This document shows, in pieces, positions 1 through 64,000 of a DNA stretch of 64,000 nt. The DNA comes from Acidimicrobiales bacterium. Lineage in GTDB: Bacteria > Actinomycetota > Acidimicrobiia > Acidimicrobiales > Aldehydirespiratoraceae. The notes under the pieces were generated by a model, which searched no databases, had not been told where the DNA came from, and worked only from the letters and a program-made list of their open reading frames with translations. Within the stretch, counting starts at the first letter, position 1. Each line of letters opens with the position of its first letter. Both the position numbers and the translations under genes were made by a program. Location: contig JAQWMR010000010.1 in assembly GCA_029246685.1 (NCBI GenBank), forward strand, positions 248,001 through 312,000. The letters are read 5' to 3'.

Positions 1-111
1 GCCGACGAACTCGCCCGCGCTGCGCACGCAGGCGCCGCCCATGATCGCGCCTTCCTCGATGCGGCACTCGGCCAGCAGAGGAGCCGCTGCGTCCCAGAAC
101 TAGTCGCTCAT
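1..111 (-). pseudogene. TfoX N-terminal-like protein, 5' end only, with an early amber codon
   Basis: The minus strand from the ATG at 109-111 reads MSD, then TAG (100-102), then FWDAAAPLLAECRIEEG and IMGGACVRSAGEFVG before leaving the window. The stretch with an acidic EEG followed by a Met-Gly-Gly and a short hydrophobic strand resembles the start of TfoX N-terminal-domain proteins, which are small proteins of uncertain function in most bacteria. The amber codon could be a CAG-to-TAG change giving MSDQFWD. If so the gene is broken, unless translation begins further in, and there is an internal ATG at about codon 24. The family call rests on about 36 residues and is tentative. Confidence 0.35.
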
Positions 112-135
112 GCGGCCACGGTAACCCAGGCCGAT

Positions 136-1347
136 TCAGCCGACCTCGGCGACCTCGTCGGATCCGCCGCGGGCCCACGCTAGGACCGCGAACGCGATCG
201 ATGAGTAGAGCAGGAAGCCCACGGCCATCGGGGTGATGGTGTCGTCGATCATCCGATCGAAGATCGCCGCCAACATCGAGGCGCCGGCGATTGTGACGAG
301 ACCGTTGAGGGCACTCGCCGTGCCTGCCACCTTCGCCATAGGCGTCATCACGAGCGAGACCAGCGCGGGTGTCGCGACGGTGGAGAAGGAGGCGAACACC
401 GCCGCACAGCTGAACCAGAACCAGAACGACGGTGTCCCGTCCGACATGAACGACACGGCCAGGAAGAGCGCGGCGACGCAGACCATGACGCCGATGGCGA
501 AGCGAGCCACGTTCGCGGCCCCATACCGGCGAATGAATCGGCCGCTTCTCCACACGGTGATGCCGATGATCGCCGCCGTGGCCGCGAAGATCGCGGCGAA
601 CCAGTCGCCGTACCCGTAGATCTCATCCACGATGGGTTGGCCGCTCCCGAGGTAGATGAAGAACGCCGCGGACGTCGCAGTGATGACGAGTGAGTTGCCG
701 AAAGCCGCCCGGTTCGACACGAAGGCCCGTGCGCCGGCAGAGATGCTCGCGAGGTCGAGCAAGCGAACGTTCTCCGGCGCCAACGTCTCGCCGAAACGAA
801 GGGTCCAACCAGCACCGAGGACGGCCAGTGGTATGGCCGCCGCGAAGACCCACCGCCACGACCCGGACAGGAGAATCAACTCGCCGAACGACGGAGCGAT
901 GGCCGGACCGATGAGAAAGATCGCCATCGTGACCGACGTGATCTGCGCGAGCTTGTCGCCGCTGTAGAGGTCGCGGGCCATCGAGTTGCGCAGCACGCTC
1001 GGCGCGGCGGCGCCGAGGCCCCACAGGACGCGAGCGACGAGAAGCATCGTCATGCTGTCCGCGAACGCGGCGCCGGCGGCGCCGACGCTGTAGAGCACGA
1101 GCCCGAGCAGCATGGCCCGCTGCCGCCCGATGCGGTCGGACGAGAGACCCCAGATGAGCTGGCCGAATCCCATGCCCAGGAAGTACGTGGTGACGACGAG
1201 CGAGACCTCACCGGAACCGTCGCGTAGGCCGAACTCCTCGCGGAGCTCGTCGAACGCGGGTAGGGCAGTGTCGATCCCGAAGGCCAGGATCACCGACATG
1301 AAGGCGAGGTACGCGACGACGGAGCGGTCGCTCCGGAGGCTGTTCAC
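136..1347 (-). CDS. MFS transporter, Bcr/CflA-like
   Basis: This is a 403-residue polytopic membrane protein with about 12 hydrophobic segments. Residues near 62-80 carry the MFS loop 2-3 signature as GQLIWGLSSDRIGRQRA, and the first helix ends in a Pro-containing FGIDTALPAF segment as in drug:H+ antiporters of the Bcr/CflA type. It would export small molecules with proton antiport; the substrate cannot be told from sequence. It lies 11 bp downstream of a TetR gene on the same strand, which suggests efflux controlled by that repressor. The length is normal for the family. Confidence 0.85.
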   Translation of the reverse strand: MNSLRSDRSVVAYLAFMSVILAFGIDTALPAFDELREEFGLRDGSGEVSLVVTTYFLGMGFGQLIWGLSSDRIGRQRAMLLGLVLYSVGAAGAAFADSMTMLLVARVLWGLGAAAPSVLRNSMARDLYSGDKLAQITSVTMAIFLIGPAIAPSFGELILLSGSWRWVFAAAIPLAVLGAGWTLRFGETLAPENVRLLDLASISAGARAFVSNRAAFGNSLVITATSAAFFIYLGSGQPIVDEIYGYGDWFAAIFAATAAIIGITVWRSGRFIRRYGAANVARFAIGVMVCVAALFLAVSFMSDGTPSFWFWFSCAAVFASFSTVATPALVSLVMTPMAKVAGTASALNGLVTIAGASMLAAIFDRMIDDTITPMAVGFLLYSSIAFAVLAWARGGSDEVAEVG

Positions 1348-1358
1348 GGTGGTGTCGG

Positions 1359-1901
1359 TCAGTCGCTCTGCAACCGCAGGGAGAGTTCGCTCACACGGGA
1401 GCGCAGTGCGTCCTGCTCGGCGCCGAACTGTTCGAGGGCCGTGAGAATGTCGTCCTCGAACGCGCCCCAGCCGAACTGGAGCGCAGTCGCGATCGCGATC
1501 TCGGCGAGGAGTTCGGCGTCGTGTCTGTCGCGACCCGACAACTCGGCTTGTCCGACGACGATGCGGCCGATGAGGTCCTGGATCGGATTGGCAGCGTCGT
1601 CCAGCTCGAGCTTCGCGAACGTCCGGTAGCTCGTCGCTTCGTCGGTGGTGTTGACGGGCAGGATGCCACCGTCGTCCCAGCGCTCGCCCATCGCCTCAGT
1701 CGCTTCGGCGGCCGCCTCGGCGAAGACGTTGTCCTTGGTACCGAAATAGTGGTGGATTAGGCCGTAGTTGACACCGGCGTGCTGGGCGAGCTCGCGGCCG
1801 CTCACTTGACGAGGTGAGCGCATACCCATGAGCGACTTGGCCGAGTCAATGAGCGCTCGACGGACCGCGTCGGGGCCACGGGTGGGCTTGTCGTCGCTCA
1901 T
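1359..1901 (-). CDS. TetR/AcrR family transcriptional regulator
   Basis: This 180-residue protein has an N-terminal helix-turn-helix at about residues 35-55 (SGRELAQHAGVNYGLIHHYF) followed by the TKDNVFAEA that closes the TetR DNA-binding domain. The C-terminal ligand domain is divergent, as usual. It starts directly after ilvD (1 bp gap) and precedes the MFS transporter, so the three genes may be co-transcribed. The most likely role is ligand-responsive control of the transporter. No clear operator was seen within the run. Confidence 0.85.
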   Translation of the reverse strand: MSDDKPTRGPDAVRRALIDSAKSLMGMRSPRQVSGRELAQHAGVNYGLIHHYFGTKDNVFAEAAAEATEAMGERWDDGGILPVNTTDEATSYRTFAKLELDDAANPIQDLIGRIVVGQAELSGRDRHDAELLAEIAIATALQFGWGAFEDDILTALEQFGAEQDALRSRVSELSLRLQSD

Positions 1902-1902
1902 C

Positions 1903-3759
1903 TCAGCGTCTGATCTGGCTGACGTCGCGCACGGCGCCCTTGTCGGCGCTGGTGGTCATCGCGGCGTAGGCCCACAGAGCGGCTGAGACGTTGCGGGTGC
2001 GGACCTCGGCCGGTTGCCAGGCGCCTGCGCCCTTCGCTTCCATCGCCGCGCGCCGAGCGGCCAGCTCCTCGTCGGAGATCTGCAGCGAGATCGTGCGGTT
2101 CGGGATGTCGATGTCGATCATGTCGCCGTCCTGGACGAGGCCGATCGCGCCACCCTCGGCCGCTTCCGGCGAGGCATGACCGATGGAGAGACCGGAGGTG
2201 CCGCCGGAGAAGCGCCCGTCGGTGACCAACGCGCATTCTTTCCCCAGGCCGCGGCTCTTGATGTAGCTGGTGGGGTAGAGCATCTCCTGCATGCCGGGGC
2301 CGCCCTTGGGCCCTTCGTAGCGGATGACCACAATGTCGCCCGCGTTGATGCGGGACTCGTCGAGGATGCCGTCACAGGCAGAGTCCTGACTCTCGAACAC
2401 GCGAGCTGGGCCGGAGAAGCTGAAGATCTCCTCGTCCACACCAGCGGTCTTCACGATGCAGCCGTTCTCCGCGATGTTGCCGAACAGGACCGCGAGCCCG
2501 CCGTCCTGGAAGTAGGCGTTCTCGACGCTGCGGATGCACCCGTTCTCTCGGTCCAGGTCGAGCGTGTCCCATCGGGTGCTCTGGCTGAACGCGGTCTGCG
2601 TGGGGATGCCGGCCGGGCCCGCCCGGTAGAACTCGACGACGTCGGGGGCCGGGTCGCTGGCGACGTCCCACTGATCGAGGGCCGCCGCGAAGGTTTCGCT
2701 GTGGACCGTGGGGAGCGAGGTGTCGAGCAGGCCACCGCGGTCGAGTTCGCCGAGGATGGCCATGATGCCGCCGGCGCGGTGGACGTCTTCGACGTGGTAC
2801 TCCGGCGTCGCCGGGGCCACCTTGCAGATCGAGGGAGTGATGCGGCTCAGACGGTCGATGTCCGCCATCGTGAAGTCGACCTGGGCTTCGATGGCTGCAG
2901 CGAGGATGTGGAGCACCGTGTTGGTGGAGCCACCCATGGCGATGTCGAGGGTCATGGCGTTCTCGAACGCACCCTTCGAACAGATGGAGCGAGGAAGGAC
3001 CGACTCGTCGTCCTTCTCGTAGTACTTCTTCGCTATGTCGACGATGCGCCGTCCGGCCTCGAGGAACAGTCGCTCCCTGTCGCTGTGGGTGGCGACGACG
3101 GTGCCGTTGCCGGGCAACGCCAGCCCGAGCGCTTCCGCCAGACAGTTCATCGAGTTGGCGGTGAACATGCCGGAGCACGAGCCACACGTCGGACATGCCG
3201 AGCGTTCCATCTGGAGGACGTCCTCGTCGCTGACCGAACTGTCGCCCGCCTTGATCATCGGGTCGATCAGGTCGAGCTTCACTTCGACGCCCGCGAGGCG
3301 GGTCTTGCCGGCCTCCATCGGGCCGCCGGTGACGAAGATGGTCGGGATGTTGAGCCGCATGGACGCCATCAACATGCCGGGCGTGATCTTGTCGCAGTTC
3401 GAGATGCACACCAGCGCGTCGGCGCAGTGAGCGTTGACCATGTACTCGACGGAGTCGGCGATCAGCTCGCGGCTCGGGAGGCTGTAGAGCATGCCGTCGT
3501 GGCCCATCGCGATGCCGTCGTCGACCGCGATCGTGTTGAACTCCTTCGCGATGCCGCCGGCTTCCTCGATCTCGCGGGCCACGAGCTGACCCAGATCCTT
3601 GAGGTGCACGTGGCCGGGCACGAACTGGGTGAACGAGTTGGACACCGCGATGATCGGCTTCTCGAAGTCGTCGTCGGTCATGCCGGTCGCGCGCCAGAGA
3701 GCGCGGGCGCCGGCCTGGTTGCGTCCCTGGGTGGTGGTGCGACTGCGGTACTCAGGCAT
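1903..3759 (-). CDS. ilvD: Dihydroxy-acid dehydratase
   Basis: IlvD removes water from 2,3-dihydroxy-isovalerate and 2,3-dihydroxy-3-methylvalerate to give the keto acids for valine, leucine and isoleucine (cytoplasm, Fe-S cluster and Mg2+). The 618 residues match the long enterobacterial-type form along their whole length. The key motif CDKITPGM places a cluster cysteine at residue 122, and [18 protein letters not shown] holds further cysteines at 189, 192 and 195. The GGSTNTVLH and GRFSGGTSG substrate-site segments are also present. It starts 60 bp from a divergent small membrane protein and leads the TetR/MFS run. Confidence 0.97.
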
Positions 3760-3819
3760 GAAGTCAGCCTACGGCCCGCTTAGCCAAGTGGCCCAGTCTT
3801 TCGAAGCTAGAGTGCGCGC

Positions 3820-4293
3820 ATGATCCTCGCTGCTTACCAAGACACACCGTACAACGTGATCCTGTTGCTCCACATCCTCACGATGTTCGTCGCGTTCTCA
3901 CCGGCCTTTGTCCACCCGTTCCTCGAGAACGACACCCGTGGCGACGGGTCGTTCCGCGAGAAGCTGTTCACCGGGATAGCGGCCCGCGGCATGAAGATCT
4001 ACGGCTCGGCGCTGATCATCGGTGGCCTTCTCGGGTTCGGTCTCGCGGGCATGTCCGGTGACGGCACGGCCGAGGACGAACTGATCTACAGGGTCAGCGA
4101 CGGGTGGATACTCACCGCGGTGATCATCTGGGTCGCGATGAACGGTGTGCTCCACGGCATGATTCTGAAGGGCGAGAAGGCCATCGCCGCTGGTGACGAA
4201 AGCGCCACCAAGACCGTGATGATCGGCGGTCAGCTCATCACCGTGATGTTCCTCGTCACGATGTGGCTGATGGTCTTCAAGCCGGGCGCCTAG
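3820..4293 (+). CDS. Small integral membrane protein, DUF2269-like
   Basis: This 157-residue protein has four hydrophobic segments at roughly residues 13-33, 58-78, 96-115 and 135-153. A histidine in the first helix (LLHILTMFVAF) and the overall layout resemble DUF2269/CopD-like membrane proteins, but the match is loose and no function is assigned. It is divergent from ilvD and convergent with the septum-formation gene 5 bp downstream. Confidence 0.6.
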   Translation: MILAAYQDTPYNVILLLHILTMFVAFSPAFVHPFLENDTRGDGSFREKLFTGIAARGMKIYGSALIIGGLLGFGLAGMSGDGTAEDELIYRVSDGWILTAVIIWVAMNGVLHGMILKGEKAIAAGDESATKTVMIGGQLITVMFLVTMWLMVFKPGA

Positions 4294-4298
4294 GTCAC

Positions 4299-4919
4299 CT
4301 AGCCCGAAACGAAAGGCCCCGGCAGGCCTGTCTCGGAGTACACGTAGCAGAGGATCGATCGGTCGCCGTCGTTCCACCCGCGTGAGCCGGCGAAGAAGAT
4401 GTCAGGGATAGCGTCGTCCGTGACGTTGTCCCAGTTGATTCGTCCGGCGTTGTCGAGCAGGACGAACTGGGCGTCGCAGAGCTCATAGAGTTCGGGGGCG
4501 CCGAAGAGGCTCGCTCCCGGCCACTCGGTTCCTGCGGGCGCGGTGACCTCGGCGTAGATCTCGGTCTCAAGCAGGCCGCCACATGACTGGTCCTTCACCT
4601 CGCCGAAGCTCTCGCCCGCGGACGGGAACTCGAAGCAGTCGCCGACGCTCAGATCGGTCGCGTCCGTCTTGCCGCGGCCGGCGACCCACGCCACGATCAG
4701 GATCACGACGAGCACGCCACCACCGATCAGGAACTTCAGCGGGATGCGCTTCCAGATCGGCGGCTGTTCCGGTGTCGGGGGCAATGGAACGGCGCCGTCG
4801 GCAGTCAGTCCGACGCGAGGCGGCGACCCGTCCGTCGGAGAAGCTGCGGGCGCAGGCGGGGGGCTGGGGACACCAGACTCCATCGCTCCGGTCTCGTCGT
4901 CGTTCGGTGTGTCGCTCAT
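4299..4919 (-). CDS. Membrane-anchored septum-formation family protein (PF13845-like)
   Basis: The protein has 206 residues from the ATG at 4919. A Pro-rich, acidic cytoplasmic tail (1-65) precedes one transmembrane helix (about 72-92, FLIGGGVLVVILIVAWVAG). The extracytoplasmic domain has the pattern of actinobacterial septum-formation proteins: VGDCFEFP, then C, then E-I-Y-A at the position of the usual AEVYA, then a central ELCDAQF, and RSILCYVY near the end. The four cysteines probably form two disulfides. The open frame extends far upstream, but that extension is antisense to the polymerase gene. The family is linked to division-site assembly; the role here is inferred. Confidence 0.72.
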   Translation of the reverse strand: MSDTPNDDETGAMESGVPSPPPAPAASPTDGSPPRVGLTADGAVPLPPTPEQPPIWKRIPLKFLIGGGVLVVILIVAWVAGRGKTDATDLSVGDCFEFPSAGESFGEVKDQSCGGLLETEIYAEVTAPAGTEWPGASLFGAPELYELCDAQFVLLDNAGRINWDNVTDDAIPDIFFAGSRGWNDGDRSILCYVYSETGLPGPFVSG

Positions 4920-5030
4920 CCGCCGTTTTCTTCGTTTAGGTGCCCGGCAAGTCAACCAGAGCGCCCATGCGGTGACTTGGATGCCTGCGTCCGTCCGGAG
5001 GAGAGCGGAGCCGCGGCTAGCGTCGCGGCC

Positions 5031-6050
5031 ATGAGCGGCGATCCCGCACTCCTCGATGTCGACGGTGTGGAGGCGCGGGTCACGAGCCCCGACAAGGTGT
5101 TCTTCCCGAAGCGAGGTGAGACGAAGCTCGACCTCGTGAACTACTACCTGGCCGTCGCCGAACCGTTCATGCGCGTCGTCGGCGGGCGGCCACTGCTTCT
5201 GGAGCGCTACCCCGATGGGGCCAGAGGCAAATCGTTCTTCCAAAAGCGGGTGCCGACGGGGGCACCGGAATGGCTTCGCACCACCGTGGTGAGCACGCCG
5301 AACGGCACGACATCCAACGCCCTGATTGCTCACGACATGGCGCACATCGTCTGGGCGGTGAACATGGGTTGCCTCGGCTTCCATGTCTGGCCGTACCGCT
5401 CGGCCGACCCTGCGCACGCCGACGAACTTCGCATCGACCTCGACCCCCAGCCCGGGACCAACTTCGAGGATGTTCACGCTGAGGCCATGGAGGTGAAAGC
5501 GGTGCTCGACGAGCTCGGCATCCTCGCCTGGGCCAAGACCTCGGGCTCGAAAGGCATCCACATCTACGTTCGTCTCCGGCCCGAATGGGACAGCTACCAG
5601 GTGCGCTACGCGGCCGTGGCGCTGGTTCGCGAGCTGCAGCGCCGGCGGCCAGACCTGCTCACCTGCGAGTGGTGGAAGGAAGAGCGGGGCGAACGGGTCT
5701 TCGTCGACTTCAACCAGAACGCGCCCCACAAGACGGTCTTCGGGACATGGTCGGTTCGCCCGCGTGTCGGCGGGCAGATATCGATGCCGATCTCATGGGA
5801 CGAGGTGGGCGATGTCCAGCCCGAGGACATCACCCTGGCGACCGTCCCCGGGCTCCTCGCGGAGCGGGGCGATCCCTGGGCGGCACTCGATGACGATCTT
5901 CAGTCGATCGAACCGCTGCTCGAATGGCACGAGCGAGACTGGGCCGATGGCCTGATGGACGCGCCGTGGCCACCCGTCTACCCGAAGCAGCCCAACGAGC
6001 CGCCCCGCGTCAGCCCGAGCCGTGCGAAGAAGCCCGAGGGCGACGACTGA
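5031..6050 (+). CDS. LigD-type primase-polymerase (PolDom), stand-alone
   Basis: This is a 339-residue archaeo-eukaryotic primase-fold polymerase of the bacterial end-joining family. The catalytic acidic motif is seen as ELRIDLDPQPG near residue 130, followed by TSGSKGIHIYVRL (the nucleotide-binding SxH motif) and VFVDFNQNAPHKT. ATG 5031 was chosen because the sequence matching the family begins there. In LigD this domain fills gaps with ribo- or deoxynucleotides at DNA breaks. Here neither ligase nor nuclease domain is fused and neither Ku nor ligase is next to it, so it acts alone or with partners elsewhere in the genome. Confidence 0.87.
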   Translation: MSGDPALLDVDGVEARVTSPDKVFFPKRGETKLDLVNYYLAVAEPFMRVVGGRPLLLERYPDGARGKSFFQKRVPTGAPEWLRTTVVSTPNGTTSNALIAHDMAHIVWAVNMGCLGFHVWPYRSADPAHADELRIDLDPQPGTNFEDVHAEAMEVKAVLDELGILAWAKTSGSKGIHIYVRLRPEWDSYQVRYAAVALVRELQRRRPDLLTCEWWKEERGERVFVDFNQNAPHKTVFGTWSVRPRVGGQISMPISWDEVGDVQPEDITLATVPGLLAERGDPWAALDDDLQSIEPLLEWHERDWADGLMDAPWPPVYPKQPNEPPRVSPSRAKKPEGDD

Positions 6051-6059
6051 AGGTCGGCC

Positions 6060-7010
6060 TCAGTCGGCTGGGAGCGACTCGAGTGCGAAGAGGCCCGCGC
6101 CGAGCGCGCCCGCTTCGTCGCCGAGTTCGGCCATGCGGATCTCCACCGGTGGCCGGTGGGCCGAACCGAGCGTGACCTCGGGCATCCACGACGCGACGCC
6201 GCCCGCGAGCGGCTGGCCGATCCCGCTCAGCCCGCCGCCGATGACGATGCGCTGCGGATCCATGATCATGACGAGGTTGGCGCAGCCGACGGCGACCCAT
6301 CGACAGAAGCCGTCGAAGATGCGAGCAGCGTCGTCGTCTCCGGCCCGGAGCGCCTCGGCCACCTCGAAGCCCGTGATCGCGTCGACCGACCCGGCGAGTG
6401 CGACGCCGGCGGCGAACTCGCCGGCCGCGGCGGCGGCTCGTCCCTGCGCTCCGAGTGCCGAGCCGGACGCGTAGTACTCCCACGGGCCCCGCTGGCCCGT
6501 GTGATGGGTGGGGCCTTCGACTTCGACGACCATGTGGCCAACTTCGCCGGCGAATCCGAACGCGCCTTGCGCCAACGAGCCGTCCACCACGACGCCGGCG
6601 CCGATCCCCGTACCGAGCGTGATGGAGACGAAGTCGTCTGCGCCGCGTCCGGCGCCGAGCCGCGCTTCTGCCAGCGCGACCGCGGACGCATCGTTCAGCG
6701 TGGCGACGGGAACACCGGTCGCCTCGGCGAGCGCGGGGCCGAGCGGGTACTCGATCAGGTCCGGCAGGTTCGGGCTGTAACGAACGGTTCCGGACCGTTG
6801 GGCGAGTCCGGCGACGCCGAGGCCGACCGCAGTTGGTTGTTCGTCGCCAACGAGCCGTTCGACCAGGCCCCGCAGCGTCTCGACGAGCACGGCGCCATCC
6901 CCGGCACTCGACGCCCGTTCCTGGCCGACGATCGACAACGAGTCCGGGTCGATCAGCATCCCTCGGGCATTGGTGCCGCCAACGTCGAGGCCCACGATCA
7001 TCGTCGCCAC
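6060..7010 (-). CDS. ROK family sugar kinase (glucokinase-like) without the zinc cysteines
   Basis: This 316-residue actin-fold kinase has phosphate-1 motif VGLDVGGTNARG at the N-terminus, a substrate-site ND (LNDASAVALAE), phosphate-2 motif LGTGIGAGVV, and an adenosine-site GGGLSG near residue 262. A ROK protein of this kind would phosphorylate glucose or a related sugar with ATP. The ROK zinc motif CxCGxxGCxE is replaced by HHTGQRGPWE at about residues 170-179, so all three cysteines are gone while the flanking E-YASG is kept. It faces away from the MarR gene. The substrate is not determined. Confidence 0.85.
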   Translation of the reverse strand: MATMIVGLDVGGTNARGMLIDPDSLSIVGQERASSAGDGAVLVETLRGLVERLVGDEQPTAVGLGVAGLAQRSGTVRYSPNLPDLIEYPLGPALAEATGVPVATLNDASAVALAEARLGAGRGADDFVSITLGTGIGAGVVVDGSLAQGAFGFAGEVGHMVVEVEGPTHHTGQRGPWEYYASGSALGAQGRAAAAAGEFAAGVALAGSVDAITGFEVAEALRAGDDDAARIFDGFCRWVAVGCANLVMIMDPQRIVIGGGLSGIGQPLAGGVASWMPEVTLGSAHRPPVEIRMAELGDEAGALGAGLFALESLPAD

Positions 7011-7052
7011 GCTATTCGTTCCCCTGTGCCGGGGCGGGCACTCGGATGTAGC

Positions 7053-7081
7053 TTGACAGAAAGCTTTCTGAAAAGTTAGAT
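7053..7081 (+). promoter_or_regulatory. Promoter and operator of the MarR operon
   Basis: TTGACA (7053-7058) lies 17 nt before TTAGAT (7076-7081), a good -35 and a fair -10 hexamer. A perfect 14-bp palindrome, CAGAAAGCTTTCTG (7057-7070), overlaps the -35 and fills the spacer, which is a typical position for a MarR repressor site. The ATG at 7088 is 7 nt after the -10, so the transcript may be leaderless. This is seen in the sequence; the regulator assignment is inferred from adjacency. Confidence 0.6.
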
Positions 7082-7087
7082 GCTCAC

Positions 7088-7570
7088 ATGACCGACCCGA
7101 CCACCTTCGCCCTTCTGCTCGGGCGGCTGGCGCGACTGAACGAGACGCTCATCGGCGAGATCTGCACCGAGCACGGAACCACCCCCGCCGAGGTGCGGGT
7201 GATGTCGCTTCTGACGCACCGCCCCGATCGTTCCGCCAGCCCGTCGGACATCGCCACGTTCGTGGTACAGACGAGTGGCGGCCTGACCGCCACCCTTCGT
7301 CGCTTGGAAACCGACGGCCTCGTCGAGCGCGTCGCGGACCCGGACGACGGGCGAGGCAAGCTCGTCGTGCTCACCGAGGAGGGCGAGGCGTTCCATGCCC
7401 GGCTCCTCGCGGCGATCGTCGCGCGCGTCGAGCGAGTGCTCGACTCCGTCGACCTGGATGAGGCCGACGTCGTCGTCCGCGCCCTCGTCGAGGCCTTCGA
7501 AGTGGACGGCGGCCTGCCGCCCAGCGCCGGTTTCGTCGCCGGCGTTCCACTCACACTCCCGCTGAGGTGA
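7088..7570 (+). CDS. MarR family transcriptional regulator
   Basis: This is a 160-residue winged-helix protein. The recognition region (SPSDIATFVVQTSGGLTATLRRLETDGLVER, residues about 50-80) is followed by the wing, with the D-D-G-R turn and then KLVVLTEEG. It probably binds the 14-bp palindrome in its own promoter and so controls itself and the dioxygenase, whose GTG start overlaps its stop by 4 nt. The inducer is not known. Confidence 0.88.
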   Translation: MTDPTTFALLLGRLARLNETLIGEICTEHGTTPAEVRVMSLLTHRPDRSASPSDIATFVVQTSGGLTATLRRLETDGLVERVADPDDGRGKLVVLTEEGEAFHARLLAAIVARVERVLDSVDLDEADVVVRALVEAFEVDGGLPPSAGFVAGVPLTLPLR

Positions 7571-8361
7571 CGCCCGACATGGCCGACATCACGACTTCAC
7601 TCGGACTACGGCCGTTGAGCGGCCACCTTGCGGCCGAGGTCTTGGCGCCTCTCGCCGACGTGCTTGCAGACGACGGCCTCCAGTCGTCCCTGCGGGCGGC
7701 GCTGCCCGACCACGGGGTACTCGTGATGCGCGGCGCGTCCCCCACTCCCGCGCAGCAGATCGAGCTCGCCGACGTGTTCGGCGAGGCCCGGCCGCCTCTC
7801 GGCCAGAACCCCAGGCACCCAGACCACTCGCTCGTCTGCGTCTTCGACAGCGACGGTGGGTACAAGGCCGACAAATGGCACACCGATGAGACGTTCGTCG
7901 ACCAGCCGTGTTCCGGTGCGGTGCTGTCGATGCAGGTGAAGCCCGAGGTCGGTGGCGACACCGTGTGGACGAGCACCGAGGCCGCCTACGACGCCCTGTC
8001 GAACGGCATGAAGACGCTGCTCGACAACCGGCGGGCGCGCCACGAGATCAACGAAGACAACTTTGCGATCCACCCCGTGATCCAGACTCATCCGCTCACG
8101 GGTCGCAAGTGCATCTACGTCAACGACATCTTTACCCGCGGCATCATCAACCTCCCGCCGACCGAGAGCGACGCGATCCTGCCGTTCTTGATCCGCCACG
8201 TGCAGCGGCCCGACTTCAGCTATCGCCACATGTGGCACGACGGTGATGTCGTGATCTGGGACAACCGTTGCACCCAGCACTACGCACTCAACGACTTCGC
8301 CGGTCGTCGAGTCGTCCATCGTGTGGAGTTCCACGCCGAACCATTCGCCACGACCGACTGA
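7567..8361 (+). CDS. TauD/TfdA family Fe(II)/2-oxoglutarate dioxygenase
   Basis: This 264-residue double-stranded beta-helix enzyme would use Fe(II), O2 and 2-oxoglutarate to hydroxylate or decarboxylatively cleave a small acid. The iron ligands are H105 and D107 (WHTDETF) and H251 (RRVVHRVEF), with R253 as the likely 2-oxoglutarate-binding arginine. The segment HPLTGRKCIYVN is typical of the family. The GTG start at 7567 overlaps the marR stop; ATG 7579 is an alternative. It is followed 13 bp later by an unrecognised protein, and the substrate may be shared between the two. Confidence 0.88.
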   Translation: MTPDMADITTSLGLRPLSGHLAAEVLAPLADVLADDGLQSSLRAALPDHGVLVMRGASPTPAQQIELADVFGEARPPLGQNPRHPDHSLVCVFDSDGGYKADKWHTDETFVDQPCSGAVLSMQVKPEVGGDTVWTSTEAAYDALSNGMKTLLDNRRARHEINEDNFAIHPVIQTHPLTGRKCIYVNDIFTRGIINLPPTESDAILPFLIRHVQRPDFSYRHMWHDGDVVIWDNRCTQHYALNDFAGRRVVHRVEFHAEPFATTD

Positions 8362-8374
8362 GGACCCCAGAACC

Positions 8375-9937
8375 ATGGATTCCGGACCCAAGAACCCGTT
8401 CCTCGCCGACTCGTCGTACGGCGTGGCGCACGGCCGCTCGGACCAGCAGGACAACGTGCCGTGGCGCGGGCCGGAAGGCCCGACCGAGGTGCTCGACGGA
8501 TCAGCCGACGTCCAGTATTCGTGGCTCGGCCCCTGCCACTTCGGCCACCTGACCTCAGGCCGCTATGCCGACGGTAAGCGAGTGCTCTGGAGCAACGGTC
8601 GCGAGAACATCGCGAAGCTCGACTACGACACGCTCGATGTGCTGGCCGACCACGAGATCGTCGGCGGCCCGGGCCGCACCCCTGCCTCGGACCTCCAGGA
8701 CAACCTCAAGGGACTTGACGAGAAGGAGGGCATGGAGGCGATCGAGCACGCCATCGAGTTGTCGATGAAGTACATGGCGGGCCTCGACGGCGTCTACGCA
8801 CTCCTTGACTGCGACCACACGCTCTTCCTTGGCCGCACGGATCATGCCGTCGCCTATGTCGAGATGGACCCGTCCGATCGGGCCTCCGAGATCGTGGAGC
8901 GCGACCGCTGGTACAAACCCGACCACATTCCGGGCGCGTTCGTCGGTATGAACATGACCTTCGACGGCCACCTGGTGATGTCCACGGATCACGGATGGAT
9001 CGTCGTGCTGTCGCGGGACTTCTCGACGTATCACGCGCTACAGGTGTGGGGCGGGGCGGAGGAGGCCGCGGCCTACAACCAGACGATGGCTGATGTGGGG
9101 CGCGTTGGCTACGGCTGGATGCGCACCAGCATCTGCGTGGACGATGACAACGGCATCTACGTCTCGTCCAACGATCACCACCACAAGCTGCGCTGGACGG
9201 GGGCAGAGCTCACGGACGACACCGCGCACGGGTGCTGGTCGATGCCCTACCGCAACGGCGGCGGCACCGGTTCGGGCACCACTCCGTCGCTCATGGGCTT
9301 CGGGCCGGACGAAGACAAGTTCGTTGTGTTCGGGGACGGTGACTCGGTCGTCAACATCACGATCGCCTGGCGCGAGGACATCCCGGAGGACTGGCAACAG
9401 CTGCCGAACGCGCCGGATCGGCGCATTGCCGGCATCGGCCCCGCCAACATGGGGGACCCGGACCTGGCCACGATCCAGACCGAGCAGTCGATCACCACGT
9501 CCGGCTACGGCGCCATGACCGTCAACAACGAGCCGGCGACGATTCCCGAAGGGTTCCCGGGGCAAGGCGTGCGCATGCTGTGCTTCATGCTCCCGCACAA
9601 GCCGGAGTACACGCCGCACGGGATGCACAAGTACGCCTGGAATCCCGTCACGCGAGAGTTCTCCGAGGCGTGGGTCAACCACGACATCTCCTCGCCGAAC
9701 TCGGTGCCCTTCGTGGCCGAGGAGAGCGGCCTCGTCTACACCTGCGGTGTCCGTGACGGGAAGTTCACGATCGAGGGCGCCGACTGGGAGTCGGGCGAGT
9801 CCGCCTTCCACTACGTGCTCGGTGGATCGAGGTTCAACACCATCGGCGCCGGTGTGACGGTGGACGACGACGGCCGGCTGCTTTTCGGCAGCATGTACGG
9901 CAAGACCAGGATCAATCGAGGTCCCGGCCGTCGATAG
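8375..9937 (+). CDS. Unrecognised 520-residue protein, possibly beta-propeller
   Basis: I do not recognise the family. The sequence has no signal peptide or membrane helix. It has several similar short blocks of alternating hydrophobic strands with turns such as SDHGWIVVLSRDF, DDNGIYVSSND and DDDGRLLFGS, suggesting a beta-propeller of the SMP-30/NHL kind. Many conserved-looking histidines and acids (DHHHK, HGCW, HGMHKY) could bind metal or substrate. GAGGA at 8360-8364 is a ribosome-binding site for the ATG at 8375; the frame stays open 18 codons further upstream, inside the dioxygenase gene. It is third in the MarR operon, so it probably acts on the same compound as the dioxygenase. Confidence 0.6.
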   Translation: MDSGPKNPFLADSSYGVAHGRSDQQDNVPWRGPEGPTEVLDGSADVQYSWLGPCHFGHLTSGRYADGKRVLWSNGRENIAKLDYDTLDVLADHEIVGGPGRTPASDLQDNLKGLDEKEGMEAIEHAIELSMKYMAGLDGVYALLDCDHTLFLGRTDHAVAYVEMDPSDRASEIVERDRWYKPDHIPGAFVGMNMTFDGHLVMSTDHGWIVVLSRDFSTYHALQVWGGAEEAAAYNQTMADVGRVGYGWMRTSICVDDDNGIYVSSNDHHHKLRWTGAELTDDTAHGCWSMPYRNGGGTGSGTTPSLMGFGPDEDKFVVFGDGDSVVNITIAWREDIPEDWQQLPNAPDRRIAGIGPANMGDPDLATIQTEQSITTSGYGAMTVNNEPATIPEGFPGQGVRMLCFMLPHKPEYTPHGMHKYAWNPVTREFSEAWVNHDISSPNSVPFVAEESGLVYTCGVRDGKFTIEGADWESGESAFHYVLGGSRFNTIGAGVTVDDDGRLLFGSMYGKTRINRGPGRR

Positions 9938-9969
9938 CCCACTCCCTGCTCGCTACGAGGCAGAGGAGC

Positions 9970-11376
9970 TCATGAGGCCAGGTGGAACAGGACCCGCGTC
10001 TCGCCCGGTAGGACCTTGCGTTCGCGCACGTCGAAGCGTTCCTCGATCTGCCGCTCGATGTGCTCGAGCGTGTACGCGTCGTGGGTGCCGGCCCGTTTGT
10101 GACGCATCAGGGTCTTCACCATCTGGTCGTCCTCAGTGGGCACTTCCAGGACGATCTTGGATCCCAGCGATCGGAAGAGATCGAGAATCGAGCTCGTCGG
10201 GACGTTGTGGGTGAGCGCCAAATGGTGAATGACTGCGAGGGCGAGGATGACGTCGGGGCTCGAGCGTTGACTGAGCGGCGGTCGCTCGGCGCCGTCCCAG
10301 CCGATGCCGGGCGACGGATCAGCGAAGTTCATGACCATCGGAAGGATGCCGGTGGTTCCGCTCTCGCGTAGATCGCGGTACAACCGGTCCACGACGAGGT
10401 CGTCGGCGTCCATTGCCAGGACGGTCTCGCTGTTCTCCGCTGCGATCCGTGAGAACATACCGTCGTTCGCGCCGACGTCCCAGACCTGGTTGCGGGGCTG
10501 TTGCCCGACGATCCGGCGGACGAAGTCGCCTTTGAGCAGTAGCTCCTTGGACTCGTAGTGGCCCCGGTCGGAGTAGTCGCCCCAGGTTGACTCGGAGCGC
10601 TCCCAGCTGAGCCCGTCCACCAGCTTGATCAGCCGGTCGATGGTCGCGATGTAGAGCTCCTTCTTGTAGCCCGCGTTCTTCATCTCGGTGACGGTGTCGG
10701 CGGACCCGTCCTTGAAGCGACTGTCGGCCTTGGCGTGGAGCCAGACGTGCGAGAGGTAGCCCTTGTGGCCGGCTCGCTTGCCTTGCAGCACGCGGCGGGC
10801 GTGTTCGGGGGTGATGCCGTCCACCGCGCCGCGCAGCCACGGCTGATGGGGCAGATCCTTGTAGGCGGTGAACATCAGCGGGAACAGGAAGAGCTGACAG
10901 AACTGGCGGTAGCCCCACCACGCCTCGCCGGCGCGGTACGGCTCGAACGAGGGCACGTCGATGAACACCGGCTTCGCGCCGACGAACTGCACGTTGTAGG
11001 CGCTGGCGTCCTTGCTGGTTATGTCGTCGTCGATCGCGGCGCGGACGAGACGAAGCGTCAGAAGCGCGGCGTCCTGCAGCATCGTGAACGACCACTCGTG
11101 GGCGTAGGAGACGATGGGGATGCGCTCGTGCTCCAACACGGTTGTCCAGGCGCGGCCGTCGGGGCTGGCGCCGTTCACTTCACTCGTGGCGACGATGTCG
11201 CCTCGTTCGATTGCGGCGGCGAAGAACGCGGCCTCGCGGGCGGCATTCCAGTCGGCGGCTGCGGTTTCATCGAGCCCTCGGAGGATCCGATCGCCATCGC
11301 GCCAGACGCGAGAAGTCGGATCTCGGAAGGAGCCGCTGTCGTAGAGGGCGGGCGACGGTTCGCCCGACGAACTCAT
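9970..11376 (-). CDS. Class I SAM-dependent methyltransferase, NoeA-like
   Basis: This is a 468-residue protein with a long N-terminal region (1-270) containing SYAHEWSFTMLQDAALLTL and SKDASAYNVQF, found in methyltransferases related to nodulation protein NoeA. A Rossmann SAM-binding domain follows, beginning with QVWDVGANDGMFSRIAA near residue 296. Later motifs include LAMDADD and ILALAVIHHLA. It probably modifies a surface polysaccharide or lipid-linked glycan; the acceptor is unknown. Its ATG overlaps the stop of the small YLDPxSGS gene by 1 nt (TGATG), so the two are translationally coupled. Confidence 0.82.
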   Translation of the reverse strand: MSSSGEPSPALYDSGSFRDPTSRVWRDGDRILRGLDETAAADWNAAREAAFFAAAIERGDIVATSEVNGASPDGRAWTTVLEHERIPIVSYAHEWSFTMLQDAALLTLRLVRAAIDDDITSKDASAYNVQFVGAKPVFIDVPSFEPYRAGEAWWGYRQFCQLFLFPLMFTAYKDLPHQPWLRGAVDGITPEHARRVLQGKRAGHKGYLSHVWLHAKADSRFKDGSADTVTEMKNAGYKKELYIATIDRLIKLVDGLSWERSESTWGDYSDRGHYESKELLLKGDFVRRIVGQQPRNQVWDVGANDGMFSRIAAENSETVLAMDADDLVVDRLYRDLRESGTTGILPMVMNFADPSPGIGWDGAERPPLSQRSSPDVILALAVIHHLALTHNVPTSSILDLFRSLGSKIVLEVPTEDDQMVKTLMRHKRAGTHDAYTLEHIERQIEERFDVRERKVLPGETRVLFHLAS

Positions 11377-11552
11377 CAGGTTGCGCCGGCGCCGGCCTCG
11401 TCGGTCGGATCAATGTCGGCGTCGGCGCCGCGCTTCTTCAAACGCATCTTGGCAAGCATCGTCTTGGCGGCGACACCGGCTCCGGCCGCGCCCGCGGCAA
11501 CGGCGCTGATGATCGCGCTTCCCGATGCAGGATCCAGATAAGCAGACACCAT
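11376..11552 (-). CDS. Small YLDPxSGS membrane protein (58 residues)
   Basis: The ATG at 11552 is preceded by GGCGAGGAG, a good ribosome-binding site, so this start was preferred to the longer frame beginning at 11612. The protein reads MVSAYLDPASGSAIISAV, followed by an Ala/Gly-rich hydrophobic helix and a basic-acidic tail (KMRLKKRGADADID). A YLDPGSGS opening followed by one helix is common in tiny proteins next to polysaccharide or glycan-modifying methyltransferases. It is probably a membrane partner of the downstream methyltransferase. Confidence 0.65.
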   Translation of the reverse strand: MVSAYLDPASGSAIISAVAAGAAGAGVAAKTMLAKMRLKKRGADADIDPTDEAGAGAT

Positions 11553-11684
11553 GGTTCGATTCTCCTCGCCGAATGCCCACCGAAGGGTACCGGCGACGGT
11601 TACACAACTCAACGCCGCGGAGAGTGGCGCGCGAGTACGGGGAGTGGTTGAGACGGATGGTGTCGAGTGGTCGGTGTGGGTCGC

Positions 11685-12695
11685 TCAGCCCATGGCCGCG
11701 GCGAATGCGTCGACGACGGTGGCGACGTCGTCGTCGGAGATACCGAGATGGGTGACAAGACGAATGGAACTCGAACCGTCACGTCGCGAAATGAGCGCGG
11801 TGACACCAGCGGTGTTCACTCGCTCCTGTAGGTCTGCGGGTGCGTCCTCGATGTCGACGAAGATCATGTTCGAGTTCTGAGCGACTGCGACGCCCTCGAT
11901 CGCCGCGAGCCCTGCAGCGATCGATGCCGCTCGGCGGTGGTCGTCGGCGAGGCGGTCGATGTTGTGCTCCAACGCGTACAGCCCGGCTGCGGCCAGGACG
12001 CCGGCTTGACGGAGTCCGCCGCCCATCATCTTTCGCCAGTGACGGGCTTCCTCGATAAGCGCCGCGGAGCCGCTCAAAACAGAGCCCGCCGGCGCCCCGA
12101 GGCCCTTCGACAGACACATCGACACGCTGTCGAACCCGGCGGTCAGTTCGGCACCGTCGATGCCGAGGGCCACGGCGGCGTTCCACATGCGGGCACCGTC
12201 GAGATGAACGGCGAGCCCATTGGCTCGGCCGACCGCGACTGCTTCGTGCATGCGAGCGACCGACTGCACGTTGCCGTCCTTCGTGTTTTCGATGCAGAGC
12301 AGACGGGTGCGGGCGAAGTGGTCGTCCTTGGGCTTGACGGCGCCGGCGATCGCAGCCGGATCGGGAAGACCATCCGCCATCATCGGGACGGGCTGGGGCT
12401 GGATGCCGCCGAGCACGGCACCCCCGCCGCCCTCCCACCGATACGTGTGGGCCGAGTCACCGACGATGAACTCGTCGCCTCGGCCGCAGTGGGCAAGCAG
12501 CGCACACAAATTCGACTGCGTGCCGCTCGTGACGAACACGCTCGCTTCCTTCCCGAGTCGTTCGGCGACGACCGCTTCGAGCCGGTTGACCGTGGGGTCG
12601 TCGCCGAAGACGTCGTCGCCGAGTTCGGCGTCGGCGATCGCCTTCTTCATCTCGGGTGTCGGCTGGGTGACGGTATCGGAGCGGAGATCGATCAC
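11685..12695 (-). CDS. ltaE: Low-specificity L-threonine aldolase
   Basis: This PLP enzyme of 336 residues splits L-threonine or allo-threonine into glycine and acetaldehyde. The GTG at 12695 begins MIDLRSDTVTQPTPEM, the conserved family opening; the longer frame upstream is unsupported. Key signatures are FVTSGTQSNL, the aspartate-containing HLDGARMWNAA that contacts the cofactor, and the PLP lysine in CLSKGLGAPAGS. Glycine from this enzyme could feed the one-carbon pathway coded further on. No strong ribosome-binding site precedes the start. Confidence 0.9.
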   Translation of the reverse strand: MIDLRSDTVTQPTPEMKKAIADAELGDDVFGDDPTVNRLEAVVAERLGKEASVFVTSGTQSNLCALLAHCGRGDEFIVGDSAHTYRWEGGGGAVLGGIQPQPVPMMADGLPDPAAIAGAVKPKDDHFARTRLLCIENTKDGNVQSVARMHEAVAVGRANGLAVHLDGARMWNAAVALGIDGAELTAGFDSVSMCLSKGLGAPAGSVLSGSAALIEEARHWRKMMGGGLRQAGVLAAAGLYALEHNIDRLADDHRRAASIAAGLAAIEGVAVAQNSNMIFVDIEDAPADLQERVNTAGVTALISRRDGSSSIRLVTHLGISDDDVATVVDAFAAAMG

Positions 12696-12729
12696 GCGCT
12701 CAGTATGCCCGTCGTCCCCGCGGCGTGGG

Positions 12730-12945
12730 TCAGCCGACGTTGCGGATCTCCGAGATGTGGATGCCGTTGGCGCTGGTGCCACGCGAGGTCGCGGCGAGGC
12801 CGAACGGCGGGCTGTCGAGGAAGGCGCCGCTCTGCAGCGAACCTCCGATGCTTGCGCCGGACCCGGAGCCGTTGGACCAGCTGGCCGCAGCGGGCGTGCC
12901 GCCGAACCCGTTCTCGCCACCGCTGGCGCTTCCCGTCCGCGGGTA
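12730..12945 (-). pseudogene. C-terminal fragment of a Gly/Ser-rich protein
   Basis: Minus-strand codons from 12945 down to a TGA at 12730-12732 encode a Gly/Ser/Asn-rich stretch ending ATSRGTSANGIHISEIRNVG. GC at third positions is very high. A TAG at 12946-12948 closes the frame upstream, so no start exists and this is at most a gene tail. The opposite strand is also open here with similar third-position GC, so the coding strand is not certain. The family was not recognised. Confidence 0.3.
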
Positions 12946-12952
12946 CTACGGC

Positions 12953-13594
12953 GAGGGCGAGGCCGGCGAGGCCGAGGCTGATCGGGTCTTCGATGAGCAG
13001 ATGGCCGAGTGGGAGATGCTCGAGGAGCGAGCCGCCGACGCCCAGCACGGTCTTGACGGTCTTCGTGAGGCGAGAGACGCCCGGGACGCGCTGGAGCGTG
13101 CCCGGATCGCCCTCATCGATTGCGAAGGCTGCACCCCGCTGCGGCCCGCAGACGATGAGGTCGTCGATGGCGGCGTCACCGGTCCGGCCGTAGCGACCGG
13201 TGGTGGAGCGGCTCCGTGCCTCTGCACCGACGGTCAGGTCAAGACCAAGGTCGAGACGACCAAGCGCTTCTGAGTGCGGGCCGGCCCCGTGGATCTGCGG
13301 GTGCCCACCGCAGACTGGGTCGCCGCGACCGGCGGTCCGATTCGGGGCAGCACCTTCGCCGGAATGGACGAGGGCCAGCTCGAGGATCTGTGCTCGGGTC
13401 TCGACGACGAGACGTCAGCAGTCGTCACGAGCTACTCGATCCCGACCGAGTGGCTGACGCTGAAGCTGCTCCGGGCCTACCGCTGCGAAGGCGGCCAGTG
13501 GGTCAAGACCGATCAGACCACCTGGAAGAGCGATCGTTCACCGGCGCCCCCCATCGCTGCTCGCCAGCGCTCGAATAGAGGTTGCAGTCGATGA
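12953..13594 (+). pseudogene. Unrecognised gene fragment with an in-frame TGA
   Basis: The plus-strand frame gives an acidic, probably helical segment (EAEADRVFDEQMAEWEMLEE), a Cys-containing segment (DCEGC, CLCTDG), a TGA at 13271-13273, and then 106 more residues in the same frame with normal composition (DWVAATGGPIRG; TEWLTLKLLRAYRCEGGQWV). Removing the TGA gives one continuous protein of about 210 residues. The far end runs into the methyltransferase remnant on the other strand. The function is unknown. There is no SECIS-like hairpin after the TGA. Confidence 0.4.
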
Positions 13595-14036
13595 GACAGA
13601 GGGCGATGTCGACGGGCGGGTCGGCTGGGCCGGCGAGGCCGATCGTGTCTTCGAAGTAGCCCTCCGTGGCCGTGTAGGCGCTGCGAGGGATGCCGTGGCG
13701 CTCGCAGGCAGCGTGGAAGTTCTCGACTCCGCCGCCACCCTGCTTGCCGCCCGGATTCCAGCCGGGGTGGTAGTCCCGATCATCTTTCGCCTCGGGGAGA
13801 GTCTGGAACGAGTCGTACGCCCACATGTGCCGGTTCGCCGTACCGCTGAGCTTCATCGCCTGGTGCGCTTGGTTCATGGTGTTGCCGCCCCACGATCCGA
13901 ACTCGACGTAGTCGCCGGAGATGGCGTTGATGTTCAGGTTCGTCCAAGCGTCGTAGAAGAACTCGAGTTAGCCGTGCAGGATTCGCTGCACGGCCCGCTC
14001 GATCGGGTTCAGGCTGTCGTCGTCGAGATAGCTCAC
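13503..14036 (-). pseudogene. TylF-like SAM methyltransferase remnant
   Basis: From a GTG at 14036 the minus strand reads a helical start (LNPIERAVQRILHG), then TAA (13968-13970), then LEFFYDAWTNL and GDYVEFGSWGGNT, AYDSFQTLPEAK, HPGWNPGGK and ALCLIDCNLYSS. These are the SAM-binding and acidic motifs of macrocin-O-methyltransferase/TylF-type enzymes. The similarity stops at about 13575, after NLYSS, where a full enzyme would continue for 60 or more residues. The gene therefore has a nonsense codon and has lost its 3' end. Confidence 0.72.
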
Positions 14037-14075
14037 GGGCCTGAAGGTATCGCGCCCAGTTCTGATGGCCAGAGG

Positions 14076-14636
14076 TCAGCGTCGCGCGACCAGATGGGCT
14101 TCGTGCCGGCCGTTGTCGCGCCAGTCCTCGCTGTGGTGAAGGATCTCGAGCCCGGGGAGGAGCGTCGGCAGTTCGTTGCGACCCAGCAGGAAGGGGCGAC
14201 CGGGCTTGTCGCGCCGTTCGAGGTTCGTTTCCGTGGCGATGACGACGCCGAGGAGGCCGCCCGGTGCGAGGCGCTCGACCATGGCGCCGAACAGATCACG
14301 TTGGAGGTAGTTGGCGACGGTGATGATGTCCCACGGACCGGTCGGAAGTGGATCCGCTTCCAGGTCTGTTTCGACCGTGGCGACGGCGAGCCTTGCGGCT
14401 TGTGCGTGCACGCGGGCGGCGGCGAGACCGACGTCGCTCACATCGGCCACAGTCACGTCGAGCCCGCGGCGGGCGAACTCGATCGCCGCTGGTGAACCGC
14501 CGCCCGCGACGTCGAGAAGTCGACCACTATCGGGCAGCCACGGTTCGAGCAGGTCGACGAGCTGCGACTGATGGTCGGTACCCGTCCCGACGGAAGACCA
14601 CTTCTCATTCCAGCGTTCGCGGTCGCCCGCTCCCAC
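14076..14636 (-). CDS. Class I SAM-dependent methyltransferase
   Basis: This is a 186-residue single-domain methyltransferase. SAM motif I is LLDVAGGGSPAAIEFA (about 40-55), motif II is VTVADVSD, motif IV is WDIITVANYLQRDLF and motif V is LAPGGLLGVVIATE. The compact form resembles TehB/thiopurine-type enzymes that methylate small molecules. Its GTG start overlaps the valS stop by 1 nt (TAGTG), so it is translated with valS, although no functional link is obvious. Confidence 0.82.
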   Translation of the reverse strand: MGAGDRERWNEKWSSVGTGTDHQSQLVDLLEPWLPDSGRLLDVAGGGSPAAIEFARRGLDVTVADVSDVGLAAARVHAQAARLAVATVETDLEADPLPTGPWDIITVANYLQRDLFGAMVERLAPGGLLGVVIATETNLERRDKPGRPFLLGRNELPTLLPGLEILHHSEDWRDNGRHEAHLVARR

Positions 14637-17236
14637 TAGCTCGCCTCGGCCTCGGGCTCAAGCTCGGCGGTGACCTCGATCTCGGTGCGGTCCGTCGGTG
14701 TGCCTGTGGTGACGGTCTCGATCATGCCCGCGGCCTTCACATCGTCGATGACCTCGTCGAGCAGGTCGAGCTGGGCCTGGGTGGCGGCGAACGTCGCCGA
14801 GATGACCGGCGTGCGGAGCTTGCGCTTCGCCTCCGACTTCTCGCGGCGCACGACGGACAGCGCTTCACTCGCGACGTCGCTCGGGCCGGGGCCAACGCCT
14901 GCGGCGGCAGCGCGGAGGCCGTCGGCCTCGGGCCAATCGGCGGTGTGGATCGAACCGTCCTGCCACCAGTCCCAGACCTCTTCGGTGACGAACGGGAGGA
15001 ACGGGGCGAGCAGCCGCTGGACAGTGGACAGCGCCACCCGCAACGCGTGTTGGCCTGACGCCGCTCGCTCGTCGCCGTACTCGCCGTAGGCGCGGGCCTT
15101 GACGAGTTCGACGTGGTTGTCGGTGAACCACCAGAAGAACTCTTCAGTGCGTTCGAGGGCGCGGGCGTAGTCGAACGCGTCGAATGCGGTCGTCGCGGCG
15201 TCGACCAGATCGGCGAGCTTGTCGAGCATCGACTGATCGAGCGGTTCGGTGATCGCGGCGGGGTCGATGTCGGACGAGCCTTCACCGAAGCCGAGAACGA
15301 ACTTCGACGCGTTCAGCAGCTTGATCGAGAGGCGCCGGCCGATCTTCATCTGGCCCTCGTCGAAGGCCGTGTCGGTGCCCGGGCGGCCGGACGATGCCCA
15401 GTAGCGGACGGCGTCGGAGCCGTACTGCTCGAGCAGGTCGGTGGGGACGACGACGTTGCCCTTCGACTTCGACATCTTCTTGCGATCCGGGTCGAGGATC
15501 CAGCCCGACAGTGAGGCGTTCTTCCACGGCGCCGTGCCGTCCTCGAAGTGGGAGCGGACCACGGTGGAGAACAGCCAGGTGCGGATGATGTCGTGGGCCT
15601 GCGGCCGGACGTCCATCGGGTAGGTGACGGCGAAGAGTCCCGGGTTCGTCTCCCAGCCACACGCGATCTGCGGTGTGAGCGACGAGGTCGCCCACGTGTC
15701 CATGATGTCGGGCTCGCCGATGAAGCCCATCGGCTGGCCTCGCTGATCGTCGGTGTATCCGTTCGGTATGTCGGTGGACGGATCGATCGGGAGCTCGTCG
15801 GTTGAGGGCGCGATCGGTTCTGCGTATTCCGGCTCGCCGTTCTGATCGAGTGGGTACCAGAGTGGGATGGGGACGCCGAAGAAGCGCTGGCGGCTGATCA
15901 GCCAGTCGCCGTTGAGACCCTCGATCCAGCTGGCGAACCGGGTCTGCATGTAGCTCGGGACCCAGTTGATCTCGTCGCCGCGGGCGACGAGGCCGGCTTG
16001 CAGATCGGCGTCGCGGCCGCCGTTGCGGATGTACCACTGACGGGAGCTGACGATCTCGAGCGGCTTGTCGCCCTTCTCGAAATACTTGACCGGGTGGGTG
16101 ATGGGCCGGGGCTCGCCTTCCATGTCGCCCGACTCGGCGAGCATCGTGGCGATCTCAGCCTGCGCGTTCTTGGAGCGAAGCCCGGCGAGCCGCTGGTAGG
16201 CATCGGTCGCAGCACCCTCGGCGATCCAATCCGGGGTCTCCTCGGCGAACTTGCCGTCTCGCTGGATGACGGTCCGGACCGGCAGGTCGAGCTCGCGCCA
16301 CCAGGTGACGTCGGTGGTGTCGCCGAACGTGCAGATCATCGCGATGCCGGTGCCCTTCTGGGGGTCGGCGAGTTCGTGGGCGTGGACCGGAACCTCGACA
16401 TCGAAGAGGGGCGACGAGACGGTGCCGCCGAAGTGCGGCTGGTAGCGCTCGTCATCGGGGTGGGCGACGAGGGCGACGACCGACGGGACGAGCTCGGGGC
16501 GCGTCGTGTCGATCCAGATGTCGGGCGTGTCGCCGACGCCGGCGAAGCGGAGCTTGTGGTACGCCCCGGGCGTCTCCTTGTCCTCCAGTTCGGCCTGGGC
16601 GACCGCCGTCTGGAAGGTGACGTCCCACAGGCTCGGCGCCTCGACCTGGTAGGCCTGCCCATCGTCGAGGTTGCGCAGGAATCCGAGTTGGCTGATGCGG
16701 CGGGAGTGGGCGTTGATCGTCTCGTAGGTGCGGGTCCAGTCGACAGACAGCCCGAGCCGGCGGAACAGCGTCTCGAAGGCCTTCTCGTCCTCGACGGTCA
16801 GCTCGGTACAGAGCTCGATGAAGTTCGGCCGGCTGACCGAGATCGTCTTTCGTTTACCGACGGCCTTCGGGTCGCCTGCGTCTTCCGGCGCGGTGAACCC
16901 AGGGTCATAGGGGAGCGATGGATCGCAGCGGACGCCGTAGTAGTTCTGGACGCGGCGTTCGGTGGGAAGACCGTTGTCGTCCCACCCCATCGGGTAGAAG
17001 ACGTTCTTGCCGGCCATGCGCTGGTAGCGGGCGACGGTGTCGGTGTGCGTATAGGAGAAGACGTGGCCGACATGGAGGGAGCCGGAGACCGTGGGCGGCG
17101 GGGTGTCGATCGAGAAGACCTCGTAACGCGTGGTGTCCTCGTCGAAGTGGTAGATCCCGGTCTCGTCCCATACCGCGTCCCACTTGTCCTCGAGGCCGGC
17201 GAGGTCGGGCTTGTCGGGGATGCGAGACGTACTCAT
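14636..17236 (-). CDS. valS: Valine-tRNA ligase
   Basis: This is an 866-residue class I aminoacyl-tRNA synthetase that charges tRNA-Val. The HIGH-type motif appears as LHVGH in PPTVSGSLHVGHVFSYTH, the connective editing domain contains the WIDTTRPELVPS substrate loop, and the KMSKS motif is DRKKMSKSKGNVVV. ATG 17236 is used because homology begins at MSTSRIPDKPDLAGLEDKW. The MDVRPQAHDIIRTWLF segment is typical of the archaeal-like ValS found in part of the Actinobacteria. No T-box leader was seen upstream. Confidence 0.96.
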   Translation of the reverse strand: MSTSRIPDKPDLAGLEDKWDAVWDETGIYHFDEDTTRYEVFSIDTPPPTVSGSLHVGHVFSYTHTDTVARYQRMAGKNVFYPMGWDDNGLPTERRVQNYYGVRCDPSLPYDPGFTAPEDAGDPKAVGKRKTISVSRPNFIELCTELTVEDEKAFETLFRRLGLSVDWTRTYETINAHSRRISQLGFLRNLDDGQAYQVEAPSLWDVTFQTAVAQAELEDKETPGAYHKLRFAGVGDTPDIWIDTTRPELVPSVVALVAHPDDERYQPHFGGTVSSPLFDVEVPVHAHELADPQKGTGIAMICTFGDTTDVTWWRELDLPVRTVIQRDGKFAEETPDWIAEGAATDAYQRLAGLRSKNAQAEIATMLAESGDMEGEPRPITHPVKYFEKGDKPLEIVSSRQWYIRNGGRDADLQAGLVARGDEINWVPSYMQTRFASWIEGLNGDWLISRQRFFGVPIPLWYPLDQNGEPEYAEPIAPSTDELPIDPSTDIPNGYTDDQRGQPMGFIGEPDIMDTWATSSLTPQIACGWETNPGLFAVTYPMDVRPQAHDIIRTWLFSTVVRSHFEDGTAPWKNASLSGWILDPDRKKMSKSKGNVVVPTDLLEQYGSDAVRYWASSGRPGTDTAFDEGQMKIGRRLSIKLLNASKFVLGFGEGSSDIDPAAITEPLDQSMLDKLADLVDAATTAFDAFDYARALERTEEFFWWFTDNHVELVKARAYGEYGDERAASGQHALRVALSTVQRLLAPFLPFVTEEVWDWWQDGSIHTADWPEADGLRAAAAGVGPGPSDVASEALSVVRREKSEAKRKLRTPVISATFAATQAQLDLLDEVIDDVKAAGMIETVTTGTPTDRTEIEVTAELEPEAEAS

Positions 17237-17291
17237 AGTCCCGAAAGGGTATCCGTCAGCTACTCCCGGGCAGTGGGAGTTCTGATGCCCG

Positions 17292-18122
17292 TCAGTAGTC
17301 GGTGTCGCCGCCGATTCGCCAGAGCGTGGCGTCGTAGTCGGCTTCCAGGAGTTCGTCGACGACGGCCGCTTCGACACCGACGTCCTGCGAGGCGGTGATC
17401 ATCTCGCCGCCGGTCGGCACGGTGTCGCGAGACGGCCACGTCTCGGGCTTCCAGACCCCGGCTCGGCGAAGCGCTTTGCCGCAATGCATGAAGCATTCGT
17501 CCACGTCGATGACGATGGCGGACATCGGGCTGCGCAGTCGACCTTGCAGGTGGGGGCAGACGTCGAGGCGGTCGGTGGTGTCGTAGACGAGCGTGGTGTT
17601 GGTACGAGCCGCGAGCGAGTCCCACGGTGACGTGCGTAGCCCTGCCTTTGTCGCGTGATCGCCGGTGGCGAGCACGAGCTCGAGGACAGGATCGACCGCG
17701 TCGACGAGGTGGAGTTCCATCGGCTGCATCGACAGGTGCTTCGTGAACGCTTCGCGGATCACTTCGATCGCGGCGGCTTCGGTTGATGCGACGTCGATGG
17801 CGCCATCAAGCTCTCGAAGCACCGCGCGTTCCTGCTTCTCGTCGTGCAGCTCGCGTTCGGTGTTGGACAACCGCCGGTTCGACGAGCGCTCACGCTCTCG
17901 GTGAGGGCTGATGAGACCGAAGTGCGTGGTGAGCGCCGTCGCCAATGCTGCGACGATGGCCGGCGCGACGATGCAAGCCATCCCGAGGGTGGTGCCAGGG
18001 TCCCCTGCAATCACTGTCGCGACCCCGGCCGCGAGCGCGACAGGAATGGCAACCGCGGCCGCGAGAAGGGCGGTGCGGTCGCTCCAACGGGTCTCGGCGG
18101 TGCGACGCGACTTCACTTCCAC
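17292..18122 (-). CDS. Membrane protein with coiled coil, GAF-like domain and PNPOx-like tail
   Basis: This 276-residue protein starts with two transmembrane helices (about 18-40 and 45-66), then has a charged coiled coil (75-105), then a domain with the CPHLQGRLRSP element common in GAF domains of sensor proteins. The last 60 residues contain ECFMHCGKALRRAGVWKPETWPS. That looks like the C-terminal HC-KAL-R-LW-P element of pyridoxamine-5'-phosphate-oxidase-like proteins. No kinase, cyclase or DNA-binding output is present. It may be a small-molecule or redox sensor; the role is open. The start is GTG. Confidence 0.55.
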   Translation of the reverse strand: MEVKSRRTAETRWSDRTALLAAAVAIPVALAAGVATVIAGDPGTTLGMACIVAPAIVAALATALTTHFGLISPHRERERSSNRRLSNTERELHDEKQERAVLRELDGAIDVASTEAAAIEVIREAFTKHLSMQPMELHLVDAVDPVLELVLATGDHATKAGLRTSPWDSLAARTNTTLVYDTTDRLDVCPHLQGRLRSPMSAIVIDVDECFMHCGKALRRAGVWKPETWPSRDTVPTGGEMITASQDVGVEAAVVDELLEADYDATLWRIGGDTDY

Positions 18123-18163
18123 TCTTATCGCTATCTTTTCGGCGCATTTGAGCGGGGAGGACT

Positions 18164-18306
18164 GGAACCGGTTCCGGGCCGATCGTCACGCCTGCCGGTC
18201 ATTTGGCTCCTGGCTGATCCGACCCGGCCGATAGTGGCAGAGGGGTTGTCAGAATCCCCGATGATCCGTACTCTCATGGAATGCGCTTGGTTACCGAAGA
18301 GTAACC
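18164..18306 (+). promoter_or_regulatory. Two dyad sites upstream of the acyl-CoA dehydrogenase
   Basis: GGAACCGGTTCC (18164-18175) is a perfect 12-bp palindrome. Nearer the gene, GGTTAC-N6-GTAACC (18289-18306) is a perfect dyad about 50 bp before the start codon. TTAC/GTAA dyads are typical operators of TetR-type regulators of fatty acid breakdown in actinobacteria. The regulator is not in the window, unless the unrelated TetR gene near 1.9 kb binds here. Confidence 0.4.
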
Positions 18307-18354
18307 GAGCGCCCATCAACCGTTTCCGGCCCTGCCGTATCGAGGAGGCCCCCG

Positions 18355-19569
18355 ATGCCCAAGTTCTCACTTGAGCTCAACGAAGACCAGCTCCAGATCC
18401 AGAAGTGGGTCCATGAGTTCGGTGTCGACGTGATTCGTCCCGCTGCTTCCGAGTGGGATGAGCGCGAGGAGTTCCCGTACCCGATCGTCGAACAGGCCGC
18501 CGAGATCGGCCTCTACGGCTGGGAGTTCATGGCCGAAGGCATGATGGGCGACCCCACCGGCCTCACGATGCCGGTCGCCATCGAAGAACTGTTCTGGGCC
18601 GACGCCGGTATCGGCATGGCCATCATGGGCACCGGCCTCGCCGCCGCCGGCATCGCCGCTTCGGGCACGCCCGAGCAGGTCATGGAGTGGGTGCCCCAGT
18701 GCTACGGCACGCCCGACAAGCTTGCCCTCGGCGCCTTCGCCGCCAGTGAGCCCGACGCCGGCTCCGATGTGAACGGCTACCGCCTCCGCGCCGTCTACAA
18801 AGAGGCCAAGGACGAGTGGACCCTCAACGGCACCAAGGCATGGATCACCAACGGCGGCATCGCCGACATCCACGTCGTCGTCGCCGTGGTGGACCCTGAG
18901 CTCGGCTCGAAGGGCCATGCCAGCTTCATCGTCCCGCCGAACACGCCGGGTCTGTCGATGGGCCAGAAGTACAAGAAGCACGGCATCCGTGCTTCGCACA
19001 CGGCCGAGGTCGTCCTCGACGACGTCGTCGTCCCGGGCCACTGCCTGCTCGGCGGCAAGGAGAAGCTCGACGAGCGGATCGCCAAGGTGCGCCGCGGTGA
19101 GAAGAGCAACTCCCAAGCCGCGATGCAGACGTTCGAGGCCACCCGCCCCGCCGTCGGCGCCCAGGCCCTCGGTGTCGCCCGCGCCGCCTACGAGTACTCG
19201 CTCGAGTACGCCAAGGAGCGCCACGCGTTCGGCCGAGCGATCATCATGAACCAGTCGATCGCCTTCATGCTCGCCGACATGGCGACCGAGATCGACGCCA
19301 CCCGCCTGCTGATCCACCGTGCCGCCTGGCTCGGTAAGAACGGCAAGTTCCAGAACGCCGAAGGTTCGATGGCCAAGATGAAGGCCGGCCGAGTCTCCGT
19401 GTGGGTCACCGAACGCGCGATCCAGATCCTCGGCGGCTACGGCTACACCCGCGAGTACCCGGTGGAGCGCTGGCACCGAGATGCGAAGATCCACGACATC
19501 TTCGAAGGCACCGAGCAGATCCAGCAGCTGGTGATCAGCCGGGCCATCTCGGGTCTGCGCATCGAGTGA
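18355..19569 (+). CDS. Acyl-CoA dehydrogenase
   Basis: This 404-residue flavoenzyme would oxidise an acyl-CoA to the 2,3-enoyl-CoA and pass electrons to ETF. FAD-binding signatures are FAASEPDAGSDV and WITNGG, with the arginine-containing RHAFGRAI. The catalytic base is E384 in IFEGTEQIQ, so it belongs to the short/medium-chain type with the glutamate in the usual place. GAGGAGG about 9 nt before the ATG is a strong ribosome-binding site. It stands alone as a transcription unit behind two dyad sites. Confidence 0.95.
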   Translation: MPKFSLELNEDQLQIQKWVHEFGVDVIRPAASEWDEREEFPYPIVEQAAEIGLYGWEFMAEGMMGDPTGLTMPVAIEELFWADAGIGMAIMGTGLAAAGIAASGTPEQVMEWVPQCYGTPDKLALGAFAASEPDAGSDVNGYRLRAVYKEAKDEWTLNGTKAWITNGGIADIHVVVAVVDPELGSKGHASFIVPPNTPGLSMGQKYKKHGIRASHTAEVVLDDVVVPGHCLLGGKEKLDERIAKVRRGEKSNSQAAMQTFEATRPAVGAQALGVARAAYEYSLEYAKERHAFGRAIIMNQSIAFMLADMATEIDATRLLIHRAAWLGKNGKFQNAEGSMAKMKAGRVSVWVTERAIQILGGYGYTREYPVERWHRDAKIHDIFEGTEQIQQLVISRAISGLRIE

Positions 19570-19666
19570 TCCTTCGTTGACGAGGGGCGATGCAGCTGTA
19601 CAACGCTGTGCGATCCGTGAACGCATCGACAACAATGTCGTCGTGGCTACGACTCGGCGAGCCGAC

Positions 19667-20005
19667 ATGTTTACCGCTGACGGTAGGCCGTCAGAGAATG
19701 ATCCTCGGGAGCACGGGCCGAGACTGGGCGACGAGCGACGACGCTGGTCGAATCTCTCCGCTGTCAGCGTCTGACCCTGGAACTGAAGTGCGCAGATCTC
19801 GACGCGGAGGCGATGGCACGACGTGCTGTCGAGCCCTCGACGATGTCGCTCCTCGGGTTGGTGCGACACCTGGCCGATGTCGAGCGTGAGACGCTCCGAG
19901 TAATGATGGCCGGACAGGACGTACCGCGGCTGTTCTGCTCCGATACCGATCGTGACGGTGACTTCGATGGAGCTGTTCCGGATCCGCTTGTGGGGTCCGG
20001 CAATC
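19667..20005 (+). pseudogene. DinB/DUF664 protein remnant (frameshifted, 3' truncated)
   Basis: From ATG 19667 the plus strand reads MFTADGRPSENDPREHGPRL and GDER. It then continues in another frame from about 19735 as TTLVESLRCQRLTLELKCAD, EPSTMSLLGLVRHLADVER, MAGQDVPRLF and DGDFDGAVPDPLV. This is the first two-thirds of a DUF664/DinB protein, a thiol-transferase-like family common in mycothiol-containing bacteria. One missing base explains the frame change. The rest of the gene is absent, and the sequence passes directly into the opposite-strand DUF3179 remnant. Confidence 0.75.
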
Positions 20006-20528
20006 GCCTCGCCGAGCGGCTGGCTCCAGATGCTGCCGGTGTCGTGGTCCCACCAGGTCATCGCGTTGCGATACAACGCGCCCTGCGTGCCGAAGATGAT
20101 CTCCTCACCATCGACCATCGCGGTCGCGCAGACCGGGCACCACGTGACGAGGATCGGCACTCCGCCGACCCGGTCGACAACCATCTCGCGTGAGTTGAGA
20201 AGGCTCACCGGGTAGGCGCGAGCGTGGCCGTCGACCTCCACGCCGATCACGTCCGAGTCGTCCGGCCAGGTGATCTCCTTCGCGCTGGCGAGCTCGGTTC
20301 GTAGATCGGCTCGATGAAGTCACGCGGAACCAACTGGACGAACTGGTCGAGTAGGTGGACGTCCGACGGCGACGGCGACGGCGGCGCTGGCGGCACGGCT
20401 CGCCGGTCGTCCTCGACGAGGGTGACGATCCCGGCGGCGGCCAAAGCGAGTGCGATCGCCAGAACGGCGATCCATGCACCGCGCCGTCGCGTCAGAAACG
20501 TAAGAGCAGCGATGGCACCGAAACCCGC
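20000..20528 (-). pseudogene. DUF3179 protein remnant (frameshifted, 3' truncated)
   Basis: The minus strand begins with a basic start and a hydrophobic helix (TRRRGAWIAVLAIALALAAA), a signal anchor. After a Pro/Ser linker it reads LVPRDFIEPIYEP. The frame then shifts at about 20295 and continues ELASAKEITWPDDSDVIG, HARAYPVSLLNSREMV, ILVTWCPVCATAMV and DTGSIWSQPLGEAIAGP. The paired cysteines in WCPVCATA are the DUF3179 signature. One lost G (GAACCGGAG to GAACCGAG) would explain the shift. The C-terminal half is missing. No ATG, GTG or TTG remains before the signal anchor. Confidence 0.75.
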
Positions 20529-20626
20529 TCAGAAGGCTGTCGCTTCCGATCACCTGGCGCCGCCGGAGGACGAAGGTCCCTTGCCGGACCTGCGGGATCT
20601 CCGAACACTGAGAGAAAGGAGGCACC

Positions 20627-21079
20627 ATGTCCCGAACAATGCCCATGCCGATCTGGGTCGGTCGCGACGGCCGAAGCCGCGTGGTGGTCGAGACGCCCGA
20701 CGTGGCAAAGCAGGTCGCGCTCGCCCGGATTCTCGACAAGTCTGGCTACGCCGTACTCAGCTGCCGTGGGCCGGAGGGGACCGACGATCGATGCGCGCTT
20801 GTCGAGCACGAGACGTGCAACGGCGTCGCCGGCGCGGATGTCGTCGTGCACGCCATGCGACCGCAGGACCCCCGAAATCGGGAGGTACTGCGCCACATTC
20901 TCGATCGCTATCCTGACGTTCCCATCGTTGTGGAGGCACCGCGTCCATACGTCGAACGCCACCCCGATGAGTTCGAGCGATGTCGGGTCGTCTTCCAGCC
21001 GATGACTGCGGAGATGCTCATCGAAGCGGTCGAGGAGGCGATCCGCGATCGCGCCGTGACGTCAGCCGACCAGGCCTGA
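20627..21079 (+). CDS. Small protein with receiver-like (Rossmann-like) fold, unrecognised
   Basis: The 150-residue protein follows a near-perfect ribosome-binding site (AAAGGAGG at 20615-20622). Alternating strands and helices (ALARILDKSGYAVLSCRG, GADVVVHAMRP, DVPIVVEAPRP, RVVFQPMTAEMLIEAVEEAI) fit a CheY/flavodoxin-like fold, but the usual receiver aspartate and lysine pattern is not clear. No family is assigned. The 3' end overlaps the convergent LLM gene by 18 nt. Confidence 0.6.
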   Translation: MSRTMPMPIWVGRDGRSRVVVETPDVAKQVALARILDKSGYAVLSCRGPEGTDDRCALVEHETCNGVAGADVVVHAMRPQDPRNREVLRHILDRYPDVPIVVEAPRPYVERHPDEFERCRVVFQPMTAEMLIEAVEEAIRDRAVTSADQA

Positions 21080-21880
21080 TAGCAGCTCCATTGACCGCAG
21101 CCAGTCGTCGACCGTCTCGCGCCAAGGGGCAGAGACGACGTGGGTCACGCCTGCATCCGCGTATGCCGCTGCCTCCTCGCGGATTACGCCATGGTCCATA
21201 CCCTGTGGGTCCCAACCGGTTCGGTACGAGATCGTGAACTCCGGCTCCGGTCGTTGTTCACGTATGCCGGCGATGATCGGGGCAAGGTCCTCCGGGGCCG
21301 TGCTGATCGCCTGAAAGCCGTTGCCTCGCTCCGCGGCGCGGCGGTACGTGACGGGCGAACCACCGCCGATCCAGATCGGGATCTCGCCAGTCGGCTTGGG
21401 AAGCACCTTCAGATCCTCGAACTTGTAGTGATCGCCGGCGAACGACGCCGGGTCGTCGCTCCAAACCGCTCGCATGATGTCGAGCGCTTCATCCATCCGC
21501 GGCCCGCGGTTCGTGAAGTCCTGATCGAGTGCAGCGAACTCGCCTTCGCTCCAGCCCACGCCGGCTCCGAGGATCACGCGACCGCCGCTGAGCTGATCGA
21601 GGCTGGCGAGCGAGTTGGCGAGCTGGAGTGGGTGGTACTGCGGAACCACCATGACGCTCGTGCCGAGGCCAATCCGCTCGGTGGCTGCGGCGGCCCAGGT
21701 GAGCGAGATCAGAGGATCGAACAGGAAGGCAGACGGGTAGGGCTGCGCAGCGGGTCGCACGATGTGATCGGACACCCAGACGTCGGCGAAGCCCATCGCC
21801 TCGGCTTCGCGGGCAACCCGGCTGATGGCATCTGCCCCCGCGGCTCGTCCGAACTGCGGAAGGTGAATGCCGAGGTCCAT
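21062..21880 (-). CDS. LLM-class F420-dependent oxidoreductase
   Basis: This is a 272-residue luciferase-like TIM barrel that would use reduced coenzyme F420. Family marks include MDLGIHLPQFG at the start, EAEAMGFADVWVSDHI, RIGLGTSVMVVPQYHPLQLA, LSGGRVILGAGVGWSEGEFA and IPIWIGGGS. The ATG at 21880 is chosen because the barrel begins there; the frame extends 12 codons further upstream. Substrates in this family range from tetrahydromethanopterin-like cofactors to xenobiotics and are not predictable here. Confidence 0.88.
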   Translation of the reverse strand: MDLGIHLPQFGRAAGADAISRVAREAEAMGFADVWVSDHIVRPAAQPYPSAFLFDPLISLTWAAAATERIGLGTSVMVVPQYHPLQLANSLASLDQLSGGRVILGAGVGWSEGEFAALDQDFTNRGPRMDEALDIMRAVWSDDPASFAGDHYKFEDLKVLPKPTGEIPIWIGGGSPVTYRRAAERGNGFQAISTAPEDLAPIIAGIREQRPEPEFTISYRTGWDPQGMDHGVIREEAAAYADAGVTHVVSAPWRETVDDWLRSMELLSGLVG

Positions 21881-21965
21881 GATGCGAGGCTCGCGGAACC
21901 CCATACGCCCGGGCAAGTCTCGACGACCTCGCCTTCATGCGAGCGAACGCTCGAACGTGCCGGTA

Positions 21966-23618
21966 TCAGCTGGCCAGGTCGACCCGGTCGCCGGACTCCA
22001 GGAGCTCGACAAGGAACTGGTCCGGTGTGGAGTAAAGCGTCCTTCGACCACACAGCCTCGTGTCCATGTCGGGCGGATCGGTGAAGGGGATCTCGCTGTA
22101 GCCCATGTCGGGCTCGAGCAGCGGATCGGTCCAGGCCGCGATCACGGGGAATCCACCGCACGTGAGTTCGGCGACCCGCGACGCGCGGGCGAGAATCTCG
22201 CGGGGGATCGGAAGCGCGAGGACCGACGACGGAATGCCGCGCGGCCCTGGGTCGAGGCTTCGGGCCTGCTTGATGATGAGCCCGCCGCTGTCGTCGTCGG
22301 CCCCGGCCGGCCAGCCGCTTGCCATCGTCTTGAGCTCGAAGCCCAGCGTGACGACATCGACGGCCTGCTCGGGGGAGAGGCCAGCGTTGACCTGGTCGCG
22401 CCACGTCTCGGTGGCGGCGCGGAGGTGAGCGACGAGTTCGTCGAGCGCGTCGTCGGAGAGAATCTCGTTGTCGGTGATCGTGGACGACTGCAACCGGCGG
22501 ATTGTCTCGAAGTCGCTGCCGACCTCCACCTCGATGACTTCGGGGAGATCGCGGGACGTCGGATCGGGGTTGGCCACGCTGACGGCGCCGTCCTGCACAT
22601 TGATGACAGCGGTGCCGATCCGATCGCTGCCGTCGGGAGCGAGGGTGAACGTGGCGACACCGTTGTTCTGCTCGAGCGCGTCATCGAACCGTGAGTGAAC
22701 GGTGACGCCCATCGTGCCGCTGCGGTGGTCGACCTTCTCTCGTCGGCGCTCCTTGTGCGCTTCGAAGCTCCAGTAGGAGGCCCACGTCTTCTTGATCGTG
22801 TACTCGACCGTGTCCTTGTGGTCCCCGGAGTCCGGCTGCGCGGCCGCATCGAGGAAGCCAGTGTTCGAGTTGTAGAGACCGGCGCCGTTGAAGCCCTCGA
22901 TGTCCTCGACGGACGACGACGAGCGGAACCGCAGCCCCTGCGTCACGTCGTAGTGGCCGAAGGTGGACGTCAAGTCGGCGGTGATCTCTGCGAGCGTCGA
23001 CGGGTTCATCGCCTGGGCCCGGAAGTACTGCTTGAAGCCGTCCGCCGCGAGCACGTCGCCGAGAATGGTGCCCGGCGGGTGCGCGGCCGCCAGCTCCAGG
23101 CCGTACTCCAGGTCGCGCGGCGCGCTGTAGAACGACGCATAGTCCGTGGGCCCCTCGAGGAAGAGGAATCGGGCCCGCGGATCGTCCTCGAAGTCGTTGT
23201 TGTTGAGCACCGCGTTGAGCGTGCCGCTGACCAGTTCGAGATGCTCGAGGTACGGCTTCACGGTGATCGCCATCGGCGTGGGCGGCGTGGGGAGGCCTGA
23301 CGTGTTGAGGAGCGCGACGAAGCCGGCGGACTTGCCGCCGATCACGGGTCGCCAGTCGTCGAGCTGGGCATCGGAGGTGATTGCGTCGGCGAGGATCCGG
23401 AGATCGATCGTGGTCGCCATCACGTCGGTGTCGACGGCCGGGACGCGGATCGTCGACTGGTCCAGACGTGTCTGCCAGTCGTCGAACTCGTCCCGGTCGA
23501 TGATCGTGATCTCCACGTCGTCGCCTTCCACCACGACGACGACGTTGTCGGCCGGATGCAACGTGACAGTTCGGTTGGTTGGCCCCGCGGCCATGAGCGC
23601 GACGATACTGGCGCTCAC
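21966..23618 (-). CDS. PEP/pyruvate-binding (PPDK N-terminal-like) domain protein
   Basis: The protein has up to 550 residues from a GTG at 23618; ATG 23594 would remove 8 residues. Two signatures of the ATP-grasp domain of PEP synthase/PPDK are seen: VIGGKSAGFVALLN near residue 93 and RFRSSSSVEDIEGFNGAGLY near residue 230, the latter carrying the phosphate-binding RSS-ED motif. The phosphohistidine domain and the PEP-utilising barrel of PPDK are absent. It may phosphorylate another substrate or be a relic of a larger enzyme. It is divergent from the PPOX gene with only 28 bp between starts. Confidence 0.6.
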   Translation of the reverse strand: MSASIVALMAAGPTNRTVTLHPADNVVVVVEGDDVEITIIDRDEFDDWQTRLDQSTIRVPAVDTDVMATTIDLRILADAITSDAQLDDWRPVIGGKSAGFVALLNTSGLPTPPTPMAITVKPYLEHLELVSGTLNAVLNNNDFEDDPRARFLFLEGPTDYASFYSAPRDLEYGLELAAAHPPGTILGDVLAADGFKQYFRAQAMNPSTLAEITADLTSTFGHYDVTQGLRFRSSSSVEDIEGFNGAGLYNSNTGFLDAAAQPDSGDHKDTVEYTIKKTWASYWSFEAHKERRREKVDHRSGTMGVTVHSRFDDALEQNNGVATFTLAPDGSDRIGTAVINVQDGAVSVANPDPTSRDLPEVIEVEVGSDFETIRRLQSSTITDNEILSDDALDELVAHLRAATETWRDQVNAGLSPEQAVDVVTLGFELKTMASGWPAGADDDSGGLIIKQARSLDPGPRGIPSSVLALPIPREILARASRVAELTCGGFPVIAAWTDPLLEPDMGYSEIPFTDPPDMDTRLCGRRTLYSTPDQFLVELLESGDRVDLAS

Positions 23619-23646
23619 CGTCCGCCGTAGTCGACAGGAGTTTCTC

Positions 23647-24156
23647 GTGGGACAGAACCAGCGTGCTCAGATCACGATGACCGACGAAGAGATCGAGGTC
23701 TTCATCGAACAGAGCCGTACGGCGACGATGGCCACCGTCGGCCCGAACGGCGCGCCCCACCTGGTGGCGATGTGGTACGCGTGGCTCGACGGAACCGTCT
23801 GGTTCGAGACCAAGGCGAAGGCCCAAAAGGTCGTCAACCTCCGTCGCAACGATCGCCTCTCCGTGATGATCGAAGACGGCCTGACCTACGACCAGCTGCG
23901 GGGCGTCGCCCTCGAGGGGTGTGGCATCGTCATCGAAGATCCAGACGAGATCTGGCGTATGGGCGTGAACGTCTTTGAGCGCTACAACGGGCCGTACAAC
24001 GAAGACATGAAGCCGCACGTCGAGATGATGTTGCAGAAGCGCGTTGCCGTGAAGCTCGAGATCGAACGCATCCGCACATGGGATCACCGCAAGCTCGGCT
24101 TTGGCTCGATGGACCTCACCGGAACCACCGCGCCATACGTCAACGGTGCCGGCTAG
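23647..24156 (+). CDS. PPOX-class (split beta-barrel) F420/FMN-dependent oxidoreductase
   Basis: This is a 169-residue pyridoxamine-5'-phosphate-oxidase-like split barrel. TATMATVGPNGAPHLVAMWYAW and VWFETKAKAQKVVNLRRNDRLSVMIEDG are the cofactor-binding strands typical of actinobacterial F420-dependent members. CAGGAG sits 6 nt before the GTG at 23647, which fixes the start; the longer upstream frame is antisense to the neighbouring gene. The substrate is unknown. Confidence 0.85.
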   Translation: MGQNQRAQITMTDEEIEVFIEQSRTATMATVGPNGAPHLVAMWYAWLDGTVWFETKAKAQKVVNLRRNDRLSVMIEDGLTYDQLRGVALEGCGIVIEDPDEIWRMGVNVFERYNGPYNEDMKPHVEMMLQKRVAVKLEIERIRTWDHRKLGFGSMDLTGTTAPYVNGAG

Positions 24157-24193
24157 GTTCCGAGCGCGGCTTGGCGCCGTTGCGACAGGGCTA

Positions 24194-24610
24194 ATGGCAT
24201 GGGCCCATGGACCTCACGCGTGCGACATGGGTGTTGCCGGTGGGTTCGTGCTGCACAACGCGGATCACGTGCGCCGTGGCTTCGATGTCGTCCGTGACGG
24301 TGTGATCGTGGGCGGCACGCTCGCGGCAATGTTGGTCGCAGTGCTCTTCACGGTCGTCGTGTCCCGCCACGCTTCGGCGCCGGCAGTGGCGGCAGTCGTC
24401 GGGCTTGGTCTGGTCGTCGGCGTGTCGGCGGTGCACCTCTTGCCGGGCTGGCTCGGAACGCTCAGCGATTCGCTACCAGACGGCGATGTCGACGGCCTTA
24501 CATGGGTCGCGGTACTTACTGAGATTCTCGGTGCCGCGCTCGTCGGCGTGGTCGGACTGCAGGTCCTGCGGCGCAACGACTACGCGTTCGCGATCGACGA
24601 CTGGGACTGA
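24194..24610 (+). CDS. Small membrane protein, hypothetical
   Basis: This is a protein of about 138 residues with three or four hydrophobic segments (GVIVGGTLAAMLVAVLFTVVV, AAVVGLGLVVGVSAVHLL, VAVLTEILGAALVGVVGL). The LHNADHVRRG motif before the first helix and HLLPGW between helices place two histidines near the membrane. ATG 24194 has a weak AGGG upstream. A GTG at 24146, overlapping the previous gene, is an alternative start. No family is assigned. Confidence 0.55.
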   Translation: MAWAHGPHACDMGVAGGFVLHNADHVRRGFDVVRDGVIVGGTLAAMLVAVLFTVVVSRHASAPAVAAVVGLGLVVGVSAVHLLPGWLGTLSDSLPDGDVDGLTWVAVLTEILGAALVGVVGLQVLRRNDYAFAIDDWD

Positions 24611-24613
24611 CCG

Positions 24614-25516
24614 CTAGTCGGCCTGCTTGGGCTGCTCGTCGGCGGTCCGGTAGTCGTCGTAGGGCTCGTCGCGTTCGCTCAGGGTCGCGGTCAGTCCCTT
24701 GGACTGGACGCTCCCGATGAAGTCGCGCATCGACTGTTGATGGATGCCGAGGGAGCACAACTCGGTGCCCTGCCGGATGCCGGTGCGCATGCCCATGACC
24801 TCCATCTGGCGATGGACGACCCGCTTGTTCAGCTGCAGCATGTCGGACGGAGTCTGGGCGACCCGAGCAGCCACCTCGAGGACCTTCTCGGACAGGTCCT
24901 CAGCCGCGAATGCCGCGTTGGCCCAGCCGTACTCGACGGCCTCGAGCCCGGAGACCGAGTCGCCGGTGAGCATCATCTCCATCGCTTTGCGCATGCCCAT
25001 GAACCAGGCGTGGAAGTGCATGTCGGGCACGCCGAAACGGGTGGCGGGGTAGCCCATTTGGGCATCCTCCGCGACGTAGACGAGGTCGCAACAGGTCGCG
25101 AGCTCCGAGCCGCCGGCGAGGCAGTATCCGTGGACCTGCGCGATGACCGGCTTCGCCAGGTCCCAGATGCTCATCCAGCCCTCGGTGACGTGGCGGGGCC
25201 ACTGGCCCTCGCCCGATGCGGTGAAGAACGGCAGCTCGTAGCCCTCGTTGCCGCCGGCGAGGTCGTAGCCCGCGGAGAACGATGGCCCGTCGCCTCGCAC
25301 GATCGACACCTTCACGTCGGGATCGTTGTCGGCGTCGCGCAGCGCGCCGAGGATCGCCCCACGCAGCGGGTGGATCAACGAGTTGCGTTTGTCGGCGCGA
25401 TTGAAGGTGATGCGACGAATACCTGGGATCGGGTCGTCGAGAAGCACCCACTGATGCTCGTCATCGACATCCGTTCCGCTGCTCGGACTGGCCTGTTCTT
25501 CCCCGTACTGAGACAT
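24614..25516 (-). CDS. Enoyl-CoA hydratase/isomerase family protein
   Basis: This 300-residue crotonase-fold protein has FNRADKRNSL, the oxyanion-hole strand SFSAGYDLAGG and the second oxyanion-hole region HGYCLAGGSELATCCDLVYV. The positions of the usual catalytic glutamates are not both acidic (FGVPDMHFHAW replaces the standard PE segment), so the reaction may not be simple hydration. It probably acts in acyl-CoA degradation with the several acyl-CoA dehydrogenases of the region. Confidence 0.85.
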   Translation of the reverse strand: MSQYGEEQASPSSGTDVDDEHQWVLLDDPIPGIRRITFNRADKRNSLIHPLRGAILGALRDADNDPDVKVSIVRGDGPSFSAGYDLAGGNEGYELPFFTASGEGQWPRHVTEGWMSIWDLAKPVIAQVHGYCLAGGSELATCCDLVYVAEDAQMGYPATRFGVPDMHFHAWFMGMRKAMEMMLTGDSVSGLEAVEYGWANAAFAAEDLSEKVLEVAARVAQTPSDMLQLNKRVVHRQMEVMGMRTGIRQGTELCSLGIHQQSMRDFIGSVQSKGLTATLSERDEPYDDYRTADEQPKQAD

Positions 25517-25557
25517 GTGGGGACCCTACGACGCGGCGCCCGATATCGAAAAACGGC

Positions 25558-27201
25558 TCAGCGAAGGCAGGTGCAGTCGACCTTGTCCTCGAGCGCCTGC
25601 CACTTGAAGGAACGGGGCTCAGAGGCGACACCGCAGCCGGTGCATCGGAGGACCCATTCCTTGTCGATCGCTTCGAGCCGGACCGGATGCTCGCCGGTGG
25701 AGAGCCGCGGCTTCTCCTTGACGATCTTCGGTTGGCTGATCGTGGGCAGCTCAGGGCTGCGGATCTCGAGGTAGGGAGCCGAGTCGGCCCACTCGGTGAT
25801 CTCGTCCGGCGACAGATTCGGCGCGGCGAACGTGCCGACGGTGACCGGTTCGATGATCTCGGCCGGCCCGCGATAGTCGAGGAACTCGGTGAGCTGATCG
25901 GTCTGTTCGGGTCCGAAGAGGTGGGAGGACTCGGAAATGTTCTCGATCTCGTCGAGGAAGCCGTCGCCGCCATCGGAGTAGCGGGGATCCTCGAGGGTGT
26001 CCGCCGAGAAGATGATGACGAATCGTGCGCCGCTGCCCAGCGGCTTGCGCCGGAGGATGCGGCCCATGCGCTGGATCATCTGGCGCCGGGTGCGGCTCGC
26101 GCTCAGGACGATGCCGAGGTTGGCGTTGGGGACGTCGACACCCTCGTCCAGAACTCGTGGTGCAGCGACGGCGTCCAGCGTGCCATCGCGGAGGTTGTCG
26201 AGGATCTGGCCACGGTCGCTGCGGCCCGTGCCGCCGGTGATGATCTCGATGTCGACGTGGGGGTCGAGGCGCACGATGGCGTGGTTCGCGGCCCGGACCG
26301 TCTCCGTGAAGATCAGGGAGCCTTCGGCGGTCTTGATCACGTCAGCGAATGTGCCGAGCGACTCGTACTTCGCAGAGCTGGTCGCGACGATCTCCCGGCG
26401 AGCCGAGAACGCTTCGAGGTAGTCGTTGGCCGCCTTGCCGTCTGGACCGCCGTCGTTCTCGGCGAGGTGGTGCACCGCAGCGAGAAAGTCGCCGAACGGG
26501 GTGTGGGGCACGCCGGGGATCTGCTTGAGCACGCGACGAGCGGCGACGATCGCTCCCTCGGTGGTGTCGTACTCGTTGCGCTCCTCAGCGGTGAGGGGCA
26601 CGGCGACGAACGCGACGCGAGGCTGCGCACAGACGCCGTCGTCGATCGCGGCCCCGAAGTCGTAGCGGTAGCAGATGCCCCCGAAGTAGGGGAGGAGGAT
26701 GGACTCGACCGCGTCATCGGAGCGTTCGAGCGTGGCGGTGAGGCCGAGCCGCTCTTGATACTCGGGAAGCAGTGACTTGCGCAGAACCGCGCCACCGAAG
26801 CCATGACACTCGTCGGCGACGAGCAGGCCACCCGCGTCGGTCTTGGGCAGCGGCACACGGCTGGCCGCACTGTGGCGGGTGGTGACCAGGACGTCGCAGT
26901 CGGCGGGCCGATCTCGATAGCCGTCGCCGAGGCGACCGATCGTTCGCTCGGGCAGCGACTCGACGAGCCGCTCGTTCCACTGCTCCATCAAGACCCGCGA
27001 CGGCACGATCACGAGAACGAACAGGCCGCGCTCCAACGCGTCGCCGATCGCCGTGATGGCGACGTCGGTCTTGCCAGATCCCGTGACGGCCTCGATGACC
27101 CCCTTGCGTCCGCAGCGGTTCCAGGCAGTCAGGGCATCGTGCTGCCAGCGGTAGAGGTCGCGCATTCGTTCGTCAGGGTAGGGGGACGGACGCCCCGTCA
27201 C
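25558..27201 (-). CDS. DEAD/DEAH-box (XPB/RAD25-like) DNA helicase
   Basis: This is a 547-residue superfamily 2 helicase with Walker A AVTGSGKTDVA, motif II ADECHGFGG, motif III GLTATLERSD, motif V VDVPNANLGIVLS and motif VI RQMIQRMGRILRRKP. The C-terminal tail has CTGC and CTC, possibly a metal-binding knuckle. It would unwind or translocate on duplex DNA in repair. The GTG start at 27201 overlaps the preceding methyltransferase stop by 4 nt (GTGA). No nuclease is adjacent. Confidence 0.87.
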   Translation of the reverse strand: MTGRPSPYPDERMRDLYRWQHDALTAWNRCGRKGVIEAVTGSGKTDVAITAIGDALERGLFVLVIVPSRVLMEQWNERLVESLPERTIGRLGDGYRDRPADCDVLVTTRHSAASRVPLPKTDAGGLLVADECHGFGGAVLRKSLLPEYQERLGLTATLERSDDAVESILLPYFGGICYRYDFGAAIDDGVCAQPRVAFVAVPLTAEERNEYDTTEGAIVAARRVLKQIPGVPHTPFGDFLAAVHHLAENDGGPDGKAANDYLEAFSARREIVATSSAKYESLGTFADVIKTAEGSLIFTETVRAANHAIVRLDPHVDIEIITGGTGRSDRGQILDNLRDGTLDAVAAPRVLDEGVDVPNANLGIVLSASRTRRQMIQRMGRILRRKPLGSGARFVIIFSADTLEDPRYSDGGDGFLDEIENISESSHLFGPEQTDQLTEFLDYRGPAEIIEPVTVGTFAAPNLSPDEITEWADSAPYLEIRSPELPTISQPKIVKEKPRLSTGEHPVRLEAIDKEWVLRCTGCGVASEPRSFKWQALEDKVDCTCLR

Positions 27202-28161
27202 GCACCGTGGCGGATGACATAGACAAACGTCTCACTGATGAAGCGCGGCCGCGGTCGAACGAATCGGCGCACGGATCGGGTGACCGGGCCCGCGTCGACG
27301 AGTGCCTGGCCCGAACGGCCCATGGTTCGGCAGCCGACATTGCGCCAGTGGCTCCCGCGAATCGTCGCTTGAGCCGCTGGGTGGCGGCGGCGCCCGGTCG
27401 GGGTCGGCGCGCGATGGTGGCAGCCTGGGCGAGGACGAGGCCCCGGCGCTCGGCGAGTTCGGCCATGCCGCTCGGGAAGAGATAACTGACGTGGTCGACG
27501 TTTTCCCAGACGATTCCGAGCTGACCGGCGCGGACTCGCTGCGGCGCGTGCGGATTCGGGGTCGTGAGAATCAGCTCGCCGTCCGGGGGAAGGCCCTCGG
27601 CCGCGGTGGCGAGGATCATGTCGAGGTCCGGTACGTGCTCGATCAACTCGCCCGCGACGATCACGTCGAATGGGCCTCGCTCGGCCAACGGACCGAGACC
27701 GTCGCGTAGGTCGTGTACGACCGCGTCGAAGCCCGCGGCCCGAACTGCTTCCACGCCGGACTCCAGGATGTCGACACCGACGCAGCGCGCCGCGACCCGC
27801 GCGAGTCGTCCGTGGAGCCACTCATCACTTTCGAGGCGCGCTTCGGCGTGGGCGACACAGCCGACGTCGAGCAGCGATCGTCCGCGGCATCGGCTCTCGA
27901 GGAAGGTGAGTCGGTCGGGTATGTCCGGAGGCCAGGCCGCTTCGAGCACGCGGGCGCGGTGGGCGATCGGGACCGGATCGTTCGGGTCGTCGGCGAGGAG
28001 TCCCACAGGCTCGTCGACCAGTCGTGGCTGTCCACGGTCTCGAGCGCCAACTCGGGCTCTCCGTCGAGGATCTGGATCGCCGCGACCGCGAGCCCGCTCA
28101 TCACGAAGTGGTTGGTTCGCCCGGGAACATCGTCGAGGAGTTCATTCGACCTACCTCGCAT
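27198..28161 (-). pseudogene. Class I SAM methyltransferase, apparently frameshifted
   Basis: The core is clear: RSLLDVGCVAHAEARLE (SAM motif I), CVGVDILESGVEAVRAAGF, PFDVIVAGELIEHVPD, GELILTTPNPHAP. The N-terminal part (MSGLAVAAIQILDGEPELAL, ETVDSHDW) is in one frame from 28161 and must join the core (LVDEPVGLLADDP) by a shift near 28000. The expected end (RRFVRPRPRFISETFVYVIR) is in a third frame closing at 27198, giving a second shift near 27300. That last stop overlaps the helicase GTG by 4 nt, which supports it as the original C-terminus. If translation starts at GTG 28006 the core alone may still be made. Confidence 0.6.
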
Positions 28162-28206
28162 GGGCCGTTCGACCGGGGTGTTTCACTCGTCGGATAGCCT
28201 GCGCGG

Positions 28207-29097
28207 GTGACCACCTACGACGACTTCGAGCGGACCGCCGGCGGTGCCGTTCTCATGGACGGCAACAAGCTTCGCGACGAGATCGTGGCCGGTATCCGGG
28301 CCAAGATCGACTCGCTCGGCAACCCCGCCGTCTGCCTCGCCACGGTGCTTGTCGGCGCCGACAAGCCGAGCCAGATCTACGTCCGCAACAAGCATCGCAA
28401 GGCCGAGGAAGCCGGCATGATCTCGCGTCACGTCGAGCTCGCAGAGGATGCGACCCAGGACGACGTCGAGAACGCGGTTCGCGATCTCGCCGAGGACTCT
28501 GGCGTTCACGGAATCCTCGTACAACTCCCGCTTCCCGCCGGTCTGGATGCCGAGCGCGTGCTCGACCTCGTTCCGCCGGAGAAAGACGTCGACGGCCTGA
28601 CCGAACGGTCCATGGGCCGACTGGTGCGCGGTCGCGTGGGGCACGTGCCCTGCACGCCGCTCGGTGTGATGCGGCTGCTCGATCGCTACGGCGTGGAGAC
28701 GTCCGGCAAGCAAGCGGTGGTCATCGGTCGCTCCACCCTCGTCGGTCTACCTCAGGTTCTGCTGCTCGGACGCAAGGGCTGCGACGCGACAGCCACACTG
28801 GCCCACAGCCGGACGTCCGACCTCGCCGGCGTCTGTCGCCAGGCCGACATCATCATCGCCGCGGCGGGCATGGCCCGTCTGGTGACGGCCGAGTTCGTGA
28901 AGCCCGGTGCCGCGGTCGTGGACGTGGGCATCTCGCGCACGGAGGACGGAATCGTCGGTGACGTCGACTTCGACGCCGTGCAGGAAGTGGCCGGCGCGAT
29001 CACGCCGATGCCCGGTGGCACCGGCCCGATGACCATCGGGTGCCTCATGGAGAACACGTTGGCCGCCGCCCGCATGCTGGGCGCCGTTCCGACCTGA
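28207..29097 (+). CDS. folD: Methylenetetrahydrofolate dehydrogenase/cyclohydrolase
   Basis: FolD converts 5,10-methylene-THF to 5,10-methenyl-THF (NADP+) and then to 10-formyl-THF. The 296 residues contain the substrate site IYVRNKHRKAEEAGM with the catalytic lysine, VHGILVQLPLPAGLD, the dinucleotide-binding VVIGRSTLVGLPQ and the C-terminal PMPGGTGPMT. It starts with GTG. In this region it links one-carbon units released at the methylene level to Fhs and formate dehydrogenase. No IclR-type palindrome was found in front of it. Confidence 0.96.
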   Translation: MTTYDDFERTAGGAVLMDGNKLRDEIVAGIRAKIDSLGNPAVCLATVLVGADKPSQIYVRNKHRKAEEAGMISRHVELAEDATQDDVENAVRDLAEDSGVHGILVQLPLPAGLDAERVLDLVPPEKDVDGLTERSMGRLVRGRVGHVPCTPLGVMRLLDRYGVETSGKQAVVIGRSTLVGLPQVLLLGRKGCDATATLAHSRTSDLAGVCRQADIIIAAAGMARLVTAEFVKPGAAVVDVGISRTEDGIVGDVDFDAVQEVAGAITPMPGGTGPMTIGCLMENTLAAARMLGAVPT

Positions 29098-29395
29098 TCA
29101 CTCCACTCGCGGGTCGACGATCGTCTCGAGGCGATACATCAGGATCAGCGACGTCGGCGGTCGAGCGGGCTGTCCGGCTCGAAGGTCGTCGGGGTGATCC
29201 CTCCGACGAGCCGGTCTTGAACGCCCAGTTGAGGGCGTCGGCGTAGAACGCGTCGGGATCGGTGTCGGTGAACGGGGCCGCTCCGAGAGGCAGCGGCGAG
29301 AACCGCCCGGTAGACGTCGGAGTTCCGCCGAGAGGAGGACCGTTCGCGCCGCATCAGCGCGAGCGCACCGCTACGACGGTGGCTGGTCCCAGTGC
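29098..29395 (-). pseudogene. S-layer homology (SLH) domain remnant
   Basis: Joined across two single-base gaps, the minus strand encodes PFTDTDPDAFYADALNWAF, then LVGGITPTTFEPDSPLDRR and LILMYRLETIVDPRVE, ending in TGA at 29098-29100. This is one complete SLH repeat (the FTDV-PxxYYADAVxWAxxxGI-TG-TFxPxxxVTR-xxxMLYR pattern). Lost bases at about 29210 (GGCCTC to GGCTC) and 29152 (CGAACG to CGACG) explain the shifts. Upstream frames lack a clear start, so only the end of a cell-wall-anchored protein is left. Confidence 0.65.
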
Positions 29396-29396
29396 A

Positions 29397-30641
29397 TCAG
29401 CTCGTGGGGAGATGGGCGGTGGCGCCGGTGCCGAGGACGCGCAGGAAGACGCCCGAGCGTGGCTTCGGCGCGAAGTACGACGATTTCGGCGGCATGAGTT
29501 CGCCCTCCGCCGCGACCTCCATGAGATCGTCGATGTCCGTTGGGTGGACGACGAAGCCGAGAAGGTCGTCGGCATCGCAGCGGGCGACGACCTCGGCGAT
29601 GCCGGCCGGTCCGGGGACATAGTCGACGCCGCTGTCGGGCGCGAGTTCATCGATCCCGAGAACGTGGCCGAGGACGTCTCGTCGTAGCCGCTCGACGTCG
29701 AGTGACGCGAGCGCGGACGGGCGCTCGAGCGGATCGAGCACCAGCTTGGTCCACTCGCCGTGGTGGTAAACGCCGACCTCGCCTCGAGCAGTTGGCATCG
29801 CGCCGGCCTCGTCCGAGGACGCGGTGACGATGCCGACCGTCGCGAGCGACGCACGGAAGTCGTCGGTCGCACGTAGATCAACGTCGGCGGCGCGTCGGTG
29901 AAACGCCTCCACGCGCAGCTCGTCGGCGGGGAAGAGGACGCCGAGCGTGCGGGCGTAGGCAGGGTCGTTCGGGTGGGCGTCGCGCCCAGCGAGCGCAGCC
30001 GCGGAACGATGGTGGCCGTCGGTGACGTAGACGTGACCGCCGGCGAGATGGTCGGCGACCGCGTCGCTGTCGTCCGCGTCGAGCGGCCAGATCAGGTGCT
30101 GCACGTCTTCGATGACGTGGTCCACGTGGGGAGAGCGTTCCGTTGCCGTCGCCAGGATTGCGCGGACTGCTTCGTCGGGTGGATGAGTGAGCGCGATCGG
30201 CGAGCTGCTGGCGCCGACGACCTCGAGGTGCCGGCCGAGCAGCGTCGCTCGCTCCGGCCGGACGTTCTCGTGGGTCAGCACCCGACCGTCGCGAAGACCG
30301 TCGATATCGAGCGCGCCGACGACACCCGTCTGCACATGGTGCCCGTAGACGAGCCGGTAGACGTAGAGCGCAGCGTGGGCGGTGGGCTCGAACGCGCCGG
30401 CATCGAGGATGCGGGTCAGCGTCTCGGCGCCGCGTCGGAGCAGTTCATCGTCGTCGGCCACTTCCCCGGAGGCGAGGTCCTCGCGGCTACGAGTGACGCC
30501 GAAGTAGCTGTACGGGTTGGCCTCCACGATGGCGCGTCGCTCGGCCGGCGTCTTTCCGTCGTAGGCGCCAGCGATCACGCTGCTCGCCCAGTCCGGCTGG
30601 ATCAGCCATCCCTGGAAGGGCTCGAAGAGTCGCTCGGTCAT
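29397..30641 (-). CDS. DUF1015 family protein
   Basis: This 414-residue protein begins MTERLFEPFQGWLIQP at ATG 30641, overlapping the serA stop by 4 nt (ATGA). Family marks are NPYSYFGVTRS near the start, the VYVTDGHHRSAAAL active-site-like motif and the terminal PPKSSYFAPKPRSGVFLR. DUF1015 genes are very often next to serA and have been proposed to act in serine metabolism, possibly as a serine kinase-type enzyme; the exact reaction here is not established. The longer open frame upstream is antisense noise within serA. Confidence 0.85.
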   Translation of the reverse strand: MTERLFEPFQGWLIQPDWASSVIAGAYDGKTPAERRAIVEANPYSYFGVTRSREDLASGEVADDDELLRRGAETLTRILDAGAFEPTAHAALYVYRLVYGHHVQTGVVGALDIDGLRDGRVLTHENVRPERATLLGRHLEVVGASSSPIALTHPPDEAVRAILATATERSPHVDHVIEDVQHLIWPLDADDSDAVADHLAGGHVYVTDGHHRSAAALAGRDAHPNDPAYARTLGVLFPADELRVEAFHRRAADVDLRATDDFRASLATVGIVTASSDEAGAMPTARGEVGVYHHGEWTKLVLDPLERPSALASLDVERLRRDVLGHVLGIDELAPDSGVDYVPGPAGIAEVVARCDADDLLGFVVHPTDIDDLMEVAAEGELMPPKSSYFAPKPRSGVFLRVLGTGATAHLPTS

Positions 30642-31843
30642 GCGTTGGTGACAGCGACGTTGATGACGTTCTCGTGCGTTCGGATCTCTTCGACCAGCTC
30701 CGCTGTCGGGATCTTGGCAACGTCGATGGTCGCGACGGCGGCCTTGCTGCCGGAGAAGATCTTGTTGCTCATGTTCGAGACGTTGAGCTCGGCGCTGCGC
30801 AGCATCATGAGGACGGCTGCCAGCACGCCGACCTGGTCGCGGTGGCGAATGGTGAGCGTCGCGGCCCGCGGAGGAGCCGTCTCCATGTTCACGCAATTCA
30901 CGACACCGCCACGGCGGTACGCGTCGATTGCGTCGATGGTGCCGTCGGCGACTGCGGCCTGGGCCTGCTCGGTCGAGGCTCCGATGTGGTGGGTGGCGAC
31001 GACGCTCGGGTGCTTGGCGAGCACCGAGTCGAAGTCGGCCGTGCCGCTTCCGGGCTCGTCAGCGAAGACATCGAGGCCCGCCCGCATGCCCTTCTCGTCC
31101 ATTGCCGCGATGAGCGCGGCCTCGTCCACGACGTCGCCGCGTGAGGTGTTGAGCAGAATCGAGTTCTTCTTCATCTTCGCGAGAAAGGCAGCGTCGACCA
31201 TGCCCCTGGTGCTGTCGCCACCGGGCACGTGGAGAGACACGACATCGGCCTGCGCGAGAAGCGCGTCTTCATCGTCGACGAAGCGAACGCCGGCCTGCAG
31301 CGCCCGCGCGGTCGCGTCTTCCGAGCGGCCTTCCTTGTCGACGGCGATGACGTCCATTCCGAATCCGCTGGCCCTCTCGGCGGTAGCGATGCCGATGTCG
31401 CCGAGGCCGATGATCCCGATGGTGCGGCCGAAGAGCCCGTCCGCCTTGGAGTACGCCTTCTTGTTCCACGCTCCGGCCCGGACGTCGGCCGTTGCGTCCG
31501 CGATGTGGCGGTCGATGGAGAGAAGGAGTCCGAGCGCGAGTTCGGCGACCGCGAGCGCGTTCTTGCCCGGCACGTTGCAGACGAAGATGCCGAGGGCGGC
31601 CGCTTCGTCGCAGTCGATCGTGTTTGTTCCCGCACCGGCGCGCACGACAAGGGCCAGCTCGTCGCCGGCTTCGAGCGCCGCCGCGTTGACCTTCGTGGAT
31701 CGAACCACCAGGACCTCGAAGCCGGGAATCTCCTTGGCGAGATCGTCCGCGCTGAGGTCGCCATTGACCCACACCTCGTCGCCGGCCTCTTCGAGACGGG
31801 CAACGGCGGCCGCGGGCAGTGTGTCGGCGAGGAGTATCTTCAT
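30638..31843 (-). CDS. serA: D-3-phosphoglycerate dehydrogenase
   Basis: SerA oxidises 3-phosphoglycerate with NAD+ as the first step to serine, the main source of methylene-THF. The 401 residues show the NAD-binding GIIGLGDIGIATAERA, the LLNTSRGDVVDEAAL strand with its active-site arginine, a THHIGAST segment carrying the catalytic histidine, and a C-terminal ACT domain (about 330-401, HRDQVGVLAAVLMMLRSAEL) for serine feedback. The divergent promoter region shared with folC holds the IclR-type palindrome. Downstream it is coupled to the DUF1015 gene. Confidence 0.95.
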   Translation of the reverse strand: MKILLADTLPAAAVARLEEAGDEVWVNGDLSADDLAKEIPGFEVLVVRSTKVNAAALEAGDELALVVRAGAGTNTIDCDEAAALGIFVCNVPGKNALAVAELALGLLLSIDRHIADATADVRAGAWNKKAYSKADGLFGRTIGIIGLGDIGIATAERASGFGMDVIAVDKEGRSEDATARALQAGVRFVDDEDALLAQADVVSLHVPGGDSTRGMVDAAFLAKMKKNSILLNTSRGDVVDEAALIAAMDEKGMRAGLDVFADEPGSGTADFDSVLAKHPSVVATHHIGASTEQAQAAVADGTIDAIDAYRRGGVVNCVNMETAPPRAATLTIRHRDQVGVLAAVLMMLRSAELNVSNMSNKIFSGSKAAVATIDVAKIPTAELVEEIRTHENVINVAVTNA

Positions 31844-31857
31844 CAGGTGATCACCTG
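31844..31857 (-). promoter_or_regulatory. 14-bp palindrome touching the serA start codon
   Basis: CAGGTGATCACCTG is a perfect palindrome immediately before the serA ATG and contains the only Shine-Dalgarno-like AGGTG. It could be an operator or a small hairpin that hides the ribosome-binding site. Nothing else in the window repeats it. Confidence 0.35.
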
Positions 31858-31912
31858 TTGTTGGAACGGCTTCAGTGGTACCGGCGGTGCCGGCGACGCG
31901 CCACCCCTTCGG

Positions 31913-31943
31913 CGGATCCGTTCCGCATCGCGGAACGGATCCG
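31913..31943. promoter_or_regulatory. IclR-type operator between serA and folC
   Basis: The core GTTCCGCATCGCGGAAC (31920-31936) is a perfect 7-3-7 palindrome, and the symmetry extends to 14-nt arms (31913-31926 and 31930-31943). It ends 1 bp before the folC ATG and is 70 bp from serA. The same 17-bp element occurs before fhs, before the IclR gene and before the formate dehydrogenase genes. TTCCGn5CGGAA-type dyads are typical for IclR-family proteins. Confidence 0.7.
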
Positions 31944-31944
31944 T

Positions 31945-33168
31945 ATGACGGAAGAGTCTACGGGGCCTGTCAAGGATGTCGAGACGTGGCTGTTGTCGCT
32001 GGCGGTCCACCCATCGGCCCGCGGCGAAGAGGCCCTATCGCTTGCCCGCGCGCTGGTCGACGAGCTCGACAACCCGCAGCGCGCGGCACCGGCCGTGCAC
32101 ATCATCGGCACCGCGGGGAAGGGCGCGGCGGCGTCGCTGCTCACGGACATGATCGTGCGCGCGGGTCACTCGGTCGCCACCCACGTGTCACCCCACGTCT
32201 ACGACATCCGCGAGCGGTTCACGCTCGACGGCGAGTTCCCGGACGACGATGCGCTCGCGACCGCGTTGGCGACCGTGCGCGTCGCGACGGGCCGAGTCCT
32301 CGACGAGCACGGCCGCCCGCCGACGTTCTTCGCCGCGTCGGCCGCGCTGTCATGGGTTCTCGGCCGCGACGCCGGAGTGGACGTCTTCGTCACCGAGGCC
32401 GGGATCGGCGGACGGCTCGACGCAACCGCAGTTCACGATCGACCCGACACCGTCACGGTGATCACGAATATCGGCCTCGACCACACCGACGTTCTCGGCG
32501 AGACGGTGCGCGAGATCGCCATGGAGAAGGTCGCCGTCATTTCCGGGCGGCGAGACGTGATCCTCGCGCCCCAGACCTACGAGGAAGCTCGCGAGGTCGT
32601 GGTTGCCCAATCTCAACAGGCGGGTTCTCGTCTCGTCGAAGTTCCGGCCATGGGCGGGTGGCGCGCCGACGCCGCCGCGACCGCGGATCAGGCGATGCAG
32701 ACGCTCGTGAGCCGGCACGGGTTCGAGCGCGCTCGATTCCGGGACGCAGGGTGGCCGCCCGGGCGTCACGAAGTGCGAGAGTTGGCCGGTCGCCGACTCC
32801 TGCTGGACGGTGCGCACAATCCGCTCAAGATCGCGGCTCTCATCCGCGACATGAACGGTGAACCGGCGCCGTCGGTCGCAGTGGTCGCCCTCGGCGCGGG
32901 AAAGGATCTTGCGGCCTGCGGGTCAGAACTGGTGTCGCTCGGCTGTCCGATCGTGGTCACCGAGTTCGGCGGAGACGACCCGCCGTACAGTCACGCGGCG
33001 AAGGATGTCGCGGCCGTGCTCCAAGGGCTCGGCGCCGACTGCGTGGCGGAGCCGAACCTGCCGGCGGCGACACGGCGAGCCCTGGCCGCGACGGAGGAGG
33101 GTGACACCATCCTCTTCACCGGTTCGTTCTTGATCCTTGCCGACGTCGTCGCGGCGATGGCGGGCTAG
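31945..33168 (+). CDS. folC: Folylpolyglutamate synthase/dihydrofolate synthase family (Mur ligase)
   Basis: The protein has 407 residues. FolC adds glutamates to tetrahydrofolate (and dihydropteroate) with ATP, retaining and activating the one-carbon carrier. The ATP loop is HIIGTAGKGAAASLL (A-G-K-G in place of the usual N-G-K-G-S), followed by FVTEAGIGGRLDATA, ITNIGLDHTDVLG and LLLDGAHNPLKI. ATG 31945 directly follows the IclR palindrome, so the operator would block or position RNA polymerase very close to the start. It is convergent with metF. Confidence 0.9.
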   Translation: MTEESTGPVKDVETWLLSLAVHPSARGEEALSLARALVDELDNPQRAAPAVHIIGTAGKGAAASLLTDMIVRAGHSVATHVSPHVYDIRERFTLDGEFPDDDALATALATVRVATGRVLDEHGRPPTFFAASAALSWVLGRDAGVDVFVTEAGIGGRLDATAVHDRPDTVTVITNIGLDHTDVLGETVREIAMEKVAVISGRRDVILAPQTYEEAREVVVAQSQQAGSRLVEVPAMGGWRADAAATADQAMQTLVSRHGFERARFRDAGWPPGRHEVRELAGRRLLLDGAHNPLKIAALIRDMNGEPAPSVAVVALGAGKDLAACGSELVSLGCPIVVTEFGGDDPPYSHAAKDVAAVLQGLGADCVAEPNLPAATRRALAATEEGDTILFTGSFLILADVVAAMAG

Positions 33169-33169
33169 A

Positions 33170-34045
33170 TCAGCCGAGCGCGCTCTGTTGCCACTCTCGG
33201 GTGGCTTCGACCTGGTTGAAGGTGAACGCGTGAATACCGGTGACGCCGAGCTTCTCGAAGTCGCGACCCAGCGGGTCGATGAGGTTGCTCGGGTTGTAGC
33301 CGGTGGATGCGAACAGGCGGACCAGCCCGGCCTTGTTCTTCTTGAGGTAGCGCAACGACGCGCCCACGCCGAGGCGCATGCCCATCGACATGAGCTTCGT
33401 GCGGTCGACCACACCCGGCACGCCGAGGTGGACCGGTAGCGCGAGGCCGGCCTCTCGCTCCGTTTTCAGCCACTTGCGGATCGCGTCGGTGCTGAAGCAC
33501 ATCTGGGTGGTTGCATGACCGGCCACGCCGGCCTCGGCGAAGAGTTCCTGCTTCTCGATGAGGGCAGTGCGCAGCGCGTGGGCGGGGATGAACGCGTGTC
33601 CGTCCGGGTAGCTCCCGACGCCGACGGCGGTGATCTCACCAGCCGCGACGTCGAGCAGCTCCCGCAGGAAAGCCATTGCGTCCGGGTAGTCGCCCGGCTC
33701 CTCGGCGTCGCCGCCGATGCAGAAGATCTCGGCGAGGCCGAGGGTCCTGCAGCGCGTGGCGAGCGCCTTCACGTGGTCCGCGTCCTGAACCATCCGAGCG
33801 GCGAGGTGCGGCACGGGGCGATGGCCGCGGTCCAGCAGCTCAGCGCAGATGTCGAGCGTCTCTTCGAGCGTCTTCACCGGCGACGCGGCGACGGAGATCC
33901 GCGTGTTGTCCGGGAGGTGCGGGATCTGCGCGGCGAGGCTCTTCATCGGGATGAGCTCGTAGGTCATGTCCTGCACGGCCGAGCGCACGGCCGGGTTGTT
34001 GATTGCCCGGTGGCCCCGGCGGAACGAGTACTCGATTGCGTTCAA
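33170..34045 (-). CDS. metF: Methylenetetrahydrofolate reductase
   Basis: This 291-residue flavin-binding TIM barrel interconverts methylene-THF and methyl-THF with NAD(P)H or another donor. Marks are RISVAASPVKTLEETLD near the start, VPHLAARMVQDADHV, IFCIGGDAEEPGDYPDAMAF and a conserved HATTQMCFSTDAI. It follows fhs by 9 bp and so belongs to the fhs transcript behind the double IclR-type operator. In a methyl-oxidising organism it may work in the oxidative direction. Confidence 0.9.
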   Translation of the reverse strand: MNAIEYSFRRGHRAINNPAVRSAVQDMTYELIPMKSLAAQIPHLPDNTRISVAASPVKTLEETLDICAELLDRGHRPVPHLAARMVQDADHVKALATRCRTLGLAEIFCIGGDAEEPGDYPDAMAFLRELLDVAAGEITAVGVGSYPDGHAFIPAHALRTALIEKQELFAEAGVAGHATTQMCFSTDAIRKWLKTEREAGLALPVHLGVPGVVDRTKLMSMGMRLGVGASLRYLKKNKAGLVRLFASTGYNPSNLIDPLGRDFEKLGVTGIHAFTFNQVEATREWQQSALG

Positions 34046-34054
34046 CAGGTGTCC

Positions 34055-35752
34055 TTACGAGAGGTTGATGACGTTGCCGTCAGCGTCGATGTCGATGGAG
34101 TGGGCTGCGGGCGTCTTGCCGAGTCCCGGCATGGTGCGCATGTCGCCGCAGATCGGGTAGACGAAGCCGGCACCGACGGAGGCGCGGACTTCGCGAACGG
34201 GAAGGGTCCAGCCGGTGGGCGCACCCTTGAGGCTTGCGTCGTGGCTGAGTGAGAGGTGCTGCTTGGCGATGCAGACCGGGAGGTTGTCGAACCCGGCGTC
34301 GGTGTAGGTCGCGAGTTGCTTGTCGGCCTGAGCGGAGTACTCCACCCCGTCAGCGCCGTAGACCTTCGTGGCGACCGCGTGGATCTTGTCCTTCAACGAG
34401 GCGTCGTCCGGGTAGAGCACCTCGAACTGTGACTCTTCTTCGGCCGCTTCCTTGATGGCGCTCGCGAGTTCGGTGGCGCCCTTGCCGCCGTCGGAGAAGT
34501 GGGTGGAAACGGCCGCTCGAGCGCCGTACTCGGCCGCGATCTCGTAGATGGCGGCGATGTCTTCGTCGTGGTCGCCGGGGAACACGTTGATCGCGACAAC
34601 TGGTGTGCAGCCGTGGATCCGCATGTTCTCGAGTTGCTTGCGGAGGTTGTCGCCCCCCTGGTGCACCTCGTCCGGGTTGGCCTCGAGGATCGCTTCGGGC
34701 AGGTCCTTGCCGGCGACGATCTTGTGGTTGCCGGAGTGCGCCTTGAGTCCGCGCACTGTCGCCACCAGGACAGCAGCGTCGGGCGCGAGGCCCGAGTAGC
34801 GGCACTTGATGTTGAAGAACCGCTCGGCCCCCATGTCGGCGCCGAAGCCGGCCTCGGTGAGCAGGAAGTCGCTGGTGTGGATGCCGATCTGGTCGGCGAC
34901 GATCGAGGAGTTGCCGGTGGCGATGTTGCCGAACGGACCCGTGTGCACGAGCGCCGGGGTGTTCTCCAACGTCTGCATCAGGTTCGGCTTGATGGCTTCC
35001 TTCAGGATGACCGCCATCGAGCCGGCGGCGCCGACCTCCTCGGCGGTGATCGGGGTACCGGCCTTGGAGTAGCCGAGCACGATCCGGCCGAGTCGCTCGC
35101 GTAGGTCCTGCAGTGACGTGCACAGCGCGAGCGTGGCCATCACCTCGGAGGCGGCGGTGATGTCGAAGCCGGTCTCGCGGGGAATGCCGTCGAGACGTCC
35201 TCCGAGGCCGATCACGGTGTTGCGCAAGGAGCGATCGTTGACGTCGAGCACGCGCCGCCAGGTGATGTTGTGCGGATCGAAGCTGAGATCGTTGCCGTGG
35301 TATAGGTGCGCATCGAGCAGCGCCGAGCACATGTTGTGCGCCGCTGTCACCGCGTGCATGTCGCCCGTGAGATGCAGGTTGAACAGTTCCATCGGCACGA
35401 CCTGGCTGTAGCCACCGCCGGCCGCTCCGCCCTTGATTCCGAACGTCGGACCCATCGACGGCTGACGAATCGCGATCGTGGCAGTGCTGCCGATGTGTTG
35501 GAACGCCTGGCCGAGGCCGACCGTGGTTGTGGTCTTGCCTTCACCGAGCGGGGTGGGGGTGATGGCCGAGACGACCACGTACTTCGCCCGAGGCCGATCC
35601 TGCATGCGGGGGATCGCGTCGAGGCTGATCTTCGCGGCACCGACGCCATAGGGCTCGAGGCAGTCCTCGGGGATGCCCGCGGTGGCGGCGATGTCGCCGA
35701 GCGGCTTGAGACTTGCTCCGTTTGCAATCTCGAGATCGGACGGAAAGCTCAC
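34055..35752 (-). CDS. fhs: Formate-tetrahydrofolate ligase
   Basis: Fhs reversibly makes 10-formyl-THF from formate, THF and ATP; in the reverse direction it releases formate and saves ATP. The 565 residues carry the ATP loop TPLGEGKTTTTVGL, QPSMGPTFGIKGGAAGGGY, LTGDMHAVTAAHN and LTEAGFGADMGAERF. It starts with GTG, with AGGGG a few bases upstream. Two IclR-type palindromes sit 74-108 bp before the start, next to a TATATT -10 element. Together with folD and formate dehydrogenase it forms a route from folate-bound carbon to CO2. Confidence 0.95.
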   Translation of the reverse strand: MSFPSDLEIANGASLKPLGDIAATAGIPEDCLEPYGVGAAKISLDAIPRMQDRPRAKYVVVSAITPTPLGEGKTTTTVGLGQAFQHIGSTATIAIRQPSMGPTFGIKGGAAGGGYSQVVPMELFNLHLTGDMHAVTAAHNMCSALLDAHLYHGNDLSFDPHNITWRRVLDVNDRSLRNTVIGLGGRLDGIPRETGFDITAASEVMATLALCTSLQDLRERLGRIVLGYSKAGTPITAEEVGAAGSMAVILKEAIKPNLMQTLENTPALVHTGPFGNIATGNSSIVADQIGIHTSDFLLTEAGFGADMGAERFFNIKCRYSGLAPDAAVLVATVRGLKAHSGNHKIVAGKDLPEAILEANPDEVHQGGDNLRKQLENMRIHGCTPVVAINVFPGDHDEDIAAIYEIAAEYGARAAVSTHFSDGGKGATELASAIKEAAEEESQFEVLYPDDASLKDKIHAVATKVYGADGVEYSAQADKQLATYTDAGFDNLPVCIAKQHLSLSHDASLKGAPTGWTLPVREVRASVGAGFVYPICGDMRTMPGLGKTPAAHSIDIDADGNVINLS

Positions 35753-35811
35753 ACTGACCCCTTTGTCCCTGCTTTTGTCAGGTGCTGTCCCATCGGCGGG
35801 GAAGCGGGGTC

Positions 35812-35860
35812 AATATAGCATTTCTGTTCCGAATAGTGGGACCGTTCCGTATGGTGGAAC
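35812..35860 (-). promoter_or_regulatory. fhs promoter with two tandem IclR-type operators
   Basis: GTTCCGAATAGTGGGAC (35826-35842, one mismatch from symmetry) and GTTCCGTATGGTGGAAC (35844-35860) are spaced exactly 18 bp centre to centre, on nearly the same helix face. On the minus strand a TATATT (-10-like, 35812-35817) follows, so the sites cover the -35 region and upstream. This geometry suits an IclR-type activator but does not exclude repression. The same pair with the same 18-bp step occurs at the formate dehydrogenase genes. Confidence 0.65.
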
Positions 35861-35881
35861 GAGAGAGTTAGACAACAGGGT

Positions 35882-35908
35882 GGTGGACAGGGTGGACAGG
35901 GTGGACAA
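35882..35908. repeat. Three tandem copies of a 9-bp unit
   Basis: GGTGGACAG is repeated three times (the last copy ends in A) just upstream of the fhs operators and just after the end of the lipoprotein gene. It is not a known regulatory element; it may be a simple slippage repeat. Confidence 0.6.
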
Positions 35909-35923
35909 CGGAGTGGAACGGCC

Positions 35924-36442
35924 TCAGGTCTCGGGCCGGTTCCGGCCGATCACGAACCCCAGCTTGCCCTGCACGAACTCGATGTCGAACTGATGTCCGG
36001 CGTCATCAGTGGTCAGCAATTGGAAAAAGTCGGGCGGTGTGAGGATTGAGCTGTCGACGGTCCAGCTGAGTTCGGTCACGGCCGCGAGGTAGAACGCGGC
36101 GAGCTCCTCGACTCCGAGACTCGTTGTTCCCCGTGCGCTCGTGATCCCGTCGATGGCGATCAGGGTGTCGATCGAGAGGTCGTCCGGGTGCGCGAGCGCC
36201 GGGTCGATCCAGTCGGGGATGTCGAGGTCGACGCCTGACGTGAATGACCCGCGGTCGTCGTCGAGAGAGATCGAATCCTCGTCGGGATCGATCGCGACGT
36301 CCGCGTCGTCGCCGAGCTCAGCCTCCAGGGCCTGCTCGAACTCACGAACGCCGGCGTCTTCCGCAGCGCCGCAGCCTGCGAGGGTCAACCCGACCAGCGC
36401 GACAAACGTCAGGAGCGCGAGCCGGGATGTGGTCGGACTCAG
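35924..36442 (-). CDS. Lipoprotein, hypothetical
   Basis: The signal sequence (SRLALLTFVALVGLTLAGC) ends in an LAGC lipobox. A mature acidic domain of about 150 residues follows, with paired patterns such as IDTLIAIDGIT, ELAAFYLAAVTEL and LTTDDAGHQFDIEFVQGKLGFVIG. No family is recognised. The start is unusual: the only candidate near the signal peptide is a CTG at 36442 that overlaps the stop of the broken TIR gene (CTGA), otherwise translation would begin far upstream at a Met with a poor leader. It was probably translationally coupled to the TIR gene. Confidence 0.5.
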   Translation of the reverse strand: MSPTTSRLALLTFVALVGLTLAGCGAAEDAGVREFEQALEAELGDDADVAIDPDEDSISLDDDRGSFTSGVDLDIPDWIDPALAHPDDLSIDTLIAIDGITSARGTTSLGVEELAAFYLAAVTELSWTVDSSILTPPDFFQLLTTDDAGHQFDIEFVQGKLGFVIGRNRPET

Positions 36443-37740
36443 TTGATGCCCGGGTGTTCCTTGTTGAAGATGTCGGTGGCGAGCCAGCCGTCGTAGACCG
36501 GCAGCCATACGTGCACGAGCCAGGTGTCGGAGGTGTCCATATTGGTTCCGCCGAGATTCGCGCACGCCTCATCCGTGATCTCGTCGCCGCACGACCTCTT
36601 GATCGCGGTCCAATCGTTCTCCTCGTCCACCTCGAGGCACAGAGGCCGTCCTGCACGAGGCGGAACGTGGCAACGATCGTGCTGCTGTCGTCGGGAAAGG
36701 AGATCCGTTCAGGTTTCCAGGCCTGCGTCCCCGCGCCGGCGACGCATGTGGTCATTGTGATCGTGTGATCGAGCCCGAGTTCCGTGCTGTCGAGGCATTT
36801 CGGCTCGACCCCCTCCCAGAACGGGACTTGCGACACGGCGACCGAAGGCTCGTCGAACTCGAAGTCGTTGAACAGGTAGACCTGCGCCGTCTTGGACTCG
36901 CAAGGGGTGAGTCGCGGCGGACCGTCGACGTTTTCGACAATCAGCGATTCGAGACAGAGGTCTTCGTCGATATGGACGCCCAAGAACAGCCCACCACCGC
37001 CCGAACTCGCGTCCACGAGAATCTCGGGGAGGGTCCGGTTGTCCACCGGCGTCGAACTGACGGGCTCGTCGTCGGCGTCGCTGCCGGCCGTTGTTGTGGT
37101 ATCCGCCACCGCCACCGCCACCGCCACCGCCACCGCCACCGCCACCGCCACCGCCATCGTCGTCACCGAGGCTGATCACCCACCCCAGGATTGCGATCAG
37201 CACGACCGCAGCGAATGCGGCGCCGACCACAACGCCTCGACGGTTCTTCGACTCTTGGGGGTGCTCGGCGGTTGTCGCCAGCTCCGGTTCGGGTTCGGGT
37301 TCGGGCTCGGGTTCGGGCTCTGGTTCTGGCTCCGGCTGCGCCGAGACGGGCGGGCCGAGAATCGCTTCCAGCGCCTCGACCAACTGGTCCTAGGCGTCGT
37401 AGTGCTCGTCGCGTCGCCAGTTGGAGAGATCCGCAGCCTGAAGGCGCCGGAACTCGAGCGGGATACGTACCTCCTCCAACAGGACCGGCACCAGGATGTT
37501 GCGGCCCAGACCCTCGGTCGCCTCGGTACGAACCCAGCGTTACGCCGCACTCGCGTCGGTCCAGACGCACACGACCGCCCTAGCCTCATCGATCGCTTCC
37601 TCGATGACCTCGTCGAAGGTTCGTCCAGGCGGAATCTACCGGTCCCACCACACCGACCAGCCGTGCGCCTCGGGGGAATCGGCGAGGTCGGCGACGCGAT
37701 CGCGGTCCGCCGACGCGTAGCTCATGAAGATGTCGACCAT
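36439..37740 (-). pseudogene. TIR-domain membrane protein, multiply interrupted
   Basis: From ATG 37740 the minus strand encodes MVDIFMSYASADRDRV and HGWSVWWDR, TAG, IPPGRTFDEVIEEAIDEARA, VVCVWTDASAA, TAA, RWVRTEATEGLGRNILVPVL, FRRLQAADLSNW, TAG, and DQLVEALEAILG. This is a complete TIR domain with three nonsense codons (37636-37638, 37540-37542, 37390-37392) but no frameshift. A PEPEPE linker, a membrane helix (GVVVGAAFAAVVLIAILGWV) and poly-Gly follow, then an outer Cys-containing domain in two other frames (LPEILVDASSGGGG; ENDWTAIKRSCGDE). Shifts lie in the Gly repeat and near 36640. TIR domains act in bacterial signalling or NAD-depleting defence. No catalytic call is made. Confidence 0.75.
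37103..37156. repeat. (CCGCCA)9 microsatellite inside the TIR gene
   Basis: Nine perfect copies of a hexamer encode poly-Gly on the minus strand in the TIR/TM frame, and Val-Ala repeats in the frame used downstream. The correct reading frame differs on the two sides of the repeat, so a non-triplet length change has happened in or next to it. Confidence 0.8.
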
Positions 37741-37787
37741 TTCGCCCCCGCCGCGGAGGCTACCGCTGAATCGCCGAAGGGTCGGTG

Positions 37788-38447
37788 CTACCCGGCGAGC
37801 GGCGATTCGAGCCGTTCCGTCACCGCGGCCCGGATGTCCTCGTCGAATGCCCGGACGTGGGCTTCGACGAGGCCTGCAACGTGGTCGCCGTCGCCGTCCT
37901 TCAGCGCGTCGAGGATCGTGCGGTGCTCGGTGACGGCATGGCCCATGTCGGCTACGTCCGCGAGGTAGAGGTGCCACAGGCGGTCGGACTGCGCATAGAG
38001 GGTGTCGAGGGTGTCGAGCAGAAAGCGGTTGCCGGACGCCTCCCAGATGAGCTCGTGACAACGACGATCGATGGCCATCAACGACTCGTTGTCGCCTTTC
38101 GCCTTCTTCGTTGCCTTCAGTTCGTCCGCCATCTCGGCCCATTGCTCGGCCGTGCCTCGAGCGGCGGCGAGGCGAGCAGCGTAGGGCTCGAGCACGGTCC
38201 TGGTCTCGAAAAGCATCGACAGCTCGCTGACGTCGATGCCGGCGACGAACATCCCGCGGCGCGGGATCACCGTGACGAAGTGCTCGCGGGCGAGGCGCTG
38301 GAGCGCTTCGCGGATCGGGGTACGGCCGATGCCGAGCTGCTCGCGGAGGTCGTCCTCGCGCAGGACGTCGCCGGGCGCGAGGTCGAGCCGCACGATCATC
38401 GTGCGGAGGTCGTTGTAGGCGGTTTCGCTGAGCGTGAGTTCGGGCAT
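37788..38447 (-). CDS. GntR family regulator, FCD subfamily
   Basis: This 219-residue protein has an N-terminal winged helix (REDDLREQLGIGRTPIREALQRLAREHFVTVIPRRG, about 30-65) and an all-helical FCD ligand domain with metal-type histidines (DRRCHELIWEASGN, TEHRTILDAL). FCD regulators usually sense organic acids and act as repressors. It is divergent from the dimethylglycine dehydrogenase-like gene, with a perfect dyad between them, so it very probably controls that gene. Confidence 0.88.
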   Translation of the reverse strand: MPELTLSETAYNDLRTMIVRLDLAPGDVLREDDLREQLGIGRTPIREALQRLAREHFVTVIPRRGMFVAGIDVSELSMLFETRTVLEPYAARLAAARGTAEQWAEMADELKATKKAKGDNESLMAIDRRCHELIWEASGNRFLLDTLDTLYAQSDRLWHLYLADVADMGHAVTEHRTILDALKDGDGDHVAGLVEAHVRAFDEDIRAAVTERLESPLAG

Positions 38448-38499
38448 CGGTATCGGTTGCCGATCAGGGGTCGACGTTCTAGGCTCTGATGATACACAA

Positions 38500-38511
38500 G
38501 TGATATATCAC
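38500..38511. promoter_or_regulatory. Palindrome between the GntR gene and the GcvT-flavoprotein gene
   Basis: GTGATATATCAC is a perfect 12-bp palindrome in an AT-rich patch (ATGATACACAAGTGATATATCAC), unlike the surrounding high-GC DNA. It is 34 bp before the GTG start of the flavoprotein. It is a likely operator for the adjacent FCD-type GntR protein. Confidence 0.55.
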
Positions 38512-38544
38512 CCGCACACCCTGTCTCGAAGGAACTGAGTACCT

Positions 38545-41082
38545 GTGAGCGACATTCCCAACAGTGGCTTCCCAACCAGTGCCAAGTGCGTCGTCATCGG
38601 CGCCGGCATCGTCGGCAACTGCGTCGTCGGCCACCTCGCCCGCCTCGGATGGAAGGACCTCGTCCTCCTCGACAAGGGTCCGCTGCCCAACCCCGGCGGC
38701 TCCACCGGCCACGCGTCGAACTTCATCTTCCCCGTGGACCACAACAAGGAGATGGCGCTGCTCGGTGAGCAGTCCGCCAACCAGTACCGCGATATGGATC
38801 TATCGGTGGATTCCGGTGGCATCGAAGTCGCCCGCACCCAAGAGCGGATGGTCGAACTCCAGCGGCGCATGACCTCCGCAAAGGCATGGGGCATCGAGGC
38901 CCACCTGCTCACCCCGGCAGAGGTGAAGGAGCATGTCCCCTTCATCAACGGCGAGGTCATCCTCGGCGGCTTCTACTGCCCGACCGTGAGCGTGGTCGAC
39001 TCGCTCGAAACCGGCACCACCATGCGCAAGGAGGCCATCGACAAGGCCGGCCTGCAGGTATTCGCCAACACCGAGGTGCTGGACGTCATCACTGACGACA
39101 CGCCCCGCCCCAACGGGCGCCGCAAGGTCACCGCGGTCGAGACGGACAAGGGTACGATCGAGGCTGAGTACGTCGTCATTGCCTGTGGCGTGTGGTCGAA
39201 CCGCATCGCTTACATGGCCGACACGTACATTCCGCTCGTCCCTGCCGTGCATCAGATGGCCGATGTCGGTCCGATGGACATCCTGGCGGAGACGAACAAC
39301 GAGATCGGCTACCCGATCGTCCGTGACATGGACACGTTCTGTTACGAGCGCCAGTCCGCCGGCTCGATGGAGGTCGGCTCCTACGCCCACCGCCCGATCC
39401 TGCATCACCCCGATGAGATTCCGTCGAACGCAGAGGCGGCGTTGTCGCCCACCGAGTTCCCCTTCACGCCGGACGACTTCGACCAGCAGATGGAAGAGGC
39501 CATCGAGTTGATGGACATGCTCGGCGATGCCGAGATCAAGTACGCGATCAACGGGCTGCTCTCCCTCACGCCGGACGGCATGCCGTGCCTCGGCGAGATG
39601 CCCGACGTCGAAAATCTCTGGTCTGCGGCAGCCGTGTGGGTCAAGGAAGGGCCCGGCATGGGTCAGGTCGTCGCCGAGTGGATGCACTACGGGTACCCGC
39701 GGGTCATCGACTCGCACGGCGCCGACGTCGCCCGCTTCTACGACGAAGAGAAGAGCGACGAGCACATCTGGGCCCGCGCCGAGGAGTCGTTCAACAAGAC
39801 GTACGGCATCGTGCACCCCGCCGAGCAGTGGGCCGACCGGCGCATGCTCGTTGACTCGCCCTACCGCAGCCGTCAGGAAGCTCTTGGCGCCGAGTTCTTC
39901 CAGGCCCGCGTGTGGGAGCGGCCGCAGTGGTACACGTCCAACGCCGACTTGGTCGAGCGCTACGGCCTCGAAGAGCGCAAGGTCGAGTGGGACAACCGCT
40001 GGTGGAGCCCGATCACGGTCGCCGAGCACCTGAACCTGCGCGAGAACTGCGGTCTCATCGACCTCAGCGCCTTCCAGATCTACGAGCTTGAGGGCTCCGG
40101 CGCCGTGGAGTTCGCGGACTACCTGGCGGTCAACAAGATCGACGTGCCAGTCGGCCGTTCGGTCTACACCCCTTGGCTCAACGCCGACGGTGGCTTCCAC
40201 TCGGATCTGACGATGATGCGGATGGCCGAGGATCGGGTCCGGATCGTCACCGGTGTGTTCGATGGCGGCCGCGACGACTTCTGGGTTCGCAAGCACATGC
40301 CGAACGACGGCTCGGTCACCTTCACCAACCTCAGCAAGGAGATCAGCACGCTCGGTCTCTGGGGTCCCAACGCGCCGGCCGTGCTCGGTCAACTCACCGA
40401 CCAGGACCTCAGCCAGGACGGCTCGCCCTACGGCAGCTACCTCCCGGTGACGATCGCTGGCGTCGAGTGCCACCTCTTCCGGATCTCCTACGTGGGCGAC
40501 ACCGGCTGGGAGATCTACGTGCCGTGGGACCAGGCCCCGTCGGTGTTCGACGCGATCATGAAAGCCGGTGAGGATCACGGCCTGCGGGTCACCGGCGGTG
40601 GCGTCTACAGCCTCTCCGGTCGGATCGAGAAGGGCTATCGCCTGATGGGCGCCGAGCTGGAGAGCGAGTACAACCCGGTCGAGGCCGGGCTCGCTCGCCC
40701 GAAGGTGAAGGCGGCCGACTTCATCGGCAAGGAGGCCTACCTGGCTGCCCGCGAAGCCGGCTCCGAGGTGCAGTGCGTCACGCTGATCGTCGACGACAAC
40801 GTCGACAGCCAGGGTCGCCAACGGTTCATGCAGGGCGGCAACGAGCCGATTCTCGATCTCGACGGCAACCGCATCGTCGACAGCCACGGCCGCGCCAGCC
40901 GCGTGACCACTGCCGGCTACGCCCCATCGCTTGGCAAGAACCTGCTCATGGGCTATCTGCCCAACGAGCTGGCCGAACCCGGCACCAAGCTCCAGTCCAT
41001 GTACATGAACGAGCTCTACCCCTGCACCGTTGTCGGCCCGGGATCCGCCTTCGACCCCGACGACACCCGCCTCAAGAGCTAA
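38545..41082 (+). CDS. FAD-dependent oxidoreductase with GcvT domain (dimethylglycine/sarcosine dehydrogenase family)
   Basis: This is an 845-residue two-part enzyme. Residues 1-400 are a DAO-type flavoprotein (CVVIGAGIVGNCVVGHLARLG, then STGHASNF where the covalent-flavin histidine usually sits). Residues 430-840 are an aminomethyltransferase (GcvT) domain with FRISYVGDTGWEIYVP and LEKGYR-like IEKGYRLMGAE. Such enzymes oxidatively demethylate dimethylglycine, sarcosine or similar N-methyl compounds, hand the methyl carbon to THF as methylene-THF and pass electrons to ETF. The etfBA genes follow directly. The substrate is inferred; other methylated amines are possible. Confidence 0.85.
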   Translation: MSDIPNSGFPTSAKCVVIGAGIVGNCVVGHLARLGWKDLVLLDKGPLPNPGGSTGHASNFIFPVDHNKEMALLGEQSANQYRDMDLSVDSGGIEVARTQERMVELQRRMTSAKAWGIEAHLLTPAEVKEHVPFINGEVILGGFYCPTVSVVDSLETGTTMRKEAIDKAGLQVFANTEVLDVITDDTPRPNGRRKVTAVETDKGTIEAEYVVIACGVWSNRIAYMADTYIPLVPAVHQMADVGPMDILAETNNEIGYPIVRDMDTFCYERQSAGSMEVGSYAHRPILHHPDEIPSNAEAALSPTEFPFTPDDFDQQMEEAIELMDMLGDAEIKYAINGLLSLTPDGMPCLGEMPDVENLWSAAAVWVKEGPGMGQVVAEWMHYGYPRVIDSHGADVARFYDEEKSDEHIWARAEESFNKTYGIVHPAEQWADRRMLVDSPYRSRQEALGAEFFQARVWERPQWYTSNADLVERYGLEERKVEWDNRWWSPITVAEHLNLRENCGLIDLSAFQIYELEGSGAVEFADYLAVNKIDVPVGRSVYTPWLNADGGFHSDLTMMRMAEDRVRIVTGVFDGGRDDFWVRKHMPNDGSVTFTNLSKEISTLGLWGPNAPAVLGQLTDQDLSQDGSPYGSYLPVTIAGVECHLFRISYVGDTGWEIYVPWDQAPSVFDAIMKAGEDHGLRVTGGGVYSLSGRIEKGYRLMGAELESEYNPVEAGLARPKVKAADFIGKEAYLAAREAGSEVQCVTLIVDDNVDSQGRQRFMQGGNEPILDLDGNRIVDSHGRASRVTTAGYAPSLGKNLLMGYLPNELAEPGTKLQSMYMNELYPCTVVGPGSAFDPDDTRLKS

Positions 41083-41091
41083 CCCCCGACC

Positions 41092-41138
41092 TTTTCTGAA
41101 CCGTGAGTCGCGCATGGCGCGACTCACGGTTCAGAAAA
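41092..41138 (+). promoter_or_regulatory. Perfect 22-bp stem hairpin before etfB
   Basis: Arms 41092-41113 and 41117-41138 are fully complementary with a 3-nt ATG loop; the stem begins TTTTCTGAACC. No run of T follows on the plus strand (GCAGGAGAGG comes next, then etfB), so it is not a standard intrinsic terminator. It could stabilise or process the mRNA between the flavoprotein and etfBA, or lower downstream expression. Confidence 0.6.
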
Positions 41139-41155
41139 GCAGGAGAGGAACGACG

Positions 41156-41941
41156 ATGAAGATTCTTTGTTGTGTGAAACGGGTGCCGGCTCCCGGCGCC
41201 AAGATCAATGTGACGGCCGATGGCATGGACGTCGACGCAGCCCATCTCGGGTTCACCACGAGCCCGCACGAGGAGTGCGGGGTCGAAGGTGCGATCCAGC
41301 TGAAGGAGGAGCACGGGGGCGAGGTCACGGTGCTCACGCTCGGCCCGGGTGACGCGGAGGAGCAGCTGCGCTACGCGGCCTCGGTCGGTGCGGACCATGG
41401 TGTCCTCATTGCGACCGACGGCACGGCGTACGACCCACAGCGCACGGCGGCGGCAATCGTCGAAGCGGTCGAGGAGCTGGAGTCCGCCGAAGGCGGCGAC
41501 GGGACAGAGGACGGCGAGTTCGATCTGATCCTGTTCGGCAACGAGTCCGCTGATGCCGGCGGGTTCCAGGTCGGCATCCGGGTCGCCCATGCGCTCGGCC
41601 GTCCGATCGTGCAGGGCATCAAGGGCATCGAGGTGGGCGACGAGTCGATCACTGCTCGCCGCGAGATCGACGGTGGGTTCGAGGTCTACGAACTGCCCCG
41701 CCCGGCGGTCCTCGGCGTGAAGGAGGGGCTCAACCTGCCTCGCTATCCGACGATGAAGGGTCGCTTGGCCTCGAAGAAGATCGAGATCCAGTCGATGGAG
41801 GTCGACGCTGACGAGGGTGGCCAGAGCCGCGTCAGGCTGCACCGTCCAGAAGAGCAGATCTCAGAGACCGTCATCCTCGGTGAAGGTCCAGAGGCGGCGG
41901 CCGCTGTGGTCGATGTGCTCGAGGAACTGGGGGTGCTCTGA
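41156..41941 (+). CDS. etfB: Electron transfer flavoprotein, beta subunit
   Basis: This is a 261-residue AMP-binding subunit of ETF. The opening MKILCCVKRVPAPGAKI, the DPQRTAAAIVEAVEE helix, the DLILFGNESADAGGFQVGIRVAHALG strand and the terminal LPRYPTMKGRLASKKIE are family signatures. AGGAGAGG about 8 nt before the ATG is a strong ribosome-binding site. Its likely role is to accept electrons from the upstream GcvT-type flavoprotein and from the acyl-CoA dehydrogenases. Confidence 0.95.
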   Translation: MKILCCVKRVPAPGAKINVTADGMDVDAAHLGFTTSPHEECGVEGAIQLKEEHGGEVTVLTLGPGDAEEQLRYAASVGADHGVLIATDGTAYDPQRTAAAIVEAVEELESAEGGDGTEDGEFDLILFGNESADAGGFQVGIRVAHALGRPIVQGIKGIEVGDESITARREIDGGFEVYELPRPAVLGVKEGLNLPRYPTMKGRLASKKIEIQSMEVDADEGGQSRVRLHRPEEQISETVILGEGPEAAAAVVDVLEELGVL

Positions 41942-42906
41942 TGTTGCTCGTCGTTCTCGAACACGAACGGGGCGAGCTGGTCGAAGCCGCTTGCGAAGCG
42001 CTCACCTTCGGTCGCGTCCTCGCGGCGAAGATGGGCGAGGATCTCGAAGCCGCCCTCATCGGCTCTGACGACGATGCCCTCGTCGCGGCCGCCGGCGAGT
42101 ACGGCGCCGAGACGGTCCACACCTGCACCCACGACGTGCTGTCCGACTACGGCCCGGACGCCTACGGCGCGGTCGTCGCCCAGATGGTCGAGTCGCTCTC
42201 ACCGGAAGCGGTGCTGGCGTGCGGATCGGACCGCGGCAACGAAATCATGGCTCAGGCTGCGGCGCGGCTCGGCTCTCCGTTCGTCGCCAACTGCAAGGAC
42301 GTCACCCCAGGCGATGCGTGGTCGATGACCCGGGTCCAGTGGGGTGGCTCGCTCCTGGAAGACACGGCGATCGACGCTGATGTCGCCCTGCTCTCGTGCG
42401 GCCTCCACACGGTCGCGGCGGAGCCTGGCGGCGCGCAGAACGCCGACGCAGAGGAGTTCGAGGCTGCACTCGACGAGTCGCATGCCATCACGATCGTGAA
42501 GGACCGGGTCGTCCAGGAAGCCGGCGTCACGTTGCCGACCGCACCTGTGGTTGTCGGCGGTGGTCGCGGCGTCGGCAGCGAGGACGGGTTCGCCCAGCTC
42601 GAGGCCCTTGCCGAGTTGCTCGGCGGACGCGTCGGCTGCTCGCGAGCTGTGACCAACCTCGGTTGGCGCCCCCACTCGGATCAGGTCGGCCAGACCGGCA
42701 CTCGCATCGCGCCCGAGGTCTACATCGCGTCCGGCATCTCCGGCGCCATCCAGCACTGGGTTGGCGCCATGGCGTCGAAGCACATTCTCGCGATCAACAC
42801 CGACCGAGAGGCCAACATGGTCGTCAAGGCGGACTGGGCCGTGATCGCCGACCTCCACGAGGTCATCCCCGCGATCACCGAAGAGGTCAAGCGGCGCCGC
42901 GGCTAA
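41941..42906 (+). CDS. etfA: Electron transfer flavoprotein, alpha subunit
   Basis: This 321-residue FAD-binding subunit overlaps etfB by 1 nt (TGATG). The FAD site is VVVGGGRGVGSEDGF, then LGWRPHSDQVGQTGTRIAPEVYIASGISGAIQHW and the terminal INTDREANMVVKADWAVIADL. With EtfB it carries electrons to the quinone pool through an ETF:quinone oxidoreductase, which is not in this window. Confidence 0.95.
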   Translation: MLLVVLEHERGELVEAACEALTFGRVLAAKMGEDLEAALIGSDDDALVAAAGEYGAETVHTCTHDVLSDYGPDAYGAVVAQMVESLSPEAVLACGSDRGNEIMAQAAARLGSPFVANCKDVTPGDAWSMTRVQWGGSLLEDTAIDADVALLSCGLHTVAAEPGGAQNADAEEFEAALDESHAITIVKDRVVQEAGVTLPTAPVVVGGGRGVGSEDGFAQLEALAELLGGRVGCSRAVTNLGWRPHSDQVGQTGTRIAPEVYIASGISGAIQHWVGAMASKHILAINTDREANMVVKADWAVIADLHEVIPAITEEVKRRRG

Positions 42907-42931
42907 CCGGGGCGATCTCGCTCTCTGTCGG

Positions 42932-44128
42932 TCACAGCGTCGCGAGCTGTGGACCCATCAAGTCGAGCATGTTGTCGCAGTAGAATTTCTGCCTGACGGT
43001 CTCGGAGCGATCACCGAGGCTGCGCTCGAAGCGGCCATACGGGTCGCGGCCGCCTTCCACGTGCGGGTAGTCGGACGAGAACAGGCAGATGTCGGGGCCG
43101 AGGTTGTCCGTGATCCAGCCCACGTCCTCGGTCGGGTAGGGCGTTGCGCGAACCTGCCGCTGGAGGTAGTCGGTCGGCCGGAGCGAGAGTCCCTGCAGCC
43201 GCTCCTCGTGGCGCACGAACGCGTCGAACGCCGACTCCATGCGCTTGGCGAAACTCGGCAGCCAGACCGCTCCCTGTTCGATCACACCGATTCGGAGGCC
43301 GGGGAATCGCTCCAGCACCCCGTCGAAGATCAGCGTGGCGAGCGTCTGCATGGGCGGGTGGGCGATGCCCATGTAGTCGACCGAGCGGAAGTTCTCCTCG
43401 CCGCCGTGGAAGTCGGGCGGGATCGGCAGGCCGTTGTTGAAGTACGCCGGCGACAGCAGCTCGCCGGTGCCACCGACGTGGAAGACGACCGGCACCTGCG
43501 CCTCTTCGGCCTGCACCCACACCGCGTCGAGGCCGATGTGTGACGGCGAGTGATCCGGTGGACAACCGGAGGCGACGAGCAGTGCGCCGGCCCCTGCGTC
43601 GATCGACTCCTGAGCGATCTTCGTGGCGATGTCGATGTCGAACAACGGCACGTAACAGGTGGACAACAACCGCTCGTCCACCGAACAGAACTCTGTCATG
43701 GCTCGGTTGTGGGCCCGGGCCACACCCGTCGCCAGCTCGGCGTCGCCCGAGTGTTCCCAGTCCCGGAGGCGCGTGTTGTGGAAGGTGTTGAACATGAGCT
43801 GCGATGACACGCCCATGTAGTCGAGCACGCGGGGCCGGTCTTGCGCTATGAACGAACCGGTCGCCGCGAAGTTCTTGCGCAGCATCACCTCACCGGCCTC
43901 GTCGGCTCGGTACTCGTCCGATTGGTGACGTTCGATCAGCCGGGCGAACGCGCTGTCGATGTCGGCGAGCTGCTCGTCGTTGTCGCCCGTCTGGCGGAGT
44001 TCGTTCGCGTATCCGGGCACCTCCACACGATCCCGGATCGACGGGTCGGCGTGGTCGCGGAGCCAGTTCGGCAACTCCATGATGTGGGCGTCGGCGTCGT
44101 GGACGACCCGGCCTTCGATGTAGCTCAT
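42932..44128 (-). CDS. Amidohydrolase family protein (PF04909-type)
   Basis: This is a 398-residue metal-dependent hydrolase/decarboxylase-like TIM barrel. HDADAHIMELP near the start gives the first metal motif, followed by VFHVGGTGE, IGVIEQGAVWLPSF and the late LFSSDYPHVEGGRDP carrying the catalytic aspartate. Members hydrolyse or decarboxylate aromatic or cyclic acids; the substrate here is unknown. It is just downstream of the iclR gene on the same strand, so it may also be under that regulator. Confidence 0.85.
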   Translation of the reverse strand: MSYIEGRVVHDADAHIMELPNWLRDHADPSIRDRVEVPGYANELRQTGDNDEQLADIDSAFARLIERHQSDEYRADEAGEVMLRKNFAATGSFIAQDRPRVLDYMGVSSQLMFNTFHNTRLRDWEHSGDAELATGVARAHNRAMTEFCSVDERLLSTCYVPLFDIDIATKIAQESIDAGAGALLVASGCPPDHSPSHIGLDAVWVQAEEAQVPVVFHVGGTGELLSPAYFNNGLPIPPDFHGGEENFRSVDYMGIAHPPMQTLATLIFDGVLERFPGLRIGVIEQGAVWLPSFAKRMESAFDAFVRHEERLQGLSLRPTDYLQRQVRATPYPTEDVGWITDNLGPDICLFSSDYPHVEGGRDPYGRFERSLGDRSETVRQKFYCDNMLDLMGPQLATL

Positions 44129-44139
44129 GCGGCCGCCTG

Positions 44140-44886
44140 TCAGTCGATGGCGAGGTGTTCGGCGATGCTCGCAGCTGCCTCCATCACGAGGATGCCGAGA
44201 TCGTGGGTTCGCTCCGGATCCGGGAACCGATAGGCGGGTCCATGGATGTGGACCGCTGACTCGACCGAGCCGTCGGGCTCGAAGATGGGTGCGGCGATCG
44301 AGTTGATGCCGTCGGCGAACTCCTCATAGACCCACGCGTATCCAATGCTGCGGACCTGTTCGAGACGATCGCGGATCTCGTCGGGGTCGACGATGGTCCA
44401 CGACGTGGTCCGGGTGAGGTCGGATCGCAGAAACGCGTCGAGCTTCTTGTCCGGCCAGTACGCCATTACCGCGAGACCCGAGGGAACGGCGTGGATCGGG
44501 CAGTTCTCGCCGGTCCAGTCGCGGACTTGGACCTCGGCTTCAGCATTGGCGTGGTCGAGGTAGTACATGTCGCGACCGTCGGGCACCGAGATGCCGGCTG
44601 TCTCGTTCGACCGCTCCATCAGTTCCAGGAGGTGGGGTCGGGCGGTGGCGACGAGGTTGCGCCCGGGCTGGGCCGCGCCGGCGATGTCGAGCAAGCCGTC
44701 GCCGAGCCGGTAGTCGCCGCCGATCTCGTTCTGGGTGACGGCGCCCTCTGTCTCGAGCGCGCTCAGGAGGCGGGCGACCGTGGACTTCGGCAGCTCGACG
44801 CGGTCGGCGAGATCCGTGACTCCCGCGGGCCCGAGCGCGAGCGCCCGTAGCAACGTGAACGCTCGCTCGATCGACTGCACCGACAT
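44140..44886 (-). CDS. IclR family transcriptional regulator, likely controller of the one-carbon regulon
   Basis: This 248-residue protein has an N-terminal winged helix (SVQSIERAFTLLRALALG, then GVTDLADRVELPKSTVARLL at about 22-41) and a C-terminal IclR effector domain (ETAGISVPDGRDMYYLDHAN, PIHAVPSGLAVMAY, INSIAAPIFEPDG). The ATG at 44886 is chosen at the start of homology. A perfect-type palindrome GTTCC-N7-GGAAC lies 28 bp upstream, indicating self-control. The same palindrome before serA/folC, fhs-metF and formate dehydrogenase makes this the best candidate for their regulator; the effector may be a folate-linked or methylated compound. Confidence 0.87.
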   Translation of the reverse strand: MSVQSIERAFTLLRALALGPAGVTDLADRVELPKSTVARLLSALETEGAVTQNEIGGDYRLGDGLLDIAGAAQPGRNLVATARPHLLELMERSNETAGISVPDGRDMYYLDHANAEAEVQVRDWTGENCPIHAVPSGLAVMAYWPDKKLDAFLRSDLTRTTSWTIVDPDEIRDRLEQVRSIGYAWVYEEFADGINSIAAPIFEPDGSVESAVHIHGPAYRFPDPERTHDLGILVMEAAASIAEHLAID

Positions 44887-44900
44887 CGGCACCACGGTAC

Positions 44901-44930
44901 GTTCCGTTTTCGCGTTCCACAATGCGGAAC
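44901..44930 (-). promoter_or_regulatory. IclR-type operator before the iclR gene
   Basis: GTTCCACAATGCGGAAC (44914-44930) matches the shared 17-bp element with one asymmetric base pair per arm. A further half-site GTTCCG (44901-44906) is 13 bp away towards the gene. The position 28 bp before the start codon fits autoregulation. Confidence 0.65.
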
Positions 44931-44965
44931 AGGTGCGCAACGAGACGGTGTGGAACGAGAACGCG

Positions 44966-46672
44966 TTACCGCTTGGCGATGATTGCTGCCGCCAACTGGT
45001 CGACCACCGCGTCAATAGCCACTCGGCTGGTCTCGCCCGACGCTCGAGGAGTGAACTCCACTTCGCCATCGGCGAGCGTCTTCGGGCCGATCGTGACCCG
45101 GTAGGGGATGCCGATCAGCTCGGCGTCGGCGAACTTCACGCCGGCTCGGGCGTCGCGGTCGTCGAGCAGGACGTCGATGCCGCTTTGGCGGAGCCCTTTG
45201 TAGAGCTCTTCGCCGGCCGCGACGGAGGCTTCATCCTTCATGCTCACGACGGTGACGACCGCTTCGTAGGGAGCGATGGAGAGCGGCCATATGAGCCCGT
45301 TGTCGTCGTGGTGTGTCTCGGCTGCGGCGGCCATCCCGCGACCGATGCCGATGCCGTAGCTGCCCATGACCAGCGTTCGCTTTGTACCGTCGGGATCGAG
45401 GACATGGGCGCCGAGCACCTCGGCGTATTGCGTGCCGAGTTTGAAGATGTGGCCGGCTTCGATGCAACGCGTGACGACGAGCGCGGTGGCGCAGGTCGTG
45501 CAGGACTCACCGGCGCCGACTTCGCGCAGATCGGCCCACTCGTCGACAGCGATGTCGCGCGCGACGTCCACGCCGGTCCAGTGCCAGTCGTCCTCGTTTG
45601 CGCCGGTGGTGAGACCGGCTCGGCCCTGCAGCGCGGGGTCAGCGATGATGCGGAGCCCCTGGACCTGAACGGCGCCGAGCGAGCCGGGGCTTGCGCCGAG
45701 ATGTTCGAGCGCCTCTTCCGGCGTGGCCGGGCGAATCTCGATGGCTCCGCTGTGATCCTGGAGCTTCTGCAGATTCAGTTTGTGATCACCGCGGACGAGC
45801 GCCAGCGTGATGGCGCCGTCGAGCACCATCACCATCGTCTTGATCTGTTGGTCGGCGGGCGCGCCGCCGTCCACCTGTTCGAGCGCGGCGATCGTCCGCA
45901 CGCCCGGAGTGGGGAAGCGCGTGAGCTCAGGCAGGTCGCGGTCCTCGATCGCGGGCAGCGCGGACGTGGCGCGCTCGACGTTGGCTGCGTAGTCGCAGTT
46001 CGGGCAGTGGACGACGTCGTCCTCTCCGGCAGGGGAGGGCACCATGAACTCCGTCGACCCGGACCCGCCCATCGCTCCCGAGGAGGCCTCAACGGGCATC
46101 GCCGGCAGCCCGAGCGCCTTGAAGATCCGGACATAGGCGTGGTGGTGCAGATCGAAGTTCTTGTCGAGCCCCGCCTCGTCGATGTCGAACGAGTACGAAT
46201 CCTTCATCGCGAACTCGCGGACCCGCAGCAGGCCACTCTTGGGGCGAGGTTCGTCGCGGAACTTCCATTGGATCTGGTACCAGATCTGGGGGATCGACTT
46301 GTAGGAGGTGATCTCCAGCGCAAGGTCGGTGAAGATCTCCTCATGGGTCATGCCGAGTGCGTTCTCAGCGCCCTTGCGATCGATGACGCGGAACATCTCG
46401 TCGCCCATCACGTCCCAGCGTCCGGACTTCTTCCAGATCGACGCGGGATGCATACCGGGCAGCAGAAACTCCTGACCACCGATGCCGTTCATCTCGTCGC
46501 GGACGATCGCGGCGACTTTCTCGTGCACCTTCAGGCCGAGCGGGAGAAGCGAGTAGTGGCCCGCATGGAGCTGACGGATGAAGCCGCCCTGGATGAGCAG
46601 CTTGTGGCTCGCGGCCTCGGCGTCGGCTGGCGCATCGCGCAGCGTGGGGATGAAGAGGTTCGACCAGCGCAT
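44966..46672 (-). CDS. proS: Proline-tRNA ligase (bacterial type with editing domain)
   Basis: This is a 568-residue class II synthetase. Motif 1 region (GGFIRQLHAGHYSLLPLG), motif 2 (IPQIWYQIQWKFRDEPRPKSGLLRVREFAMKDSYSF) and motif 3 (MGSYGIGIGRGMAAAAE) are intact. An inserted YbaK-like editing domain lies between motifs 2 and 3 (about 225-385), and the anticodon-binding domain is at the end. It is upstream of iclR on the same strand; 80 bp with an operator separate them. Confidence 0.96.
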   Translation of the reverse strand: MRWSNLFIPTLRDAPADAEAASHKLLIQGGFIRQLHAGHYSLLPLGLKVHEKVAAIVRDEMNGIGGQEFLLPGMHPASIWKKSGRWDVMGDEMFRVIDRKGAENALGMTHEEIFTDLALEITSYKSIPQIWYQIQWKFRDEPRPKSGLLRVREFAMKDSYSFDIDEAGLDKNFDLHHHAYVRIFKALGLPAMPVEASSGAMGGSGSTEFMVPSPAGEDDVVHCPNCDYAANVERATSALPAIEDRDLPELTRFPTPGVRTIAALEQVDGGAPADQQIKTMVMVLDGAITLALVRGDHKLNLQKLQDHSGAIEIRPATPEEALEHLGASPGSLGAVQVQGLRIIADPALQGRAGLTTGANEDDWHWTGVDVARDIAVDEWADLREVGAGESCTTCATALVVTRCIEAGHIFKLGTQYAEVLGAHVLDPDGTKRTLVMGSYGIGIGRGMAAAAETHHDDNGLIWPLSIAPYEAVVTVVSMKDEASVAAGEELYKGLRQSGIDVLLDDRDARAGVKFADAELIGIPYRVTIGPKTLADGEVEFTPRASGETSRVAIDAVVDQLAAAIIAKR

Positions 46673-46710
46673 GGCCCGTCACCGTACCTGGTGGGCGCGG
46701 CAGCTCCCTG

Positions 46711-47226
46711 CTACTTCTGGTCCCGCTCCCGGCGGTGTTTGCGCATCTGTTCGGCCGCCCGTGCGGAGGCGTCGGCGATGACGTGGCGTTCGCGGTCGGT
46801 CCACTGCGACAGCAGGTGGTCCTCGATCAGCATCGCGTGGCCGACAGAAGCATCGGCGAGCACCCCGGCACCGTCATCCAGAAGGACGGCGACGATCCCC
46901 CGCTTGTCCCTCTCCGCGGAGCGACGGGTGATCCAGCGGCGTCGCTCGAGACGGTCGAGTGTGTGGGTCAGCTTCGACTTCGACGACACGCAGAGCTCCG
47001 CGAGTTCGCGTAGCCGCATCTCGCCTCCGTTGCCGTCGAGGCGAACCAGCACTTCGTAGTCGGTGAGGGTCATACCGTGTTCATCGGCGAGATGCCGGGC
47101 GAGGATCTCCTCGATCAGGCGAGCCGCGTCGAAGAAGCGGGTAAAGGTGAACAGGTCGTCCGTGGTGAGGTGACGGCCCGTCCCGGCGAGATCGGCGGGG
47201 TCGTACTCGGGCCGCTCGAGAGTCAT
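46711..47226 (-). CDS. MarR family transcriptional regulator
   Basis: This 171-residue winged-helix protein contains MTLTDYEVLVRLDGNGGEMRLRELAELCVSSKSKLTHTLDRLERRRWITRR with the wing SAERDKRGIVAVLL. ATG 47226 overlaps the stop of the DUF2231 gene by 4 nt. No ligand is known, and its target may be the small membrane protein and lipoprotein upstream in the same run. Confidence 0.85.
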   Translation of the reverse strand: MTLERPEYDPADLAGTGRHLTTDDLFTFTRFFDAARLIEEILARHLADEHGMTLTDYEVLVRLDGNGGEMRLRELAELCVSSKSKLTHTLDRLERRRWITRRSAERDKRGIVAVLLDDGAGVLADASVGHAMLIEDHLLSQWTDRERHVIADASARAAEQMRKHRRERDQK

Positions 47227-47684
47227 TGCAGGACGCCGTCCCAGACGATCCTCGACCCCTCGTGTCCGGCCCGAATGATCCACGTCGTCGCCAACACGCC
47301 GATCACAGCAGTGAACGCCATCGCTCCTTGCAGCACCACTTCTCGGTCGGCGTACCTCGTCATTCGCTGCAGTACGGCAACTCCGAGCGCTGCCGCGAAG
47401 AACGCGATGGTGAACCAGACCGCCGTCTCGGCCAACTGTTGGTGCTCTTCGGCGAGCGGACCGATCCGCGACGACAGCACCTCATTGAGCTCTTCCCCCG
47501 AGCGGGCCGCGAGCACGGCGCCCAGCGCGCCGATGAAGGCGGCCGCCGCGAGCGCCGTGCTCGCCTGCGCCCGCCAGGCTCGGCGCCCAGCCAACGCCAC
47601 CGCGACGACGGCGTTCACGGGCACGAGAACAAGGGGGAGGTGAATGAAGAACGGGTGAGCGGGAAGGTCGAACAGCGAACGCAT
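47223..47684 (-). CDS. DUF2231 membrane protein
   Basis: This is a 153-residue protein with four transmembrane helices. The family opening HPFFIHLPLVLVPV is present (conserved HP and H-P residues that may bind heme or metal). It follows the cupredoxin-like lipoprotein by 10 bp and overlaps the MarR gene, so the three form a small operon. This combination of a copper-type lipoprotein and DUF2231 suggests a redox role at the membrane, which is inference. Confidence 0.8.
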   Translation of the reverse strand: MRSLFDLPAHPFFIHLPLVLVPVNAVVAVALAGRRAWRAQASTALAAAAFIGALGAVLAARSGEELNEVLSSRIGPLAEEHQQLAETAVWFTIAFFAAALGVAVLQRMTRYADREVVLQGAMAFTAVIGVLATTWIIRAGHEGSRIVWDGVLQ

Positions 47685-47694
47685 CAGGTAGCGG

Positions 47695-48249
47695 TCACCC
47701 CACGCTGACGGAGAGGGTCTGGCCGCTTGCGGCGTGACTGTTCGGCCCGAATGCGATGTTGCAGAAGAGGACGTAGTCGCCGGGCGCCAGGTCGAACCCG
47801 ACCTCGGTCATCGCGCCGGCATCCAGGATTTCGGTCTTGCCGAGGAAGTCGGCGCCGAGGGCTTCCTCGTCGATTGCTCCGGTCTCGAGCTTCGGCAGAT
47901 CTTCGTAGCTGGTGCCCATGGCAATGCCGAACTCATGGGGGAACTGGCCTTCGTTGGTGACGGCGAAGGTCTGGACGCCGGCAGCGATGTCGCCGTCGAC
48001 AGTGACACTGAACTCGGCGAGCCCGACTGCGGTCGGTCCGGCGGGAGCGTCGTCCGGCTCGTCGACCGGGGTGCTCGTGTCGTCGGCGTGATCATCGTCG
48101 ACGATTTCTGACTCCGCGGGATCGTCGGCCGGCGCTTCTGTTGTGGTCGTTGTGGTGGTCGTCTCCGGGGGATCGGATGATTCGCTGTCGTCGCCACAAG
48201 CGGCGAAGAAGAGGGCGGCGATGGCGATGAGAGCAGCAATACGGCGCAA
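47695..48249 (-). CDS. Lipoprotein with cupredoxin-like domain
   Basis: TTG 48249, preceded by GAGG 5 nt away, starts MRRIAALIAIAALFFAACGDD, a lipoprotein signal with an FAAC lipobox. A Thr-rich and Asp/Pro-rich linker follows, then a domain of about 100 residues with FPHEFGIAMG, DYVLFCNIAF and SHAASGQ. These give His, Cys and His at copper-ligand positions of cupredoxins; the usual methionine appears to be Gln. It is 184 residues long and exported to the outside of the membrane. Confidence 0.72.
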   Translation of the reverse strand: MRRIAALIAIAALFFAACGDDSESSDPPETTTTTTTTEAPADDPAESEIVDDDHADDTSTPVDEPDDAPAGPTAVGLAEFSVTVDGDIAAGVQTFAVTNEGQFPHEFGIAMGTSYEDLPKLETGAIDEEALGADFLGKTEILDAGAMTEVGFDLAPGDYVLFCNIAFGPNSHAASGQTLSVSVG

Positions 48250-48355
48250 GGGGGCCTCGGATCTGATTGGTTGGCTAGTTGAATACTGGACGACAATCTT
48301 GCAGGTCGTCGGCGGTGCAACGTAGCGCACGCTTCGGCGCAGCTAGTTTCGGTTC

Positions 48356-48825
48356 ATGAGTCGGAAGGCGCTCGCCTGGGTTGTCGCCGCGCCCGTCGCG
48401 GCGGCCGTGATCGCGCTCATGCTCGATGGGCCTGACCGTCAGGCGGTCCAGCCGATCGGGCGTGCCCAGGGCGACGCCTCAGTGGAGATAGAACTCCACG
48501 ATCCGTGGGTCAACGACGCGGTCACCCGAGCGTGGGCAGTGGATCCCGTCACGACCGTCGGCAATGCGATCGCACACAACGACGAGCAGCGACGCAGGTG
48601 TTTCTCGAAGTCGGCGGCTACGACGCGGTCGTCGTCTACTCCCTCTTCCCGTCGTGCGGCATCGCCCCGGAGATCCGCGCTCGCCGTTGGGATGACCGCG
48701 TTGCAGTCGACCTGAAGAGCATCGGAGGCTGCGACGGCGAGATGCGCCACGTACGCGCGATCGGCTTGGAGCTCGCCCACGGGGTTGACGCGACGCTGCT
48801 CACGGCGAGCCATCAGGACCCGTGA
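48356..48825 (+). pseudogene. Exported small protein, frameshifted
   Basis: ATG 48356 begins a signal-like sequence (SRKALAWVVAAPVAAAVIAL) followed by a domain reading VEIELHDPWVNDAVTRAWAV and NAIAHNDEQ. At about 48597 the frame must shift by one base to continue ATQVFLEVGGYDAVVVYSL, FPSCGIAPEIRARRWDDRV and AIGLELAHGVDATLLTA to the TGA at 48823. A lost G (CAGGCG to CAGCG) would explain it. The family is not recognised. It ends just before the formate dehydrogenase operators. Confidence 0.6.
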
Positions 48826-48851
48826 AACCGTTCTCCATGCCGTTCCCTAGT

Positions 48852-48886
48852 GTTCCGTGATGCGGTACCGTTCCGCTATGCAGAAC
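48852..48886 (+). promoter_or_regulatory. Two tandem IclR-type operators over the formate dehydrogenase start
   Basis: GTTCCGTGATGCGGTAC (48852-48868) and GTTCCGCTATGCAGAAC (48870-48886) each differ from symmetry at one position and are 18 bp apart, as at fhs. All candidate start codons (GTG 48857, ATG 48860, ATG 48878) lie within them. Either the message is leaderless or the regulator binds at the very start of the transcribed region. Confidence 0.65.
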
Positions 48887-50827
48887 GCCGGGCCGGGGAC
48901 ACGTCGCCGTCGCAAGGGGAAGACCTACGGTCGACCGCTCGCTCGACTCACCACGCCAATGATCCGCGAGAACGGCGAACTCCGGAAGGCGACGTGGGAC
49001 GAGGCGCTCACCCGCGCGGCCGACGGGTTCGCCGCGATTCGCGACGAGCACGGGCCCGAAGCACTCGGCATGTTCAGCTGCTCGAAGAGCACGAACGAAA
49101 TGAACTACGCCGCGCAGAAGTTCATGCGGACGGCGATCGGGTCGAACAACATCGACTCCTGTAATCGAACTTGACACGCTCCTTCCGTCGTCGGTCTGGC
49201 GACAGTGTTCGGAGCGGGCGGGGGCACCTCGTCGTACGAAGAGATCGAGGAGACCGATGTCATCCTGCTGTGGGGATCGAACGCCCGTGAGGCCCACCCG
49301 ATCTTCTTCCATCACCTGCTGAAGGGCCTCGACAACGGCGCCCGCATGTATGCGGTGGACCCTCGGCGAACGAGCTCCGCGAAGTTCGCGGACGCGTGGC
49401 TCGGCCTCGACGTCGGCTCCGACATCGCCATGGCCAACGCCGTCGGCCGCGAGATCATCGCCGCCGATCTGCATGACAAGGAGTTCATCGCCCACTCGTC
49501 CGAAGGTTTCGAGGCGTACAAGGCTCACGTCGAGCCGTACACCCTCGCCGAAGGCGAGCGTCTCACTGGCGTGCCAGCCGGGGCGATCAAGGAGATGGCG
49601 CACGCCTACGCGACTGCGGAGACGGCGCAGATCCTCTGGACGCTCGGCATCACCGAACACCACAACGCCGTCGAGAACGTCCTCTCCCTCTGCAATCTCG
49701 CCCTGCTCACCGGCCACATCGGCCGATGGGGGAGCGGCCTCGTGCCTCTCCGCGGGCAGAACAACGTGCAGGGCGGGGGCGACATGGGTTCGCTGCCGAA
49801 CAAGTTCCCCGGCTTCCAGGACATCGGAGATCCCGAGGCGCAGGCCAAGTTCGAGGTCGCCTGGGGCATGAAGCTCCCCGATCAGCCGGGCCTCCATCTG
49901 ACGCTCATGTTCGAGGCGATGGAGGAAGGATCGATCAAGGGCGTCTACGTGATCGGTGAAAACCCGGCCGATAGCGAGGCCGACGTCGAACATGCGCGAA
50001 CGCTGCTCCAGGGCCTCGACATCCTCGTGGTGCAGGACATCTTCATGACCCGAACCGCTGAGATGGCCGATGTCGTACTGCCTGCGTCGGTCGGATGGGC
50101 CGAGTGCGACGGCACGGTCACGTCGTCGGAGCGCCGGGTCCAGCGGGTGCGACCCGCCGTCTCGCCCCCGGGGGAATGCATGCACGACCACGAAATCATC
50201 AGGGAGCTCGCCACCCGTCTCGGCGTCGACTGGGGCAGGCCCTCGCCGATGGACCTCTGGGACGAGCTGCGTACGCTGTCGCCGCTTCACGCGGGCATGA
50301 GTTACGAACGACTGGAGTCCGAGGGCGGTCTGCAATGGCCGTGCCCGGACCTCGACCATCCCGGCTCGCCGTTCCTGCACGGCTGGCTCTACGAGGAAGG
50401 CCTCGGCGGCCGCGGACCGGCGCCGTTCAGCATCACCAACTTCGAAGGCCCGAAGGAGCAGCTCACCGAGGAGTTCCCCTTGCGCCTCACGACGGGCCGC
50501 GCGCTCGACAGCTTCAACACGGGCGTGCAGTCCAACGCCTTCGCATCGCCGATTCGCTACGGCGAGGAGATCGACGTCAACCCGGCTGACGCCGACCGTC
50601 TCGGGATCGCGGACGGCGAGCGCGTGACCGTGTCCTCGCCGCGCGGGTCCGTGGAGATGGATGTGCGCATCCAAGTCGACCTGCCCGAGGGGCTCACATT
50701 CACCACGTTCCATTTCCCGGAGCTCGTCGACATCAATCTCCTCACCAACGACGAATGGGATCCCCGCTCGGGCACCGCCGAGTTCAAGGCCGCAGCGATT
50801 CGGATCGAGAAGATCGCGAATGGCTGA
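48878..50827 (+). CDS. Formate dehydrogenase catalytic (Mo/W-bis-MGD) part, selenocysteine-containing
   Basis: Read through the TGA at 49172-49174, the gene encodes 649 residues with selenocysteine 99 in NNIDSCNRT-Sec-HAPSVVGLATVFGAG. Cys or Sec followed by His is the active site that binds the metal and formate in FdhF-type enzymes. Downstream are ETDVILLWGSNAREAHP, HIGRWGSGLVPLRGQNNVQGG, VVLPASVGWAECDGTVTSSERR and a C-terminal cofactor-binding domain (LRLTTGRALDSFNTG; INPADADRLGIADGER-type). The [4Fe-4S] N-terminal segment normally fused here is missing and is coded by the last gene of the operon. It overlaps the next gene by 8 nt. The start codon is uncertain. Confidence 0.88.
49172..49203 (+). 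promoter_or_regulatory. Bacterial SECIS element with its TGA
   Basis: TGA (49172-49174) is followed after exactly 18 nt by the loop GGTCT (49193-49197), closed by a 6-bp stem GTCGTC (49187-49192) with GGCGAC (49198-49203). The sixth pair set includes one G-U. Loop sequence and 18-nt spacing are the same as I know for E. coli fdhF, where SelB binds this loop. This directs selenocysteine insertion in place of termination. Confidence 0.85.
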
Positions 50828-52574
50828 CATCTTCATCGGTCTCGACCTCGCCGACGAGGTCGAGATCACCGCGGTCACCGCTGCGATCGGGAACGATCCG
50901 GCGATCGTTCATGAAACCGAACGTCTGGTGATAGGGGGCGGGGCCCGTCGTCACGAGCGCCGTCATCTGCTGTTGCCGGCGCTCCACGCCCTTCAGAATG
51001 CGAGAGGTTGGATCTCCCCGGGCGGCCTCAACCACGTCTGCGACGTGCTGCAGGTCCCGCCCGCCGAGGCGTATGGCGTGGCCACGTTCTACGAGATGTT
51101 CCGGGTCGACGACCCGGGTCACGGCGACGACGTCGTCCACGTCTGTATGGACGCGGCCTGCCAGATCGCGGCCAACGAGGAGCTCATCGCCGAGCTCGAA
51201 GCCGGCGGCGCTCACGTCCATCGGTCGCCGTGCCTGGGCCAGTGTGAGCGTGCCCCTGCCCAGTTCGTACAGGGCGTCGGCGGCCCCGACCGCGTGCCCG
51301 CCGACGAGATCTCCGTCGAACTGCGGATTCCTCAACAGGGCGATTCGTCGCTTCGATTGCTGAAGAACATCGGCATCGTCGACCCGACGTCGCTCGACTC
51401 CTACCGCGCGGCCGGCGGGTTCGACGCGTTGGCTCGCGCAGTCGAGCTCGGTCCGAAAGCCGTCTGCGATGCGATCGCAGACTCGGGTCTCTCCGGCCGG
51501 GGCGGCGCTGCGTTCCCGACCGGCGTGAAGTGGAAGGCCGTCGCCGCCGAACAGGGGCGGCCGAAGCATGTCGTCGCCAACTGTGACGAGAGCGAGCCGG
51601 GCACATTCAAGGACCGTGTGCTCATGGAGAACGATCCGTTCGCCGTCGTCGAGTCGCTCGCCGTCGCCGGTTTCGCCACCGGAGCCGAGAACGGCTGGAT
51701 CTATATCCGAGGCGAGTACCCAGTGGCCACGGCACGGCTCCAGAACGCCGTCGATCAGTGCCGGGCCGCCGGCTTGCTCGGAGCCGACGCCGCGGGCTCC
51801 GGCCACGCGTTCGACGTCGAGATCCGCCGCGGCGCCGGCGCCTACATCTGTGGCGAAGAGACGGCACTCTTCGCTTCACTCGAAGGGTTCCGGGGAGAAC
51901 CTCGCAGCAAGCCGCCGTTCCCGACCACCCACGGGCTCTTCCAGGAGCCGACGGCGATCAATAACCCGGAGACGCTCCTCAACGCGCTCGACATCGTCCT
52001 CAACGGGGCCGACGAGTATCGCTCGCGTGGCACCGAGCAGTCGCCGGGCACGAAGCTGCTCTGCCTCTCCGGGCGGGTCGCGAAGCCAGGTGTGTATGAG
52101 ATCGCGTTCGGAACGACGCTCGGCGACGTGCTCGACCTCGCCGGTGGGCTGACTGGAAGCGGCGAACTTGCCACGGTACTCATGGGCGGCGCGGCTGGAT
52201 CGTTCGTCGGCCCGGATGCGCTCGACATGCCGCTGACGCTGGAGGACACGCGGGAGCGGGGAACCACGCTCGGCTCGGGAGTGATGATGGCGTTCACCGA
52301 CGAAATCGACATGACGGCGATCTGCGTCCGCATCTCCGAGTTCTTCCGAAATGAGAGCTGCGGCCAGTGCGTGCCCTGCCGGGTCGGGACCGTCCGTCAG
52401 CACGAGACGATGGTGCAGCTTCAACGCAGCGGCTCGATGACGGCCGAGCGCCGAGCGCTCGTCGACGACATGGCGCGGGTGATGGTCGACGCATCGATCT
52501 GCGGCCTCGGCCACACCGCCGCGTCGGCCATCAACTCAGCCATCGATCTCGGACTCATCGAGGGGGCCCCGTGA
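50820..52574 (+). CDS. NuoE-NuoF fusion (NADH/FMN diaphorase) of formate dehydrogenase
   Basis: This is a 584-residue fusion. Residues 1-160 are a thioredoxin-like [2Fe-2S] domain (NuoE/FdsG type) with cysteines in CMDAACQIA and SPCLGQCERAP. Residues 180-584 are the FMN/NADH-binding subunit (NuoF/FdsB) with SGLSGRGGAAFPTGVKW, NCDESEPGTFKDR, GAGAYICGEETALFASLEG and the [4Fe-4S] motif ESCGQCVPCRVGT plus a later ICGLGHT. It would pass electrons from formate to NAD+. Its stop overlaps the GTG of the next gene by 4 nt. Confidence 0.92.
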   Translation: MADIFIGLDLADEVEITAVTAAIGNDPAIVHETERLVIGGGARRHERRHLLLPALHALQNARGWISPGGLNHVCDVLQVPPAEAYGVATFYEMFRVDDPGHGDDVVHVCMDAACQIAANEELIAELEAGGAHVHRSPCLGQCERAPAQFVQGVGGPDRVPADEISVELRIPQQGDSSLRLLKNIGIVDPTSLDSYRAAGGFDALARAVELGPKAVCDAIADSGLSGRGGAAFPTGVKWKAVAAEQGRPKHVVANCDESEPGTFKDRVLMENDPFAVVESLAVAGFATGAENGWIYIRGEYPVATARLQNAVDQCRAAGLLGADAAGSGHAFDVEIRRGAGAYICGEETALFASLEGFRGEPRSKPPFPTTHGLFQEPTAINNPETLLNALDIVLNGADEYRSRGTEQSPGTKLLCLSGRVAKPGVYEIAFGTTLGDVLDLAGGLTGSGELATVLMGGAAGSFVGPDALDMPLTLEDTRERGTTLGSGVMMAFTDEIDMTAICVRISEFFRNESCGQCVPCRVGTVRQHETMVQLQRSGSMTAERRALVDDMARVMVDASICGLGHTAASAINSAIDLGLIEGAP

Positions 52575-53431
52575 CTGTCACAGAGGTGTCCGTGTCGCTG
52601 ACGATCGATGGGCAAGAGGTGGACGTCCCCGCGGGGACGTCGATCCACAAGGCCTGCGAGTCCGCAGGGATCGACACGCCCACGCTGTGCTGGGCCGAGA
52701 ACCTCACGCCGGTCAACGTCTGCCGCGTCTGCGTCGTCGAGGTGGAGGGCAGCCGAGCGCTCGTTCCCTCGTGTGCTCGGCCCGTCGAGGACGGCATGGT
52801 CGTCGAGACCGATTCCGAGCGGGTCCAGCACAGCCGCAAGATGGTCCTCGAGTTCCTCGGGTCGGGCATCGACCTCAGCCAAGCCGACGACCTCGGCCGG
52901 TGGATCGACCACTACGGAGCGGAGCCGGATCGCTACGACCAGCCCGAAGTCCCCGCACAGAAGATGTACGAGGAACCGAAGATCCAGGACGACCTCTACA
53001 TCCGGGACTACGACAAGTGCGTCCTCTGTTACAAGTGCGTCGAGGCGTGCGGTGACGACGCCCAGTACACGTTCGCGATCGCTGTCGTCGGGCGCGGCTT
53101 CGACGCTCGCATCGGCACCGAGTTCGATGTCACCCTGCCCGATTCGGCGTGCGTCTACTGCGGCAATTGCATCGGCGTGTGCCCCACCGGCGCGCTGCAG
53201 TTCAAGACCGAGTTCGACATGCGCAACGCCGGGGAGTGGCGCCCGGAGGAGCAGGACGTCACCACCACGGTCTGCTCCTTCTGTGGCGTTGGGTGCAACC
53301 TGGAGCTCCACACGCAAGACGACAAGATCGTGAAGGTCACCTCACCGGCCGACCACTCCGTCACCCACGGTCACCTCTGCATCAAGGGCCGCTTCGGCTG
53401 GACCTACGTGCAGTCCCCGACCCGACGCTGA
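52571..53431 (+). CDS. Formate dehydrogenase N-terminal iron-sulfur part, separate gene
   Basis: This is a 286-residue protein from GTG 52571. A [2Fe-2S] ferredoxin domain comes first (TLCWAENLTPVNVCRVCVVE and VPSC), then two [4Fe-4S] sites (YDKCVLCYKCVEAC and ACVYCGNCIGVCPTG), then the molybdenum-domain cluster motif VCSFCGVGC with its fourth Cys in GHLCIKGRFGW. The protein ends a few residues later at YVQSPTRR. In FdsA this point continues directly into RLTTPLIR and the catalytic domain, which here is the first gene of the operon. The two polypeptides must assemble to form the active enzyme. Confidence 0.9.
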   Translation: MTVTEVSVSLTIDGQEVDVPAGTSIHKACESAGIDTPTLCWAENLTPVNVCRVCVVEVEGSRALVPSCARPVEDGMVVETDSERVQHSRKMVLEFLGSGIDLSQADDLGRWIDHYGAEPDRYDQPEVPAQKMYEEPKIQDDLYIRDYDKCVLCYKCVEACGDDAQYTFAIAVVGRGFDARIGTEFDVTLPDSACVYCGNCIGVCPTGALQFKTEFDMRNAGEWRPEEQDVTTTVCSFCGVGCNLELHTQDDKIVKVTSPADHSVTHGHLCIKGRFGWTYVQSPTRR

Positions 53432-53432
53432 G

Positions 53433-54686
53433 TCAGCTTCGGGGGAGGTCCTTCCAGGGGAGTTCGCGCTGCTCGGCTTCGCCGGGTTCGCGGGGAAGGC
53501 CGAGGATGCGTTCGCCGATGATGTTGTGCTGGACTTCGTCGCTGCCACCGGCGATGGACGCGGCGGGGGTGAAGAGCGCGTAGCGATGGAACAGGCCGTC
53601 GATCGGCGCGTCGTCGTGGTCCAACATGGCGGCCGGTCCGAGGGCGCCGAGGCCGACGTCGCGCATCTGACGATTCAGCGCGGCGCCTTTGAGCTTGAGG
53701 GTGGACACCTCGGGGCCCGGTTGGCCGCCGGCCTTCACCGCCGCCGCTGCCCGTTGGGCGGACAGCCGGCTCGTCCGCCGTTCGGTGACAAGCTTCATCA
53801 GCTCCTGACGGAAGACCGGATCGCTCGTGTCGGCGTGCTCGTTGACCGCCCGGTCGAACAGCGGACCGGCCTGCCCCATCATGGCCAGCGAGAAGCCGTC
53901 GACCGTGTCGAAGATTGTGGCGGCGTGTTTCCCGACGGGCTCATCGAGGTCGACGGTGGCAAACGGAGGCGTGTCGCCCAGCCCGGCGTTGTCTGGGTCG
54001 CGCTCGTGGGAGAGCGTGGTCATGGCGACCCGCCAGCCCTCGCCGAGCTCACCGAGCCTGTCCGACTCATGGACGCGAGCCTCGGTGAAGAACACCTCGT
54101 TGAACGCGGCCGCCCCCGTCATCTCGCGGAGCGGACGCACCTCCACGCCCGGCTGCTCCATGTCGATGAGAAAGAACGTGATCCCTCGGTGCTTCGGCTG
54201 ATCCGGGTCCGTGCGGGCGATCAGAATTCCTCGCTTGGCATGCTGAGCGCCGGAGCTCCACACCTTCTGCCCGTTGACGATCCACTCGTCGCCGTCGCGG
54301 ACCGCTCGCGTCGCCAGACCGGCTATGTCCGACCCCGCGCCCGGCTCCGAGAAGAGCTGACACCACGGCGTGGTTCCGTCCACGATGCCGGGCAGGTGCC
54401 GGGCCTGCTGTTCCTCGCTGCCGTAGTGCATGACCGTGGGTGCCACGAGGAACGTGGCGACGCCGTTCGGCGGCCCGAACGCACCGGCCTCCTTGCGGGC
54501 GAGGACGGCCGCCCGTCCGCCGGCTTTGTCGAGACCGCGCCCGCCGTACTCGGTTGGCCACGTGGGGAACGCCCAGCCGGAGTCGGCTAGGAGCCGCCAC
54601 CACTCGCGGACGCTCCGCGCCGGATCCCAGTGCTCGGCGAACCACTCGGATGCCTCGATGTGAACAGCATCGGCGTCGGTGTTCAT
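53433..54686 (-). CDS. Acyl-CoA dehydrogenase family protein
   Basis: This is a 417-residue flavoprotein. FSEPGAGSDIAGLATRAV and NGQKVWSSGAQHAKRG are the FAD and substrate segments; the end reads IAGGSDEVQHNIIGERILGLPREPGE. The usual catalytic Glu of the IYEGT type is replaced by the GGSDE-type end found in FadE proteins that work as unequal pairs. The other pair member is probably the plus-strand acyl-CoA dehydrogenase at 55899. It overlaps the aminotransferase gene by 4 nt. Confidence 0.92.
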   Translation of the reverse strand: MNTDADAVHIEASEWFAEHWDPARSVREWWRLLADSGWAFPTWPTEYGGRGLDKAGGRAAVLARKEAGAFGPPNGVATFLVAPTVMHYGSEEQQARHLPGIVDGTTPWCQLFSEPGAGSDIAGLATRAVRDGDEWIVNGQKVWSSGAQHAKRGILIARTDPDQPKHRGITFFLIDMEQPGVEVRPLREMTGAAAFNEVFFTEARVHESDRLGELGEGWRVAMTTLSHERDPDNAGLGDTPPFATVDLDEPVGKHAATIFDTVDGFSLAMMGQAGPLFDRAVNEHADTSDPVFRQELMKLVTERRTSRLSAQRAAAAVKAGGQPGPEVSTLKLKGAALNRQMRDVGLGALGPAAMLDHDDAPIDGLFHRYALFTPAASIAGGSDEVQHNIIGERILGLPREPGEAEQRELPWKDLPRS

Positions 54687-55837
54687 GTCGACTCCTCCAG
54701 TCGGTCACGCAACACCACGATGTCGTCCGGCTCCATGTTCGCAAAGCTCATCCGGATCATGCGCTCGTCGGTGGGAGTGAACGCCGTGCCCGGAATGCAG
54801 AGCACGCCGTGGTCGATGACCAGCCGCTGCACGACGGATTCGGTTGATTCGTCGACGAACGGATGGCGGACCCAGCCGAAGTAGGCGCCGGCGGACACCA
54901 GCTCGTAGCCACTGGGGCGTTCGTTCATCATCGCCACGAACGTGTGCTGCAGCTCGAGGATCCGACCGGCCTGTTCGCGACGCCAGGCACCGGAGTGGCG
55001 CAGCCCGGCTTCGGCGGCGTGCTGGCCGATGCTCGACGTGCAGATCGCCACGCAGTCGAAGATCTTCAGCGCTTCACCGATCACTGCCTGCCCCGCGACG
55101 ACGGCGCCGACCCGGTACCCGGGGATCGCGAGGTCCTTGGAGAAGGAGTGCAGCGAGATGACGTGGTCGCTCCAATCGGCGTCGGCGAACAGGTCATGGG
55201 CCGGGGCATCGGTGCCGCGGTAGCTGCGATACGTCTCGTCGATCACAAGTGCGGTGTCGTGGCGGCGGGTGAGGTCCGCGATCTCCCGGAGCCGATCTGG
55301 GCCGACGACGGCTCCCGACGGGTTGCCGGGGGTCACGATCACGACGGCGCGGGTCGCGACATCGATCAGCGGCTCGAGATCCTCAACGGTGGGGACCATG
55401 CCGTCAGTCGGACGACAGTGGCGCGCCTCAACCCCTTCGAGCTGCAGCCACATGTCGTGGTTGAAGTAGTAGGGGAGAACGAGCGCCACGTTGTCACCCG
55501 GGCCGGCGAGCGCAGAGATCGTGACACAGAAGGCCTGGTTGCAGCCGCTCGTGATCAGGATGTCCTCGGACGACACCTCGGCGCCATAGGCCGCGGACAG
55601 ATCTGTCGCCACCGCGTCACGAAGAGACGGGAGGCCGGGCTGCGGCATGTAGCGGGCACTGTCATCTTCGCCCGCGACTTCGGCGAGCCGGGCGGTCACC
55701 TCGGGTGGCGGAGCAAAGGCCGGGGCCGCCTGTGACAGATTGACCAGCGGTCGCGGGTCGGTGCGGTCGTCGAGCCGAGCGGTGGCAGCCCCGATTGGCG
55801 AGTGGGGGACGGAGGTGGCCCGCGGCGAGAGCTTCAT
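54683..55837 (-). CDS. Class I/II pyridoxal-phosphate aminotransferase
   Basis: This is a 384-residue fold-type I enzyme. SGCNQAFCVTISAL binds the cofactor phosphate, VTPGNPSGAV, VIDETYRSY and the PLP-lysine motif LHSFSKDLAIPGYRVGAV are intact, and the C-terminal RMSFANMEPDD holds the carboxylate-binding Arg. The substrate is unknown; coupling to an acyl-CoA dehydrogenase suggests amino-acid breakdown by transamination before CoA-thioester oxidation. Confidence 0.9.
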   Translation of the reverse strand: MKLSPRATSVPHSPIGAATARLDDRTDPRPLVNLSQAAPAFAPPPEVTARLAEVAGEDDSARYMPQPGLPSLRDAVATDLSAAYGAEVSSEDILITSGCNQAFCVTISALAGPGDNVALVLPYYFNHDMWLQLEGVEARHCRPTDGMVPTVEDLEPLIDVATRAVVIVTPGNPSGAVVGPDRLREIADLTRRHDTALVIDETYRSYRGTDAPAHDLFADADWSDHVISLHSFSKDLAIPGYRVGAVVAGQAVIGEALKIFDCVAICTSSIGQHAAEAGLRHSGAWRREQAGRILELQHTFVAMMNERPSGYELVSAGAYFGWVRHPFVDESTESVVQRLVIDHGVLCIPGTAFTPTDERMIRMSFANMEPDDIVVLRDRLEEST

Positions 55838-55898
55838 CTGGGGATCATCGCATCATCGCATCGTCGCGTTCGTCCGTGCCGCAATACCCTTGCTGGCG

Positions 55899-57011
55899 AT
55901 GTTGGACTTCTCGCTGCCACCGGAGCTCGAAGAGCTGCGGGCCCGGGTCCGTGCAGTCGCGCTTGATGGCGTGGAGCGTTTCGGGTCGTTCACGGATTCG
56001 TGGATCAACGGCTACTCAGAGGAGTTCTCCAAGGTCCTGGCGGACAACGGCTGGATCGGGATGACCTGGCCGACCGAGGTCGGTGGCGGCGGCCGTCCGA
56101 ACATCGAGCGGATCATCATGGGCGAGGAGATGATCAAGGTCGGCGCACCGATCGCGGCGAGTTGGTTCGCCGATCGCCAGATGGGCCCCGGCCTCATCGC
56201 CTACGGAACCGACGATCAGAAGGCCGAGTTCCTTCCCGGAATGTTGAGCGGTGAGACCACGTGGTGCATCGGCATGAGCGAGCCGGACTCCGGGTCGGAT
56301 CTCGCGGGCCTGAAAGCCTCTGCGGTGCGCGACGGCAACAACTGGATCATCAACGGTCAGAAGATCTGGACGTCCTTCGCGGCAGTGGCCGACTATTGCT
56401 ATCTGATCGGTCGTACGTCATCTGATGGGCCGCCCCAAAAGGGTGTCAGCGAGATCATTGTCCCGATGGATCTGCCCGGCATCGAAGTGCGGCCAATCAC
56501 GGACATGACCACCAACGCCCACTTCTGCGAGGTCTACTTCACCGACGTTCGGGTCCCGATCGAGAACCTCGTCGGCGTGGAAGGCGACGCGTTCAAGCAG
56601 ACGATGTCGCAGCTCGAACACGAGCGGGGCGGCATCGATCGCCTGGTCAGCAACCAGCCCCTGTACGACCTCGCGGTCTCGGTCGCCGACACCGATGACC
56701 CGCTCGTGCGTCAGGAGATCGCCCAACTCGAGATCGGCTATCGGCTTGGGCGTCTCCTCGTCTATCGCGAGGCGCTCCGCCAGGCGCCCGCGGGGTTCTC
56801 GGCGGCGACGAAGTGTTTCTGTACCGAACACGAGCGGCGCGTGGCCGACTTCGCGTCTCGCATGCTCGGCATGGCCGCAACAGCCGACGCGGAACTGGCT
56901 CGGGCCATCAACTATTCGCCCGCCTACACGATCATGGGCGGCACCTCGAACGTCATGCGCAACATCCTCGGTGAGCGGCTCCTCGGGCTACCCCGCGAGC
57001 CCCGGCCCTAA
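55899..57011 (+). CDS. Acyl-CoA dehydrogenase family protein
   Basis: This is a 370-residue flavoprotein from ATG 55899, where homology begins (MLDFSLPPELEELRARVR). MSEPDSGSDLAGLKASAV and NGQKIWTSFAAVADYCYLIGR are the FAD/substrate segments. The ending IMGGTSNVMRNILGERLLGLPREP lacks an acidic residue at the usual base position (Asn instead), again as in one subunit of heteromeric FadE enzymes. It is divergent from the aminotransferase/acyl-CoA dehydrogenase pair, with only 62 bp between starts. Confidence 0.92.
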   Translation: MLDFSLPPELEELRARVRAVALDGVERFGSFTDSWINGYSEEFSKVLADNGWIGMTWPTEVGGGGRPNIERIIMGEEMIKVGAPIAASWFADRQMGPGLIAYGTDDQKAEFLPGMLSGETTWCIGMSEPDSGSDLAGLKASAVRDGNNWIINGQKIWTSFAAVADYCYLIGRTSSDGPPQKGVSEIIVPMDLPGIEVRPITDMTTNAHFCEVYFTDVRVPIENLVGVEGDAFKQTMSQLEHERGGIDRLVSNQPLYDLAVSVADTDDPLVRQEIAQLEIGYRLGRLLVYREALRQAPAGFSAATKCFCTEHERRVADFASRMLGMAATADAELARAINYSPAYTIMGGTSNVMRNILGERLLGLPREPRP

Positions 57012-57023
57012 ACGGCGCATCGC

Positions 57024-57851
57024 TTGGTCCTCGCCCTCGGCATCTACTTCTCGATCGCGATCGGGGTGGGTGACTTCTTCGGCGCGTACCTCGCCCGCAG
57101 GGTTCACTCCTTCACGGCGGTCATCACGTTCCTGGGCATCGGAGGGCTGACGGCGCTCCTCATGATGATCGCCGTCGAGAGCCAGTTCGCGGCCGGCAAC
57201 GCCGGGCTCGGGGCGGCCGGCGGGCTCACGGTCGGCTTCGCTCTCGTGCTGCTGTATCACGGCATGGCGGTGTCGTCCGCGGCCGTGGTTTCGCCGGTCA
57301 CAGCGGTCATCACCGCACTCATTCCGGTCGGGTGGGACATCGGTACCGGTGGGTCGCTCGCCGGCTGGGTCATCGTCGGTATCGCAATCGCGCTCGCCGG
57401 CCTGGCCGTGACGACGTTCTCGCCGGAGCTCGGCGATCGAGCGCTCGCCGGCGTCGGATGGGGCCTCGCCTCCGGCACCTGCTTCGGCATCTCGCTCACC
57501 TTGATCGGACAGACCGACATCGACAGCGGCCTCTGGGCGACCGTCTTCCAACGGTTCGCTGCCTTCGCGGTCCTCGGTGCACTCGCGGTCGTGCGGCGTA
57601 TCCCGTGGTTCGTTCCCACGGCGCTGCTGCGTCCCGGGTTGATCGGCGGCGTTCTCACGGGCAGCGGCGTGGCGGCATTCGTCGCCGGTTCGCAGCGCGG
57701 AACGCTGAGCGAGATCACAGTCACGGCATCGATGTCCCCGGCGGTCACCGTTGTCCTCGCTGCGGTCTTCGAGAAGCATCCGTTCCGCTGGTGGCAGGGC
57801 ATCGGTCTGGCAACCGTGGTGGGCGGCGTGATTCTCATCGGCCTCGGCTGA
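57024..57851 (+). CDS. EamA/DMT-type transporter
   Basis: This is a 275-residue protein from a TTG with ten hydrophobic helices in two halves, each ending in a SPVTAVITALIP- or SPAVTVVLAAVFEK-like EamA signature. The final KHPFRWWQGIGLATVVGGVILIGLG is almost the same as in the next gene. It is a probable metabolite exporter or importer; the substrate is unknown. Confidence 0.82.
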   Translation: MVLALGIYFSIAIGVGDFFGAYLARRVHSFTAVITFLGIGGLTALLMMIAVESQFAAGNAGLGAAGGLTVGFALVLLYHGMAVSSAAVVSPVTAVITALIPVGWDIGTGGSLAGWVIVGIAIALAGLAVTTFSPELGDRALAGVGWGLASGTCFGISLTLIGQTDIDSGLWATVFQRFAAFAVLGALAVVRRIPWFVPTALLRPGLIGGVLTGSGVAAFVAGSQRGTLSEITVTASMSPAVTVVLAAVFEKHPFRWWQGIGLATVVGGVILIGLG

Positions 57852-57852
57852 G

Positions 57853-58683
57853 ATGGCAGTTCTGTGGGGGACGCTCACGTCGCTGATGATCGGGTTCGGC
57901 GATCTCGCCTACGCCCGAGTGAGCAACCGCATGTCGGTCATCACGCTGATGATCATGTCGTCGATCGGCGGCGTCGGCGTCGGTGTCCTGGCGCTGTTGG
58001 TGATCGACAGCGAGCTGTCGTCCAACGCGATCGTGGTGGGAGTGAGCGCGGGTGCCGTGATGGGCGCGGCGCTCGCGTTCTACCTCCAGGCCATGAAGGT
58101 GACGACGATCTCGATCTCGTCCCCGATCACGGCGGTTCTGGCGGCGCTCGTGCCACTCATGTGGGAGATCGTCGTCGACGACCGGGTGCCGTCCGGTCTG
58201 GTCGTGGGCGGAGCGGTGGTCGCCCTCGTTTCGCTCACCGTCACGACCTGGTCACCGGAGTCCAAGGGGCACATCCGGCTCGGCGCGCAGTGGGCCGTCC
58301 TCTCCGGGAGTTGCTACGGCGTGGGCAACCTCCTGCTCGGACAGGCGGCCGAGGGCTCCGGCGTCTGGCCGGCGATCGCCCATCGCAGCATCGGCGTGGT
58401 GATGTTCGCGGTGCTTGCGCTGGCGCTCGGTCTCCCGAGGCTTCCTCCCATCAGCACCCGTCGCGCGGTCCTGATCGGGGGCGTGCTCGGGAACATCGCC
58501 ATTGTCTGCTTCCTCTTCGGTGTCGAGACCGGCGACCTCGGCGTGCTGTCCGTGACCGCCAGCCTGTTTCCGACCGTCAGTGTCACCCTCCTGTTCCTCT
58601 TCGCGGGTCATTCTGTCCGCTGGTGGCAGGGCATCGGTGTTCTGGGCGCGGTCGCCGGCGTGGTCCTGATCGCCGTGGGCTGA
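57853..58683 (+). CDS. EamA/DMT-type transporter, tandem paralogue
   Basis: This is a 276-residue, ten-helix protein beginning 1 bp after the previous transporter. It shares layout and motifs (ISISSPITAVLAALVPLMWEIV; HSVRWWQGIGVLGAVAGVVLIAVG) and length with its neighbour, so the two arose by tandem duplication and may work as a heterodimer. Confidence 0.82.
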   Translation: MAVLWGTLTSLMIGFGDLAYARVSNRMSVITLMIMSSIGGVGVGVLALLVIDSELSSNAIVVGVSAGAVMGAALAFYLQAMKVTTISISSPITAVLAALVPLMWEIVVDDRVPSGLVVGGAVVALVSLTVTTWSPESKGHIRLGAQWAVLSGSCYGVGNLLLGQAAEGSGVWPAIAHRSIGVVMFAVLALALGLPRLPPISTRRAVLIGGVLGNIAIVCFLFGVETGDLGVLSVTASLFPTVSVTLLFLFAGHSVRWWQGIGVLGAVAGVVLIAVG

Positions 58684-58730
58684 GCGACGGCGTTGAGTCA
58701 GAGGCGCGACGACGAGGCAAACTGGGCGGC

Positions 58731-59816
58731 GTGTCCCTCGCTCGACCTCGACTGACGGTCCGTCTCGGCGCGATCGCGACGAACTACGGGCGAATCGGCG
58801 CGTTGTGCGACGGCGTGCAGGTGGGTGCCGCCGTCAAAGCCGATGCTTACGGGCTCGGCATCGAGCCGGTCGCTCGAACGCTGTGGACCGAGGGTTGCCG
58901 TGAGTTCTTCGTCGCCAGTGTGGAAGAGGGGGTCGAGCTACGTGCGGTCCTTCCGGAGGCTGCGATCAACGTGTTCCACGGCGTTGTGCCCGGCACGGCC
59001 GCCGACCTCGTTCTCCACGACCTCACGCCGGTCGTCATCAGCGCCGAACAGCTCGACGGATGGCGCGCGGCGGCCGGCGCCGGAGATCGAGCGCTTCCGG
59101 TCGGGCTGCATCTCGACACCGGCATGAACCGCACCGGAATGCCTGAGTCCGAAGTGGAGGAGCTGCGCGGTGACGCCGGCGCATTTGCTGGTCTGGAGGT
59201 GCGCCACATCCTCAGCCATCTCGCGTCAGCCGACGATCCTGAGAGCGACCAGCCGGAGCGCCAGCTCGCCCGTTTCCGATCGCTCCTGCCAGGGCTACCG
59301 GGTGGCGTGGTTTCGCTCGCCAACTCGGCCGGCGCGTTCCGAGGGCCGGACTTCCGCTTCGATCTCGTCCGGCCCGGGATCGCGCTCTTCGGCGGTTCAC
59401 CGGTCGCGGGTGAACCCAGTCCGCTCGAACCCACCGTGGTGCTCGAGGCGCCGGTCCTGCAGATTCGCGATCTGCAGCCGGGCGACGAGGTCGGCTACGG
59501 CGCGACGTATCGAGTGGAGCGGCCGGAGCGCCACGCTGTCGTGCCCGTCGGCTACGCGGACGGGTTCCCCCGGTCGGCGTCGAATCGCGGGGGCGCATCG
59601 GTCGCCGGACATCGCGTCCCGGTCGTCGGTCGGGTGTCGATGGATCTCACGATCCTCGACGTCACCGAGGTCCCGCGGGAGGCGCTCGACACCGGGGTCG
59701 CCGAGATGGTCGGCGACAACGTGCCGGTGGACGAGGTCGCAGCTGCAGCCGACACGATCTCCTACGAGATCCTCACGTCACTCGGGCGCCGCTACGAACG
59801 CGTCTACGTGGACTGA
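58731..59816 (+). CDS. alr: Alanine racemase
   Basis: This 361-residue PLP enzyme makes D-alanine for peptidoglycan. The PLP lysine is K36 in AAVKADAYGLG. LHLDTGMNRTGMP, the NSAGAF phosphate site, DLVRPGIALFG and VGYGATYR with the second catalytic Tyr, then VGRVSMDLTILDVT, are all present. GTG 58731 gives the usual start; the longer open frame is out of phase with the transporter upstream. It overlaps the convergent FAD-linked oxidase by 13 nt. Confidence 0.93.
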   Translation: MSLARPRLTVRLGAIATNYGRIGALCDGVQVGAAVKADAYGLGIEPVARTLWTEGCREFFVASVEEGVELRAVLPEAAINVFHGVVPGTAADLVLHDLTPVVISAEQLDGWRAAAGAGDRALPVGLHLDTGMNRTGMPESEVEELRGDAGAFAGLEVRHILSHLASADDPESDQPERQLARFRSLLPGLPGGVVSLANSAGAFRGPDFRFDLVRPGIALFGGSPVAGEPSPLEPTVVLEAPVLQIRDLQPGDEVGYGATYRVERPERHAVVPVGYADGFPRSASNRGGASVAGHRVPVVGRVSMDLTILDVTEVPREALDTGVAEMVGDNVPVDEVAAAADTISYEILTSLGRRYERVYVD

Positions 59817-61147
59817 TCCGGGAGCGTCTTTCCCGGATTGAAGATGTTGCCGGGGTCGAGCGTGTGCTTGATCCGCCGCATGAGGTCCCACTCGATCGGC
59901 GGCTTCTGGTCGCCGATCCGGTCCCGGAGGAGCGTGCCGATCCCATGCTCGGCGCTCAGCGTGCCGTCGTGCGCGAAGACTATGGCGTCGATGTCGTCAC
60001 GGAGTTGCGTCCGCTGCGCGGCGAAGGCGGCGGGGTCGGTTCCCGGCAGGACCCAGAGATGGATGTTGCCGTCGCCGACATGGCCGAACGCATGTACCTG
60101 TGCATCGGGCGCCGCCGAGCGGACGTGACTCCCGACGACCCGCACGAGATCGGCGATTCGGTCGACGGGCACCGCCGCGTCGTACTTCAGGCTCGCGTCC
60201 ACGAGTTCGGGGCGGGACTGTGTCGGCGACTGCACATCGCGGAGCTGCCACAACGCCGCCTCCTGATCGCCGGAGGAGGCGACGACTGCGTCGGTGATCA
60301 GACCACGATCGGCGGCTTCCGCAAGGATCGCGGTCAACCGGTCCGTGACGGGCTCGCCCGCCGCAAGCGACACCAGCACGTGGTCCGCCGTGGTGTCGGC
60401 GAGGGGGTGGGCGATCTCGAGTCGGTCGGCGGCGATCTGGAGCCCGGTGTCGGGCATGAGTTCGATCGCGGTGAGGGTGCCGTCGCTGGCGGTCCGGACC
60501 AGTTCGACTAGTGCAGCGAGCTGATCGAGGTCGGGGATTGCCGCGAGGGCACTCTGCCGGTGGGGCGTGGCGGGCACGAGCCGGAGCACGGCGGCGGTGA
60601 CGATGCCGAGGGTGCCCTCGCCACCGATGAACAGCTGCTTCAGGTCATACCCGCTGCTGTCCTTGCGCAGCGCGCGTAGGCCGTCCCAGACCGTCCCGTC
60701 TGCGAGTACAACTTCGAGGCCGAGCACGTTCTCGCGCATGTTGCCGTGGCGGACGACGTTGTGGCCGCCCGCGTCGGTCGAGACCGCGCCGCCGACCGTG
60801 GCCGAGCCGCGCGCTCCCCAGTCCGGTGCGAACTGACGGCCCACTGCGGCCGCTGCCTCCTGCACGGCTTGGATCGTCACGCCCGCCTCGGCTGTGATCG
60901 TCCATCGGCCGGCGTCGACCGACCGGATGGCGTCGAGCCCATCCAGCGCGACATGCACGGCGGGCGTCGCATCCGGCAATTCGGTGCCGCCGGACAATCC
61001 CGTGTCACCGCCGACGGGCACGATCGACACCGATTCCGAGGCACACGCGGTGACCGCAGCGCTCACCGCCGCGGTCGTGGTCGGCCGGATCGTGGGCGGG
61101 TCCGTGTCGTCGAGAAGCCGCTCGACGGAAGGTGGGAGGTCGGCCAT
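59804..61147 (-). CDS. FAD-linked oxidase (glycolate oxidase GlcD / D-lactate dehydrogenase type)
   Basis: This 447-residue protein has a PCMH-type FAD domain (VPVGGDTGLSGGTELPD and APDWGARGSATVGGAVSTDAGG) and a C-terminal FAD-oxidase domain ending GHVGDGNIHLWVLPG, LSAEHGIGTLLRDR and KHTLDPGNIFNPGK. It would oxidise a 2-hydroxy acid (glycolate, D-lactate or similar). No GlcE/F subunits are adjacent, so it is probably a single-subunit form. Confidence 0.9.
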   Translation of the reverse strand: MADLPPSVERLLDDTDPPTIRPTTTAAVSAAVTACASESVSIVPVGGDTGLSGGTELPDATPAVHVALDGLDAIRSVDAGRWTITAEAGVTIQAVQEAAAAVGRQFAPDWGARGSATVGGAVSTDAGGHNVVRHGNMRENVLGLEVVLADGTVWDGLRALRKDSSGYDLKQLFIGGEGTLGIVTAAVLRLVPATPHRQSALAAIPDLDQLAALVELVRTASDGTLTAIELMPDTGLQIAADRLEIAHPLADTTADHVLVSLAAGEPVTDRLTAILAEAADRGLITDAVVASSGDQEAALWQLRDVQSPTQSRPELVDASLKYDAAVPVDRIADLVRVVGSHVRSAAPDAQVHAFGHVGDGNIHLWVLPGTDPAAFAAQRTQLRDDIDAIVFAHDGTLSAEHGIGTLLRDRIGDQKPPIEWDLMRRIKHTLDPGNIFNPGKTLPDQST

Positions 61148-61166
61148 ACCGATGGAAGCGAATCAC

Positions 61167-61180
61167 ATCGCGAATGCGAT
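61167..61180. promoter_or_regulatory. Dyad between the FAD-linked oxidase and aldehyde dehydrogenase
   Basis: ATCGC-GAAT-GCGAT is a short perfect inverted repeat in the 44-bp divergent gap, 12 bp before the aldehyde dehydrogenase ATG. It is a possible operator; no cognate regulator is adjacent. Confidence 0.3.
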
Positions 61181-61191
61181 AGAAAGCCCGA

Positions 61192-62619
61192 ATGCAGACG
61201 CAAATGCTCATCGGTGGTCAGTGGTGTGACGGCGCCGACGGTGCCCGCATCCCCGTCCTCGACCCCGCCAGCGGTGAGGAGATCGCCAGCGTCGCGGCCG
61301 GCACCGCGGCCGATGCGACGGCGGCCGTCGATGCCGCGGATCGGGCGCAGAAGTCGTGGGCCGGGGTCGCGCCCCGCGAGCGAGCTGAGATCCTGCGCAA
61401 CTGTTGGCAGACGCTCATCGCCCACACGGACGAGCTCGCGGAGCTGATCACCTGCGAGCACGGCAAGCCCCTGGCCGATGCCCGCGGCGAGATCGGCTAC
61501 GCGGCGGAGTTCTTCCGCTGGAACAGCGAGGAGACGGTTCGCATCCACGGGTCGATGAGCACCGCCCCGTCGGGAGCCAACAAGATCATCGTTCGGCATC
61601 CGCCGGTCGGCGTCGTGGTGATGGTGACACCGTGGAATTTCCCGGCCGCGATGATCACCCGCAAGGTCGCGCCGGCACTCGGCGCGGGCAACGCGGTCGT
61701 CATCAAGCCGCCGCAAGAGACGCCCCTCACCGCGCTGCGGGTGGCCGACCTCCTCCAGGAGGCGGGGGTGCCCGATGGGGTCATCAACGTCGTGCCGACC
61801 GCGGATTCCGGTGGCTGGTTCGACGCGGCCACCGAGCATCGGGCCACCCGTATGGTTTCGTTCACGGGCTCGACCGAGGTCGGCCGGGTCCTGCTGCGGC
61901 GTTGCGCCGATCGGGTCCTGAAGGTCGCGATGGAGCTCGGTGGCAACGCGCCGTTCATCGTGTTCAACGACGCTGATCTCGATGCTGCGGTCGAGGGCGC
62001 GATGGTCGCGAAGATGCGCCACAGCGCGGAGACGTGCACCGCCGCGAACCGGTTCTTCGCGGAGGCCGACATCGCCGATGCATTCACCGAGAAGCTCGCG
62101 GCGGCGATGGGCGACGTGCAGGTGGGCAACGGTTTCGAGCCGGGCGTGACCTGCGGCCCGATGATCAACCCCAGCGCGATCGAGTCGATCGGCTCGCTCG
62201 TGTCCGCGGCGGTCGACGGCGGCGCATCGGTGGCCGTCGGCGGTTCCGCGATCGACGGTCCTGGCTACTTCTTTGCGCCGACCGTGCTCAGCGGCGTTGA
62301 TCCCGGGGCATCGATCACCCGCGAGGAGATCTTCGGACCGGTCGCGCCTGTCATTCCGTTCGCGGACCACGACGCGATGGTCGCGCACGCCAACGACACC
62401 GAAATGGGCCTCGCCGCCTATGTCTACACCGAGGATCTCGCCAAGGGCCTGCGGACCGCTGAACGCCTCGAGTCCGGAATGGTCGGCCTCAACCGCGGCG
62501 CGATGTCCGACCCCGCAGCCCCGTTCGGCGGCATGAAGCAGTCGGGCCTCGGTCGCGAGGGTGCGAGCGAGGGCATCTACGAGTTCTGTGAGACCCAGTA
62601 CATCGCCGCGTCCTGGTGA
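61192..62619 (+). CDS. NAD(P)-dependent aldehyde dehydrogenase (succinate-semialdehyde dehydrogenase type)
   Basis: This is a 475-residue enzyme. VTPWNFPAAMITRKVAPALGAGNAVVIKP is the cofactor and substrate core, FTGSTEVGRVLL the dinucleotide loop, ELGGNAPFIVF has the general-base Glu and SAETCTAANRFF the catalytic Cys. The end FGGMKQSGLGREGASEGIYEF is typical of GabD-like enzymes. The true substrate is not certain. It starts at ATG 61192, or four codons later. Confidence 0.93.
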   Translation: MQTQMLIGGQWCDGADGARIPVLDPASGEEIASVAAGTAADATAAVDAADRAQKSWAGVAPRERAEILRNCWQTLIAHTDELAELITCEHGKPLADARGEIGYAAEFFRWNSEETVRIHGSMSTAPSGANKIIVRHPPVGVVVMVTPWNFPAAMITRKVAPALGAGNAVVIKPPQETPLTALRVADLLQEAGVPDGVINVVPTADSGGWFDAATEHRATRMVSFTGSTEVGRVLLRRCADRVLKVAMELGGNAPFIVFNDADLDAAVEGAMVAKMRHSAETCTAANRFFAEADIADAFTEKLAAAMGDVQVGNGFEPGVTCGPMINPSAIESIGSLVSAAVDGGASVAVGGSAIDGPGYFFAPTVLSGVDPGASITREEIFGPVAPVIPFADHDAMVAHANDTEMGLAAYVYTEDLAKGLRTAERLESGMVGLNRGAMSDPAAPFGGMKQSGLGREGASEGIYEFCETQYIAASW

Positions 62620-62625
62620 GAACGC

Positions 62626-62661
62626 CAGAACGCACAGGGGGTCAGGCTCCTGTGCGTTCTG
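62626..62661. terminator. Hairpin between convergent genes
   Basis: Arms of 13 nt (62626-62638 and 62649-62661, CAGAACGCACAGG and its complement) close a 10-nt loop. It lies just after the aldehyde dehydrogenase stop and includes the stop codon of the opposite VOC gene in the loop. There is no T-run, so it is a likely but not typical terminator for both. Confidence 0.5.
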
Positions 62662-63151
62662 AGGCGCCCCGGCCCGGTGAGTCGGCGCCGAACTCGGCGA
62701 TCGCCGCATCGAGGTCCAACGGCTTCGTTGTGGGCCCGCCGTCGGTGAGTTGATCGACCAGGATCTCCCACATCACCTTGAACTCGATGCCGTCGGGGTC
62801 CTTCGCGTAGAGGCTCCGGCTGACGTGGTGATTGCTCGCGCCGACGAGGGCTCCCATCCGGGACAGGCGCTCACGGGCGGTGTCGAGCTCTGCGAGCGTC
62901 GCGACCTCCCAGGCGAGGTGGTACAGGCCCAACCCACGAGACGGTGGTGGTGTGGGATCGGCGGTGCGGAAGAGGCCGAGGTCGTGGTCCGTTGCGCTGC
63001 CGGGCGACGACATGAAGACGGCGTCGCCCATCTCGGCCTTGATCTCGAGACCGAGCGCCTGCTCGTAGAAGCGAGCCGAGGCGGCCGGGTCGGACTCCCA
63101 CAGTACGGCGTGGCGCAGGCCCAGGGTCGGGGAGGAAGGTGAGGTGCTCAT
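62642..63151 (-). CDS. VOC family (glyoxalase/extradiol dioxygenase-like) protein
   Basis: This is a 169-residue protein from ATG 63151. Two beta-alpha-beta-beta-beta units are seen: LRHAVLWESDPAASARFYEQALGLEI and LYHLAWEVATLAELDTARERL, with YAKDPDGIEFKVMWE giving the final Glu ligand. The His-His-Glu set fits metal binding. The substrate is unknown; it is 44 bp from the ferric-reductase-like gene on the same strand. Confidence 0.82.
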   Translation of the reverse strand: MSTSPSSPTLGLRHAVLWESDPAASARFYEQALGLEIKAEMGDAVFMSSPGSATDHDLGLFRTADPTPPPSRGLGLYHLAWEVATLAELDTARERLSRMGALVGASNHHVSRSLYAKDPDGIEFKVMWEILVDQLTDGGPTTKPLDLDAAIAEFGADSPGRGASERTGA

Positions 63152-63195
63152 GGAGGTGTCAACCAGTCTCGCGTCCGCGTTCTTCCCGAGCGCGT

Positions 63196-64000
63196 CTACC
63201 GGCGGCCGAGCACGTGCTCGACCGTGACCGACAGGTCCGGGCCGAAACCGCCGCGGATGTCGAAGAGTTCGGTCTCGACGTCGGACGCGCCCAGTCCGCG
63301 GGCCGCGTCGATCGCGGCTGAGACGAGTCCGGAGGGTCCGCAAACCGCGACGTGGACGCCGCGCAGATCAGGTGTCAGCTCGGCGAGCTGGGCCGCGTCG
63401 AAGCGGCGCCCGTCGCCGCTTGCGAACACTTCCAGCCGGAGCCGTTCCTCGGCGACCGCGGCCTCCAGCGCGGTCGCGTCGGCCCGGTCACGCACGCAGT
63501 AGACGAGCAGGGGTCGCTCAGCTGGTGGGGTCGGGGCGAGCGTCGACGTTGCGGCGAGAAACGGTGTGATGCCGACGCCACCGGCGACCCAGAGCACCGG
63601 GTCGGGGTCGTGGGGGAGCGACTCGAATTGTCCGTACGGGCCTTCGACGATGACCTCGGTCCCGATGAGGTCCGCCGACTGAATTCGCGCCGTCCAGTCG
63701 CCGAGGTCGCGCACGAAGAACCGCAGTTCCTCGTCGTCTGGACCGGAGGCGACCGTGAAGACGTGCGGCTCCCGCAACCCGGGCGCTTGGATCTTGACGA
63801 CGGCGAACTGACCGGCTCGCTGACCCAGGCGCCGGTTCACGGGGGCGAGCCGCAGCTCGGTCGTCGAGCCCTGCCGTTTGACTGCCGTGACGCGATGGCG
63901 GATTCCCGGCCGGATCATGTCGCGGCCGATCACCCGCAGGACGTAGGCGCCGAGGCCGGCCAGCATGAAGCCGCCGAACCACCAGCCCCAGGCGGAGCCG
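63196..64000 (-). CDS. Ferredoxin-NADP reductase-like protein with membrane part, 5' end outside the window
   Basis: The frame is open to the window edge. The visible start is the end of a transmembrane helix (SAWGWWFGGFMLAGLGAYVL), then an FAD-binding barrel (LGQRAGQFAVVKI and REPHVFTVASGPDD with the R-x-Y/F-S/T type motif) and an NAD(P) domain (LWVAGGVGITPFLA; VAVCGPSGLVSAA). This is the layout of ferric-reductase-like transmembrane proteins with a cytoplasmic FNR module. Such proteins reduce metals or quinones, or produce reactive oxygen. The hydrophobic N-terminal domain is cut off. Confidence 0.8.
   Translation of the reverse strand, partial: GSAWGWWFGGFMLAGLGAYVLRVIGRDMIRPGIRHRVTAVKRQGSTTELRLAPVNRRLGQRAGQFAVVKIQAPGLREPHVFTVASGPDDEELRFFVRDLGDWTARIQSADLIGTEVIVEGPYGQFESLPHDPDPVLWVAGGVGITPFLAATSTLAPTPPAERPLLVYCVRDRADATALEAAVAEERLRLEVFASGDGRRFDAAQLAELTPDLRGVHVAVCGPSGLVSAAIDAARGLGASDVETELFDIRGGFGPDLSVTVEHVLGRR

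Follow-up and report, generated by a model that had tools for sequence, protein, structure and literature searches.

The window analysed here, a stretch of 64,000 nucleotides from an Acidimicrobiales contig, carries genes of folate-linked one-carbon metabolism and formate oxidation, a gene for an IclR-family regulator and a set of 17-bp palindromic boxes. The relevant features are listed below (boxes are given without strand).

30638–31843, minus strand: serA-like phosphoglycerate dehydrogenase (TIGR01327 275 bits, below the 454 cut-off)
31920–31936: serA/folC pair, box 1, GTTCCGCATCGCGGAAC (part of genome tandem match C18:279920)
31938–31954: serA/folC pair, box 2, GATCCGTATGACGGAAG (18 bp from box 1)
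31945–33168, plus strand: folC, folylpolyglutamate/dihydrofolate synthase family (TIGR01499 201 bits, cut-off 163)
33170–34045, minus strand: metF2, divergent MetF-like protein (Pfam MTHFR 33.7 over 24)
34055–35752, minus strand: fhs, formate-tetrahydrofolate ligase (NF010030 786 bits, cut-off 652)
35826–35842: fhs-metF2 pair, box 1 (pattern match and genome tandem scan)
35844–35860: fhs-metF2 pair, box 2 (pattern match and genome tandem scan)
38545–41082, plus strand: dimethylglycine dehydrogenase-like protein (DAO plus GCV_T domains)
41114–41941 and 41941–42906, plus strand: etfB and etfA, downstream of the dimethylglycine dehydrogenase gene (family-level matches, below cut-offs)
44140–44886, minus strand: IclR-family regulator (HTH_IclR and IclR_C over gathering scores; conserved together with the boxes)
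44914–44930: single box of the IclR gene (centre 36 bp 5′ of the iclR ATG)
48852–48868: formate dehydrogenase pair, box 1 (pattern match and genome tandem scan)
48870–48886: formate dehydrogenase pair, box 2 (contains the ATG at 48878)
48878–50827, plus strand: catalytic formate dehydrogenase subunit (TIGR01591 650 bits, just below the 666 cut-off)
50661–52574, plus strand: NuoE/NuoF-like formate dehydrogenase subunit (listed ORF overlaps the upstream gene; true start probably later)
52367–53431, plus strand: Fe-S subunit (Fer2_4, Fer4 and Molybdop_Fe4S4 domains; true start probably later than listed)

The original prediction had listed six of these boxes. All six lie where it placed them and, read in whichever orientation fits best, differ from GTTCCGnnnnGCGGAAC by 0 to 2 mismatches; the list was incomplete in that the partner box at 31938 had been missed. 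At three of the four places two boxes stand in tandem, exactly 18 bp apart (31920/31938, 35826/35844 and 48852/48870), the box at 44914 being single, without a tandem partner. Relative to the start codons, the pairs lie at −17/+1 for folC, whose ATG (31945) falls inside the second box, and at −18/0 for formate dehydrogenase; those before fhs, serA and metF have their centres at −82 to −103. The bases at the centre of the box vary from site to site. By itself, the single-box pattern is weak: at three or fewer mismatches, the loose GTTCCGnnnnGCGGAAC pattern matched the window 69 times, against a mean of 47.9 and a maximum of 68 in 100 shuffles. The case is carried by the pairing. A matrix derived from 11 boxes of the source genome gave eight window boxes with a score of at least 16, against a mean of 0.13 and a maximum of 2 in 30 Markov controls, a count with some circularity, since the matrix itself includes seven of these boxes. 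The eighth, at 38784, was discarded as an internal operator: it sits in the dimethylglycine dehydrogenase coding sequence and its score is explained by the encoded peptide. Across 53 aligned genes the mean observed score at this position was −3.7 against a synonymous expectation of −4.5, with p below 0.1 in 13% of the genes and equal to 0.02 in the source genome itself. A promoter scan was uninformative (one found, shuffle mean 1.4).

A genome scan had been named in the original prediction as one of two tests that could overturn it. Scanning the 3.80-Mb genome with the 35-bp tandem pattern (three or fewer mismatches) showed that the motif is not at random density: six tandem places were found, against 0.16 expected from base composition, none with the reversed pattern used as control and none in 20 Mb of Markov sequence. 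Five of the six precede one-carbon genes. Two of these five, in front of a corrinoid methyltransferase operon and of metF, lie beyond the window, where the scan is free of circularity. The regulon initially proposed is supported but its extent had been drawn too small, the corrinoid methyltransferase operon lying approximately 32 kb past the window. The sixth place (C3:48688) is weak, with three mismatches, lies 47–81 bases inside an amidase ORF and was taken as a chance match. Four places in the genome match GTTCCRYATNRYGGAAC with 0 mismatches; individual boxes deviate from it at the centre. Boxes that stand alone and have one or two mismatches were also seen at C7:60698, C10:775999, C10:288642 and C2:118084, inside mechanically listed ORFs; they are set aside here as candidates.

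Conservation was assessed in relatives picked by protein and not by motif. The 80 loci picked by the IclR protein yielded 79 pairs in 1.34 Mb, against none with each of 10 permuted matrices. A pair precedes fhs in 38 of 40 relatives and the dimethylglycine dehydrogenase gene in 44 of 52; the source genome, unlike most relatives examined, has no box at the promoter of the dimethylglycine dehydrogenase operon. At mtgC loci, likewise picked by protein, the own-genome matrix found a pair in 43 of 61, and the best period was 18 in 46.8 of 61. Genes internal to the operons had none (etfA 0/61, etfB 0/58, fdhB 0/37). A tandem was found before fdhC in only 23 of 52 relatives and before serA in 2 of 7. 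Canonical metF was not sustained as a conserved target: among 33 genomes searched, 10 have the gene, the pair is present in one of these (the source genome) and a single box in one more. Spread of the motif past the order was not sustained either: 11 genomes outside it match, compared with 17 for the control pattern. These results point to a real, order-wide regulon, likely under IclR control.

The genes behind the boxes suggest a pathway. In the corrinoid operon, an MttB-family enzyme (MTTB 722.8 bits), encoded by an open 514-aa frame without pyrrolysine, adjoins an MtgC-type protein with B12-binding domains, whose best MtgC model scores 203.7, below the 370 cut-off. The closest solved sequences are 4yyc (a putative trimethylamine methyltransferase), 2qne and 9yce (glycine betaine methyltransferase); the substrate is predicted to be a quaternary amine such as glycine betaine. 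MetF2 is divergent, reaching 41.8 with TIGR00676, far under the 293.7 cut-off. The catalytic formate dehydrogenase subunit lacks the N-terminal Fe-S domain, and the Fe-S subunit at 52367–53431 corresponds to this absent part. The frame of the catalytic subunit contains a TGA at 49172, at the putative selenocysteine position; a peptide-pattern search retrieved 52 homologues, and all 52 share this TGA. A tRNA-Sec match scored 64 bits over a cut-off of 47, but all 14 control genomes also match, five of them over the cut-off. Rfam gave no match within 30000–56000, and thus no SECIS element.

The protein encoded at 44140–44886 belongs to the IclR family (PF09339 51.0 over 22, PF01614 112.3 over 24) and has a lysine at position 34, in the recognition helix. 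Its best NCBIfam equivalog is BhcR (NF045644, 145.8 bits, below the 350 cut-off), and with NF008601 (110.1 of 380) and NF007548 (94.8 of 406) also short of their cut-offs, it falls outside the glyoxylate-sensing equivalogs. Where the acetate repressor has DDEEHALGLRC and ISISGP, which we take to be effector contacts, the regulator has VYEEFADGINS and VHIHGP. Family and domain order are as in the glyoxylate-responsive proteins BhcR and E. coli IclR and AllR (PDB 2o99, 1tf1; PMC11323563). An IclR match is present in 36 of 42 genomes with the tandem motif (62 IclR genomes among 248; p 1.7e-20) and in none of seven with the control pattern; with two mismatches allowed, 26 of the 62 lack a tandem. 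Four genomes with a close mtgC have no IclR match at 1e-30, and two of these have no pair (L198, L206). One genome (G149) has pairs together with a best IclR match of just 33% identity. The self-control originally proposed for the IclR gene is supported by 51 of 79 relatives, which have a single or tandem box no more than 300 bp from this gene.

The boxes match, by their 17-bp palindrome and tandem spacing, the GTT-11-AAC subgroup of IclR group 1, for which the motif GTTYCRYW3RYGRAAC was described (Suvorova and Gelfand 2021, PMC8222616). In the part of that study considered here, tandem sites lie 18–22 nt apart in 94 orthologous groups, mainly 19–21, sites are found close to or over the start codon, and position 28 of the HTH correlates with the outer motif positions (PMC8222616). 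The spacing of 18 found here is at the lower end of that published range (PMC8222616); in the source genome the regulator's own box is single. The motif is of this published type, and the regulon is likely a further case of it. The main text of PMC8222616 contains none of the words betaine, sarcosine, formate or tetrahydrofolate.

A reading of the boxes as fortuitous matches, or as dispersed-repeat copies, would agree with the abundance of loose single boxes, whose 69 window matches at three or fewer mismatches barely exceed the shuffles (up to 68). This reading is already contradicted by the genome scan (six tandem places against 0.16 expected) and by the relatives, since the same promoters keep boxes across the order and central bases differ between sites; we regard it as exceedingly improbable. 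Alternatively, the operator could truly belong to the pathway and be bound by another co-travelling regulator, the IclR gene being merely one target. Because the IclR and pathway sets are nearly identical (56 genomes common to both lists of 62), co-occurrence cannot separate these two possibilities, and a pair is still present in the other two of the four genomes that lack an IclR match at 1e-30 (G209 L163 and G094 L202). However, these exceptions may reflect fragmented assemblies or a more distant IclR; the motif is of the published IclR type; a recognition-helix residue varies along with the outer operator bases in sister IclR clades (see below); and the IclR gene looks autoregulated in 51 of 79 cases, many relatives having it next to mtgC or inside the cluster. 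Involvement of another regulator thus appears quite unlikely. Co-occurrence, published motif class and regulator/operator co-change together support the IclR protein as the predicted controller, as first proposed.

The sign of the regulation is a separate matter. IclR might activate, or do both as proposed for BhcR, its closest equivalog (145.8 bits, cut-off 350; PMC11323563), and where fhs, serA and metF have their pairs, with centres at −82 to −103, activation would fit as well as repression. The folC and formate dehydrogenase pairs overlap the start codon, an awkward place for an activator, even if the upstream side of the folC pair could still serve serA. We consider an activating or dual role the less likely reading, though deserving of some weight. 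Repression in the absence of substrate seems the most likely mode, because the folC and formate dehydrogenase pairs overlap start codons and the other boxes lie 36–103 bp upstream of starts.

In the reading that we favour, with considerable confidence, the palindromes represent a conserved operator-like element, usually arranged in tandem with a period of 18 bp and likely bound by the IclR protein of 44140–44886, which would co-regulate its own gene together with a predicted pathway for methylated-amine demethylation and oxidation of the methyl group through tetrahydrofolate and formate to CO2. Each pair would be occupied by two IclR dimers (a tetramer). Their release would be brought about by a compound of the pathway, which may be the methylated amine itself or a product of its demethylation. 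From glycine betaine, or a quaternary amine like it, the methyl group would pass through the MttB-family methyltransferase to the MtgC-like corrinoid protein, which RACo would keep in an active state, and an MtrH-like protein would transfer the group to THF. MetF2 and Fhs would then take the methyl-THF carbon to formate, which the putative selenocysteine formate dehydrogenase would oxidize to CO2, with dimethylglycine dehydrogenase supplying further one-carbon units. Glycine betaine demethylation by MtgBCD in aerobic marine bacteria likewise employs MtgB/MtgC-type proteins, often with genes for later demethylation and one-carbon oxidation close by (PMC12478193). In the part of it considered here, that work concerns proteobacteria, and "regulator" is used a single time, in the title of a reference (PMC12478193); by comparison, the genes found here under one operator include RACo, DUF1638, Fhs, the divergent MetF and the putative selenocysteine formate dehydrogenase. 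A largely uncultivated order would thereby gain a sequence-defined regulon joining amine demethylation, folate chemistry and formate oxidation, and co-regulation predicts functions for those of its members about which little is known, namely DUF1638, the divergent MetF and the split formate dehydrogenase.

Sister IclR paralogues with another residue at position 34 go with operators that differ in their outer bases, mostly with the same 18-bp period. Lys34 occurs with G in 111 of 120 half-sites, Thr with T in 30 of 48 and Leu, Ile or Val with C in 13 of 20, a count that covers 47 regulators and leaves out genomes with an IclR in L122 or L208–L219, whose mtgC loci (L187, L191, L203 and L205) would contribute C, G and A as further outer bases. 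At L196 and L197, a core-only score placed the operator at a spot differing from the other placement. On a tree for which the recognition-helix columns were kept, the residue-34 classes change only twice, amounting to one independent pair. We tentatively suggest, as a joint reading that may well prove wrong in part, that quaternary-amine methylotrophy in Acidimicrobiales is run as a single programme under IclR control, beginning with corrinoid demethylation and ending with the split selenocysteine formate dehydrogenase; that duplicated IclRs form orthogonal circuits in the same genome through one recognition-helix residue (Lys34 reading GTTCC..GGAAC, Thr34 TTCCC..GGGAA and Leu/Ile/Val34 CTTCC..GGAAG); and that the compound sensed is a methylated amine or demethylation product, not glyoxylate. 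Paralogues with differing operators offer a natural test of DNA reading by the IclR recognition helix, and two such regulator/operator circuits are found within one genome, G219.

All six copies of a 17-bp palindrome (near GTTCCGnnnnGCGGAAC) that the original prediction had placed before serA/folC, fhs-metF, the IclR-type regulator gene and the formate dehydrogenase gene were recovered from the sequence (31920-31936, 35826-35842, 35844-35860, 44914-44930, 48852-48868 and 48870-48886). An additional box, GTTCCGCATCGCGGAAC-G-GATCCGTATGACGGAAG, lies at 31938-31954. At three of the four places, the boxes form tandem pairs spaced exactly 18 bp apart, while the iclR gene is preceded by a single box. 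Their centres are located as follows with respect to the start codons:

serA, 30638..31843, minus strand: -85/-103
folC, 31945..33168, plus strand: -17/+1
fhs, 34055..35752, minus strand: -82/-100
iclR, 44140..44886, minus strand: -36
fdh (formate dehydrogenase), from 48878, plus strand: -18/0

The second box of the pair contains the ATG of folC (31945) or of fdh (48878), an overlap that argues for repression of these two genes; the pairs centred between -82 and -103 are compatible with activation as well.

Judged by itself, the loose pattern for one box stands out little from chance (69 matches in the window versus 48 expected, with shuffles reaching 68). The 35-bp tandem pattern, scanned with up to 3 mismatches over the organism's own genome (3.80 Mb, 20 contigs, 94% complete), occurs at six places; 0.16 are expected from base composition and the reversed control gave none. 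Three are the window's own pairs. The others are:

C18:344459: upstream of a minus-strand corrinoid methyltransferase operon (MtgC-like corrinoid protein, DUF1638, PRK07535-type methyl-THF:corrinoid methyltransferase, RACo-type corrinoid activator, MttB-family methyltransferase)
C10:587741: in front of a metF homologue (TIGR00676 267.5 bits; the cut-off, 293.7, is slightly higher)
sixth place, 3 mismatches: within an amidase gene

The proposed regulon extends beyond the window: the pairs at C18:344459 and C10:587741 both precede genes of the predicted pathway. The DUF1638 gene of the corrinoid operon (locus L016, 5093-5830), flanked by mtgC and mtrH, recurs in several relatives.

Conservation was assessed in the best 80 of 224 further loci chosen by the IclR protein, all titled as MAGs (65/80 labelled Acidimicrobiia, Acidimicrobiales or Acidimicrobiaceae; one Rhodobacterales). 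Across their 1.34 Mb, 79 pairs were detected by matrix, against zero for every one of ten permuted matrices.

Genes with a pair within 300 bp of the start (best 80 of 224 IclR loci)
fhs: 38/40
dmgdh (dimethylglycine dehydrogenase-like; often divergent neighbour of fhs or metF2): 44/52
mtgC: 4/4
folC: 2/2
serA: 2/7
fdhC: 23/52 (31 with single boxes counted)
metF2 (divergent MetF-like): 10/45
iclR: 14/79 (51 with single boxes counted)
proS: 16/40
etfA, etfB, fdhB (internal operon genes): 0/61, 0/58, 0/37

The proS count reflects the frequent position of this gene next to fdh or iclR. Self-control of the regulator, also proposed originally, appears likely from the presence of a box, single or paired, before iclR in 51 of 79 relatives' loci. 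The dmgdh operon of the window lacks a box at its promoter; in most other relatives examined a pair directly precedes dmgdh. The operon may have been handed over to another regulator in this lineage.

Loci picked by the MtgC protein, independently of the motif, gave a second view. A search of the order's 248 genomes at E ≤1e-60 gave 63 mtgC matches, spread over 62 of them; leaving out two distant matches (48-49% identity), 61 upstream regions were examined. A matrix built from own-genome boxes only found a pair in 43/61, own genome counted; the same test on a first set of 30 loci had given 24 upstream pairs, and the coding control no box. When periods from 12 to 30 were compared (ties shared), 18 was the best for a generalised pair in 46.8/61, and a generalised pair reached p ≤0.02 by shuffling in 54/61. 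Three groups make up the 18 loci lacking a matrix-level pair. In fourteen, a sister IclR gene is divergently adjacent, and most of these show a variant pair with unchanged period (p ≤0.02 in 11/14). In two (L142, L193) mtgC is internal to an fhs-metF2-mtgC row, headed by a standard pair in L142; the L193 stretch stops within fhs. The last two, L198 and L206, have no pair before mtgC, and their genomes no IclR match at 1e-30. Two genomes speak against a strict IclR-pair rule, since G209 (L163) and G094 (L202) have the pair and mtgC with no IclR match at 1e-30. G149 carries pairs, and its top IclR match shares only 33% identity.

Across the 248 genomes, the tandem (≤2 mismatches) is found in 42 and an IclR match at 1e-30 in 62, with 36 having both (Fisher p 1.7e-20), 26 IclR only and 6 tandem only; 0/7 control-pattern genomes belong to the IclR set. 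As the IclR and mtgC lists share 56 genomes, the pathway co-occurs with IclR too, and co-occurrence does not by itself identify the regulator. Beyond the order, the tandem drops to control level (11 genomes versus 17). The motif itself agrees with the IclR group 1 consensus, GKTYCRYW3-4RYGRAMC, in its GTTYCRYW3RYGRAAC subgroup; the main text of the same study reports tandem IclR sites, 18-22 nt centre to centre, for 94 orthologous groups and site positions peaking near the start codon (PMC8222616).

Regulator and operator also appear to vary together. With pairs located by a score blind to the outer bases, IclR proteins having Lys34 (PKSTVAR or a near variant) are associated with GTTCC..GGAAC (outer G in 111/120 half-sites, 30 proteins), those with Thr34 with TTCCC..GGGAA (T in 30/48, 12 proteins) and those with Leu, Ile or Val34 with CTTCC..GGAAG (C in 13/20, 5 proteins). 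By our alignment with the published table, residue 34 is HTH position 28 (TtgV Arg47), a position that the study links by correlation to the outer motif positions, 7/25 and 8/24 (PMC8222616). Two circuits coexist in G219: its dmgdh-etfB-etfA-iclR(Lys34) row is headed by a GTTCC pair, and a TTCCC pair separates mtgC from a divergently oriented iclR(Thr34). The layout is the same in G239, with a standard GTTCC pair directly before a dmgdh fragment (89% identity, contig end; L140 1-528) and a TTCCC-type pair with a Thr34 IclR at mtgC (L158). The organism itself has a second IclR (C18:316152; 36% identity, Thr34) with a TTCCCGCTCTGTGGGAA box roughly 50 bp ahead of it. Two residue-34 changes are enough to explain the regulator tree, which offers a single independent pair, so that the co-change provides no independent statistical test; we regard it as suggestive.

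At this locus (L062 4146-10255, roughly 4 kb outside the window on C18), the second IclR gene, with its TTCCC..GGGAA box upstream, is followed by second genes of the MTTB family and of the DAO/GCV_T type. The locus is probably a parallel demethylation system.

The boxes, their pairing, their conserved places and the gene families behind them are direct observations; from these we infer that two IclR dimers would sit on one pair, repressing while the pathway is idle and being released through a pathway compound. The IclR protein scores far below the cut-off of the glyoxylate-sensor equivalogs, and reads differently in the stretches matching the acetate-repressor pocket. The pathway would begin by demethylating glycine betaine or a comparable quaternary amine, pass the methyl group to tetrahydrofolate, oxidise it via MetF2 and Fhs, and finally oxidise formate. 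The closest solved sequences are 4yyc, 2qne and 9yce (glycine betaine methyltransferase) for the methyltransferase and dimethylglycine oxidase 1pj5 for dmgdh. In G196, a single pair heads a row of fhs, metF2, mtgC, mtrH, raco and mttB, an arrangement that ties the pathway together independently of the motif. MtgBCD glycine betaine demethylation is described in proteobacteria (PMC12478193). In the literature searched (for PMC8222616 the main text), no account of an IclR regulator of corrinoid demethylation or folate one-carbon oxidation was found. The kind of regulon, IclR group 1, is already known; this example of it appears to be new and is unusually sharply delimited.

Formate dehydrogenase alpha (48878-53431, plus strand) is split and reordered:

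1: catalytic part, with an in-frame TGA at 49172
2: NuoE/NuoF-like subunit
3 (last): Fe-S part with Molybdop_Fe4S4 domain

Among the relatives' homologues located by a peptide pattern, 52/52 have TGA at that codon. Rfam found no SECIS; a tRNA-Sec match is present in the organism's own genome.

A GntR/FCD regulator gene (37788-38447) lies between the fhs pair and the dmgdh operon, likewise in G084 and G149. None of the ORFs tried in the 1.9 kb or so preceding it (35861-37787) is recognisable as a Pfam gene; one gave a weak Trypan_PARP match below cut-off. An Amidohydro_2 protein gene (42932-44128) begins 11 bp past the end of the IclR gene and may be co-transcribed with it; a homologue was seen in only 4 relatives' loci.
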